From Dryomyza anilis (lineage: Eukaryota; Arthropoda; Insecta; Diptera; Dryomyzidae): DNA of 64,000 bases. The notes under the pieces were generated by a model. The model was not told where the DNA came from and made no database searches. It was given only the letters and a program-made list of their open reading frames with translations. The DNA is taken from NCBI GenBank assembly GCA_951804985.1, contig OX638131.1, positions 58,434,351 to 58,498,350 on the forward strand, read 5' to 3'. The position numbers and the translations under genes are program-made. Below are positions 1 through 64,000 of this stretch, one piece after another (position 1 is the first letter of the stretch; each line of letters opens with the position of its first letter).

Positions 1-2254
1 GCCACATGGTTGTCGCCCGATCAAAAAACTCGAAATCAAATTGATCACGTTGTGATTGACGGAAGGCACGCTTCGAGCATGATGGACGTACGCACTATCC
101 GAGGTGCCAATATGGACTCGGATCATTACCTTGTAGCAGCCAAGGTCCGCACACGCTTAAGCGCTGCGAAGAACGTACGGAACCAAACGCAGAGAAAGCT
201 AGACGTCGGAAAGCTGCAATCACAACAGACAACGCAAGCCTTTTCCACTCGACTCTCACACCTGCTTAGACAAAGCATTCCTCCTCTCGATGATATAAGC
301 GCGCAGTGGAATCATATCTCCTGCTCTATGCGTACGGCTGCCGAAGAGGTGCTTGGATTCCAACACCCCCTGAGGAATCAGTGGTATGACCAAGAGTGTC
401 GCGCGGCCACTGCAAAGAAAGACGCAGCGTACAAATCCACCCTGCAGTCAGTAGCTACGCGAGCTATACAAAGAGAAGAGGAGGGAAGAGAGACGTCTTT
501 TCAGGCGTAAAAAAGCGAGGCAGAAAGACGTGAGTGTGAGGAGATTGAGATGCATGGGGACAGGAATGAGGCTCGAAAATTTTTCGAGAAAAAAAGACGC
601 CTAGCCGGAGGTTCAAAATCCGGAGCCTCTTCTTGTAAAGATGAGAACGGAAATCTAGTGACAGATATCCAGAGCACACTGAAAATATGGAGGGATCACT
701 TCTCTAGACTGCTGACCGGTGATGATGACCGCAATTCCACCGATAGAGAAGTAAACCCGGCAACCCCAGTACTTGATGACGACGTTGAGATTCCGCCACC
801 CGACCATGACGAGGTCAGAACAGCCATTACTCGGCTGAAAAACAACAAAGCCGCAGGTGCTGATGGCCTGCCTGCTGAATTGTTTAAGACCGGAGGCGAA
901 GAGCTAATAGAGAGCATGCACGAGTTCGTAAGCAGAATATGGTCGGATGAAAGCATGCCAAGTGACTGGAACCTCAGTGTACTCTGCCCAATCCTTAAGA
1001 AAGGGGATCCCACTAGCTGCGCCAACTACCGTGGGATCAGCCTACTCAATATCGCATACAAGGTTCTATCGAGCGTATTATGTGAAAGACTGAAGCCCAT
1101 CGTCAGCAGACTGATTGGACATTATCAGTGCGGCTTCAGACCTGGAAAGTCCACCATAGACCAGATTTTCACATTGCGCCTAATCCAGAAAAAGACCATA
1201 GAAAAACAGATCGACACCTACCACCTATTAGTCGACTATAAAGCCGCCTTCGACACTCCGATAAGGGAACGATTATACGCCGCAATGTCTGAGTTCGGTA
1301 TACCTGCGAAACTTATAAGGCTTTGCGGATGACCCTGAGCAACACACGTTGCTCATTGAGAATAGGAAAAGACCTCTCCGAGCCATTTCATACCGAACGA
1401 GGTTTCAGACAGGGTGACTCCCTATCGTGCGACTTTTTTAACTTATTGATGGAGAAAATAGTTCGAGCTGCCGAACTCCGTCAAAGCGGCACTATCCTAG
1501 CCGACTACACTAGCCGACGATATTGATATCATTGACAGGAGCACACGAGCAGTCAGCGCAGCATTCTCCAGATTGGAGAAAGAGTCGCGTCGAATGAGAC
1601 TAGCGGTGAACGAGGACAAGACGAAGTTCCTTGTGTCAACAAGCAAAAAAGAGTGCAGCCTTTTGGACAAAAAGCTGATTTTGACACCCACAAGTTCGAC
1701 ATTGTGAAGGACTTCGTCTATCTGGGATCTAGCATAAACAGCAACAACGACGTCAGCCAGGAGATCAAACGGAGAATAACTCTTGCCAACAGGTGCTACT
1801 TTGGGCTCAGTAGGCAATTGAGAAGCAGAGCCCTCTCTCGCCGGACAAAAATAACGCTCTACAAGTCACTCATCATGCCCGTCCCACTTTATGGTGCAAA
1901 AACATGGACGCTGGCCTCCACCGATGAGAGAGTACTGGGAGCGTTCGAGAGAAAGATTCTCCTTAAAATCTTTGACCCTATCTGCTTTGCTAACGAGTAT
2001 CGAATCAGGATGAACCACGAGCTGTTTGAGTTATTCGACGACATTGACATAGTCAAGCGCATCAAGATCCAGCGGCTTCACTGGCTAGGTCATGTCGAAC
2101 GAATGGATGAAAACACTCCAGCCAAGAAGGTGTGCTTGAATCGAAACTCGAAGGTGGACAGCGTAGAAGAGGGCGTCCAAATCTGCGTTGGAAAGACCAA
2201 GTTGAGGACAACCTGGCAACACTTAATATTTCTAACTGGCGTCAGCGCGCGTAA
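1..2254 (+). pseudogene. Degraded non-LTR retrotransposon (LINE) ORF2: endonuclease and reverse transcriptase
   Basis: The left end is cut by the window. Positions 10-480 encode the end of an APE-like endonuclease with the motifs NQIDHVVIDGRH and DSDHYLVAAKV. Positions 550-1332 begin the reverse transcriptase: NYRGISLLNIAYKVLS, QCGFRPGKSTIDQIF and the motif A aspartate in VDYKAAFD. Motif C survives only as LADD near 1507-1518, where most relatives have YADD. The C-terminal part (1653-2254) has YGAKTWTL and WLGHVERMDE, and its last frame reads GRRRRGRP-like basic sequence before TAA at 2252-2254. A short GTAA repeat follows. The frame is broken at about 475-550, 1320, 1505, 1670 and 2160, so no active enzyme is encoded. 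The family is a jockey/RTE-like LINE; I cannot fix the clade. It lies antisense to AGO3. Confidence 0.85.
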
Positions 2255-2264
2255 GTAAGTAAGA

Positions 2265-2580
2265 TGTGAATGCCGCATTATACCAACATAAGGCGAATAT
2301 CATCAGAGTGGTTGGCAACTCTGCCCGAAAAGTTTCCAAAGCATGACAGGCACACGCATACACTCGCAACATAGATGAGCGAAAGAACAAACGTCAAAGG
2401 TGACATTTGCCTCGTGGTTCGATTGTACACTCACTTCACATTTACATCTGCAGCAGCACAACGTTCATTTTCTGATCGCCATAACAGCTCTTTAAATTAC
2501 TTAAAACTTAAAGTTAATAAATATTATAACGTTTGAACTTAAACCTAAAACAACCACGCGTGTTTTATTTATATTATACA
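2265..2580 (+). repeat. LTR of an unidentified LTR retrotransposon (single copy, 316 bp)
   Basis: The block starts TGTGAATG directly after the LINE tail and ends ATACA, giving TG...CA termini. It holds a poly-A signal AATAAATATT near 2517 and a GT-rich stretch ahead of the end. It is followed by a possible primer-binding or leader region (TTTGTCTAGAAGCGAC). No partner LTR was seen in the window. The boundaries are read by eye, and the superfamily (BEL or gypsy) is not settled. Confidence 0.5.
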
Positions 2581-2735
2581 TTTGTCTAGAAGCGACAAAT
2601 TGGACGGTAGCAGACCGTTGCAGCAGCAGCGCAAACGCAGCGTAAATGCAGCGAAGCAACCACCAAAGAAAGAGACTCTAGCTAGCTGCATCAACAAGAG
2701 AAGTCGCCCGTGTCCCAAGTGGACACCACATGTAC
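2581..2735 (+). pseudogene. Leader and gag-start stump of the LTR element
   Basis: Sequence just inside the LTR is clearly richer in G+C than its neighbours and reads as a basic, glutamine-rich peptide (SRPLQQQRKRSVNAAKQPPK). That is plausible for the start of a retrotransposon Gag. It is cut off abruptly at about 2736 by the end of element A. No capsid or zinc-knuckle motif is left, so the assignment rests on position and composition. Confidence 0.3.
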
Positions 2736-2738
2736 ACG

Positions 2739-3005
2739 CTGCAAAAAAAAGACCGCTCCCAAACATAAAAAACAGGCATTAGCATGTATGTTTGGAATTT
2801 ATTTTAAACAGAACAGATTGTATAGAACAGATTGTACAGAACAGATTGAACAGATTGTATAGAAACTTGAACAGTGTTGTAATGAGGTCTGATTTACATT
2901 ATGATATAACGGAAACATTTTGATGTTGCGCCTTAAAATGATGTATGTTCTAATAAAAACATAATAATTACTACATCCAAACAAAATAAATAACTGAATT
3001 GAAAC
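2739..3005 (+). repeat. Element A terminus, first of two direct copies
   Basis: Starts ACACGCTGCAAAAAAAAG, followed by a CTCCCAAACATA block. The same ~265 bp is repeated, diverged, at 3006-3275 (both copies share AACAGTGTTGTAATGAG and AACATAATAATTACTACATC). Related ends occur at 28996, 32335-32380 (inverted) and 50207-50267 (inverted), so this is the end of a dispersed element. Confidence 0.6.
2812..2862 (+). repeat. Short minisatellite, AGAACAGATTGTA-type, about four copies
   Basis: Four near-identical 10-15 base units (CAGAACAGATTGTATAG and variants) stand head to tail inside the first element A end. The second copy of that end lacks the expansion, so it arose locally. Confidence 0.6.
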
Positions 3006-4397
3006 ATACACGCTGCAAAAAAAAAAGGGCTCTCCAAAACATAATTTTGCAGGCATTAACATGTATGTTTGGAATTTTATGAAAACATAATATATAATTG
3101 ACTGATAAATCATTTGTAAACAGGGTTGTATTTAGGCTTGAACAGTGTTGTAATGAGCTCTGACTTACATTATAATATCACAGAAACATTTTAATGTTGC
3201 CCCTTAAAATGGTGTTCTAATGGAAACATAATAATTACTACATCCAAACAAAATAAATATTTGAACCGAAACATAAATATGTTTAAAACCTGATTTTGAA
3301 ATATGTTTCCAGTGAAACATATCAGTTCTTTCAGTACAAAAAGTAGTATGTTTGCATAGAAACATATTTAAATATTTTTGGAAAAAAATCCTGAAAATAA
3401 AATAAAATGTTGTTATTTTTTTATTAAAAATCTTTAAACATGCACAGTGGAAATTATAATAATAGAATTCATATACAAATTTTTAAATGCATAAATAAAT
3501 AATTCGTTTAAAACTGCAAGTACAAGTGACAGCATCAATGAATGCACAATTGCACCAGCAGACGCTAAACCAGGCAATCCAGGCTCGCTTTATATTTGGT
3601 AGAGTTACAGTTGATCTCAGTACAGCACATAGCGTAGGCAAGGAATTCACGGAGGCTTATGTAAAAAAACATGCCAAATTCTGTTTGAAAATCGAAACAC
3701 TGATTTTTATTTGTGGTTTTTTCACATTAGTTTCAGAAATTGTATACTGCACTATATTATACTCTGTTACTATTAGTATTTTTTAACACAATTTATATAT
3801 TTATTTAATTTACAAATAACAAAATTATTACCGACGCGAACACGTTTTTTCAACGAACAACAAAAGACACGTACGCAGAAAATTATATACAAGAATTCAT
3901 ATTTTGTTTCTTTTCGAACATCAGTATGTTTAAAATGACCCTATACATACTTCAAACGACGACAAAAGAGACGTAGGTAGAAAATTGTTCTCAACGAGTG
4001 CCAACTTCGTATACAAGAAGAATGTTGGAAGAATACATTTATTTAAATCCTATTTCTTTTTTGTTTGTTTTTAAACATCAATATCTTCAACCGTTGTATT
4101 TAGATTTGATTAGCATTTTCTGTGTTTCGAAACATAGTTTTAACCAAGTAAATTGCCAAGAAACAGTTTATTCAAATGCAATTAAAATTGTATGTTGATA
4201 TTGTAACATATTTATGGTAAATTTAACAGATTCTGCTGGACAATATAATAATATTTACACGTGAACAAAAATATATCCAATTTCGATTATAATTTAATTA
4301 CACTTCATTTCAATACATGAGTGGTAATTTCGTATTACTTTTTAATTACATTCAAACATATTCAAACAAATCTTTTCTATCCGTGTACAAATGTTCT
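3006..4397 (+). mobile_element. Element A, longest direct copy; its right part is carried into the tandem array
   Basis: Runs from the ACACGCTGC end to an end reading TTTTCTATCCGTGTA. A diverged direct copy lies at 28996-30213 and an inverted one at 30214-32470, where ~100 bp inverted repeats (ACACGGATAG ends) close the element. It has many ATGTTTC/GAAACAT inverted motifs in its left third and a GC-richer, coding-like stretch at 3520-3665. I see no transposase motif. The tandem array begins inside this copy, in the T-run at about 3411-3421. A non-autonomous DNA transposon is the best guess. Confidence 0.55.
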
Positions 4398-4694
4398 TCA
4401 ATATATCAATTAAATAATTTTATAAAACATTTAGTTTACTTATTTAATTTCCTGATTTATCAAATTTTATCAATTATGTAATTCATTTCAAAATTTTATT
4501 TCACAGTTTTATTAAAAGGTTATTTTATTCCATAATTTCTTTCAAAATGTTCAATTTTTTTTTTAATGACAATTTTCATAATTCCATGATTTTTTGCTTA
4601 TTAAAATTCTCAAATATTTCTTTTGTTTTATATCAAACATTCACAGAATTTTATTTTATTTTACCGAACACATTTTTTCCACTATTTTTCACAA

Positions 4695-5380
4695 TAGATC
4701 ACATGGGAAATTTTAAAGTAGGTGTAATTATGATTGTTAGGATTATCAAAATTATAGTCGGTCTAAGCCGACTATAAATACCCTACACATATGTGTGGTT
4801 ACCACTCAAAGTGATATATAGGTCACCAGGGTATACGAATCCTGAAAATAACTACAAACATTCAATCGCTGAAGAATTTCCATTCATTTGATACCCATAT
4901 TTACAAATGGGTAGGTTTACCGAATTTCGATTTTTTTTTGTGAACCACAAGTCTTTTCGCCGGAAAACATTATTATCATGTATTTGAGCATGATATCAAT
5001 ATATATTTGACCAAAAAAAGTTTACCTAAGCACGTATACATAAAAATTGATCTTTATATGTACATTTTATATGAGGTATTTGAACATAAGTGGTCGGATC
5101 ATAGGTCACAATGGACCGATCTCGCCAATTTTTTCGCACATACAGCGTAGGTATATTAGTAATCTAAGTTATAAGTTTCATTTATCTAGCTCTTCAATTT
5201 TAAAAGTAGTAGGGATTTCAACAGACAGACGGACAAACAGACGGACATCGCTAAATCGACTCAGGAGGTCATGCTGATCAAGAATATATATACTTTTCCA
5301 TACCGGAGATGCTTCCTTCTGGGTGTTACAAACGGCGTACCAAACTGAATATACCCTTTCACTCTTAGTGTAGGGTATAA
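4695..5380 (+). mobile_element. mini-me/DINE-1-like element, unit 1
   Basis: Begins TAGATCACATGGGAAATTTT. It contains a perfect hairpin TATAGTCGG-TCTAAG-CCGACTATA at about 4754-4777, an ATACCCTACAC motif repeated inverted at the far end, an RGAC microsatellite (CAGACAGACGGACA) near 5224-5248, a conserved core (CTCAGGAGGTCATGCTGATC) and a TA microsatellite (ATATATATAC). It ends TGTAGGGTATA. RGAC and TA tracts flanking a ~33 bp core are the hallmark of dipteran mini-me elements, now grouped with DINE-1/Helentron-derived repeats. It is non-coding. The left limit is fixed by comparison with the dispersed copies at 26981, 30264 and 33135. Confidence 0.7.
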
Positions 5381-5843
5381 AAATATTTTCCATGATCCAA
5401 AATAGTTATTTCTTCCAATATTAATCTCCATCCAATACTTCTCGTCCCTTGGGAGTTGATGTATGGTCCGAAAACCGGCTGCGCCAAAATGTTGAAGTCC
5501 TTATTTGACTTTAACATTCTTGATCCTTTTATACTTACATGTTTTTATTATTTAAAACTACCGAGTCTTTTTTACTTTAAGACACTTTATTTCGTTTCGA
5601 AAGTTGGTACACTTATACTTAACACTAGGTCTTAGAACTAGTCACTTCAGCTTATCGGAAACAATTCATTTTAGTCTATACGTAACTTTTACATAACACC
5701 TCGCATTCTAATAATTTCACAATAAATCATGCTAAAATAGTCAGCATTACTAAGTGACTCATAGGCTAAAATAACTAAATCAGCATTTATTTGTATGATC
5801 AGAGTGACCTATTTATTTATTGTGGGCGTACTATTCTGGATAT
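5381..5843. other. Unclassified block between mini-me and hAT in each unit
   Basis: About 460 bp without a credible reading frame, repeated in every unit and again at 25917-26373. The part around 5470-5500 (GGCTGCGCCAAAATGTTG) resembles sequence at the edge of LTR elements, with TGTTGAAG as a possible LTR start. I cannot define a second end, so no element is called. The last 8 bases (CTGGATAT) are the target-site copy of the adjoining hAT. Confidence 0.4.
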
Positions 5844-7988
5844 TAGGGATGTCGATCCCGGAACGTTTTCGCAAACACGGGATTTCGAGATTTCAAAATT
5901 ACAATCCCGGGATTAATCCCGGGATTTCCACAAATTAAATCAGTATTCTTTAAAGCATTTAAAATACTAACTTTAAGATTTTCAAACACAGCTGTGGAAA
6001 AAAAAGTGTTAACCTTTATCCAATCTTAGGGTGAAATTTTTCGATTGAGTAGATATTTTACGTTATGTTCCATTATTACGCTGTCCAACAAAATAGGATT
6101 ATTATTATATTTGAATACATTTGTGGCAAACGATAATTTTACGATATCGAAACGAGATCATTTATAGGCTTTAATTGTCGTTTTCGATAATCTATAATGA
6201 TACGAGAACGATAGGGTTTTCGATAAAAACGAACCTGTCTAAAACGATATCGTTGTTTTTGTCGTCAAAGATATCGAGATGATATCATAAATGAATTTAT
6301 TTTCGATAAACAAATTTTATTTGTTCAGAAATTTTTATTTTTTTGACAAAAATTATGAACTATTTTATAGAATTTAAAAATTATCGTCAAATGGTTTGTA
6401 GGGAAATTATAATTTTTTTTTATAACTTTTCCCTTTTGTTATAAATATTTATTATATTTAAACAATACCAATATTTGATTAAACGCGAAAAATCGTTTCC
6501 AAAAGTTATTCAAAACATAACCAAACATTTTTATTCTGATTATAAAACTTTCGAAATACCCACTTTCTGTATTACTAAAAGAACAACGAAACGAATATTT
6601 TCAAACTTTAAAATTAATATAAAATTACGTCACTTTCGTCTAATATTCTTTCGTTTTCAAATACAGAAAGTGGCACTGCACTTAATTAAACTTTTAATGA
6701 TAATTTTTTACCATTTTTAATGTTCAACTTTAACTTTTTTAAAATAAGTTACAGTTCTTAATTATATAAAATAATTGATTTATCGAAAATATTGTTGATT
6801 TTGTTGTGTTCGCGACATTTCATTAATTTGGAAACAAATCATTTGACTTTGGATTGTAATTGAATAACAATTAAAAAAAATCGTTATATGAGTCACTTGA
6901 CTTTGAAACTTATAAATTTGTTTAAAATTACGTCCCTTTCGTCTAATAGTTAATAAATAAAAAAAGTAAAATATTTTAAGTGAATTAAGTAATTGAAGAG
7001 TGGGTGCAATAAGAAAAAGTAAGTTTTGAGATATTTGAGTTTAAATTATAGGAATGTTTGTATTTCATAATTTAATGAACCGATATTATTAGTTCGGCGT
7101 ACCAAACTGAATATACCTTTCACTCTTAGTGTAGGGTATAAAAATTTTCAATATCAGAAAATTTAAATTTAACAAGTAAAAAAATGTTGCTTTTATTTAA
7201 TTTAGTATTTATAACTTTAGTATTTATAACCAAGAGTCGTAACTGGGGTTAAAAGGGGATACATGACACTACATAACAATGCATAGAAATTCTTTTTTCT
7301 AATACGTCTTTTATTCATACAATATTTCACTTTTGAAAAAAAATTAATTTATTTTTTTTATATTTCGCAAATAAAATTTTTCACGCATAAAAGCTAATTT
7401 GTATATTGTAGCGCAAGGTGTTATGGGACTAATATAGAAAAGTTATTTTCAGTATTTTCTTTTGTTGAATTTTTAAAAATACAGGAAGACCAAAATAATA
7501 ATTTATAAAAATGGGCTATTATTTTGAAAACTTTACCATTTTCAGAATCAGTGCCATAAATGTATCCAATATTTGTTGAAATTTTTACTACACCAAAATT
7601 ATTGTAGGGCAGTTTAGTTAAAAAATAATTATAAGACGGAATTAGATTCATCTAACGAAGCTGGAAGCATTCACGTTATGTTGTTTTTAATAATGCATAC
7701 AAAATTTACATTTAGTTTATTTTATATTTAGAAAAGCAATAATATAGATAAGTGAATCAAAATAAATGACAATAAGAATATTTTAAAAATATGTTAGTGC
7801 CTTAGTTTAATATTACTCATTGACACAGTGAATAAATGCATGATTGTTTATTTTATTTTCATAAATAGCAGCACTTTTAATACTATTTATAACATATTTC
7901 TAATCCCGAAAATCCCGGGATTTCTGTTTTGAATCCCGGGATTATTTCGGGACTGATTTTAGGCTCAATCCCGGGATCGACATACCTA
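5844..7988 (+). mobile_element. Non-autonomous hAT element, unit 1 (2145 bp)
   Basis: Terminal inverted repeats TAGGGATGTCGATCCCGG (left) and TAGGTATGTCGATCCCGG (right, read outward) differ at one base. The flanks CTGGATAT and CTGGCTAT form an 8 bp target duplication with one difference. TIRs starting TAGGG plus an 8 bp duplication define the hAT superfamily. Both ends carry clustered CCCGGGATT motifs, likely subterminal transposase sites. No transposase frame remains. A ~50 bp fragment of the mini-me 3' end sits inside at about 7096-7141. Confidence 0.85.
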
Positions 7989-9441
7989 CTGGCTATGTTA
8001 AGTGTTGTGCCAATACAATTAAATGCTGTCTGTGTTTAACATGCATAATTCTTAACCCTAAAAATATGCCATCCAGAAAAATATACTAGTTAAAATTATA
8101 TTGTGAATCGTAAACCTAGAGCATTTCAATGCATTTTATTAAATTTTTCAACATTTTTTTTTATTTTTTATTAAAAATCTTTAAACATGCACAGTGGAAA
8201 TTATAATAATAGAATTCATATACAAATTTTTAAATGCATAAATAAATAATTCGTTTAAAACTGCAAGTACAAGTGACAGCATCAATGAATGCACAATTGC
8301 ACCAGCAGACGCTAAACCAGGCAATCCAGGCTCGCTTTATATTTGGTAGAGTTACAGTTGATCTCAGTACAGCACATAGCGTAGGCAAGGAATTCACGGA
8401 GGCTTATGTAAAAAAACATGCCAAATTCTGTTTGAAAATCGAAACACTGATTTTTATTTGTGGTTTTTTCACATTAGTTTCAGAAATTGTATACTGCACT
8501 ATATTATACTCTGTTACTATTAGTATTTTTTAACACAATTTATATATTTATATAATTTACAAATAACAAAATTATTACCGACGCGAACACGTTTTTTCAA
8601 CGAACAACAAAAGACACGTACGCAGAAAATTATATACAAGAATTCATATTTTGTTTCTTTTCGAACATCAGTATGTTTAAAATGACCCTATACATACTTC
8701 AAACGACGACAAAAGAGACGTAGGTAGAAAATTGTTCTCAACGAGTGCCAACTTCGTATACAAGAAGAATGTTGGAAGAATACATTTATTTAAATCCTAT
8801 TTCTTTTTTGTTTGTTTTTAAACATCAATATCTTCAACCGTTGTATTTAGATTTGATTAGCATTTTCTGTGTTTCGAAACATAGTTTTAACCAAGTAAAT
8901 TGCCAAGAAACAGTTTATTCAAATGCAATTAAAATTGTATGTTGATATTGTAACATATTTATGGTAAATTTAACAGATTCTGCTGGACAATATAATAATA
9001 TTTACACGTGAACAAAAATATATCCAATTTCGATTATAATTTAATTACACTTCATTTCAATACATGAGTGGTAATTTCGTATTACTTTTTAATTACATTC
9101 AAACATATTCAAACAAATCTTTTCTATCCGTGTACAAATGTTCTTCAATATATCAATAAAATAATTTTATAAAACATTTAGTTTACTTATTTAATTTCCT
9201 GATTTATCAAATTTTATCAATTATGTAATTCATTTCAAAATTTTATTTCACAGTTTTATTAAAAGGTTATTTTATTCCATAATTTCTTTCAAAATGTTCA
9301 ATTTTTTTTTTAATGACAATTTTCATAATTCCATGATTTTTTGCTTATTAAAATTCTCAAATATTTCTTTTGTTTTATATCAAACATTCACAGAATTTTA
9401 TTTTATTTTACCGAACACATTTTTTCCACTATTTTTCACAA

Positions 9442-10094
9442 TAGATCACATGGGAAATTTTAAAGTAGGTGTAATTATGATTGTTAGGATTATCAAAATT
9501 ATAGTCGGTCTAAGCCGACTATAAATACCCTACACATATGTGTGGTTACCACTCAAAGTGATATATAGGTCACCAGGGTATACGAATCCTGAAAATAACT
9601 ACAAACATTCAATCGCTGAAGAATTTCCATTCATTTGATACCCATATTTACAAATGGGTAGGTTTACCGAATTTCGATTTTTTTTTTGTGAACCACAAGT
9701 CTTTTCGCCGGAAAACATTATTATCATGTATTTGAGCATGATATCAATATATATTTGACCAAAAAAAGTTTACCTAAGCACGTATACATAAAAATTGATC
9801 TTTATATGTACATTTTATATGAGGTATTTGAACATAAGTGGTCGGATCATAGGTCACAATGGACCGATCTCGCCAATTTCATTTATAAGTTTCATTTATC
9901 TAGCTCTTCAATTTTAAAAGTAGTAGGGATTTCAACAGACAGACGGACAAACAGACGGACATCGCTAAATCGACTCAGGAGGTCATGCTGATCAAGAATA
10001 TATATACTTTTCCATACCGGAGATGCTTCCTTCTGGGTGTTACAAACGGCGTACCAAACTGAATATACCCTTTCACTCTTAGTGTAGGGTATAA
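9442..10094 (+). mobile_element. mini-me/DINE-1-like element, unit 2 (33 bp deletion)
   Basis: Same architecture as the unit 1 copy; the segment between CGCCAATTT and the TTTCATTTATC box is shortened by 33 bp. Confidence 0.7.
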
Positions 10095-10557
10095 AAATAT
10101 TTTCCATGATCCAAAATAGTTATTTCTTCCAATATTAATCTCCATCCAATACTTCTCGTCCCTTGGGAGTTGATGTATGGTCCGAAAACCGGCTGCGCCA
10201 AAATGTTGAAGTCCTTATTTGACTTTAACATTCTTGATCCTTTTATACTTACATGTTTTTATTATTTAAAACTACCGAGTCTTTTTTACTTTAAGACACT
10301 TTATTTCGTTTCGAAAGTTGGTACACTTATACTTAACACTAGGTCTTAGAACTAGTCACTTCAGCTTATCGGAAACAATTCATTTTAGTCTATACGTAAC
10401 TTTTACATAACACCTCGCATTCTAATAATTTCACAATAAATCATGCTAAAATAGTCAGCATTACTAAGTGACTCATAGGCTAAAATAACTAAATCAGCAT
10501 TTATTTGTATGATCAGAGTGACCTATTTATTTATTGTGGGCGTACTATTCTGGATAT

Positions 10558-12702
10558 TAGGGATGTCGATCCCGGAACGTTTTCGCAAACACGGGATTTC
10601 GAGATTTCAAAATTACAATCCCGGGATTAATCCCGGGATTTCCACAAATTAAATCAGTATTCTTTAAAGCATTTAAAATACTAACTTTAAGATTTTCAAA
10701 CACAGCTGTGGAAAAAAAAGTGTTAACCTTTATCCAATCTTAGGGTGAAATTTTTCGATTGAGTAGATATTTTACGTTATGTTCCATTATTACGCTGTCC
10801 AACAAAATAGGATTATTATTATATTTGAATACATTTGTGGCAAACGATAATTTTACGATATCGAAACGAGATCATTTATAGGCTTTAATTGTCGTTTTCG
10901 ATAATCTATAATGATACGAGAACGATAGGGTTTTCGATAAAAACGAACCTGTCTAAAACGATATCGTTGTTTTTGTCGTCAAAGATATCGAGATGATATC
11001 ATAAATGAATTTATTTTCGATAAACAAATTTTATTTGTTCAGAAATTTTTATTTTTTTGACAAAAATTATGAACTATTTTATAGAATTTAAAAATTATCG
11101 TCAAATGGTTTGTAGGGAAATTATAATTTTTTTTTATAACTTTTCCCTTTTGTTATAAATATTTATTATATTTAAACAATACCAATATTTGATTAAACGC
11201 GAAAAATCGTTTCCAAAAGTTATTCAAAACATAACCAAACATTTTTATTCTGATTATAAAACTTTCGAAATACCCACTTTCTGTATTACTAAAAGAACAA
11301 CGAAACGAATATTTTCAAACTTTAAAATTAATATAAAATTACGTCACTTTCGTCTAATATTCTTTCGTTTTCAAATACAGAAAGTGGCACTGCACTTAAT
11401 TAAACTTTTAATGATAATTTTTTACCATTTTTAATGTTCAACTTTAACTTTTTTAAAATAAGTTACAGTTCTTAATTATATAAAATAATTGATTTATCGA
11501 AAATATTGTTGATTTTGTTGTGTTCGCGACATTTCATTAATTTGGAAACAAATCATTTGACTTTGGATTGTAATTGAATAACAATTAAAAAAAATCGTTA
11601 TATGAGTCACTTGACTTTGAAACTTATAAATTTGTTTAAAATTACGTCCCTTTCGTCTAATAGTTAATAAATAAAAAAAGTAAAATATTTTAAGTGAATT
11701 AAGTAATTGAAGAGTGGGTGCAATAAGAAAAAGTAAGTTTTGAGATATTTGAGTTTAAATTATAGGAATGTTTGTATTTCATAATTTAATGAACCGATAT
11801 TATTAGTTCGGCGTACCAAACTGAATATACCTTTCACTCTTAGTGTAGGGTATAAAAATTTTCAATATCAGAAAATTTAAATTTAACAAGTAAAAAAATG
11901 TTGCTTTTATTTAATTTAGTATTTATAACTTTAGTATTTATAACCAAGAGTCGTAACTGGGGTTAAAAGGGGATACATGACACTACATAACAATGCATAG
12001 AAATTCTTTTTTCTAATACGTCTTTTATTCATACAATATTTCACTTTTGAAAAAAAATTAATTTATTTTTTTTATATTTCGCAAATAAAATTTTTCACGC
12101 ATAAAAGCTAATTTGTATATTGTAGCGCAAGGTGTTATGGGACTAATATAGAAAAGTTATTTTCAGTATTTTCTTTTGTTGAATTTTTAAAAATACAGGA
12201 AGACCAAAATAATAATTTATAAAAATGGGCTATTATTTTGAAAACTTTACCATTTTCAGAATCAGTGCCATAAATGTATCCAATATTTGTTGAAATTTTT
12301 ACTACACCAAAATTATTGTAGGGCAGTTTAGTTAAAAAATAATTATAAGACGGAATTAGATTCATCTAACGAAGCTGGAAGCATTCACGTTATGTTGTTT
12401 TTAATAATGCATACAAAATTTACATTTAGTTTATTTTATATTTAGAAAAGCAATAATATAGATAAGTGAATCAAAATAAATGACAATAAGAATATTTTAA
12501 AAATATGTTAGTGCCTTAGTTTAATATTACTCATTGACACAGTGAATAAATGCATGATTGTTTATTTTATTTTCATAAATAGCAGCACTTTTAATACTAT
12601 TTATAACATATTTCTAATCCCGAAAATCCCGGGATTTCTGTTTTGAATCCCGGGATTATTTCGGGACTGATTTTAGGCTCAATCCCGGGATCGACATACC
12701 TA
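10558..12702 (+). mobile_element. Non-autonomous hAT element, unit 2
   Basis: Same ends, CTGGATAT/CTGGCTAT flanks and length (2145 bp) as the unit 1 copy. It is present by array duplication, not by a separate insertion. Confidence 0.85.
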
Positions 12703-14155
12703 CTGGCTATGTTAAGTGTTGTGCCAATACAATTAAATGCTGTCTGTGTTTAACATGCATAATTCTTAACCCTAAAAATATGCCATCCAGAAAAATATAC
12801 TAGTTAAAATTATATTGTGAATCGTAAACCTAGAGCATTTCAATGCATTTTATTAAATTTTTCAACATTTTTTTTTATTTTTTATTAAAAATCTTTAAAC
12901 ATGCACAGTGGAAATTATAATAATAGAATTCATATACAAATTTTTAAATGCATAAATAAATAATTCGTTTAAAACTGCAAGTACAAGTGACAGCATCAAT
13001 GAATGCACAATTGCACCAGCAGACGCTAAACCAGGCAATCCAGGCTCGCTTTATATTTGGTAGAGTTACAGTTGATCTCAGTACAGCACATAGCGTAGGC
13101 AAGGAATTCACGGAGGCTTATGTAAAAAAACATGCCAAATTCTGTTTGAAAATCGAAACACTGATTTTTATTTGTGGTTTTTTCACATTAGTTTCAGAAA
13201 TTGTATACTGCACTATATTATACTCTGTTACTATTAGTATTTTTTAACACAATTTATATATTTATATAATTTACAAATAACAAAATTATTACCGACGCGA
13301 ACACGTTTTTTCAACGAACAACAAAAGACACGTACGCAGAAAATTATATACAAGAATTCATATTTTGTTTCTTTTCGAACATCAGTATGTTTAAAATGAC
13401 CCTATACATACTTCAAACGACGACAAAAGAGACGTAGGTAGAAAATTGTTCTCAACGAGTGCCAACTTCGTATACAAGAAGAATGTTGGAAGAATACATT
13501 TATTTAAATCCTATTTCTTTTTTGTTTGTTTTTAAACATCAATATCTTCAACCGTTGTATTTAGATTTGATTAGCATTTTCTGTGTTTCGAAACATAGTT
13601 TTAACCAAGTAAATTGCCAAGAAACAGTTTATTCAAATGCAATTAAAATTGTATGTTGATATTGTAACATATTTATGGTAAATTTAACAGATTCTGCTGG
13701 ACAATATAATAATATTTACACGTGAACAAAAATATATCCAATTTCGATTATAATTTAATTACACTTCATTTCAATACATGAGTGGTAATTTCGTATTACT
13801 TTTTAATTACATTCAAACATATTCAAACAAATCTTTTCTATCCGTGTACAAATGTTCTTCAATATATCAATAAAATAATTTTATAAAACATTTAGTTTAC
13901 TTATTTAATTTCCTGATTTATCAAATTTTATCAATTATGTAATTCATTTCAAAATTTTATTTCACAGTTTTATTAAAAGGTTATTTTATTCCATAATTTC
14001 TTTCAAAATGTTCAATTTTTTTTTTAATGACAATTTTCATAATTCCATGATTTTTTGCTTATTAAAATTCTCAAATATTTCTTTTGTTTTATATCAAACA
14101 TTCACAGAATTTTATTTTATTTTACCGAACACATTTTTTCCACTATTTTTCACAA

Positions 14156-14808
14156 TAGATCACATGGGAAATTTTAAAGTAGGTGTAATTATGATTGTTA
14201 GGATTATCAAAATTATAGTCGGTCTAAGCCGACTATAAATACCCTACACATATGTGTGGTTACCACTCAAAGTGATATATAGGTCACCAGGGTATACGAA
14301 TCCTGAAAATAACTACAAACATTCAATCGCTGAAGAATTTCCATTCATTTGATACCCATATTTACAAATGGGTAGGTTTACCGAATTTCGATTTTTTTTT
14401 TGTGAACCACAAGTCTTTTCGCCGGAAAACATTATTATCATGTATTTGAGCATGATATCAATATATATTTGACCAAAAAAAGTTTACCTAAGCACGTATA
14501 CATAAAAATTGATCTTTATATGTACATTTTATATGAGGTATTTGAACATAAGTGGTCGGATCATAGGTCACAATGGACCGATCTCGCCAATTTCATTTAT
14601 AAGTTTCATTTATCTAGCTCTTCAATTTTAAAAGTAGTAGGGATTTCAACAGACAGACGGACAAACAGACGGACATCGCTAAATCGACTCAGGAGGTCAT
14701 GCTGATCAAGAATATATATACTTTTCCATACCGGAGATGCTTCCTTCTGGGTGTTACAAACGGCGTACCAAACTGAATATACCCTTTCACTCTTAGTGTA
14801 GGGTATAA
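14156..14808 (+). mobile_element. mini-me/DINE-1-like element, unit 3 (33 bp deletion)
   Basis: As in unit 2, with the same 33 bp deletion, which supports a direct duplication relationship between units 2 and 3. Confidence 0.7.
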
Positions 14809-15271
14809 AAATATTTTCCATGATCCAAAATAGTTATTTCTTCCAATATTAATCTCCATCCAATACTTCTCGTCCCTTGGGAGTTGATGTATGGTCCGAA
14901 AACCGGCTGCGCCAAAATGTTGAAGTCCTTATTTGACTTTAACATTCTTGATCCTTTTATACTTACATGTTTTTATTATTTAAAACTACCGAGTCTTTTT
15001 TACTTTAAGACACTTTATTTCGTTTCGAAAGTTGGTACACTTATACTTAACACTAGGTCTTAGAACTAGTCACTTCAGCTTATCGGAAACAATTCATTTT
15101 AGTCTATACGTAACTTTTACATAACACCTCGCATTCTAATAATTTCACAATAAATCATGCTAAAATAGTCAGCATTACTAAGTGACTCATAGGCTAAAAT
15201 AACTAAATCAGCATTTATTTGTATGATCAGAGTGACCTATTTATTTATTGTGGGCGTACTATTCTGGATAT

Positions 15272-17416
15272 TAGGGATGTCGATCCCGGAACGTTTTCGC
15301 AAACACGGGATTTCGAGATTTCAAAATTACAATCCCGGGATTAATCCCGGGATTTCCACAAATTAAATCAGTATTCTTTAAAGCATTTAAAATACTAACT
15401 TTAAGATTTTCAAACACAGCTGTGGAAAAAAAAGTGTTAACCTTTATCCAATCTTAGGGTGAAATTTTTCGATTGAGTAGATATTTTACGTTATGTTCCA
15501 TTATTACGCTGTCCAACAAAATAGGATTATTATTATATTTGAATACATTTGTGGCAAACGATAATTTTACGATATCGAAACGATATCATTTATAGGCTTT
15601 AATTGTCGTTTTCGATAATCTATAATGATACGAGAACGATAGGGTTTTCGATAAAAACGAACCTGTCTAAAACGATATCGTTGTTTTTGTCGTCAAAGAT
15701 ATCGAGATGATATCATAAATGGATTTATTTTCGATAAACAAATTTTATTTGTTCAGAAATTTTTATTTTTTTGACAAAAATTATGAACTATTTTATAGAA
15801 TTTAAAAATTATCGTCAAATGGTTTGTAGGGAAATTATAATTTTTTTTTATAACTTTTCCCTTTTGTTATAAATATTTATTATATTTAAACAATACCAAT
15901 ATTTGATTAAACGCGAAAAATCGTTTCCAAAAGTTATTCAAAACATAACCAAACATTTTTATTCTGATTATAAAACTTTCGAAATACCCACTTTCTGTAT
16001 TACTAAAAGAACAACGAAACGAATATTTTCAAACTTTAAAATTAATATAAAATTACGTCACTTTCGTCTAATATTCTTTCGTTTTCAAATACAGAAAGTG
16101 GCACTGCACTTAATTAAACTTTTAATGATAATTTTTTACCATTTTTAATGTTCAACTTTAACTTTTTTAAAATAAGTTACAGTTCTTAATTATATAAAAT
16201 AATTGATTTATCGAAAATATTGTTGATTTTGTTGTGTTCGCGACATTTCATTAATTTGGAAACAAATCATTTGACTTTGGATTGTAATTGAATAACAATT
16301 AAAAAAAATCGTTATATGAGTCACTTGACTTTGAAACTTATAAATTTGTTTAAAATTACGTCCCTTTCGTCTAATAGTTAATAAATAAAAAAAGTAAAAT
16401 ATTTTAAGTGAATTAAGTAATTGAAGAGTGGGTGCAATAAGAAAAAGTAAGTTTTGAGATATTTGAGTTTAAATTATAGGAATGTTTGTATTTCATAATT
16501 TAATGAACCGATATTATTAGTTCGGCGTACCAAACTGAATATACCTTTCACTCTTAGTGTAGGGTATAAAAATTTTCAATATCAGAAAATTTAAATTTAA
16601 CAAGTAAAAAAATGTTGCTTTTATTTAATTTAGTATTTATAACTTTAGTATTTATAACCAAGAGTCGTAACTGGGGTTAAAAGGGGATACATGACACTAC
16701 ATAACAATGCATAGAAATTCTTTTTTCTAATACGTCTTTTATTCATACAATATTTCACTTTTGAAAAAAAATTAATTTATTTTTTTTATATTTCGCAAAT
16801 AAAATTTTTCACGCATAAAAGCTAATTTGTATATTGTAGCGCAAGGTGTTATGGGACTAATATAGAAAAGTTATTTTCAGTATTTTCTTTTGTTGAATTT
16901 TTAAAAATACAGGAAGACCAAAATAATAATTTATAAAAATGGGCTATTATTTTGAAAACTTTACCATTTTCAGAATCAGTGCCATAAATGTATCCAATAT
17001 TTGTTGAAATTTTTACTACACCAAAATTATTGTAGGGCAGTTTAGTTAAAAAATAATTATAAGACGGAATTAGATTCATCTAACGAAGCTGGAAGCATTC
17101 ACGTTATGTTGTTTTTAATAATGCATACAAAATTTACATTTAGTTTATTTTATATTTAGAAAAGCAATAATATAGATAATTGAATCAAAATAAATGACAA
17201 TAAGAATATTTTAAAAATATGTTAGTGCCTTAGTTTAATATTACTCATTGACACAGTGAATAAATGCATGATTGTTTATTTTATTTTCATAAATAGCAGC
17301 ACTTTTAATACTATTTATAACATATTTCTAATCCCGAAAATCCCGGGATTTCTGTTTTGAATCCCGGGATTATTTCGGGACTGATTTTAGGCTCAATCCC
17401 GGGATCGACATACCTA
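15272..17416 (+). mobile_element. Non-autonomous hAT element, unit 3
   Basis: As in units 1 and 2. It has a private T in GATAATTGAATC near 17176. Confidence 0.85.
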
Positions 17417-18572
17417 CTGGCTATGTTAAGTGTTGTGCCAATACAATTAAATGCTGTCTGTGTTTAACATGCATAATTCTTAACCCTAAAAATATGCCAT
17501 CCAGAAAAATATACTAGTTAAAATTATATTGTGAATCGTAAACCTAGAGCATTTCAATGCATTTTATTAAATTTTTCAACATTTTTTTTTATTTTTTATT
17601 AAAAATCTTTAAACATGCACAGTGGAAATTATAATAATAGAATTCATATACAAATTTTTTTTAACACAATTTATATATTTATATAATTTACAAATAACAA
17701 AATTATTACCGACGCGAACACGTTTTTTCAACGAACAACAAAAGACACGTACGCAGAAAATTATATACAAGAATTCATATTTTGTTTCTTTTCGAACATC
17801 AGTATGTTTAAAATGACCCTATACATACTTCAAACGACGACAAAAGAGACGTAGGTAGAAAATTGTTCTCAACGAGTGCCAACTTCGTATACAAGAAGAA
17901 TGTTGGAAGAATACATTTATTTAAATCCTATTTCTTTTTTGTTTGTTTTTAAACATCAATATCTTCAACCGTTGTATTTAGATTTGATTAGCATTTTCTG
18001 TGTTTCGAAACATAGTTTTAACCAAGTAAATTGCCAAGAAACAGTTTATTCAAATGCAATTAAAATTGTATGTTGATATTGTAACATATTTATGGTAAAT
18101 TTAACAGATTCTGCTGGACAATATAATAATATTTACACGTGAACAAAAATATATCCAATTTCGATTATAATTTAATTACACTTCATTTCAATACATGAGT
18201 GGTAATTTCGTATTACTTTTTAATTACATTCAAACATATTCAAACAAATCTTTTCTATCCGTGTACAAATGTTCTTCAATATATCAATTAAATAATTTTA
18301 TAAAACATTTAGTTTACTTATTTAATTTCCTGATTTATCAAATTTTATCAATTATGTAATTCATTTCAAAATTTTATTTCACAGTTTTATTAAAAGGTTA
18401 TTTTATTCCATAATTTCTTTCAAAATGTTCAATTTTTTTTTTAATGACAATTTTCATAATTCCATGATTTTTTGCTTATTAAAATTCTCAAATATTTCTT
18501 TTGTTTTATATCAAACATTCACAGAATTTTATTTTATTTTACCGAACACATTTTTTCCACTATTTTTCACAA

Positions 18573-19256
18573 TAGATCACATGGGAAATTTTAAAGTAGG
18601 TGTAATTATGATTGTTAGGATTATCAAAATTATAGTCGGTCTAAGCCGACTATAAATACCCTACACATATGTGTGGTTACCACTCAAAGTGATATATAGG
18701 TCACCAGGGTATACGAATCCTGAAAATAACTACAAACATTCAATCGCTGAAGAATTTCCATTCATTTGATACCCATATTTACAAATGGGTAGGTTTACCG
18801 AATTTCGATTTTTTTTTTGTGAACCACAAGTCTTTTCGCCGGAAAACATTATTATCATGTATTTGAGCATGATATCAATATATATTTGACCAAAAAAAGT
18901 TTACCTAAGCACGTATACATAAAAATTGATCTTTATATGTACATTTTATATGAGGTATTTGAACATAAGTGGTCGGATCATAGGTCACAATGGACCGATC
19001 TCGCCAATTTTTTCGCACATACAGCGTAGGTATATTAGTAATCTAAGTTATAAGTTTCATTTATCTAGCTCTTCAATTTTAAGTAGTAGGGATTTCAACA
19101 GACAGACGGACAAACAGACGGACATCGCTAAATCGACTCAGGAGGTCATGCTGATCAAGAATATATATACTTTTCCATACCGGAGATGCTTCCTTCTGGG
19201 TGTTACAAACGGCGTACCAAACTGAATATACCCTTTCACTCTTAGTGTAGGGTATA
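18573..19256 (+). mobile_element. mini-me/DINE-1-like element, unit 4
   Basis: Full-length form; lacks two A residues just before GTAGTAGGG near 19081. Confidence 0.7.
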
Positions 19257-19720
19257 AAAATATTTTCCATGATCCAAAATAGTTATTTCTTCCAATATTA
19301 ATCTCCATCCAATACTTCTCGTCCCTTGGGAGTTGATGTATGGTCCGAAAACCGGCTGCGCCAAAATGTTGAAGTCCTTATTTGACTTTAACATTCTTGA
19401 TCCTTTTATACTTACATGTTTTTATTATTTAAAACTACCGAGTCTTTTTTACTTTAAGACACTTTATTTCGTTTCGAAAGTTGGTACACTTATACTTAAC
19501 ACTAGGTCTTAGAACTAGTCACTTCAGCTTATCGGAAACAATTCATTTTAGTCTATACGTAACTTTTACATAACACCTCGCATTCTAATAATTTCACAAT
19601 AAATCATGCTAAAATAGTCAGCATTACTAAGTGACTCATAGGCTAAAATAACTAAATCAGCATTTATTTGTATGATCAGAGTGACCTATTTATTTATTGT
19701 GGGCGTACTATTCTGGATAT

Positions 19721-21845
19721 TAGGGATGTCGATCCCGGAACGTTTTCGCAAACACGGGATTTCGAGATTTCAAAATTACAATCCCGGGATTTCCACAAAT
19801 TAAATCAGTATTCTTTAAAGCATTTAAAATACTAACTTTAAGATTTTCAAACACAGCTGTGGAAAAAAAAGTGTTAACCTTTATCCAATCTTAGGGTGAA
19901 ATTTTTCGATTGAGTAGATATTTTACGTTATGTTCCATTATTACGCTGTCCAACAAAATAGGATTATTATTATATTTGAATACATTTGTGGCAAACGATA
20001 ATTTTACGATATCGAAACGAGATCATTTATAGGCTTTAATTGTCGTTTTCGATAATCTATAATGATACGAGAACGATAGGGTTTTCGATAAAAACGAACC
20101 TGTCTAAAACGATATCGTTGTTTTTGTCGTCAAAGATATCGAGATGATATCATAAATGGATTTATTTTCGATAAACAAATTTTATTTGTTCAGAAATTTT
20201 TATTTTTTTGACAAAAATTATGAACTATTTTATAGAATTTAAAAATTATCGTCAAATGGTTTGTAGGGAAATTATAATTTTTTTTTATAACTTTTCCCTT
20301 TTGTTATAAATATTTATTATATTTAAACAATACCAATATTTGATTAAACGCGAAAAATCGTTTCCAAAAGTTATTCAAAACATAACCAAACATTTTTATT
20401 CTGATTATAAAACTTTCGAAATACCCACTTTCTGTATTACTAAAAGAACAACGAAACGAATATTTTCAAACTTTAAAATTAATATAAAATTACGTCACTT
20501 TCGTCTAATATTCTTTCGTTTTCAAATACAGAAAGTGGCACTGCACTTAATTAAACTTTTAATGATAATTTTTTACCATTTTTAATGTTCAACTTTAACT
20601 TTTTTAAAATAAGTTACAGTTCTTAATTATATAAAATAATTGATTTATCGAAAATATTGTTGATTTTGTTGTGTTCGCGACATTTCATTAATTTGGAAAC
20701 AAATCATTTGACTTTGGATTGTAATTGAATAACAATTAAAAAAAATCGTTATATGAGTCACTTGACTTTGAAACTTATAAATTTGTTTAAAATTACGTCC
20801 CTTTCGTCTAATAGTTAATAAATAAAAAAAGTAAAATATTTTAAGTGAATTAAGTAATTGAAGAGTGGGTGCAATAAGAAAAAGTAAGTTTTGAGTTATT
20901 TGAGTTTAAATTATAGGAATGTTTGTATTTCATAATTTAATGAACCGATATTATTAGTTCGGCGTACCAAACTGAATATACCTTTCACTCTTAGTGTAGG
21001 GTATAAAAATTTACAATATCAGAAAATTTAAATTTAACAAGTAAAAAAATGTTGCTTTTATTTAATTTAGTATTTATAACTTTAGTATTTATAACCAAGA
21101 GTCGTAACTGGGGTTAAAAGGGGATACATGACACTACATAACAATGCATAGAAATTCTTTTTTCTAATACGTCTTTTATTCATACAATATTTCACTTTTG
21201 AAAAAAAATTAATTTATTTTTTTTATATTTCGCAAATAAAATTTTTCACGCATAAAAGCTAATTTGTATATTGTAGCGCAAGGTGTTATGGGACTAATAT
21301 AGAAAAGTTATTTTCAGTATTTTCTTTTGTTGAATTTTTAAAAATACAGGAAGACCAAAATAATAATTTATAAAAATGGGCTATTATTTTGAAAACTTTA
21401 CCATTTTCAGAATCAGTGCCATAAATGTATCCAATATTTGTTGAAATTTTTACTACACCAAAATTATTGTAGGGCAGTTTAGTTAAAAAATAATTATAAG
21501 ACGGAATTAGATTCATCTAACGAAGCTGGAAGCATTCACGTTATGTTGTTTTTAATAATGCATACAAAATTTACATTTAGTTTATTTTATATTTAGAAAA
21601 GCAATAATATAGATAAGTGAATCAAAATAAATGACAATAAGAATATTTTAAAAATATGTTAGTGCCTTAGTTTAATATTACTCATTGACACAGTGCATGA
21701 TTGTTTATTTTATTTTCATAAATAGCAGCACTTTTAATACTATTTATAACATATTTCTAATCCCGAAAATCCCGGGATTTCTGTTTTGAATCCCGGGATT
21801 ATTTCGGGACTGATTTTAGGCTCAATCCCGGGATCGACATACCTA
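19721..21845 (+). mobile_element. Non-autonomous hAT element, unit 4 (small deletions)
   Basis: Ends intact. It has lost 11 bp from the left CCCGGG subterminal repeat and 8 bp near the right side. Confidence 0.85.
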
Positions 21846-23273
21846 CTGGCTATGTTAAGTGTTGTGTTTAACATGCATAATTCTTAACCCTAAAAATATG
21901 CCATCCAGAAAAATATACTAGTTAAAATTATATTGTGAATCGTAAACCTAGAGCATTTCAATGCATTTTATTAAATTTTTCAACATTTTTTTTTATTTTT
22001 TATTAAAAATCTTTAAACATGCACAGTGGAAATTATAATAATAGAATTCATATACAAATTTTTAAATGCATAAATAAATAATTCGTTTAAAACTGCAAGT
22101 ACAAGTGACAGCATCAATGAATGCACAATTGCACCAGCAGACGCTAAACCAGGCAATCCAGGCTCGCTTTATATTTGGTAGAGTTACAGTTGATCTCAGT
22201 ACAGCACATAGCGTAGGCAAGGAATTCACGGAGGCTTATGTAAAAAAACATGCCAAATTCTGTTTGAAAATCGAAACACTGATTTTTATTTGTGGTTTTT
22301 TCACATTAGTTTCAGAAATTGTATACTGCACTATATTATACTCTGTTACTATTAGTATTTTTTAACACAATTTATATATTTATATAATTTACAAATAACA
22401 AAATTATTACCGACGCGAACACGTTTTTTCAACGAACAACAAAAGACACGTACGCAGAAAATTATATACAAGAATTCATATTTTGTTTCTTTTCGAACAT
22501 CAGTATGTTTAAAATGACCCTATACATACTTCAAACGACGACAAAAGAGACGTAGGTAGAAAATTGTTCTCAACGAGTGCCAACTTCGTATACAAGAAGA
22601 ATGTTGGAAGAATACATTTATTTAAATCCTATTTCTTTTTTGTTTGTTTTTAAACATCAATATCTTCAACCGTTGTATTTAGATTTGATTAGCATTTTCT
22701 GTGTTTCGAAACATAGTTTTAACCAAGTAAATTGCCAAGAAACAGTTTATTCAAATGCAATTAAAATTGTATGTTGATATTGTAACATATTTATGGTAAA
22801 TTTAACAGATTCTGCTGGACAATATAATAATATTTACACGTGAACAAAAATATATCCAATTTCGATTATAATTTAATTACACTTCATTTCAATACATGAG
22901 TGGTAATTTCGTATTACTTTTTAATTACATTCAAACATATTCAAACAAATCTTTTCTATCCGTGTACAAATGTTCTTCAATATATCAATTAAATAATTTT
23001 ATAAAACATTTAGTTTACTTATTTAATTTCCTGATTTATCAAATTTTATCAATTATGTAATTCATTTCAAAATTTTATTTCACAGTTTTATTAAAAGGTT
23101 ATTTTATTCCATAATTTCTTTCAAAATGTTCAATTTTTTTTTTAATGACAATTTTCATAATTCCATGATTTTTTGCTTATTAAAATTCTCAAATATTTCT
23201 TTTGTTTTATATCAAACATTCACAGAATTTTATTTTATTTTACCGAACACATTTTTTCCACTATTTTTCACAA

Positions 23274-23971
23274 TAGATCACATGGGAAATTTTAAAGTAG
23301 GTGTAATTATGATTGTTAGGATTATCAAAATTATAGTCGGTCTAAGCCGACTATAAATACCCTACACATATGTGTGGTTACCACTCAAAGTGATATATAG
23401 GTCACCAGGGTATACGAATCCTGAAAATAACTACAAACATTCAATCGCTGAAGAATTTCCATTCATTTGATACCCATATTTACAAATGGGTAGGTTTACC
23501 GAATTTCGATTTTTTTTTTGTGAACCACAAGTCTTTTCGCCGGAAAACATTATTATCATGTATTTGAGCATGATATCAATATATATTTGACCAAAAAAAG
23601 TTTACCTAAGCACGTATACATAAAAATTGATCTTTATATGTACATTTTATATGAGGTATTTGAACATAAGTGGTCGGATCATAGGTCACAATGGACCGAT
23701 CTCGCCAATTTTTTCGCACATACAGCGTAGGTATATTAGTAATCTAAGTTATAAGTTTCATTTATCTAGCTCTTCAATTTTAAAAGTAGTAGGGATTTCA
23801 ACAGACAGACGGACAAACAGACGGACAAACAGACGGACATCGCTAAATCGACTCAGGAGGTCATGCTGATCAAGAATATATATACTTTTCCATACCGGAG
23901 ATGCTTCCTTCTGGGTGTTACAAACGGCGTACCAAACTGAATATACCCTTTCACTCTTAGTGTAGGGTATA
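23274..23971 (+). mobile_element. mini-me/DINE-1-like element, unit 5 (expanded microsatellite)
   Basis: Full-length form with a 12 bp longer RGAC tract, showing that the tract still changes length between otherwise near-identical copies. Confidence 0.7.
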
Positions 23972-24435
23972 AAAATATTTTCCATGATCCAAAATAGTTA
24001 TTTCTTCCAATATTAATCTCCATCCAATACTTCTCGTCCCTTGGGAGTTGATGTATGGTCCGAAAACCGGCTGCGCCAAAATGTTGAAGTCCTTATTTGA
24101 CTTTAACATTCTTGATCCTTTTATACTTACATGTTTTTATTATTTAAAACTACCGAGTCTTTTTTACTTTAAGACACTTTATTTCGTTTCGAAAGTTGGT
24201 ACACTTATACTTAACACTAGGTCTTAGAACTAGTCACTTCAGCTTATCGGAAACAATTCATTTTAGTCTATACGTAACTTTTACATAACACCTCGCATTC
24301 TAATAATTTCACAATAAATCATGCTAAAATAGTCAGCATTACTAAGTGACTCATAGGCTAAAATAACTAAATCAGCATTTATTTGTATGATCAGAGTGAC
24401 CTATTTATTTATTGTGGGCGTACTATTCTGGATAT

Positions 24436-25483
24436 TAGGGATGTCGATCCCGGAACGTTTTCGCAAACACGGGATTTCGAGATTTCAAAATTACAATCCC
24501 GGGATTAATCCCGGGATTTCCACAAATTAAATCAGTATTCTTTAAAGCATTTAAAATACTAACTTTAAGATTTTCAAACACAGCTGTGGAAAAAAAAGTG
24601 TTAACCTTTATCCAATCTTAGGGTGAAATTTTTCGATTGAGTAGATATTTTACGTTATGTTCCATTATTACGCTGTCCAACAAAATAGGATTATTATTAT
24701 ATTTGAATACATTTGTGGCAAACGATAATTTTACGATATCGAAACGAGATCATTTATAGGCTTTAATTGTCGTTTTCGATAATCTATAATGATACGAGAA
24801 CGATAGGGTTTTCGATAAAAACGAACCTGTCTAAAACGATATCGTTGTTTTTGTCGTCAAAGATATCGAGATGATATCATAAATGGATTTATTTTCGATA
24901 AACAAATTTTATTTGTTCAGAAATTTTTATTTTTTTGACAAAAATTATGAACTATTTTATAGAATTTAAAAATTATCGTCAAATGGTTTGTAGGGAAATT
25001 ATAATTTTTTTTTATAACTTTTCCCTTTTGTTATAAATATTTATTATATTTAAACAATACCAATATTTGATTAAACGCGAAAAATCGTTTCCAAAAGTTA
25101 TTCAAAACATAACCAAACATTTTTATTCTGATTATAAAACTTTCGAAATACCCACTTTCTGTATTACTAAAAGAACAACGAAACGAATATTTTCAAACTT
25201 TAAAATTAATATAAAATTACGTCACTTTCGTCTAATATTCTTTCGTTTTCAAATACAGAAAGTGGCACTGCACTTAATTAAACTTTTAATGATAATTTTT
25301 TACCATTTTTAATGTTCAACTTTAACTTTTTTAAAATAAGTTACAGTTCTTAATTATATAAAATAATTGATTTATCGAAAATATTGTTGATTTTGTTGTG
25401 TTCGCGACATTTCATTAATTTGGAAACAAATCATTTGACTTTGGATTGTAATTGAATAACAATTAAAAAAAATCGTTATATGA
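24436..25483 (+). mobile_element. hAT element of unit 5, right half missing
   Basis: Left TIR and left half match the other copies; the sequence stops at the array end, so the right TIR is absent. Confidence 0.8.
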
Positions 25484-25637
25484 GTCTTTTTATTTATATT
25501 TAGAACATTATATTTAAAACATTAAATTACTATAACAAATAGAGTTGAAGACTTTTGGCCTTAAAATTTTGCATTCTTATAATTGTAGGTATACTTGATC
25601 CAAATCTATTAATCATTATCATTAAATCGAAAAACTA
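25484..25637. other. Array edge, unclassified AT-rich sequence
   Basis: No similarity to the unit and no reading frame. It ends with TA, the left target base pair of the inverted TA-target element that follows. Confidence 0.4.
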
Positions 25638-25800
25638 CACTCAGAAGAAAATGTATCATTAAGTACTTTATGGTACGACCATTGTTCTTATGGTGCATGT
25701 AATAATAGTTTTTTGGTTTTAAATCAAAAGTTTTCTAATTAATTCAATAGTATTTTAAAAATACAGTACCATAAATTTTTTCAATATTATTATTTTAAGG
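25638..25800 (-). mobile_element. Split TA-target element, first half (inverted)
   Basis: Starts CACTCAGAAGAAAATGTA after a TA. It is the diverged inverse of 27890-28056, the right end of the intact element at 27199. Its other half lies at 28542-28815, with 2.7 kb of other repeats between. Confidence 0.65.
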
Positions 25801-26980
25801 AGGAGGTCATGCTGATCAAGAATATATATACTTTTCCATACCGGAGATGCTTCCTTCTGGGTGTTACAAACGGCGTACCAAACTGAATATACCCTTTCAC
25901 TCTTAGTGTAGGGTATAAAAATATTTTCCATGATCCAAAATAGTTATTTCTTCCAATATTAATCTCCATCCAATACTTCTCGTCCCTTGGGAGTTGATGT
26001 ATGGTCCGAAAACCGGCTGCGCCAAAATGTTGAAGTCCTTATTTGACTTTAACATTCTTGATCCTTTTATACTTACATGTTTTTATTATTTAAAACTACC
26101 GAGTCTTTTTTACTTTAAGACACTTTATTTCGTTTCGAAAGTTGGTACACTTATACTTAACACTAGGTCTTAGAACTAGTCACTTCAGCTTATCGGAAAC
26201 AATTCATTTTAGTCTATACGTAACTTTTACATAACACCTCGCATTCTAATAATTTCACAATAAATCATGCTAAAATAGTCAGCATTACTAAGTGACTCAT
26301 AGGCTAAAATAACTAAATCAGCATTTATTTGTATGATCAGAGTGACCTATTTATTTATTGTGGCGTACTATTCTGGCTATTAGGGATGTCGATCCCGGAA
26401 CGTTTTCGCAAACACGGGATTTCGAGATTTCAAAATTACAATCCCGGGATTAATCCCGGAATTTCCACAAATTAAATCAGTATTCTTTAAAGCATTTAAA
26501 ATACTAACTTTAAGGTTTTCAAACACAGCTGTGGAAAAAAAGTGTTAACCTTTATTCAATCTTAGGGTGAAATTTTTCGATTGAGTAGATAAAATATTGT
26601 TGATTTTGTTGTGTTCGCGACATTTCATTAATTTGGAAACAAATCATTTGACTTTGGATTGTAATTGAATAACAATTAAAAAAAATCGTTATCTGAATTA
26701 AAATTTTATGTCACTTGACTTTGAAACTTATAAGTTTGTTTAAAATTACGTCCCTTTCGTCTAATAGTTAATAAATAAAAAAAGTAAAATATTTTAAGTG
26801 AAATAAGTAATTGAAGAGTGGGTGCAATAAGAAAAAGTAAGTTTTGAGATATTTGAGTTTAAATTATTGGAATGTTTGTATTTCATAATTTAATGAACCG
26901 ATATTATTAGTTCAAAATTTTCATCAAAAATACTATATTAAATAAAGAAAAAAAAATACTTGTTAAATTTAAATATGAAT
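25801..26980 (+). repeat. Degenerate sixth array unit
   Basis: Begins inside the mini-me core (AGGAGGTCATGCTGATC), runs through the unclassified block (25917-26373) and into the hAT left end at 26374, here flanked by CTGGCTAT. About 750 bp of the hAT is deleted at 26591. From about 26915 the order differs from the main units, ending with an inverted ATTTAAATTTAACAAGT segment. Confidence 0.75.
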
Positions 26981-28541
26981 CAGTTGGGAAAGTTAGATCA
27001 CATTGGAAATTTTAAAGTAAGTGTAATTATGATAGTTAGGATTATCAAAATTATACTCGGTCTAAGCCGACTATAAATACCCTACACATATGTGTGGTTA
27101 CCATTCAAAGTGATATATAGATCACCAGGGTATACGAATCCTGAAAATAACTACAAACATTCAATCGCTGAAAAATTTCCATTCATTTGATACCCATACA
27201 CCCAGAAAAAATCATGGTAAATTGATAGTATTTCAATAGAAAAACAATAATTTATACCATTAAAATTGGTCAATAGGATGCGTCCCATTAGTTCAGTAAT
27301 ATTGAAACTGTTAATACAATGTGTGGTTGTACCATAAATTTTATAATGTGATATTTTAATTACAATAAGAAAGACCTATACAAATTTAATGATACGTATT
27401 ATTAATTTTATGGTATAGTCGAATTACATTTTCCTAAAAATTTATTAGAACAAAAATGTATTTTAGTTAATTTATTGTATAATTTATTTTATTTAAATGT
27501 CGAAATTGATATTCACTTTTACAACACACACATAAAAAGATACTTCTTGCTGCAAAAGGTTATAAAACATTTAACGTTTGCTTTGGTTTCCTATAATTGA
27601 TTCTGGTACTTGAGCCTATTATTTTCTATAATAAATAAAAATATAAATAAATATATAAATTATTTACATTAAATAATTTAATTTAATAATTATTTATTTA
27701 CATTAAATACATTGAGTCCTTACCAATGTCGCGTTTAATAATGTGGATTATTCCAAAAAAATACATGCGACCATTTTGAGTAAACACGCAGAATGACGTA
27801 CAAAACGAACATGTTTGTATTCGTTTTATGTTTTTTTACACCACGTTTATTATTATAGGACGAAACCATTAAAACAACAGTATTTATTCTATTTAAAATA
27901 ATAATATTGAAATATTTAAATTTATGGTACTGAATTTTTCAAATACTATTGAATTAATTAGAAAACTTTTGATTTAAAAAAAAAACTATTAATACATGAA
28001 CCATAAGATCAATGGTCGTACCATAAAGTACTTAATGGTACATTTTCTTCTGAGTGTATTTACAAATGGGTAGGTGTACCGAATTTCGATTTTTTTTTTT
28101 GTGAACCACAAGTCTTTTCGCCGGAAAACATTATTTCCATGTATTTGAGCATGATGTCAATATATATTTGCCCAAAAAAGTTTACCTAAGCACGTATACA
28201 TAAAAATTGATCTTTATATGTACATTTTATATGAGGTAATTGAACATAAGTGGTCGGATCATAGGTCACAATGTACCGATCTCGCCGGTCCATTGCGTAG
28301 GTATATTAGTAATCTCAGTTATAAGTTTCATTTATCTAGCTCTTCAATTTTAAAAGTAGTAGGGATTTCAACAGACAGACGGACAGACAAACGGACAGAC
28401 AGACGGACATCGCTAAATCGACTCAGGAGGTCATGCTGATCAAGAATATATATACTTTTCCATACCGGAGATGCTTCCTTCTGGGTGTTACAAACGGCGT
28501 ACCAAACTGAATATGCCCTTTCACTCTTAGTGTAGGGTATA
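26981..28541 (+). mobile_element. mini-me/DINE-1-like element, dispersed copy interrupted by a MITE
   Basis: Starts CAGTTGGGAAAGTTAGATC, keeps the TATACTCGG/CCGACTATA hairpin (one mismatch), the RGAC tract (28374-28408), the core and the TA tract, and ends GTGTAGGGTATA. A TA-target element sits inside at 27199-28056. Confidence 0.7.
27199..28056 (+). mobile_element. TA-target MITE, 858 bp (Tc1/mariner-like ends)
   Basis: Ends CACCCAGAAAAAATCATGG and, outward from the other side, CACTCAGAAGAAAATGTACC. TA flanks both sides, and removing the element plus one TA gives the uninterrupted mini-me sequence seen in the array units. No transposase frame. The TA target suggests Tc1/mariner mobilisation. 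Confidence 0.8.
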
Positions 28542-28815
28542 ATTAACTAAAATACATTTTTGTTTTAATATATTATTAGGAAAATGTTATTCGACTATAC
28601 CATAAAATTAATAATACGTATCATTAAATGTGTATATGTCTTTCTTATTGTAATTAAAATATCACATTATAAAATTTATGGTACAACCACACATTGTATT
28701 AACAGTTTCAATGTTACTGAACTAATGGGACGCATCCTATTGACCAATTTTAATGGTATAAATTATTGTCTTTCTATTGAAATACTATCAATTTACCATG
28801 ATTTTTTTCTGGGTG
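28542..28815 (-). mobile_element. Split TA-target element, second half (inverted)
   Basis: The inverse of 27199-27480, ending TTTTTTCTGGGTG followed by TA. Together with 25638-25800 it makes one inverted copy of the MITE family lacking its middle ~400 bp, with TA on both outer flanks. Confidence 0.65.
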
Positions 28816-28995
28816 TACGGAAGTTATTGATAAATTAAGGTCAGTTTCAATGATTTAAAAAAAAAATCTGTTTATTTAATTAGCAAATGACAAAATTATT
28901 ACCGTGCCTGATATATTATTGATATTATTAAATATTAATTTTAGCTTTTTTACAATCCCACTGCATCTGTCACACAATTTAAACAAGTTATTGGT

Positions 28996-30213
28996 ACACG
29001 CTGCAAATAAATGACTCTCCCAAACATAATTTTGCTGGCATTAACACGTATGTTTGGAATTTCATGTATACATAATATATAATTGCCTGATAAATCAATT
29101 GTAAACAGGATTGTATTGAGACTTGATATCACGGACATATTTTAATTTTGACCCTTAAAAAGGTGTATGTTGTAATAGAAACATAATAAGTTCTACATTT
29201 CAAACAAAATAAATATTTAAACCGAAACATAAATATGTTTAAAATATAACATGATTCGGAACTACCTGAATATTATTATTATTTATTCAAAATCACTAAA
29301 CATGCACAGTGGGAATTAATAATATTTGAATTCATACACACATTTTTAAATGCATATATAAATAATTGAATTAAAACTGCAAGTACAAGTCTGAGTGTAG
29401 CACATAGCGTTGGGAGGGAATTCGCAGAAGCTGTTGTAAAAAAACCATGCCGAATTCTGTTTGAACATAGGAACACTGATTTTTCAGTTGTGATTTTTTT
29501 GATGAAATAACCGTGTCGGCATTTCACAATATTTTTAGAAAAACATTTAGGGAGAATTAAATTATATACTGCACTATTAAATGATATTATTTGTACTTTT
29601 TGTACCACAATTTGTATATTTTTTAAAATTTACAAATGACATCGTATTACCGATACGAATACGTTTTCTCAACAAACATCAAAAGACACGTATGCAGAAA
29701 ATGGCGGTCACCGAGTGTCAACATCGTATACAAGAAGAATATTGCAAGAATACTTTTATTTAAAAGGACCAATACACACTTCAAACGACGACAAAAGAGA
29801 CGTAGATAGAAAATTGTGCTCAACGAGTGCCAACTTCGTATACAAGAAGAATGTTGGAAGAATACATTTATTTAAATCCAATTTCTTTTTTTGTTTGTTT
29901 TTAAACGATGGCAAAAGATGGCGTAGGTAGAAAATGCGGCGCGATGTTGCAAACTTCGACTATCGATAACTAATCGAATGAAGACGAGCGTTGCGAACAT
30001 ACGTTATAATTACATTTGAATAACATTTTCGATTTGTTTTGAAACACTGTTATAACCAAGTAAACTACCAAGAAATAGTATATTCAAATGCAATTAAAAT
30101 TTTATGTTTGTATTGGAACATATTTATGATAAGTTTGACAGATTCTGCTGGTGAAAATATAAAATGTTTACACATAGTAATAAGTTATTACCATCTGAAC
30201 AATAATTTAAATA
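28996..30213 (+). mobile_element. Element A, diverged direct copy
   Basis: Starts ACACGCTGCAAATAAATG. It follows element A in order (CTAAACATGCACAGTGGGAA, GACACGTATGCAGAAAAT, CAACGAGTGCCAACTTCGTA) but lacks ~100 bp of the GC-richer stretch present in the array. Substantial divergence shows it is an independent, older copy. No gene is seen. Confidence 0.6.
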
Positions 30214-32470
30214 CACACGGATAGAAAAGATTTGTTTGAATATGTCTGAATCTAATTAAAAACCAGTTGGGAATGTTTGATCACATGGGAAATTTTAAAT
30301 TTGGTGTTATTATGATAGTTAGGATTATCAAAATTATAGTCGGTCTAAGCCGACTATAAATACCCTACACATATGTGTGGTTACCATTCAAAGTGGTATA
30401 TAAGTCAACAGGGTATACAAATTCGGAAAATAACTACAAACTTTCAATCGCTGAAGAATTTCCATTCATTTGATAGCCATATTTACAAATGGGTAGGTGT
30501 ACCGAATTTCGATTTTTTTTGGGAACCACAAGTCGTTTCGCGGGAAAACATTATTTCCATGTATTTGAGCATGAAGTAAATATATATTTGACCAAAAAAG
30601 TTTACCTAAGCACGAATACAGTAAAACTGAACTGTAGATGTACATTTAATATGAGTTATTTGAATATAAATGGTCAGATCACAGGTCATAATAAACCGAT
30701 ATGCCTAATTTTCGCACATACAGCGTAGGTATATAAGTAATCTAAATTATTAATTTCATTTATCTAACTCTTCAATTGTTTCAGTAGTAGTGATTTCAAC
30801 AGACAGACGGACAGACAGACGGACATCGCTAAAACAACTCAGGAGGTCATGCTGATCAAGAATATATATACTTTTCCATACCGGAGATGCTTCCTTCTGG
30901 GTGCTACAAACGGCGTACCAAATTGAATATACCCTTTCACTCTTAGTGTAGGGTATAATTAATACGAAATTACCATACATGTATTAGGAATGAAGTGTAA
31001 TTAAATTATATTCGAAATTGAATTTATTTTTGTACACGTGTAAACATTATTATATTGTCCAGCAGAATCTGTCAAATTTACCATAAATATGTTACAATAC
31101 CAACATAAAATTTTAATTGCATTCGAATAAACTGTTTTTTGGCAATTTACTTAGTTAAAACTATGTATCGAAACACAGACAATGCTAATTAAATCTAAAT
31201 ACAACGTATGTTCGCAACGCTGGTCTTAATTCGATAATTTATCGACTGACGAAGTTGGCAACGTTGTGCAGCATTTTCTACCTACGCCATCTTTTGCCAT
31301 CGTTTGAACATATTGATGTTTAAAAACAAAAAAAAAAGGAATTGGATTTAAATAAATGTATTCTTCAACATTCTTCTTGTATACGAAGTTGGCACTCGTT
31401 GAGAACAATTTACTACCTACGTCTCTTTTGTTGTCGTTTGAAGTATGTATAGGGTCAGTTTAAACATACTGATGTTCGAAAAGAAACAAAATATGAATTC
31501 TTGTATATAATATTCTGCGTACGTGTCTTTTGTTGTTCGTTGAAAAAACGTGTTCGCGTCGGTAATAATTTTGTTATTTGTAAATTAAATAAATATATAA
31601 ATTGTGTTAAAAAATACTAATAGTAACAGAGTATAATATAGTGCAGTATACAATTTCTGAAACTAATGTGAAAAAACCACAAATAAAAATCAGTGTTTCG
31701 ATTTTCAAACAGAATTTGGCATGTTTTTTACAAAAGCCTCCGTGAATTCCTTGCCTACGCTATGTGCTGTACTGAGATCAACTGTAACTCTACCAAATAT
31801 AAAGCGAGCCTGGATTGCCTGGTTTAGCGTCTGCTGGTGCAATTGTGCATTCATTGATGCTGTCACTTGTACTTGCAGTTTTAAACCAATTATTTATTTA
31901 TGCATTTACAAATTTGTATATGAATTCAATTATTATAAATTCCCACTGTGCATGTTTAAAGATTTTTAATAAAAATAAATAAAAATAAAAAAAATATTTT
32001 ATTTTATTTTCAGGATTTTTCCAAAAATATTTAAATATGTTTCTATGCAAACATACTACTTTTTGTACTGAAAGAACTGATATGTTTCACTGGAAACATA
32101 TTTATATTCACGTCGTTCAAAATCATGTTTTAATTTGAACATATTTATATTTCGGTTCAAATTATTATGTTTCCATTAGGACATACACCATTTTAAGTGG
32201 CAACATTAAAATTTTTCTGTGATATTATAATGTCAGTCAGAGCTCATTACAACACTGTGCAGGTTTCAATACAACCCTGTTTACAAATGATTTATCAGTC
32301 AATTATATATTATGTTTACATAAAATTCCAAGTATAATGCCTGCAAAATTATGTTTGGGAGAACCCTTTTTTTGCAGAGTGCACTTCATTCGTAATACAT
32401 GTATGGTGATTTCGTATTATTTTTTTAATTACATTCAAACATATTCAAACAAATCTTTACTATCCGTGTA
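30214..32470 (-). mobile_element. Element A, inverted copy with long terminal inverted repeats
   Basis: The left end (30214-30263, continuing at 30958-31010) and right end (about 32380-32470) are ~100 bp inverted repeats beginning ACACGGATAG. The interior is element A in reverse, including the coding-like stretch at about 31735-31880. A mini-me copy (30264-30957) splits the left repeat. No clear target duplication was found. Confidence 0.6.
30264..30957 (+). mobile_element. mini-me/DINE-1-like element inside element A
   Basis: Starts CAGTTGGGAATGTTTGATC, has the TATAGTCGG hairpin, the RGAC tract near 30798-30822, the core and the TA tract, and ends GTAGGGTATA. It interrupts the AATTAAAA / ATTAATACG part of the left terminal repeat. 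Confidence 0.7.
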
Positions 32471-33134
32471 GGAGTAGTATATTTACTAGAGATGGGCGGC
32501 ATGTGAGTTTTGACCCTGCAGTCCAAGAATGAAGCTCTTATAAAATATAACAAGGAATAAGCTATCATCCACCTTCTATCAAAATGCGTATTTCTAGCAG
32601 CCTTAAAACAGCACACTTAGAAGCTTAGAGGCAAGCACTTTTATTACTCTCACTGATTCTGTGTGAGCATTGTTCTCGGTCGTAATTTGAAGTGCTTTGA
32701 AATAAGTACACTTGAAGCTTACAGTCAGCAGTTCGTTTTTTGTAGAATTTTATTTGATGCTGTGCTCTTTGCATATTTTTATTTTGCTTTTCGTTCTCGT
32801 GTTCACCTTCGCTAAAGTTAGTTGTCTATTGTTCATCGAAACAACATAGTCACATTTGTGGAGACTGATTTGGTAAGTTTCTTTTTTATAATTAATATTA
32901 AAATTATTGTCGCACATGCAATTATATCAATTTAAAGTCGACATTAAAATTTATTTTATTTTGAATATGCGTCAATAATTTTTTTTTTTTTAAATTCGAA
33001 TTGTACATTTTTATATTGATACATACAGTTAATTTAATTTTTTGTCTTTTCATTTTTTCCATTTTCTATTTTTACATAACAGATAATAAGGAAATAGTTG
33101 ATACAATTGGCTGCAGCTGAATGAATAAAAAAAC
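32471..33134. other. Unclassified; possible hAT 5' end
   Basis: A TAGAGATGGGCGGC motif at 32487 resembles the outer end of a hAT element, and GATTTGGTAAGTTTC at about 32868-32882 resembles a splice donor after a non-coding exon. No matching right end or 8 bp duplication was found, and no transposase frame is visible. Confidence 0.25.
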
Positions 33135-33634
33135 CAGTTGGGAAGGTTAGATCACATGGGAAATTTTAAAGTAGGTGTAATTATGATAGTTAGAATTATC
33201 AAAATTATAGTCGGTCTAAGCCGACTATAAATACCCTACACATATGTGTGGTTACCATTCAAAGTGATATATAGGTCACCAGGGTATACGAATCCTGAAA
33301 ATAACTACAAACATTCAATCGCTGAAGAATTTCCATTCATTTGATATCCATATTTACAAATGGGTAGGTGTACCGAATTTCTATTTTTTATTTTGTGAAC
33401 CACAAGTCTTTTCGCGTATACGTGCCAAAAATTGATCTTTATATGTACATTTTATATGAGGTATTTGAACATAAGTGGTCGGATCATAGGTCACAATGGA
33501 CCGATCTCGCCAATTTTTTCGCACATACAGCCAATTTTTTCGCACATCTAGCTCTTCAATTTTAAAAGTAGTAGGAATTTCAACAGACAGACAGACGGAC
33601 AGACAGACGGACATCGCTAAATCGACTCAGGAGT
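33135..33634 (+). mobile_element. mini-me/DINE-1-like element, 3'-truncated
   Basis: Has the left end, hairpin and RGAC tract but stops after ACTCAGGAG, losing the core's far half, the TA tract and the terminus. A 23 bp segment (CCAATTTTTTCGCACAT...) is tandemly duplicated near 33511-33547. Confidence 0.7.
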
Positions 33635-35059
33635 TCAAATTAAATGACGCCACATGTGCGATTGCTTAAGAAGAGACTGCGCTCGCTTTCATCCCTATTT
33701 TCTGCTGTAGCAACCACACAAGCTCTTATGTGTGGTCAATCGAATAAGAACGATCTCTCATCATCCACTCTCTCATCGTCTTCTATCGCTACTACTCTCT
33801 TCGATCATACTTCAAATGCTGAAAACAGTGAACATGTAGTACAAAAAAGAAGGGAAAGATGAGCGCATTATGAAGCTATATGGGCTTAGTTTTAAGTGCT
33901 TAAAAGCACTTTTTTACACTGGGGACTTATGCTCACTCACACTCAAGAAAGAATTTTTCTAATCATGCATACACACTCACGGCCTTTTTTTTGTTCTACT
34001 CACGAATCACGTGAGTAAATATGCCTCGATGCATATTTCTCCGATGAAGAATTCGTGCAAAATCTTGCGGTAGAATTGTCTGAGAAAGAATTGTCTTTGG
34101 GAAGAATTATTTCTGGAATAGAATTATGTAGTTCATCAAAAATATATACAAATCGCATGAAATTAAAAAAGAGATTTTTTTTATTTTATGAAATATACAC
34201 TCACACTCACTCACGAACAAATTGTACTCACGTACACTCACTCACGGTCTTTTTAGGTCTACACTCTCATAAACCATAATACTGATATTACAACAGCAAG
34301 AATTCGGGTTTCTCTTTCAGAAATATTACCTTGGATGAAATCTGTGGCAATATGAAATAAAAGCATAATTCTATTTTTTGAACTTTTTAGGAGAGCATTT
34401 TTAAACTTTACAACTTATTCCGAAAATTGTCTTTAAAAATATTTTAAAAATTATTCTTAAGAAAAACTTAATATTTTTGTTAAAAAATTTTTCGAAATTT
34501 TTGTTTTAATAAAAGTAAAGATTTAATAACAAGTAGATGTGCTTTTACGTTTTTTGCTTGTATCTCAGTAATTATTTGAAGAATCAGTATCAAAAATTGA
34601 CACAACATAAATCGGTTATCAGGATTATAATGGTATTAATAACTCAATTTGAGCATATCTCGATGTTGTTAATTCATATTATCACAGAAATGTATCTGCA
34701 ATATTTAAAATTAATTGGAAACGACAATATATCATTAAAATTTGTAAAAATAATTCTACCATACTTGGAAAAGTATATTCTGTGTATTATTAATGGCATG
34801 AAAATAATAACTCACCATATAAATATTAGAAGTAAAATCAAATTACATTATAATTGAATTGTATAATTATTTTGTTCAATATATTATATATTATAATATA
34901 TTATACGATATCTAAACAAAAATTGCTTTAATTGCGGATTTATATGAATTTACTATATTAATGTTTCTCTAGAAATATATATTTTTCATCAGATATTAAT
35001 ATATGTATGTTTGATATTTCCGCTATTTAACACACCCAACGTCAATAAATAGTTCTTTG
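33635..35059. other. Unclassified, no gene recognised
   Basis: Contains a GC-richer, serine-rich open stretch (33644-33862), two groups of CACTCAC motifs (33940-34020 and 34195-34250) and AT-rich DNA. I recognise no protein family and no element ends. Confidence 0.3.
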
Positions 35060-35411
35060 TGTTTATGCCAAACAGCAGCATGCAACTGCTGCGCTGCATG
35101 CAACCTGAGCATAAAGTCTTTTTAATTATTTTTTACGCTAGATGGCGCTGCATTATTTTGACACTTAGTCAATTTAGTTTTATGTTTGATTTCCGTTTTA
35201 TGTTACAATTAATTGTTCTCTTTCACTTTTAAACTCCAAGCGGTAAGCACGCACAATAAAGCGAACATTATAGGATAAATCCGAATTCCTTGCGTTTTAT
35301 TTTTCTATTTCCTATACGCCTACGAGCAACGATTTCTTCGAGGAAAACAAGATCCGCATCCGATCAAGCATCAGCGGAACTCCATCTCATTATCCAAGCT
35401 CAGCAGATTCA
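35060..35411 (+). repeat. 5' LTR of the BEL/Pao element
   Basis: Starts TGTTTATGCCAAACAGC and ends CAGCAGATTCA. It has an AATAAAG poly-A-like signal near 35256. Compared with the 3' LTR it carries an extra ~18 bp (CCTATACGCCTACGAGC region). Confidence 0.88.
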
Positions 35412-38400
35412 CATTGATCCTACGTCGATCCGGATATTCAGCAAAAGTGGGCGAGATTGATCACCGAGGTGCCGAGTATCAGCACAATATTTCACTGAAG
35501 AAGTCCAGAGAGTGGTTTACAGATCTCCGTCCAAGCAGTTCTCCGCTGAAAAGGTGCGTTTGCTCTTGTTTTAAATTTCTTATTTTAGTTGTGTAAAGTG
35601 GTGCGAGTAGGCAGGGCCGTCGTCGGTTTATTTTATAAATTTCATAAAAACAAATATTTCTATAAAAATACTTAAAAGTAAAAAAAAAAATTAAAAAAAT
35701 TTACAGTGTTTAATCTTATGTGTTGACGAAAATTTTTCGAAGAGTAAAGTCTTCCAATAAAAAAAGGTGCCTTTTGTGTTAAAATATAAAATCCAAAAAC
35801 TAATTAATTTACAAAATCAGAAACGCCAAAAAAAACAGAAAACATCTATACAAAGTACAATGAAAAAAAAAAATACAAAAACTGATTAATTAATAAAATC
35901 AGAAACTTAAAAAGAAAATATCGAGCAAAGTCCAAAATTTCTGATAGATTCGTGCGTTTGGTTTTGTGCGAAAATTAAAAAGTTGCAGCCGAAAGTGCAT
36001 TTTATTTTTAAGTAAAAAATCCATTAAAAAAAAGAGAAAAAAGAAATCGTGTAAAGTGCCAAATTTCTGGTAAATTAATACGTTTTTTTTTTTGCGGAAA
36101 TTGGAAAGTTGCAGCAGAAAGGAAAAGTTCATTTTATTTTTGTAAAGTTAAAAAAAAACATGCAAAGATCAAAGTGAATAAAGAATTGTTAAAAAATCTA
36201 ATAAATATATAAAAAAAAAAAATATTTAAAGTTTCCAAAGTTTAAAAAATCATATAGCCAAATGGTCTCATGTGTGCATACTTAATCCTAAACATTTAAA
36301 AAAAAAATAAAATATCCAGACGAATTCCTTTTGTGCTCTCGTTTCCATTAATTCAGATTAAAATTACCCGAAAATCTCGAAAAAAAAAAATTAAAAAGCA
36401 ATATATGTATATTATAATTTAAAAATAGAGTGACAAAAAATTACAAAATATATAAAACAAAGTTTTTTCTTAGTTCATGTGAAATTTACAAAAAAAATAA
36501 TAATAAAGTACATATATTGCTCAGTGATTTAAAATTTAAAACTAGAAAAAATTATATAAAACCTCCCAAATTTAATAAACAAAATTAAGAAATTAAACGA
36601 ATAAAAACTAAAAAATATAGGGAAAAGCAGCTACGAGGAAAGGCAGCATGATTTATAAACATTGTGGCTGAAAATAAAGGTTTGAGTTTTTCCATTTCCA
36701 ATATTATTTTTTAAAAAAATTTAATTTAAAGTTGAAATACTAATATTTTCCGTTTGGGCAAAATTGGTAGAAAATCTAAGTCTTTGTTTCAAACCGGTTT
36801 GTATGTACTAACACATAAAAGCCGCAAAATTATGTTATAGTTGCAAAATTTGAGTTCCAATTTTTGCTCCTCCGTCCGTATGCAGATTCAAGTGCGCTCA
36901 TTTAATTTATTTTACGATCATTTTTTCCTCTATCTCAATGCTGGCGCATTGAGTCGTCTTTTCCAAATTAAGCAATTCCACTCAGTATCTTTTTTGCTTG
37001 CTTGTGTTTTATCACTTGCGCACGCAATCCCTTTCATAATCTCCTTGCTGATCGCTGTGTGCGCTGTACTCACGCACTCTTTCGTATAGTGCCACACTCA
37101 ATCTCTCGCTTGATCGTTGAGTTGCTTTACGATTGCTCTCAAATATCTTTGGTTGTTCGATTGCATTATGCACTTTCTTACTCAATCAATGATACGTTAA
37201 ATCTCTTATGCTCTTTTGCTCATCGCTTGATCGTTGATCGTTTTATGCTTAATCTCTCCGTTTCTCGCACACTGCACATTGTTGCACTCATCAATAATTT
37301 CAAGCGTTTATATTTTTTCGAAAGAATATTTCTACTCAGTTTTCTATGACAGAGAGAGAGTACACACTTGTCCATTCTTTTGAAAAAAAACATTTGCAGT
37401 TTAGCAAAATCAATTCCAGATTTCATGCTCTATTTTTTTATCCACATTAATTTCCGCTCTTTCGTTTTCCAATATTGTTAGCAACATTTTCGGGAATTTG
37501 CTAATGAGTATATGTTTGAGGTCAATAACATCTGTTTTTACTGCCAGCGAGATTTGCGTTAAGTTGCCTATTTACGTGATTCCTTTTAACCATATGATCC
37601 ATATATGTATATATCTCTGGTTTATCGCATATATTAATTAAATTTCAATTTTATTTGAATATTGAGAAAAATAACCTGATTTAAATAATAAATCTGGTAA
37701 TTTTTTAAAGAAGTTTAATATTTCATTTTCAACTTTTTTTTTCCTGAAAATATTAATAGATTCCAAAAATTACAAGCATTTACTTTTTGAATAATTTAAA
37801 AATTTTCTGAATTACAAAAATTATAATATTATCGCGTTTTCATAAACTCTACAAATTTACTGTACAAGTTTTTGAATAGTTCTTTCTTTCTTATTTCAAT
37901 AACTGAAATAATTTACTCTGAAAAATTTATAAAAGGTTGAAACAGTTGAACAAATTCTTTGATAAACGCTAAACTTTAAATAAATAATTTTTTTTTCTTC
38001 ATTTTATAATTATATAATTTTTCTGTTGTTTCAAACTTTACTTCAGCATTTTTTAAAATAACTATTGAAAAATTAATTTGATTTTTTAATTTTAATAAAC
38101 ATTCCAACAAATTAATATTTAATAATTTTTACAGTTTATAACTTTTTAAATATTTTTTTATTTCAAAATGCTTATCCAATAATTTTTCTAAATTAAAAAA
38201 AAAAAACCTATTAAACAAAATCTCCCTCTACAAATATTTTTTTAAAATAATTTTCAAAAAAAAATGTTTATTGATTCCAATAATTAGGTTATTATTCAAC
38301 AAAATAATAAAACATTTGTTTGAAAATAATTGCTACTAAATTTAATTAAACTATATTATTATATTACAAACTATATTATTATAAAAAAAAAAATTAGTAA

Positions 38401-38538
38401 ACAGTAAGTAATCATATTTTCCGAATTTTTTATATTTATTTTTTTTGAATTTCCTCCATTGCTGTTTTCTGGTTCGACATTTTTATTATTCCAAATTTGA
38501 ATTTCATTACAATTTAAAAAAATTAAATCGCATTTACA
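35412..38538 (+). other. Long AT-rich leader of the BEL/Pao element
   Basis: 3.1 kb between LTR and gag, with no reading frame of note. The first ~150 bp are GC-richer and end CTGAAAAGGTGCGT, a possible splice donor, so a spliced leader is conceivable. The rest is strongly A/T-rich with long A runs. A second, older insertion inside cannot be excluded. Confidence 0.5.
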
Positions 38539-39690
38539 ATGTCGGTGCTCGATGTATTCATTCGGTTAACTGATCGCCTGATCGAGTTTGAAGCGGACTT
38601 TGCCACTGGGCCTGCTGCTGTTTACTCAACACATGCTTTGGATGCGCATAAGGAAGAGTTGAAATCCATCTGGTCGCGGGTTAAGGATGTATACGAAGAA
38701 TGCTTGAAGGACCTTACGAAGGACGGTGCCAATGAGGACATTACCATGCGGTAAAGGGGAAATACAAAACAACTTATGCGACATTCGTACGCTGTGTGGC
38801 AAGGATAGGAGAATACGATGAAGACCTTGCTGCTTCTGCCGCTGCTTTATCTGCGCCTGTTCCACTTCCTACTGTTATTAGTGAGATTCTTCCTCCTAGT
38901 AGTAACTTCCGGTTACTGAAACTTTTAGCGGGGATTATTTATCATGGCCATCCTTCCGTGATTTATTCACGGCCGTTTACATAAATAATTCTCGACTAAG
39001 TTTCGTAGCAAAGCTCTATTACTTAAACCAGAAAACACGTGGAGGCGCGTGATATCGTTAAAAAATGTCCACTTACAAATTATGGTTTTGTAATCGCGTG
39101 GAAGAATTTACAGGATCGCTTTGAAAATAAGTGTATTCTGGTAAATTCACAACTTCGAATTCTATTTAATTTAGCTATTGTTCCATCGGAGTCAGGTAAT
39201 GCGATCAAAAAACTCCAGAGTGAGATCAATAGCTGCATTTCCGCGCTTCAATTATACGATATAGACTCGCTCTCTGGGAGCAATCCATCCAAGCTAAGAC
39301 GGAGATTCCTAGCTGGAAAAACTTAGATCAATTTCTAACCGCGCGATATCAGACACTAGAAACAGTATCTGATATAAAAAATTCAAATTTCGGCTCATTT
39401 CCAACATCCAGAGTTCCATTTCAAAAGAAACCATTCACTCCTTTTGTTCCGCGTAAAGTAAACACATTTCATACAAATATTACAACTCCAGCTTGCAAAT
39501 TGTGCCCTAAGGAGCAGCATACTATTCGCCAATGCCCTCGATTCCTTAACATGACTCCAGAAGATCGGGATGCACATGTTAGGAAATATGGGCTTTGTCT
39601 AAATTGTTTTGCACGCGCCCATTCTGTGAAAGAGTGCAAAAGCAAATTTAACTGCTTTATTGCAATAAAAGACATAATACGCTTTTGCAT
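38539..39690 (+). pseudogene. BEL/Pao gag, frameshifted
   Basis: Begins MSVLDVFIRLTDRLIEFEAD at 38539. The first frame stops at 38754, and the protein continues in other frames over 38760-39326 (LSFVAKLYYLNQKTRGEA, then ENKCILVNSQLRILFNLA) and 39330-39690. Capsid-like sequence is followed by zinc-knuckle residues CKLCPKEQHTIRQC and CLNCFARAHSVKEC. At least three frameshifts make it non-functional. The start fits because it opens the Gag-like sequence directly after the AT-rich leader. Confidence 0.8.
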
Positions 39691-39878
39691 TTTGAAAATT
39701 TCGAGACCCGTTCCAAATCGGACATTCCATCAAATTCCATTTCTATTCCTGATGATAACCAACCGAGCACCAGTAAAAATTGTCCAATTACACATTCTCA
39801 CGCAACTCAATTACAGTCTACTTCTATTCCCAATCCTATCGATAATTTCCATTCCAGTTTCGCATCAAGCTCTAGTGT

Positions 39879-41889
39879 ATGTTACTTGGTACCGCTGTGG
39901 TACAAATTTCGCATTTAGGCATTTTATACTCTGCTAGAGCGTTGATAGACTCTGGATCGAAAGCGACGTTTATTTCCGAAAAGTTATTTAAACTTTTAAA
40001 GCTTTCATCGCGCGCAGTGAGTGATCAGGTTTACGGTTTAAATCAGGGAATTAATGGCCAAATTCAAAAATCGTGCTCTTTCTGACTTGGTTCAGTGGTA
40101 AATCCAAATATGTTTATAGAAGCATCGGCATTAGTTCTACCTCATCTCACAGGCAATCTACCAAGTTGCCAGATTGATTCATCTATTATTTCCACAATTC
40201 CTAAAATACGTTTAGCTGATGCAGAGTTTTTCAAGAGTTCGCATATAGACCTACTCATCGGTGCTGACCTTTTTCCATCCATAATTCTTGATGGCGTCAA
40301 GCAACAGATAGGTGGTTCTCTGCTCGCACAAGAAACTATATTCGGTTGGATCCTAACAGGGTCGATACGAGGTATCATTACCATTTAAAAATGTCGTCTC
40401 TGATCTACCCAAGTTGGGTTCCTCCCGATCCATTGCGTATGCACAGTTTTATCGAAATGAAGTCAGGCTCTATACAAATTTAGACTTCAAGGTTGAATAC
40501 GATACGGTTTTAAAAGAATACCTTAAACTGGATCATATGAAAAAGGTTGATTCTGCAAATATTTCATACTGTCCTAATAATTATTATCTACCGCATCATG
40601 CGGTAATAAAACCCGAAACACGATGACTAAAGTTCGTGTGGTATTCAACGCTTCCAATCCATCATCTAATGGTGAGAGTTTGAATGATATTTTGCATGTT
40701 GGGCCAGTACTTCAGTCTGACCTAACTATTTTGGTTTTGAAGTGGCGATTTTATCAATACGTCTTTAATGGCGATATCGAAAAAATGTATCGCCAAATTA
40801 TCGTAGATCCTAGAAATACTTCCTTCCAGCGAATTCTATTCCGCGAAAATTCAGATATTTTGGATTATGAATTGCAAACGGTCACGTTTGGCGTAAATTG
40901 CGCACCGTACCTTGCAATTCGTACATTATATCAACTTGCAGATGATGTTCAAGCTAAATATCCACTTGCAAGTGACATCCTACGAAATTCCATGTACGTA
41001 GATGATGCGCTTGCAGGAGCGCACACAGTAGAAGCTGCGGTAAAAGCCCGCGATGAACTTATTGCGGCTTTGGCTTCTGCTGGATTCTCTTTGAGGAAAT
41101 GGACTTCAAATTCACACCAAATTCTAAAAGATCTACCTCCAGATCATCTTCTAAAAGAAGATTTCCTACAATTTGATGACACAAGTCATGCGAAAACGCT
41201 AGGAGTCAGATGGAACGCACATTCTGATTCATTCTATTTCATGGCTAAGCCTATTGTCTATAAATCTACATACACAAAACGAGAAGTGTTATCCGAAATT
41301 TCTAAATTATTTGATCCCGCTGGTTGGTTAGCTCCTTTTATTGTTTTAGCCAAAATGTTAATGCAACAAATTTGGTTGGAACAAACTGAGGGATCAAAAT
41401 TTATCCTTGAATTCCCTTAAAAGATGGCATTCTTTCCTATCAAACTATTAAAATATAAATAATATTCAAATTCCACGGTGGATCGATTATACAGCCGAGT
41501 GTCATGTCCAATTCCATGGGTTTTGTGATGCCTCAGCAAAGGCATATGCTGCTGCGGTATATGTCCGCATTACTACTGGCATCAAAATTACTACACATTT
41601 ATTGGCGGCCAAAACAAAGGTTGCGCCTGTAAAAACTATTTCCCTCCCGCGTTTAGAATTATGTGGAGCCACTCTCCTATCCGATATGGTAGATAACCTA
41701 GTCCCACAATTAGCGGTCAATAAGTACGATAGTTATTTTTGGACTGATTCCACCATCGTACTCGCTTGGCTACGAAAACCGCCAAGTCATTGGACAACTT
41801 TTGTGGTCAACCGAGTCTCCAAAATTGTGCAAGGCGTTGGATACAATAATTGGTTTCATGTCGATTCAGGTACAAATCCAGCAGACTTA
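39879..41889 (+). pseudogene. BEL/Pao pol, first part: protease, reverse transcriptase, RNase H
   Basis: Retropepsin-like ALIDSGSKATFIS lies near 39930-39970. A linker (DLLIGADLFPSIIL, 40247-40290) precedes the reverse transcriptase. The RT has VFNGDIEKMYRQI (motif A aspartate, about 40765-40800), VTFGVNCAPYLA and SMYVDDALAG (motif C, about 40990-41015). RNase H follows with [13 protein letters not shown] and [13 protein letters not shown] (about 41735-41770). Stops or frame changes occur near 40083, 40388, 40620 and 41420-41600. Downstream coding is interrupted at 41889 by a MITE. Confidence 0.88.
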
Positions 41890-42326
41890 TGTCGATTTCC
41901 ATGGCAAGTTTTTAGTTGTTGCCCCAAAAACTCAATACTTGCACTAGCCATGGAAATCATTTTTGATTTTCTAATGTGTTTGTGAATAATTTCACATTGA
42001 CTTTTAATTCTGTCATTTTTTGTATATTATGTCTCTGTTTATAGTATTTTAAATTATATTTTATTAATCTATAATTATTGTGACAGATAAAATATTTAAT
42101 CCTTAAAAAAAAGGAAGAGTTTATAACCATTAGTGAGTGCGTGATAAATCGTTGAAATTTAATTCCTTAAAATTGTCTTTGTGTGCGTTAAAAACTGATT
42201 TCAAAACGAGTGCAAAAACTAAAAAATCAGAGCAACAACTATTGTAGCAATTATTGCTCTATGGAAATTTATCAGTACAACAACTGCTAGAATAGGGCAA
42301 CAACTGAAGTGCCATGGAAATCGACA
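41890..42326. mobile_element. MITE in BEL/Pao pol, TTA target (PIF/Harbinger-like), 437 bp
   Basis: Ends TGTCGATTTCCATGGCA and its inverse TGCCATGGAAATCGACA, flanked by TTA at 41887-41889 and 42327-42329. AGTTGTTGCCC and CAACAACT motifs recur inside. A 3 bp TTA duplication points to PIF/Harbinger mobilisation. No coding sequence. The pol frame is open again on its far side. Confidence 0.85.
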
Positions 42327-42565
42327 TTAGCCAGCCGTGGCGTTCTAACACAGGACCTAGTGTCAAATTCCTTATGGTGGAATGGGCCTCGGTGGCTTCA
42401 ACTCTCTCCCGCCCACTGGCCAAGTATTGACCAGGTAAAGATTCCAGATATTGATCTCGAACAACAAACAAATTTAAGTAAATTTTGCGTACTTCCAAAA
42501 CTTCGAAGACATTACTGAGCGTTTTTCTTCATTTCAAAAGGCATTACGTGTAATCGCCTATGTAT
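42327..42565 (+). pseudogene. BEL/Pao pol, linker fragment between the two MITEs
   Basis: Encodes SRGVLTQDLVSNSLWWNGPR, the tryptophan-rich region that in BEL/Pao polyproteins lies between RNase H and integrase, then runs on until the second MITE. Confidence 0.8.
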
Positions 42566-43060
42566 GGTCCATTCCACACCAAATCGACCAAAAAAAGTCA
42601 AATTTGAGATTTTAACTTTTCGATCTTAATGAAATAATTTTTTAAAATATGATGCCATCAAAATACCAAATTTTGTATATAAATTGATTATAATAAATTG
42701 ACGAAAACTTAGGATTTTTTTCAGAATTTTAAAAAGGGTACTTTTTAAGGACATCAATTTTGAAGTGCAAGGATAATGACCACATGTTACCGTTTGGAAA
42801 TTACAACTTAATTTTTCTAAAAGCTTTTAACGGAGTTTCTAGCATTTCTAGTTCAAGAGATATTTAAATATGAACAACAGTACAAAAGTGATTTTTGGCA
42901 CTTTTTTCCAACTTTGAGCCACTGTATCTCTGGAAGTAGTGGTCGGAAAAAATAAAAATTGTTTAGTGCATGTCTCGATACCCTTTATCAGTTGCCAAAA
43001 TTTCATTGAAATCGAAGAAGGTGAGTTCCAACCGCTGGTCGATTTGGTGTGGAATGGCCC
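42566..43060. mobile_element. Second MITE in BEL/Pao pol, 495 bp
   Basis: Inverted ends GGTCCATTCCACACCAAATC and GGGCCATTCCACACCAAATC extend to about 25 bp (…GACCA). Flanks read GTAT at 42562-42565 and 43061-43064, the likely 4 bp target duplication. It is non-coding, and I cannot assign the superfamily. Confidence 0.8.
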
Positions 43061-44464
43061 GTATATCGTTTTTTCCATCGGACGAATTCAAAACATCGCT
43101 CTACTTACTTTCATGATTCCCATATGATTTCATCGTCTGAGATAAATCATGTTAAAAACCGTTTCATAATTATTGCACAAAAGGTTGGTTATCCCGATGA
43201 ATATCGAAATCTGTCTCTAAAGCAACCGATTGCTACATCCAGCAACATATTGAATTTAAATCCGTTCGTGGACGATGCTGGTCTTATCAGAGTTTGTGGT
43301 CGTCTTGTTTCCTCCCCGGTACTGTCTTACGATGAAAGACATCCAATAATCATTCCCAATAATTGCCATTTCTCACGCCTTTTGGTAAAATTCACGCATA
43401 TAATTTCTCTGCATGGAGGCAATCAATTAGTTCTCCAATTTGTACGTCTCCAGTTTTGGATTCCCAAGGTTAAAACCCTGATTAAATCTACCATCCACAA
43501 TAAAAAAAAACATAAGGTGCAACAACAACTAATGGGTTCCTTGCCTCCTGAGCGAACTGTTCTCACTCGTACATTCGCGCATGCCGGTATGGATTTTGCC
43601 GGTCCATTCGACATAAAAAACTATACCGGTAGAGCGTGTCTAATCACAAAGGGTTACGTGTGTGTGTTTGTTTGCTTTTCCACTAAAGCAATACATTTAG
43701 AGGCCACCACAAGTCTATCGACTCCATCATTTTTAGCTGCCTTCCACAGATTTGTATCTAGACGTGGATGTCCTCTACATGTTTACTCAGACAACGGAAG
43801 GAGCGTCGTAGGAGCGTCAAAATCCATAATGACAGACTTCATACATGCCTCCCGTACGTCCTTAGTATCTCAATATAGTCACCAGAATCTTTCCTGGCAT
43901 TTTATACTTCCAGGTGCGCCTCACATGGGTGGTTTATGGGAGGCAGGTGTTAAAAGTTTTAAGGCTCATTTCCGCAAAATAGCGGGTCCTTTCAAATATA
44001 CATTTGAAGAATTCTCCACTTTGCTAGCCAAAATAGAATCATGCTTAAATTCTCGTCCTATCACTCCTGCATCTGAGGATCCTTCAGACATTTCGTCATT
44101 GACACCGGGCCATTTCCAGATCGGTTCTCCAATTCTAGCTCCACTAGAACCTCAAAGCAATGAGCAAGCTGTATCTATAATTAATCGGTGGCAGCGACTA
44201 AAAGCTCTCCATCAAAACTTTTGCTCCCGATGGAAACATGAGTATCTAAAAGAACTGCATAAGCGAAATAACTGGCAACGGCCCGAGATCAATGTCGAAA
44301 TTAATGCTATGGTTGTCATAAAAGATGAAAATCTTCCGCCAAACGAGTGGCAACTTGGCCGCGTAACAAGGGTATATTTTGGTAATGACAAACGTGTTCG
44401 AGTAGCCGACATATTGACCGAACGCGGTGTTATAACTCGCCCTATTGTTAAATCAGGGAACTGA
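43061..44464 (+). pseudogene. BEL/Pao integrase with C-terminal domain
   Basis: The longest intact frame of the element, about 468 codons to a stop at 44462-44464. The zinc-binding region keeps its histidine side (HIISLHGGN), but the expected Cys-x2-Cys is replaced by a lysine-rich IHNKKKHKV stretch. The catalytic triad is in place: GMDFAGPF, VYSDNGRS and GGLWEAGVKS. A BEL/Pao-type C-terminal domain follows (NEWQLGRVTRVYFGNDKRVR). The lost cysteines and the missing rest of pol argue that it is a relic despite the open frame. Confidence 0.88.
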
Positions 44465-44550
44465 ATTAATTAATTCAGTTCCCTAATTTCTTCGTAACTC
44501 ATTTATTATTTTTTATACATATATTTCCAAACAAATTTTTTAGCGCAATC

Positions 44551-45400
44551 ATGGCAAATAATTCCAAACAAAACAAAAGGACGTTCTACAAGCATCAATA
44601 CTCCAATAATTTCCGATGTGTTTTATGTCAGCGACGTCATGCTCTCCGCTTCTGTCCGAAATTCCTAGCCATGAGCACGGATAAGAGGATGCGTGTAGTT
44701 CTCCTCAATAAACATTGCTCCAATTGCTTAGCCATGAAACACTCTAGCGGATCCTGTCGCTCGAAGTCTGGGTGCCATTATTGCCACAAAAAAAACACCA
44801 CACTCTTCTCCACATGGGCGATCGTGTTAATCGTCAGTCATCCAGTTCCCAATCCTCCAACAGTGATGCCAACAGCCAACAACCGAGACAACAACGCGAA
44901 AGCCACCAACGGTTTCCTCCATTTTAAATCAACATTTTTCCACGGTACTTCCAACAGCAGTAATCCAAATCGAATTAAATGGGAAACTATGCTTTGCGAG
45001 AGCGCTTATCGATTCATGTGGGGCAACGACTCGCATTTCAAAATCGCTTGTGGAGGACCTCCTCATTCCAACAACAATGGTGGCTGATGATAATATGTGC
45101 TCAGTACGAATCAGGGCACCTAATAACAGCAGCGTTCAAATCGACGCCATTGCTCACGTCGACAATCGCATTACTATGCGAACACCAGCTAAATCTATCG
45201 ACGCAAATATCAAGGACAAGTTTTTAAACATTGTCCTTGCCGATCCAAAATTTTACCAGTCCTCTCCCCTATCCATAGTTTTGGGAGCGGACCTATATCC
45301 AAAAATTATTCTTTCTGGTATGATGCCGAGCAACAGCGGACTCCCTGTTGCCCAAAATACAAATTTTGGTTGGATACTATCCGGAACTTGCGCTTTCTAA
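44551..45400 (+). pseudogene. Extra ORF after integrase: zinc-knuckle and retropepsin-like domains
   Basis: Starts with an ATG at 44551 after a 90 bp gap. The first part has two Cys/His clusters: CVLCQRRHALRFC and CSNCLAMKHSSGSC, followed by CHYCHKK. After frame changes near 44795 (an A-run) and 44900, a second part over about 44950-45400 has ALIDSCGATTRIS, a retropepsin-like active site with Cys inserted after Asp-Ser, and LGADLYPKIIL, matching the linker after the protease in the main ORF. It ends at TAA 45398-45400. So gag-end and protease-like sequence appears twice in one element. It could be a duplication, capture from a related element, or remains of a second nested element. Confidence 0.7.
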
Positions 45401-45625
45401 TCCAAACTATTTTTTAAATATGAAACCGCACCAAAAAAATTAGAAATATGAAATAAAAGCAAATGCATTTAAATATCCTATATTCCACTTATATATCTAT
45501 AATATAATTTACAAAATATGAAATACACACCATGAATTTAAAAATTATATTATATTATTTAATCCTATACATCTTCGTAGCATATTATATTTTTTATTAC
45601 AGCTGTACTGCAAGGCCGGCGGCGA

Positions 45626-45962
45626 TGTTTATGCCAAACAGCAGCATGCAACTGCTGCGCTGCATGCAACCTGAGCATAAAGTCTTTTTAATTATTTTTT
45701 ACGCTAGATGGCGCTGCATTATTTTGACACTTAGTCAATTTCTTAGTTTTAAGTTTGATTTCCGTTTTATGTTACAATTAATTGTTCTCTTTCACTTTTA
45801 AACTCCAAGCGGTAAGCACGCACAATAAAGCGAACATTATAGGATAAATCCTAATTCCTTGCGTTTTATTTTTCTATTATTATTGTTTTCGAGGAAAACA
45901 AGATCCGCATCCGATCAAGCATCAGCGGAACTCCATCTCATCATCCAAGTTCAGCAGATTCA
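45626..45962 (+). repeat. 3' LTR of the BEL/Pao element
   Basis: Matches 35060-35411 from TGTTTATGCC to AGATTCA. The 225 bp between the extra ORF and this LTR are AT-rich without a frame. Confidence 0.88.
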
Positions 45963-46093
45963 TACTTTGAATTATATGTATTTGGTTATTCATGATTGTT
46001 ACTGGGTGACAACGAATTAAAAAATAATAGCATTATTTTGATTATATGTATATTTGGTATTACGAAATCACAATTAAATAACAACGCTGCCTA

Positions 46094-47016
46094 CACACAG
46101 AACACTGATTTGTTGCGGCAACCAAATAAATTGCCAGACCGAATCATTCGGATGCGGCAACAACTGATATTGTAGTTGCAACAACCTCGGTTCTGGCAAC
46201 CACCAAAACGATGAACATGAGTTTGTGACAACCTCCATGTCGGTAATCATGAGCTTGTGACAACCTCCTAATCGGTGAACATGAGGTTGTGGTAACCTCC
46301 AAATATGTGATTATGAGGTTGTGACAAGCTCCAAATTGGTGAGCATGAGGTTGCCGTAACCGCCTAGTCAGTGAGTATGAGGTTTTCTAAACCTCTGATT
46401 GAAATTTTATTATAACAAAGTTTTTTTTTATATATAATATATATAAAAAAAACTGCGAAAATATGTCGCGCTCACAATTTAGAAGTATATCTACTAATTC
46501 CTGCTCCCTGAAAAAAAAAAACACTATGAAAAGATACATGAATCTGAGCATGCATTTTTTTTATTTCCTCATAACTAATAAATAAAAAAAAAACTATTTC
46601 TATTGGCACATATGGTCACATATTTTTTAATTCACTAGCAAATGAACAATTTATATTAAATAAATATATTATTATATTACTATTTGTGTATTTATTTCGC
46701 AATGTAACCTAATTAATGAATTTCCTATTTATTTCGACATGTTAAAATGTTTGACGTTTCTGCATGTATCCATAATTTTTGGCATGAAACTGGCAAACAA
46801 ACTGCTGGTAACAAATGTCAAATTTGACAAAATGATAAATGCAATCATGAGGTTACGGCAACCGAACGTGCAGTTGCGCGGGCGGACTAACATTTCAGTT
46901 AGAGTAAAAAATAGTACGTTCATTTAATGACATGAGGTTACAACAAATGTATTTCGGTTGCAACACTGAAACGTTGGTTCAATTAACCTCATGCCAAAAG
47001 AGGATTTTTCTGTGTG
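46094..47016. mobile_element. TA-target TIR element with internal palindromic repeats, 923 bp
   Basis: Ends CACACAGAACA and, outward from the right, CACACAGAAAAA, flanked by TA at 46092-46093 and 47017-47018. Besides the repeat array at 46210, single CATGAGGTT motifs occur near 46847 and 46931 and inverted (AACCTCATG) near 46985. No transposase frame. Confidence 0.75.
46210..46401. repeat. Minisatellite, six 31-33 bp units each holding a palindrome
   Basis: Units begin at about 46210, 46243, 46275, 46307, 46339 and 46371. Their consensus core GAGGTTGTGACAACCTC is a near-perfect palindrome with a one-base centre. Units differ from each other, so the array is not new. It is likely a cluster of transposase or host-protein binding sites. 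Confidence 0.8.
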
Positions 47017-47705
47017 TACTTTTAGCACACAGTAACATTAATACTTTTCATATAGTTCAAAAGTTCTTTTTTCTTACTGTTAATACCAGATAGTGGCTGT
47101 TTGTGAAATATCCAATCAATCCGTAATTCACTGAACTCAAAATAGTTACATTAAATGGAAATAAAATTATTAGGTATAAATAATAAAAAAAATAAAAAAA
47201 GTTTAAGTTTATAATTATATACTAAGAAAACCAAGATGATTATCAGAAATATCACAGCCCTAAATATCAAATTATTTACAAATTATTTAGATCGTCTTTG
47301 AGACAGACATCTCTCAACCATCCGACAAATACGATAAATATTGCTAGCAACCATCTTTCAAATTTATGATTACGTATTGCAACCATCAATTAAAAATTTC
47401 ACAAATAGGAGGATAGTTAAGGAATATTTGGAAAAGGTACTCCATTAAAATTCGCGGAGTAATTTTTATTGAATTAAAATAAAATGAATCAAATGTATTT
47501 TATTTATTATAGAATTAAAACAATATTTTAGTTATACACCGACATCGTCTTTATAAATCCTTTGAACGTAAAATTCTACAACGACTAGAGACTTCTTCGC
47601 GAAAGAACCAAGTCCGTCCGGAGATGCTGTCATCAAAGTGGGCATTCCACAGAAAACGTTACCAAGGTGTGATATATTAAAGTTAAACATATTGATTCCG
47701 TTTAA

Positions 47706-48076
47706 CCCAGTCTGCCATGTTTCCGAGACCTCCGATTTCTCGAATTTTTATCGAATAACTTCGAGAAAAAAGTTCGATCTCGTTGCTTTATCGATTTTAA
47801 TTTTTATAATTTCTCTTACATTCAAATTCATTGACAAGATACGATATATAAACATTTATCGCATCAAAATCTTTAATCATTTTTTTCGTCGATATCGTTC
47901 CGATTTCAAAAAATTTCTCGTCCCGAGAAAACTCCGACAAAACGCATCGATATCTACCTACCGTGTAGGTCCAATTTGACGCTTGATACCGTTACGAGAA
48001 AGTGTCCGATATCGTGTGATATCTCCTTTTTCTCGCATTGATCTCGTAACGATTTCGATACGAATGGCATACTGGG
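47706..48076. mobile_element. MITE nested in the long-TIR element, 371 bp
   Basis: Ends CCCAGTCTGCCAT and, outward from the right, CCCAGTATGCCAT. Rich in CGATATCG and CTCGTAACG-like palindromes. A related end (CCCAGTATACCA) lies at 62355. The target duplication is unclear. Confidence 0.6.
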
Positions 48077-48369
48077 AATGATTTTTAGGATAAGAAATAC
48101 TTCTTATTTCATATTCTGTGATCAGAATTTACCAAAATGCACGGAAAATGTGTTTTTTTCTCAATTAAAATCAAATATTTTTTTGAAATTTATTATAGTA
48201 CAAAATTGAGGCAATATATGAAACACTGTAGTTTCGTTGTTTTGAATCCGAAAAAAATTGAATAGTACAATTTTAAAGGTAATTTGTTTGCAAAAGTATT
48301 CCACATATTGGTGATGAGTGGTTCAAAGTACTGACAATTAACCAAACTAAAACTGTTTTTTTGAGTTGT

Positions 48370-49359
48370 AACGCCCGTCACAAAAAACATAGTAAAAGTT
48401 ATTTTCGAACTATTGTGCAAACGTACAACTGGAAATTTTGTAGAAGTAAAGATTTTTGTCGTATCTATTCAATTTTTATACTCTTTGGTCTCATAGATAT
48501 TCCAGATGGTTGCTATATCCATCCAAAATATTGTAACGCCCGTCACAAATAACAATAATCGCAAAACCAAAAAACTGCAAAATTATATATTTGTTAATTA
48601 AATTGTTATTAAACCATATAAAAAGTGGTAAATATTCCAAAGTATTCAATAAGCACAGATAAAAAAGGGAAATTTCAAACCTTACAAAAAAAATTATAAA
48701 AAAATTCCAAAAAAAAACATTATTTTCGATAAGCGAAAATTATTTACGTAAGCTTTATGTAAGGAAACGGACTACAAATGATGCAGACAGAGTAGTTATT
48801 AAAAGAATAGTTATATATAACATATTTTTTTCAAAACGAAATGTTTAGTTTTCCACATAAATTATATGTCGACGGTGTGCCTTAAAATAACGATTTACCA
48901 TTCCTACCACAAAATATATATATAAATAATTTGAAATATCATGTATATTTGTATAGAATTTGTACAGATAACCCCCGTCACAAAATGTGTAACACCCGTC
49001 ACAAGTTTTGATACTTTATAAATCAGTGATCAAAGTAAGCATTTTAGAATTTTATTATAGAGGGGAAAACTCCCATTATTAATGAAGTAATTGAGATATA
49101 CTTCTTCTCCATAGTCCGATTAGTTTAGCTAAAATTTAATACTTTGTGGAGTAAACTCTATTTTTTGAAATAGTACGTGGAACGCCCGTCACAGTATTTA
49201 ACTTTAAATTTGTAGAAAGATATGGACCTATGGAAAAAAAAAATTTATACATGCATAGAGAACCATAAGATCTATCCTCAGCATCCTAAAAATATATCAA
49301 TCCTTTTTTATTTATCAAATGAGAAGGTTTTTAATCGTACGAATGCAACGCCCGTCACA
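48370..49359 (+). repeat. Dispersed 13-base motif AACRCCCGTCACA, six copies, one orientation
   Basis: Copies at 48370-48382, 48535-48547, 48970-48982 (AACCCCCGTCACA), 48991-49003 (AACACCCGTCACA), 49181-49193 and 49347-49359, all on the plus strand. The motif stands out as GC-rich islands in ~75% AT sequence. No copies were noticed elsewhere in the window. Confidence 0.8.
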
Positions 49360-50206
49360 ATGGAATGCCCCAAAAGAAACCCTGAAAAGAAATAATTTTC
49401 CACTTCGCGCTGATAATTTCAATCCCACGAAATTTTATTTTTACTTTTACCATTAAAATGTAATATTTGAGTTTTTACACCATTGGATTTACTTAATTGT
49501 TGTGGATAAATCGAGTGTAAGGAAAAAGTACGCCATTATCTTTTTTGTAGTAGTTAAATGTCAAAATAAGCCAAGAGTTTTGTTGCAAATGTTCAATAAC
49601 TCAGGATGTTTGCTATCAGTTAACTGTAAGTATCTCAATTTTCATTGCAGTTGTAACTATCTGCATATATGACATATTTAAATAATACTAAGAGTTTTTG
49701 AGTTATGGGATGGTAAAAAAGAAAATAACATTTCCTGGGATTGAAATTATCAACACGTGATAAAAAATTATTTCTTTTCAGAATTTACTTTGATGACAGC
49801 ATCGCCGGGGGACTTGGTTCTTCTGCGAAGAAGTCTCAAGTCGTTGGACAATTTTACCTTCAAAGGATTTATTAAGACGATGGCGATGAATAACCAGAAT
49901 ACGTTTTGATTCTAGAATAAATAAAATACATTTATTTAATTTTATTGTAATTCAATAAAAATTACTCTACGAATTCTAATGGAGTACCTTTTCCAAATAT
50001 TCCAAAACTATCTTCCTATTTGTAAGATGTTAAATTGATGGTTGCTATAAGTAATCGTAAATTTAAAAGATGGTTGCTAGCAATATTTATCGTATTTGTC
50101 GAATATTTAAGAGATGGTTGTCTCAAAGACGATCTAAATAATTTGTAAATAACTTGATATTTAGGGCTGTGATATTTCTGTCTTTGTTTTCTTAGTGCAT
50201 AAAGCT

Positions 50207-50267
50207 CTAAATATATATGTAATGCTTGCAAAATTATGTTTGGGAGAGCCCTTTTTTTGCAGCGTGT
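50207..50267 (-). repeat. Isolated element A terminus
   Basis: Inverse of the ACACGCTGC end with TTTGGGAGAGCCCTTTTTTT. It abuts the long-TIR element. Confidence 0.6.
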
Positions 50268-50275
50268 AGCTTTTT

Positions 50276-52675
50276 CAGTAAAAACACTGTCAGCAGTTTT
50301 GCACTGCATAGTCAAACTCTTAGCGAACTTCATTTTATTACCATATACAAACATTAATTTTACCTTTTTTTGTCTGTTTGGTACATCATAACATTTTAAA
50401 GAATATGTTTCCGACATCCCCCCGAGTATGTTAAGACTAAAATAAAACAAATCTTAATATATTAATTTAATCATGATCTCATAAAGGATATATTGTTATA
50501 TATGAAAGTTCGCATACCCCAATATGACACAGGGTAAGCGTTTGAAAAAATTATTAAAATTTCGTTTAATGTCTGTGTGTTTTCAAATCAGTTTCAAATA
50601 TAAAATAAATGCTATTTTAAACGCTTTCTATTTATTTGTGAATGATATGAAAATTACATTATCATAAAAGGGCAGTGAACATTAGAAACAAAAATGTAGT
50701 GACGCTAAAAACATTATTTTTTTTATGATTGCAAGATAAACCCTTACAAAAGTATACCAACGAGCGTCCAAATCTGATAGCTTGTCGAAATCTATTAGCA
50801 TTTGGACTTCTGTGAATCTGTTAAACAATATGCCGACCGCCACGGCAAGCCGTGATTTCACTCCCGAATGGCATTCGCAAGCTTGAAATATACAAGCTTC
50901 CAAAATCACACATCCACCACATTTTGGCTGTTGTCATCGATATCGTACAGCAGCCTTGGAAGCTCTGACTTGAACTCGAAGTCAGCGAGTCTACGAAATT
51001 GGTTGGATGACACAGATGAAAAGAAAATGGAATGGAAAACTAAAATATGAATTAATACAAAGATTGTGCAAAAAAGCACGAAACTCCAGAATAAAATGAC
51101 AAAATATATCAAAAATTCACTTGTTTGAAGTTGACATATGATTTAAGTGATAGCAGCCATCAAAGTAAATAAAAGTCTTAGTATGCAGATCACAAATAAA
51201 TATTTCGACGTGTATTTTCATGTTTTTTGAGCAATCTTTGTATTGATTCATATTTTAGTTAAGCAAATTAACATTATCCTTCATAATTTTGTCCATTTTT
51301 TAAAGTTTTATTTTGCCCAGGATACAGTTTTAAGGATGTTTTGGTTATTACTAGAACAACTTTTTGTAGATACTATGTGCAATCAAATCAATACAAAATA
51401 TATTAAATATTTTACAATTTTGTTCCAATTAACCTCTCTAATACGAATACAAGCTTTAAATTCAGTAACTTCAAAAAAATATTTTGATTTTGTAAAATAT
51501 TCGGTAGCACTACTATTATTTAAGGTAATTTTTAAAATCTGGAAATATGGAAGAATTATACGTCGTTTTAATCAGAAATATCCAGTATATGTAACAATAA
51601 AAATACTTTGTTGTTCTTAAACAACAAGGCGATCAAAGAGGCGATAATATAATTTATAGATAGCCACTACTATTTTTTTTTGCCCACAGTTGAATCTTTG
51701 ATTTAATTGAAACTTTAAATAATCTCAATTTAAATCTCATCTTTACTTTTTGAAAATGTGAAATATATTCAATTTTTTTACCACATCTCTTATTGATTGT
51801 TGGGCTTAGAACACATTACTTTCGCCGCAAATTTAAGATTTATAAATCCTGATTTTCGACCAGATTCAAGTTTACTATTTAAGAAGATGGTCTCTCGAAA
51901 CCGAATTGTAACACACAAGCAAGCAATAATTGCATGCAGTGTTGAACGGTTAGCTAATTGTTAATTGTCCACAATTTCTTTTCCCACTTTTTCTAATTTT
52001 TTTTGTTGACGAATGATCGATCACTTATAACTGAAAACTAGTTAATTTTTTTGTTTGTCATAAATCAGAGAATTTTTGAATTTGTGGGATTTTGTGGAAT
52101 TTGTAAAAATACTTTCGTTTACACCCTTTAGATATTTCATAAACAATGATTTCAGTACGAATTAGCTAAAAAAAAATGAAATATACATTGTCATTATAAT
52201 TGAGATAGGTCAATTCATTGTCAATGGAAACAAACGACAGAAAGTTCATTGTACTAGAGGTACAGATAGCAGTGTTGTCACTAAAAATTATAATTATTAG
52301 TAGATTGGACAAAAAATAGTGGTAGATTTCACAAAATTATAGTAGCTTTTTATACTTTTGCAAATACGTAAAATATAGAATTTTTATATATTCTTTATGT
52401 ATATATTTGACTAATTTGATGAATAAAAAATGGCCGATATTATAATTTTAGAACAGTTCAATTGTATAATCAAACTTAAACAAATTATATATTTTCTTTA
52501 ACAAATGCTTTGGCTATTTTTATGTCACATTGCCAGACCAAAAAAAAAAATACAGAAAAATTAAACAGTATTGCCATAATTACTTATATATATATATATT
52601 TTTATTTAGTATACTAAATTAAACAATTGTTTTAAAAATTTATTAAATTAATACAAATTATAACATAATGTCCGC
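50276..52675. other. AT-rich intronic DNA, no confident gene
   Basis: The one stretch that does not look random is 50690-51020. It is GC-richer, and its minus strand gives RRLADFEFKSELPRLLYDID and, in another frame, a segment with CHSGVKSRLAVAVG and DFDKLSDLDARWYTF. These may be remains of a transposon or gene exon, but I recognise no family. A TA microsatellite lies near 52586-52600. Otherwise nothing is seen. Confidence 0.35.
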
Positions 52676-53343
52676 ATCGTCGATGAAGACGTCTTTCTGA
52701 TCCTTGTTGTTAATTTTGTTCACGAATTTCCTGTTGTGTCGCTGCAGATGTACGAAACGTGTATGGACGCACGTGCACACCTGATTTGATTTTCGACTTC
52801 TTGAAGCACTTAAATATTTTGTTGCCCAGATCTTAATTAGTTGTCATTCCTGAATTTTCAAAGTGTCCTATAACAGAAGTTTATGATCAATGAAATAGTC
52901 ATATTTTTGCAGACCACATACCAATGTGTTGTCCTGTATCCATCCAGCGCCTGTGTTTTGCTTATGTCTAGCGAATAAATTTGCATCCAGGCATGCTAGT
53001 GAATGGCGACTCCGCATCTGCAAAACAACTCCAGCGGCGCGGCGTGCATTTTTTGTTCTACAATGGCTTGGAAGACTGCACGAATGTGCGCCAATGCGCT
53101 CGATGTGTGTCTCGAATTAAAACTTTCACTATTTTTTCCATGTAACAAATCACCTTAATTACTTTCCGTTTATTTTTCTGTGGCTTCTAAAAACAACCTG
53201 CAATAAGACATTTTGTTTTAATGGAAAACATAAACAAAAATCAAACCTATAGCTATCCCCTTCTTACCTATGACGTTGGAAGAAAGTCTGCTTCCGATGT
53301 GTTTGTGAACATGCACATTTCTTTGATAGTGTGCGAACCAGTT
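52676..53343 (-). other. GC-richer island with exon-like fragments on the minus strand, unidentified
   Basis: Minus-strand open pieces include RHNRKFVNKI...KDVFIDDADI ending at a stop near 52670, and a longer one across 52880-53060 (LACLDANLFARHKQNTGAGW) bounded by plausible GT/AG sites. GTAAGAAGG near 53268 looks like a splice donor, and TATCGATG-type motifs lie just upstream at 53343-53360. A small nested gene, a gene fragment or an old transposon are all possible. I do not recognise the protein. Confidence 0.25.
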
Positions 53344-53740
53344 CGAAATATCGATGACTATCGGTTAGCGATTTTTTGCTGGGTATTCATTACATCGATG
53401 TATTTTTTCGATACATCGAATCACTCTTAAATTCATATTTGCGAATCTAAACTATCTAAATTTAATTAAATTTTATTATTTATGGAATTCTTTTTGAAAT
53501 TCAACACTTTAAATTACCATTTGCTTCATACATGGTTTTCGTGTCTTTCTCAAAATGACATAACATAGACTTAGACATTTTTGATTCCCAACGCCTTAAT
53601 TATTTTGTATAATATTTGACATATAAATCTTTTAATTTCATCAATAAATTTAAACCTAATAATTTTTCATTCGATGCATCGAAAACATCGATGTTTTTGT
53701 TCGATACATCGGAAAACATCGATGTAACGAGTCATGTATT
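53344..53740. promoter_or_regulatory. Cluster of ATCGAT motifs
   Basis: AATATCGATGAC, ACATCGATGTATT, CGATACATCGAATC and, at 53670-53730, several ACATCGATGTTTT/CGATGCATCGA palindromes. TATCGATA-like sites are known in flies as DREF-binding elements, but the palindromic arrangement fits transposon ends equally well. Confidence 0.35.
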
Positions 53741-54069
53741 ATATCGACCAAAATACCGATGTTTTTTTACTAATGAGTAAATAGAAGTCAGATTTTTTTC
53801 TTTTACTCGTTCGTGAAACTAAAAGTGTGCTTCCCTATTTATGCGAATTACGCATAAGTGAGGCACTATGAAGAAACATTTATGTGATTTTCTGAACTCT
53901 GGATTACGCATATGTTGCAAATGTTTGGTCCTATATTTCGATAATTTTTGATATCGGAATTTTTCTTATATATTTATTCCAGATTTAAAATTTTGTATTA
54001 TCTTATGCATAAATCTTGTCGTTTTTGCACAATTACTTAAATATAAATTATTAAATATAAATTATTTAC

Positions 54070-54253
54070 CCGACACTGAATTGCCTTTTTGTACCGCGTC
54101 GTGATACGAGTCGATACCACATAGCATGACGTTCTTAAATGGTATTTTAACACACCAGAGAGCTCCGCCTAATTTGCAATTTATTTGTAATGCTATTTTT
54201 TGAACAATAGACCTATTTTTATTTTCATTTGATAAGGTTTTTGAATTAATGAC
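54070..54253 (-). CDS. AGO3: AGO3 coding exon 3: MID end and start of PIWI domain
   Basis: 184 bp after a CTCTTTTCAG acceptor (AG at 54254-54255). It encodes 61 residues plus one base and continues the frame of exon 2. It has QKIALQINCKLGG and FKNVMLCGIDSYHD; the Asp of GIDSYHD (about residue 669) is the first catalytic residue of the slicer site. The exon ends NSVS plus G at a GGTAAAT donor (GT at 54068-54069), and an in-frame TAA follows in the intron. The next exon should carry the rest of PIWI, about 185 residues with the other catalytic residues. I cannot find it at lower coordinates in the window. Confidence 0.9.
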
Positions 54254-54308
54254 CTGAAAAGAGTTTAAATTATTGCTTTATTTAGATTATCTTATTATAA
54301 TAATGTAC
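54254..54308 (-). other. AGO3: AGO3 intron 2 (55 bp)
   Basis: GTACATTATT...CTTTTCAG, a short intron of typical fly size; splicing joins PSQ to VINS without loss of frame. Confidence 0.88.
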
Positions 54309-55723
54309 CTGAGATGGTATGGGCATTTCTGCACAGCATACCTTTTTAATCGCTGCATATCTATCATCTCGCATTGTTGGACATATACATACGACAATTT
54401 GAACTCCCTTTTTAATGTTATTTCTTAAAGCGAACACAAATGTATCTACACGATCATTCTCCAAAACAACAATTTTAGGTTTATTTACTTGGACTCCTAG
54501 TGCATTTGAATTACGATCCATTAGTTCTGTAAAAGACTTTGCGACTCTCGCATCATTTTTACAATGAAGAAGTATCCAGTTATGCAAATGAACCACTTCT
54601 AAAAGTTCATTATTACATGCGTATTTTGAAAAATCTGCATTCGTTCCAGCCGAAAAATTACGCTTAGCAAAATAAATATTTTCTTCTTCGAACTGTCTTC
54701 CAGTAATATATTCGCATGATCGTTTTAATGTTAGACCCCAATTATTCAATATATCTGTAGCCTCTTTATTGTTGTTTACATTGTTGTAAAATTTTTCAAG
54801 AGACAGCAGTCTTTGATTTGGAGATACTCTAGTAAATGTTGCGATTTCTCTCATAAGTTTAAAATCGGATCTCATATCATCTCTTAATCCTGTCAAATAG
54901 CAGACTTCAGGCAGCAAACAAAAAATAAAATCTTCCGTTTTCATTTCATCTGAACCTCTTTGTTTTTTAATACTTATTAATAAAGGTTGCTTTTTATCGT
55001 TAATTTCTATGTTATGATTAATACGGTAATATTCAGCATAAGATATTTCCGATGTTTTATACTTGAATGTTGAAAGAGGATTTTTCTCAAAGCATATATC
55101 ATCAATTCTATAAGTTCGGTTATTATAACGTGTTATAACAATAGCACCGAGTAGTGACTTTTTGGCATTTTCTTGAAATTGATTTCTGTTTTGTTGATAG
55201 ATTTCAATTAATATATCTAAAACAGTTTTTTGACAAAGAAGACGATGGGATACATCACAACAGAGCATTAAACCACCTTCTAATTCATCTACTGCAGTTA
55301 CATATCCGGGCCATACTTCCAATTTATGATGCGGAATAATTTTCGGCATTGTAGGATCAAACTGTTTTCGATCAAATCGTACATAATTCAATGTTTTCAT
55401 TACTCTATCGAAAAGTACGTTAAATAAATGTATGCAATTCTTAAGCGATTCTTTTCTTTTAAATAAAACTCTTATTTCTATATCTGTATTGGTGCCTTTC
55501 GAAACAAATGTTGTCAATTTATTTTCTAGAAGTATGGGCAGATATAAAGTAACGCCGTCGAACGTCTTAGTACCACCGATTTTATCTCGATGTTCATTAA
55601 GATACTTCATGCGAAGGTTTATTGAATCCACGCTGGGTGCAAACCGAACTTCATACACATATACACCTTTTTTAGAATCTGAACCCAATCGAATATAATT
55701 ACAAGCTAGTCTTACAGCGATAC
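54309..55723 (-). CDS. AGO3: AGO3 coding exon 2: N, PAZ and MID domains
   Basis: 1415 bp between TATTTAG (acceptor) and CTCAG|GTACAT (donor), frame fully open. With exon 1 it gives residues 150-621. It opens with GIAVRLACNYIRLGSDSKKG. EVWPGYVTAVDE leads into PAZ (about 312-429: TRYNNRTYRIDDI, SYAEYYRINHNI, CLLPEVCYLTGL). MID follows (about 539-621: DDRYAAIKK and EMPIPSQ, part of the 5'-phosphate pocket of the guide RNA). GGTKTFDGVTLYLPILL and FDRKQFDPTMPKIIP fit AGO3 better than Piwi or Aubergine from memory of the fly proteins. AGO3 binds mostly sense piRNAs in germline nuage and slices antisense partners in the ping-pong cycle. No break or stop was seen. Confidence 0.93.
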
Positions 55724-55782
55724 CTAAATAAAAAATTAAAGATCATATGAAAACTTATTTTTATTAAAAAAAAAAAAAATAC
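55724..55782 (-). other. AGO3: AGO3 intron 1 (59 bp)
   Basis: GTATTTTTTTT...TATTTAG; phase 1, completing a glycine codon across the junction. Confidence 0.88.
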
Positions 55783-56230
55783 CTTTTGAACCATGCTTTA
55801 AAACAGGTGGTTGAGTCTCTTCTTGATATTTTTCAGAATCGTCTTGAACTATTTCTAATTTTTTTGAATTATGGGAAACGTTTATTGCTGAATTCTGATC
55901 TTCACTCGACGAATACACGTTTTGTTGTTCTGGAAATTTAACCCTTCCACGTCCAATAGGCTCTAGTTCAGTTCCCTTGTCACATGAAGAACTATAGATG
56001 TCCATAGCTTCCAAAATTCGAGCTCGACCACGGGCAACAGATATTGAAACATTTGAATATGAAGAAGTGAGTTCGTCGATGAGTTTCCCTCGACCAACAC
56101 GTCGATATTCACCACTAGAAACCGGACTTTTGGAACCCACGCCACTATCTTTTGTTGACTGATCTGTTGTGGTCGATTCTGCTGCAGTACTTTGTATAAT
56201 GTTTCTTAAAGATATTCCACGTCCTGCCAT
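55783..56230 (-). CDS. AGO3: AGO3 coding exon 1: RG-rich N-terminus
   Basis: 448 bp, 149 codons plus one base. The start ATG (MAGRGISLRN) follows AAGAGCA. Arginine-glycine motifs at residues 3-5 (GRG), 45-48 (VGRG), 67-72 (ARGRAR) and 93-96 (GRGR) are candidate symmetrical dimethyl-arginine sites, which in PIWI proteins recruit Tudor-domain partners. NVSISVARGRARILE matches the AGO3-type N-terminus. The rest is serine-rich and polar, likely disordered. The donor is CAAAAG|GTATTT (GT at 55781-55782). An AG at 56247-56248 after a pyrimidine-poor tract suggests that a further 5' UTR exon lies upstream. Confidence 0.9.
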
Positions 56231-56869
56231 TGCTCTTGTTTTATATCTAAAAATATTTATTGTACTTAAGAAGTGCTAATTTATTATGTTCACACTTAAA
56301 CTAATTATTTTAATATAATAAAATATTCAAATCAAGCTTCTATCTCATCTGCAGAATTTACTTAAAAAAAAAAAGCGAATGTAAAACGAGTAAGAAAAGT
56401 TGAGACACATGGGTGGGACCGTATTTTCTTAGATAGAATTGTAAAGAAAATACATGGTGCTGCAAAAACATATTTTTTATAACTTATTTATTGGAGTGGA
56501 ATGTAAAACTGCACATTCTCAAACACAATCTGGCAACACTTAGAATGTTCTAGTTTTGTCAAAATCAAACGAACGTTGGAGTCTTTCGTTTCTGGCGCTT
56601 AAACAATTAACATTAACTTTTGAATTCACTCGTTTTATTATTTGTTATATTATTAATAAATATACTCCTATTTAAAGATTAAATGACTCTTACAATTAAT
56701 ACAAAGTCATAACATTATTAAAGGTGTGTTGAGAGTCAGCATTATGACAGTCACTCAAATCGTGCCATTTCATTAATTTTTCTAGTGGGTATTTGCTGTT
56801 GCTAAATATTAATTTCTAGATATTAAAATAATATTAAATGCATTCTTGTTGTTAAAAAAAACGTGAATG
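56231..56869 (-). other. AGO3 upstream region
   Basis: The first 16 bp may be a 5' UTR piece after the AG at 56247-56248. Beyond lies AT-rich DNA with no frame. The section 56500-56610 is less AT-rich and could hold a promoter or first exon, but nothing decisive is visible. Confidence 0.3.
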
Positions 56870-57365
56870 ATGTTGGTTTGATGACACATTTTTTTGTCGT
56901 TGCCAAAAGTAACGACAATTTACAGTCAGCAATTGTAACTATAAACCAAATTCGCAGCAACATCAAGTTGCTAGCTTGAAGAAAATAAGCACGTGGTTCC
57001 ATATGTTGGTAAACAAAGATGACTTCAATTCAAAGACTTTGCGATGACCTAAATTAAAAGTCATCGCAGGTTGCTAATTATGCAAGAGTTGTTTGACTTT
57101 CACGTTCAGCGTTAAGAACTCGGGTTGCGGATGGAACTTAAGTTCTTGTGATTGGCCAAAATGATGCTTCTAGACAAAAGCAGCAAAACACATTGGGAAC
57201 ATTGAAACTAAGTTTATGAATTAGTATATAAACAATAGCTTGTTCTTCTTTAAACTTTGTTAAAGAAGAACTCAAATGAGTTAAGGATTGTGAACCATAA
57301 TGGAAGGAACAAAGAAAATTAAGTAAATGTCTTTAATTATAACAGGCAAATAGGGACCTTAACAG
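56870..57365 (+). repeat. Candidate 5' LTR of a gypsy-type retrotransposon
   Basis: Immediately before GTGACGCAGTCGG (57367-57379), which resembles the primer-binding site GGCGCAGTCGG used by several insect gypsy-type elements. A TATA motif AGTATATAAAC lies at about 57221. The left limit (TGTTGGTTTG) is a guess and no second LTR was found. Confidence 0.35.
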
Positions 57366-57526
57366 TGACGCAGTCGGTTTTATAACCAAAAACTGGGAGA
57401 TAGAAGATTTTAAAATGAATAGGTAATAATTTAAATAAAATCACATTTTGGACAATTTAAATAATTTTGTTGGAAAAAACAATATAAGAAGCGGACATAA
57501 TATGTTTATCATTTTTAAAAATAGTA

Positions 57527-57890
57527 CACTAAGAAAACAGAATGTTTATGAGAGTGTTGCTGCACTAAAATACTACTCACTTCAACAATTCCATACAGGA
57601 AATACAAATAAATTTGCAGCAAAATTTTAAATAATTTGTAAACATCACATATTTTGTATTATTTGTGAGATGTTTCTTATAATCATCACGAAAAATGTCA
57701 TATTTGTGGTAGATTCACTGCAACTACTAGTGAAATAGGTGGCATTGCTGCAAATATTCCACAGATATTAATGCTTTTGTAGAAAAACTATTAATATTGT
57801 CTAAATAGCAAATATTTGACTTGAATAATTTGCAACTACAATGATGTTTAAGGCTTTAATACTTTTCATCCATCTTTCGTTTTCTTAGTG
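57527..57890. mobile_element. TA-target MITE, 364 bp
   Basis: Ends CACTAAGAAAACAG and its inverse GTTTTCTTAGTG, flanked by TA at 57525-57526 and 57891-57892. It shares its ends with the 3 kb element at 47221 and is probably a deletion derivative of that family. Non-coding. Confidence 0.8.
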
Positions 57891-58035
57891 TAGAAGCTAA
57901 GTCGGAATTCAGCATAGCAGAGAAAGAAAGAAAAATTGGAAACAGAGTTAACAGACTTGAAAAAAAAAATAATTGCCTAAGAGATAAAATTAATAGAGAA
58001 AAACTTGTGAAAATTATAGAAAACCGGAACTACAT

Positions 58036-58396
58036 ACATAGATTCACCGTAATCCTCTTGAAGTGTACGATTTAGGGCTGAGTATGATAGTATCGCAGAT
58101 GCACAAAAAAGAATTGTACAATTAGAAAGTTGAAAAGACTACTAAAGCAAAAATTAGAATTAGTAACTAACGACACATTAATACATAAGGAAGCTGTGGA
58201 TAACAGTGAAACAAGCCATATAGAAAACATGCACTTTTCTACATAAATAGATTCACCGTAATCCTCTTGAAGTGTCCGATTTAGGGCTGAGTATGGTAGT
58301 ATCGCAGATGCACAATAAATAATTGTATAATTAGAAAGTTAAAAAAAAGACTACAAAAGCAAAAATTAGAATTAGTAACTAACGATCCATTAATAC
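58036..58396 (+). repeat. Tandem duplication, about 207 bp, in the gag leader
   Basis: AGATTCACCGTAATCCTCTTG occurs at about 58039 and 58246, with the same downstream order (TTAGGGCTGAGTATG, AAAATTAGAATTAGTAACTA). The second copy is split by the hAT and resumes at 61031-61100 (AAGGAAGCTGTGGATAA). Confidence 0.8.
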
Positions 58397-59185
58397 CAAG
58401 GATTGAAACCGTAACCGAAACCGATATCCATTTAAAACCGTTTCATTTTTAAAACCGAAACCGTAACCGAAACCGTTATACGAAAATCTGAAATAAACCG
58501 ATATCCAAAACCGATATAAACGGTTTTGGTTTTATACCGGTTTAAAACGGTTTTTAAAAAAGTACAAAAAGAAACAGAAAAACATATTTTATTTTATATA
58601 GAAGATCTTAAGTAAAATGTCATTAATTAAAATTTGGAGTTCCCAAAATAAACATTTTTGGTTGTACAAAAATTCACATGTTGTTTTTTGAGAAACGATA
58701 TTTCCAAAACAACGGTATTTGGTCTAAAATTTGTTTTTTGTTTCATTAATCGAATTAACAACAAAACACCAGCAACTCCAAGCAAAATTTTTACGTTAAA
58801 AAATGATTCAAATTTTAATAATATTGGTTTTTTCTTTATTTTATTAATAAAATATATAGGGGAGCTTGGGGTAAAGTGGAACAAGTTTTGAAAAGTTCAT
58901 TTGAATATTTTTTAAATTCTTTTAAAGGATCTATTCAATAGAATACCATTTATAAGTATACTAATGGATTTTTGACTGATGTTTGAAAACAGCTCAATTT
59001 CGGACATAAACAAAACAATGGTAATGCAAGAAAAATGTAAAAAAAAATTTCAAATTATTAACATCTCAGTAACTATTTAAGGAAATACGAAAAATTAAGT
59101 GCAAGTTCGACAAGTTTAAACATTTCAAGTATAAGGCAGATATTTGTTTACATTAGTGATGATTAAACATTTCTTGTTCTTGCAT

Positions 59186-59220
59186 CTTGTTCTTGCATTT
59201 TTTTTTTTGCAAGAACAAAA
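59186..59220. repeat. Hairpin with A/T loop
   Basis: TTGTTCTTGCA, a T-run, then TGCAAGAACAA: an 11 bp perfect stem. CTTGTTCTTGCAT is also repeated directly just before it, and AGAACAAGAGCAAG recurs at about 59255. Probably subterminal sites of the hAT. Confidence 0.75.
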
Positions 59221-59355
59221 ACGAGAACAAGATCGAGATTTTGCAAAAAAAAAAGAACAAGAGCAAGTGATTTTAATGTATTTATTATGTTTTTAAGTTA
59301 ATAATGATATACAAAATAATTCATGATATTACTAAATATTGAACAACAAGTAACA

Positions 59356-59469
59356 ATGGAAAGCGTGCAAAATATTTATGAACGGAACATTAATGAAGAT
59401 GTTTTTGTCAATTCTAAAGAATATAAGCGTCTTAAAAATAAGGCCTGTGAAGCACTTTTGAAGCGGTAA
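59356..59469 (+). CDS. Short coding remnant inside the innermost hAT (37 residues)
   Basis: ATG preceded by TAACA, then MESVQNIYERNINEDVFVNS and EYKRLKNKACEALLKR before TAA. Its charged, non-repetitive composition contrasts with the surrounding AT-rich DNA. The end reads AAGCG|GTAAAT, so it could be the first exon of a spliced transposase whose remainder is deleted. I recognise no domain. Confidence 0.35.
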   Translation: MESVQNIYERNINEDVFVNSKEYKRLKNKACEALLKR

Positions 59470-62020
59470 ATAGCTTTAAAATTGCTTCAAAAGTCGCTTC
59501 AAAAAGATTAAACAGACAAAACAATGTTTTTCTCTTTTCTTCGCTACGCTTGTTCGTACATCGATTGTGCATATGCACTGTGCTATGCACATTATTATTT
59601 TGGTTTTACTTTTATATATAGTTTTTTTGTTAATTGTAAAATCATGAAGTAATAAAAAATAATATATGAACATTTTACAGTGTGATATATTTAGCTGATA
59701 TATTGCTTTTTGTGTTTTTCTTTTCACAAATCCGCTGATTCGTTTGATGCGTCTGTTTGTTGCCATGCGATGATACGGAATAGCAACGAAGAGTTGTCGT
59801 TGTGAAAATGTGTGTATAATAATCGTAATCTTTATTGTTATATTCTCTTCTTTCTGTTAGTATTCGCTTTGTAGCGTTTGAGTTTGTGTTCGCATGGTGT
59901 TCGCAAAGAAAAGTGTTACTATGCAAGATATTATTTGAGTTCTCTTGACATACGGTATGTGAAGCATACGTTTTTTTTTAATCTGTGACGAAAACAGATA
60001 TATGCCTATACGAAATATTCCTTATATTTATTGTATTGTAGAACAAAAAGTCACCAAACACATTTTTATGAAAAACTAAATTTTCGAGTTTGTTGATTAA
60101 TATTATAAAAAGTAATTGATGCATTTTTAAAGATTTACATTTTCTTATGAATTGACAGATACATAACGAAGTTTGTAAAAAAATATTTAGCATTTTGAAA
60201 ATGTATTTGGTGACTTTTCGTTCATTTTATTATGGCCTTGAGATTTTAAATTGTCTCGTCAACATCTCTTGATTTATACAATTATTTTTTATTAGTTAAT
60301 TCTTGTTAAAATATAATTAAAATTTTTAGGTTATTGGATTTTTTTATTTGTTAGTAAAATGTTGAAGAAATTGAAAAAATATGGAAAATAAGTAACTTAA
60401 ATACAATTAGTGTTCAAATTCTATTCGTTTTCATAATTAATATGCAGTTTAAGATATTTGTCTTCGATCTTTTATTTAAAATTTAAAAGATTAAGATTAC
60501 CATTTCTTGCCTTGCTCTTCCAAATGATCATCACTAGTTTACATATATTGCAGTTCACAGAATTGTTGAAATTTAATTTTTTTGGCTTTTATGGATGAAA
60601 ATTGTACAAAATTCTTTGCAATTCAGATCATATCTCAGGTGAAGTCAAAATGTTGCTTTTCATTGGTTTGTGGTCACGAAATTTTAAATTAATTTTTTTT
60701 CTTGGCGTAATCAATTAAATAATTCATATAACACAATATTTTTACTAAAATAACAACAAACATTGTTTAAATTACGTTTTCCACTTTACCCCAATATCAT
60801 AATTTGAACATAATTTAGCACCATATAAAAAATGTAAAATTATTTGATAAATATGGAAATAAAGAAAATTTATACAAAAACCGATATCAAAACCGAAACC
60901 GTAACTTGGAACCGGTATACCGAAACCGTTTCGTTACAAAAACTTAAAACCGAAACCGTAACCGAAACCGAAACGCAGAAAAAACCGAAACCGAAATCGA
61001 AACCGTTATTCGTTTAGGTTTCAATCCTTGATTAATACATAAGGAAGCTGTGGATAATAGTGAAACAAGCCATATAAAAAAACATAAACTTTTCTGAATA
61101 TGGGTATCGAATATATTGGTTCAGATGTTCTCAGGCACGGACTCCAATGATCTGCCATCGGAAGAATATAAATTCGTACAAGGTTGTGATTTACCGGTAG
61201 AGGCAACGAAAGAAACTGAGTTGCAGGAATTTATATCATGTGTCATGGTAAGAATGAATGGAGATGCATTCGAACTAGTGGAAGGTCTTCAATTTAGCAG
61301 ATTAGACGAATTATACACTCTAATAAAGAAGACATACCTTAAACCCATAACATTAGACTCAGTGATAAATGATATAAAGCATGCGTTTCAAATATCGACA
61401 GAAGAAATAAGACCTTTTGCAAGACGCCAAATACAAAAAACTTTTAAAGTAGGACTTAGAGACAGCACACTGAAAATACACATGTTAAATAATAAGTCAA
61501 ACTCGCTAGATTCACTGATAGAGGAAGAAGTAGAAACGCTGGAGACAATACAAAGTGGGTGTGTAACGACACACAGTGCACCAGAGGTGCTCTTTAACAG
61601 AGCGTCATAACCTAAATGCGAAAAATTCGATATACGAAACAATAGTGGATCATTTTGGTCACGAAATATTCTCAAATGAAAAGAATAAAGTGGAACCCAC
61701 ATGTTCATTTTGCGGTGATTTAGGACAAACGCGGGACGAATGTTTCAGTCGAAAAAATACTCCATACTGTCAAGGATGTGAGACTTACGGTCACGAAACA
61801 AACCTAAGATGTGCAAATAATACGAATGAACCAGAATAAAAAATGTACACGTAGACAATAGACGCAACATAACAATTATAATGAGGGCTACGCGAACAAT
61901 ACGCAAGCCAATCATAGGATTTATAATGCTCGCAATAATAATAACCACAACAATAGGAATTATTATAATAACAGTAATAATAGGATTTATAATAAGAACT
62001 ATAATAATTGTCGTCGATGA

Positions 62021-62351
62021 CAACAGTGATCCCGTCGATACCGTAGTAACATCGACGTGACGGTTACGATCAGATCACAATATGTCACAATTTTTGTATT
62101 TATTATATAGATATTTCAATTTGTATTATTAGCAGATCTTGGTAAGTTTCTCTAAATTAAATTCCGGCAAGAATTAAAATAAAAATTTGAGTTCTTTGAT
62201 TTAAATAAATTTGCAAATTACAATCGACACTATTTGTACAGCGAACTACCGGGATTTATGTCATCTTCACAAGATCAGCTAAAGAGAAGTAGCAGTCGTT
62301 CCATTCCATTTTAATCGATAATCAAATATTATAACTTCTTTGATTTTCTAA
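62021..62351. other. No feature recognised
   Basis: AT-rich DNA following the gag stump, where pol would be expected; nothing coding is visible. Confidence 0.4.
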
Positions 62352-62810
62352 CCTCCCAGTATACCAAACTGTTTCGATATCGCAACGAAAATGTTGCGAT
62401 ATGTCGAAGAATTTTTCCGATATCGATGCCATTTCTCGTAAAAATAATGTCCACTCTTTTTATTTAAAACAAAAGTAAATACAGCCATAAAGAAATGGTC
62501 ACTGGACACCTCGTGATCTTATTTTTAAAATCGGAAACGAGTCGCAATCATGAGTTCTAACATTTATTAACAAAGAAACGTAAATCGTTGCTTTTATAAT
62601 AATGAAATTGACCCAATTTTTGCGGACACTGACATTACATGACCGCCAAAGGGTGTTCCAACTGTTCGGATCTAGCAGACAAAAGCAGTCATGTACCTGA
62701 AAGGAGGTACAACTGAATGCGAAAATCTTTAGAAATTTGTTTCGATATAACAACGAGATCAATGTTTTTTCTCGTAGACATTTCAGAAAACTTCTAAACA
62801 ATTGAATAAA
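62352..62810. repeat. Palindrome-rich repeat related to the MITE at 47706
   Basis: Begins CCTCCCAGTATACCAAAC and is rich in TTTCGATATCGCAACG, CCGATATCG and CTCGTAAAAA motifs, as in 47706-48076. The far end could not be located. Confidence 0.4.
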
Positions 62811-62859
62811 ACATACTTAAACATACTTTTTATGTTTAGGAAAACCTGAGCAAGGCTCA

Positions 62860-63306
62860 GAGAAACAAGAAATACATCGACAAATGGAAAAGGATGAAGA
62901 AATTTGATGATTTCAAAAATCAAAGAGCATCTTAAAAATAAAATTTAATTTGGTGCAAAAACAGAAAACTGAAAGGAGTGTTAGTAAAACAAAGAATGTT
63001 TATAAATCCAGGCCAACCACTTCCTGTTTCTGATCGTTGTGAACATGAATGATGAAGGCATGAATGAACTTGTAAATATTATATCACCATTAAAGATTCG
63101 GAGAAAAATAATATCGCATCTGAGCTCGGCGAAGAAATAAGTGAATTCTGTACTGGAACTATTTTCGACTTCTCATGGGAAAGGTTGTATGGATGGAATT
63201 GGAGCAACTGCCAAAATCATATACCGTGAACTGTGCTTTAGACTTTGTTGATGCATTTAATCGCACAGAATCGAAAAAGTTACTGGAAATGATTTTTCCG
63301 ACATAA
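62860..63306 (+). pseudogene. Degenerate transposon-like coding sequence
   Basis: Fragments in shifting frames: LFSTSHGKGCMDGIGATAK at about 63160-63215, then in another frame NCALDFVDAFNRTESKKLLE at about 63230-63290. A 'HGKG-x2-DGIG' motif is familiar from uncharacterised transposon-derived proteins, but I cannot name the superfamily. Stops on both sides make it a relic. Confidence 0.45.
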
Positions 63307-63544
63307 ATTATATTTTAAACCAGGGATGGCTGGTTTATCCACTTTAAAAAATAGATGATTTTTTTTTTTTTTTTGGTTCATTGATTTTTGTACATTTTTT
63401 GAATTATGCCATTTTGAATTTCCAAATTTTTATATCAAATATGTAATCAGGCAGTTTAAAAATGTCATTGTGTCAGGTATTTTTTAAATCGGACCTATGC
63501 TTGATTATTGGCCAGCTTTTATTGTGATCCGGCCCAGTGTGCAT

Positions 63545-63990
63545 AGCTGTCAAATTTCAAGCACAAAATTTGATTTTGCGCAACTAGTAAGACAAGCGCA
63601 GACACAATGACGAGAGCTGGCTACAACGCGCGCCCGTGCTGAATCGACGGCCGACTTTACTGCCTGTCCACAAACATTGCTATCTGCAACGTGCGCATTC
63701 ACTGCATCGAGCGCAGACACAATAACGAGTACTGTAGCTGAATCGAGAGCAGACTCTTCTGCATACCGCACACGCTAACACCGCTGAATCGACGGCAGAC
63801 TTTACTGCCTGGGCATAAACATCGCTATCTGCAACGGGCGCATAAATTTCATCGCTAGTACACGGACAGTGCTACAACGCAGACACAATTACAAGTGCTG
63901 TCTACAACGCTGGTTTTGCATCGAGCGAAGACTCTTGCACCTACCACGTCGCGTAAGTCGAACGCTGGCTCTGCTGTCTGAGCACCGACA
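63545..63990. repeat. GC-rich block of imperfect direct repeats at the window end
   Basis: GAATCGACGGCCGACTTTACTGCCT (63641) recurs as GAATCGACGGCAGACTTTACTGCCT (63786) with ~58 bp shared, and GCGCAGACACAATGACGAG-type units stand at 63597, 63712 and 63876. It is much richer in G+C than the rest of the window. One frame reads AESTADFTACPQTLLSATCA, suggesting a repetitive protein or a decayed one. It continues to the window edge. Confidence 0.6.
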
Positions 63991-64000
63991 TATATCCCAA

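What the first reader, a model, noticed from the sequence alone, without database searches (positions are those of the whole stretch)
1..56230. AGO3 broken by a repeat-filled intron of more than 54 kb inside the PIWI domain
Three clean exons end just after the first catalytic Asp, at a proper donor, and the remaining ~185 residues are not found in the 54 kb to the left. A core piRNA gene whose transcript must cross a transposon graveyard could depend on the silencing system it helps run. Fly AGO3 is known to be heterochromatic with large introns; the composition of this intron is what is new here.
Basis: partly seen in the sequence, partly recalled or inferred. Interest (0 to 1): 0.8.

Follow-up and report, generated by a model that had tools for sequence, protein, structure and literature searches.

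The report
Intact AGO3 gene with giant introns
The fly gene for the transposon-silencing protein AGO3 is not broken: its seven exons are all present, spread over about 309,000 bases because four introns in its cutting domain have grown huge, at least three of them with transposons and one also with a freshly multiplied local repeat, an exaggerated form of what is already known in fruit flies.

Summary
The three AGO3 exons are real (window 56230-55783, 55723-54309, 54253-54070, minus strand, GT-AG introns). The gene is not broken. The window is C2:58434351-58498350 of a 656.6-Mb assembly. The missing exons lie in order, on the same strand and scaffold, further left, giving an open 898-residue AGO3 with stop codon. 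Introns measure 59, 55, 88,094, 51,691, 50,892 and 115,096 bases; the coding span is 308,584. The presumed catalytic residues D669, E707, D739, H873 lie in exons 3, 4, 5 and 7, 306 kb end to end. No second AGO3 was found. A non-coding 4.7-kb unit and its fragments make up about 48% of intron 3; full units are at least 99.85% identical, and full matches to a 1.5-kb piece of it were found only here. D. [quoted passage not shown] So: a new member of a known kind. Dependence on silencing is plausible, untested here.

The parts
55783..56230 (-). AGO3 exon 1 (448 nt, from the ATG); C2:58490580-58490133
   Evidence: homology to fly AGO3, GT donor
54309..55723 (-). AGO3 exon 2 (1415 nt, holds the Piwi_N and PAZ matches); C2:58490073-58488659
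   Evidence: 72% identity to Stomoxys AGO3
54070..54253 (-). AGO3 exon 3 (184 nt, in the PIWI domain; D669 codon begins at window 54112); C2:58488603-58488420
1..54069 (-). Part of intron 3 inside the window. The whole intron is C2:58488419-58400326, 88,094 nt. Exon 4 is at C2:58400325-58400160, exon 5 at 58348468-58348321, exon 6 at 58297428-58297180, exon 7 at 58182083-58181997, all left of the window
3417..25486 (+). Window part of the 4.7-kb tandem array in intron 3 (blocks B and C); block A lies left of the window at C2:58412747-58431247
39233..45400 (+). Decayed BEL/Pao-type LTR retrotransposon pieces, antisense to AGO3
   Evidence: Peptidase_A17, RVT_1, DUF5641 in separate ORFs; the ORFs at 39233-39937, 44470-45087 and 44867-45400 gave no Pfam match and are assigned by adjacency
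511..2258 (+). Reverse-transcriptase piece outside the BEL element, judged LINE-like by eye, antisense to AGO3; a second copy lies at C2:58409841-58411585 in a larger duplication within intron 3
   Evidence: (RVT_1 in the first of the two ORFs, no match in the second)
55724..55782 (-). Intron 1, 59 nt
54254..54308 (-). Intron 2, 55 nt

Best explanation
This is the fly's single, intact AGO3 gene. By family knowledge it encodes the PIWI-clade slicer of the ping-pong cycle. Four of its six introns, all inside the PIWI domain, have grown to 51-115 kb: introns 3-5 by transposon insertion (intron 6 was hardly read), and intron 3 also by recent tandem amplification of a 4.7-kb non-coding unit. The exons, splice sites and catalytic tetrad are kept. 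RNA polymerase most likely transcribes the whole ~309 kb, and the introns are spliced out as in Drosophila AGO3, probably with help from the exon junction complex. Shown here: exon order, open frame, splice sites, no second copy found, array. Inferred: transcription, splicing, germline role, and growth of the introns as tolerated, not selected.
For: Exons 1-6 were found by comparison with six fly AGO3 proteins. Exon 7 came from a motif that occurs once in 656.6 Mb, on the expected strand and side, and it was found again by protein search. Spliced, they give 898 residues and a stop, with all six introns GT-AG. Pfam: PAZ, Piwi and Piwi_N over their cut-offs. The best solved relatives are PIWI proteins, aligned to the last residue. 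Other PIWI loci of this genome match Stomoxys AGO3 at 26-44% in the PIWI domain, with shorter upstream pieces at 21-60%. Two loci that I take for piwi/aub span only 10.6 and 6.5 kb between their outer matches, so the giant size is not shared by those PIWI genes. Predicted AGO3 models of other flies break or skip at the same junctions in 7 of 18 hand-picked models.
Against: No RNA data. A 200-N gap lies in intron 6 at C2:58291721-58291920, so exon 7 is linked through a scaffold join, and about 100 kb of intron 6 was not read. Array units B1 and B2 are 100% identical, so the assembled copy number may be wrong. An AG just before the ATG may be a splice acceptor, so a 5' non-coding exon may be missing from the model (sequence).
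Confidence: 0.88

Rival explanations
1. AGO3 is truncated here: the transcript ends in intron 3 and the protein lacks most of the PIWI catalytic centre.
For: No exon 4-7 is in the window. A D. grimshawi gene model stops close to the same junction (residue 688 against 682), so early termination inside this intron cannot be ruled out as an isoform.
Against: All four missing exons are present, in order, with open frame and good splice sites, and no second AGO3 was found that would relax selection on them. An unused 3' half would be expected to decay, but exons 4-7 match Stomoxys AGO3 at 59-76%.
Confidence: 0.04
2. The intron length is under selection or in use: the array or the transposons serve as a regulated timer or as a source of piRNAs, so that AGO3 output reports the state of heterochromatin and silencing.
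For: The same gene is giant in Drosophila and carries a satellite array in an intron there too (12 Rsp copies). AGO3 falls 3.4-fold in Lhr and about 2-fold in Hmr mutants. A review reports that piRNAs help to splice large introns in the locust (PMC9962485, passages). The array is young, local and almost uniform.
Against: AGO3 is unaffected in a D. simulans Lhr mutant. Heterochromatic genes gain transposon-filled introns in general (PMC7911463, passages), which needs no function. The array unit has no ORF beyond chance and the window no Rfam match. No small RNA data were available. OVO-type motifs upstream were not clearly enriched (4 in 2.17 kb against 1.0 per kb in the window).
Confidence: 0.12
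3. The extreme length is partly an assembly product: the array and the larger duplication in intron 3 are over-expanded, or haplotypes were joined.
For: Two units are 100% identical, and a 20.8-kb stretch is repeated at 99.5%.
Against: Units of blocks A, B and C differ from block to block by 3-7 substitutions and 34-79 gap columns. Without the unit and its fragments intron 3 would still be about 45 kb, and introns 4-6 do not depend on it.
Confidence: 0.1

Closest known systems
Drosophila melanogaster AGO3
   Same: Same protein family; pre-mRNA of ~150 kb with several large introns; mRNA level depends on the exon junction complex core (PMC4197968, passages); called peri-centromeric (PMC3961192, passages); 12 copies of the Rsp satellite in one intron (PMC8321551, passage).
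   Different: Here the coding span is about twice as long (308.6 kb), the array unit is 4.7 kb, and the chromatin state is unknown. Which D. melanogaster introns are the large ones was not found in what I read.
Transposon-expanded genes of pericentromeric heterochromatin (Ranbp16, CG8578 in the Drosophila virilis group)
   Same: Some introns grow many-fold by transposon insertion while exons are kept (PMC7911463, passages).
   Different: Those are not known to me as silencing genes; H3K9me3 enrichment was reported there and cannot be tested here.
Y-linked genes with gigantic introns (kl-3, kl-5)
   Same: Coding exons separated by huge introns that contain tandem repeats (PMC6508621, title and start of abstract in the listing; PMC8617248, passages).
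   Different: Those genes span megabases and are expressed only in spermatogenesis; here the introns are 51-115 kb, mid-scaffold, in a gene whose Drosophila relative works in ovary and early testis germ cells.
piwi intron 4 of Drosophila
   Same: An intron of a PIWI-clade gene whose splicing depends on the exon junction complex and which holds transposon insertions (PMC4197968, passages).
   Different: It lies in a compact, euchromatic gene.

Membership tests
AGO3 (PIWI-clade Argonaute) | Piwi_N, PAZ and PIWI domains in one open protein of ~900 residues | tested here: met
   898 aa; Piwi_N, PAZ and Piwi over their cut-offs
AGO3 (PIWI-clade Argonaute) | Slicer tetrad D-E-D-H | tested here: met
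   D669, E707, D739, H873 present; which positions are catalytic is recalled from Argonaute structures, not from a call
AGO3 (PIWI-clade Argonaute) | Closer to AGO3 than to Piwi/Aub or AGO1/2 | tested here: met
   Of the top 20 rows, 14 bear a name and 12 of these are argonaute-3 of flies (the other two: a hypothetical protein and a Piwi domain-containing protein); other PIWI loci of this genome match Stomoxys AGO3 much less well. The tree holds AGO3-type hits only, so it does not test this
AGO3 (PIWI-clade Argonaute) | Germline expression and ping-pong function | not testable with these tools
   No RNA or small RNA data
Heterochromatic gene with transposon-expanded introns | Introns of tens of kb filled with transposons and repeats, exons kept | tested here: met
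   Introns 3-6 of 51-115 kb; retroelement proteins in introns 3, 4 and 5; array. The repeat share of introns 4 and 5 was not measured, and intron 6 was read only for its first ~13 kb and about 1.5 kb at its end
Heterochromatic gene with transposon-expanded introns | Gene-poor, pericentromeric place | tested here: inconclusive
   AGO3 lies at about 50.6% of scaffold C2, but of 24 kinase places on C2 9 are in its middle half, p = 0.15; Rad21, by recall a heterochromatic gene of the same arm in D. melanogaster, is on another scaffold
Heterochromatic gene with transposon-expanded introns | H3K9 methylation / HP1 | not testable with these tools
   No chromatin data
Recursive splicing of long introns | Ratchet sites (pyrimidine tract, AG|GT) on the sense strand | tested here: inconclusive
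   Introns 3-5: 4 sense and 2 antisense loose matches, 1 of them (sense, window 53268) with a good tract; intron 6 not scanned

The most novel reading that the evidence does not exclude
AGO3 is a self-sensing gene: its slicer tetrad is spread over four giant introns whose transcription and splicing need working heterochromatin, so when transposon silencing fails the introns misprocess and AGO3 output changes, closing a feedback loop that has been kept across higher flies; the young array in intron 3 may be a local piRNA source.
Probability: 0.12. Interest if true: 0.75.

Novelty: new member of a known kind. Interest (0 to 1): 0.36.

Why it matters
It shows the AGO3 giant-intron state in a fly outside Drosophila, at exon junctions that some Drosophila gene models share, and it warns that AGO3 models which stop inside the PIWI domain can be annotation breaks and not lost genes. 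It also gives a clean case (one gene, four giant introns, catalytic residues in four separate exons, two other PIWI loci of the same genome compact) for asking whether a core silencing gene depends on the chromatin it helps to make.

Tried and rejected
Broken gene or pseudogene: rejected, since all exons were found. Second AGO3 copy: none found by family search (13 of 13 candidates scored) or protein search (24 of 24). Array as a genome-wide satellite: in the one search made, with a 1.5-kb piece, 9 full matches and 1 half match at 99-100% all lie in this intron; the 64 rows on other places are fragments of 31-519 bases, and only three of them, under 100 bases, exceed 94%. 40 of 4669 first-look candidates were scored, so a lower-ranked copy could be missed. 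Array as coding: longest ORF 109 aa, while 50 plain shuffles average 88 and reach 119. Structured RNA or tRNA in the window: none reported (the tRNA scan used the bacterial code). Recursive splice sites: inconclusive. OVO motif upstream: not clearly enriched. Shared heterochromatic neighbourhood with Rad21: not found. Gene-poor middle of the scaffold: not significant (the 24 places were typed by hand after merging close rows, and 128 of 428 candidates had been scored). Transposon strand bias relative to AGO3: of the 12 ORFs with a Pfam match lie on the plus strand (antisense to AGO3) and 3 on the minus strand (one of these a weak zinc-finger match); several belong to the same element and the ORFs were hand-picked, so no claim. 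Bacterial promoter scan: not applicable to a fly, ignored.

The fly was not identified. In a tree of 28 of the 120 listed proteins plus this one it pairs with an unnamed protein (100/99) outside the Drosophila, tephritid and calyptrate groups, with weaker support (81/94) for the deeper fork and warnings about long branches.
Full report
WHAT WAS CHECKED. The window is C2:58434351-58498350 of an unnamed 656.6-Mb assembly of 69 contigs. On the minus strand it holds three AGO3 exons: 56230-55783 (448 nt, starting at the ATG), 55723-54309 (1415 nt) and 54253-54070 (184 nt), with GT donors and AG acceptors and introns of 59 and 55 nt between them. A protein search with their product gave 451 proteins, 120 listed. 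Of the top 20 rows 14 bear a name; 12 of these are argonaute-3 of flies, at 58-65% identity; the top row has no name.

THE REST OF THE GENE. I compared six of those 120 proteins with 234 kb around the window. Exons 4, 5 and 6 lie to the left, in order and on the same strand. The last exon, 28 residues, was sought with a degenerate motif that has one match in the whole genome, again on the same strand and further left; a protein search found the same place. The full model is: exon 1 C2:58490580-58490133; 2 58490073-58488659; 3 58488603-58488420; 4 58400325-58400160; 5 58348468-58348321; 6 58297428-58297180; 7 58182083-58181997. All introns are GT-AG, and the frame stays open for 898 residues to a stop. 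Intron lengths are 59, 55, 88,094, 51,691, 50,892 and 115,096 nt; the coding span is 308,584 bases. Exons 1-6 lie on sequence without N. A 200-N gap sits in intron 6, and about 100 kb of intron 6 was not read, so the link to exon 7 rests on the scaffold.

WHAT THE PROTEIN IS. It has Piwi_N, PAZ and PIWI domains over the Pfam cut-offs, and it aligns to solved PIWI proteins up to its last residue. D669, E707, D739 and H873 match the Argonaute slicer tetrad; the meaning of these positions is recalled, their presence is read. They fall in exons 3, 4, 5 and 7, and the codons of the first and last are 306,385 bases apart. No second AGO3 was found. The other PIWI loci match Stomoxys AGO3 at 26-44% in the PIWI domain; shorter upstream pieces of two of them range from 21 to 60%. 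Those two loci, which I take for piwi/aub without a test of their own, lie on the same scaffold and span 10.6 and 6.5 kb between their outermost matches. So giant size is not shared by those PIWI genes.

WHAT FILLS THE INTRONS. In intron 3 a unit of about 4.7 kb, 27% GC, is repeated in three blocks (C2:58412747-58431247, 58437767-58452009, 58452007-58459836). The blocks and further fragments of the unit cover 42,512 of 88,094 bases at 95% identity or more. Six full units differ pairwise by 0-7 substitutions, that is 99.85% identity or more, and by 0-79 gap columns. A 1.5-kb piece of the unit has 9 full matches and 1 half match at 99-100%, all inside this intron. Of the 75 rows listed, the 64 on other places are fragments of 31-519 bases, most at 70-94% (40 of 4669 first-look candidates scored). 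So the unit appears to be built of dispersed repeats and to have been multiplied here, recently. The block structure also shows a larger copy: 58406228-58427052 against 58431247-58452009 at 99.5%. GTCY microsatellite tracts, which I recall as typical of DINE-1/Helentron elements, occur 13 times in intron 3, all on the minus strand; several are copies within the array, so they are not independent. Retroelement proteins were found by Pfam in separate ORFs: BEL/Pao in introns 3 and 4, other reverse transcriptases (LINE-like by eye) in introns 3 and 5, and LTR-type integrases in introns 4 and 5. 20 hand-picked ORFs were scanned in these two calls, 19 of them in introns 3-5; 12 of 20 gave a match at E 0.001 or better, 11 of them over a curated cut-off. 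The share of transposons in the introns was not measured: two searches meant for that did not complete. The phrase 'transposon graveyard' fits in part only: the array and a 2,512-base tandem pair at 100% identity in intron 4 are young.

HOW IT MOST LIKELY WORKS. A primary transcript of at least 309 kb is made and the introns are spliced out. Selection keeps exons and splice sites, and intron length drifts upward by insertion and tandem copying. This is inferred; there is no RNA evidence for this species. A scan for recursive splice sites in introns 3-5 was inconclusive.

WHAT IS KNOWN. Eight papers were opened, each by term search only, so passages were seen and no paper was read in full. [quoted passage not shown] no misspliced AGO3 was detected. 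PMC8321551: 12 copies of the Rsp satellite lie in an Ago3 intron. [quoted passage not shown] simulans Lhr mutant it is unaffected. PMC7911463 (AGO3 is not mentioned in it): heterochromatic genes gain transposon-filled introns and may come to depend on heterochromatin proteins. PMC9962485: in the locust, piRNAs are reported to aid splicing of large introns. So both the architecture and the idea of dependence have precedents. The D. simulans result speaks against a strong, general dependence. My searches showed me no title or abstract start that describes AGO3 introns in flies other than Drosophila; the library holds open-licence papers only, the lists are capped, and most listed papers were not opened.

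SHARED JUNCTIONS. Of 18 hand-picked AGO3 models, 7 break within three residues of a junction found here or skip exactly one exon: D. elegans at 621, D. kikkawai X3 at 623, D. mojavensis at 624, Pseudolycoriella at 738, D. rhopaloa and D. willistoni at 786, and D. kikkawai X2 lacking exactly 788-870, which is exon 6. Three more stop 6-8 residues past a junction (D. grimshawi X2, D. tropicalis, D. pandora); eight do not break near a junction at their C-terminal side. This suggests that intron positions are shared with Drosophila and that long introns there also break gene models. It does not measure intron lengths.

RESULTS AGAINST A HETEROCHROMATIC SETTING. AGO3 lies near the middle of its 115-Mb scaffold, as a pericentromeric gene of a two-armed chromosome would. 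But the kinase count gave no significant gene desert (9 of 24 places in the middle half, p = 0.15), and Rad21 lies on another scaffold. The setting is therefore possible, not shown.

VERDICT. The exons are right, 'broken' is wrong, and the giant intron is real and longer than thought. It is a new member of a known kind, with an unusual recent array as its one fresh detail.

Noticed in passing
window 58397-61030: A 2.6-kb element with imperfect 37-nt terminal inverted repeats (CAAGGATTGAAACC...), ends rich in AAACCG, and the same 8 bases ATTAATAC on both flanks: looks like a non-autonomous hAT-type transposon about 2 kb upstream of the AGO3 start codon.
   Followed up: partly
window 46189-46395: A minisatellite of 32-base units with 64- and 96-base periods in intron 3.
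   Followed up: no
C2:58387401-58392422 (locus L015): A 2,512-base tandem pair, 100% identical, next to a long BEL/Pao-type ORF in intron 4 about 8 kb from exon 4: very young.
   Followed up: no
window 5223-33612: 18 overlapping or repeated GTCY-tract matches, all on the minus strand, none expected by chance; recalled as a hallmark of DINE-1/Helentron elements. Several are copies within the array.
   Followed up: partly
D. kikkawai AGO3 isoform X2 (P0032): The predicted model lacks exactly the exon-6 residues in frame, which would join exon 5 to exon 7; either a prediction gap in a giant intron or a real exon-skipped form.
   Followed up: no
window 56247-56253: A TTTTTAG just upstream of the AGO3 ATG could be a splice acceptor, so a 5' non-coding exon may lie further right (sequence).
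   Followed up: no
C2:58498351-58518350 (L026, L027): The ORF list of the 20 kb to the right of the window shows long ORFs that look like retroelements by eye and no evident host gene; not searched against any family library.
   Followed up: no
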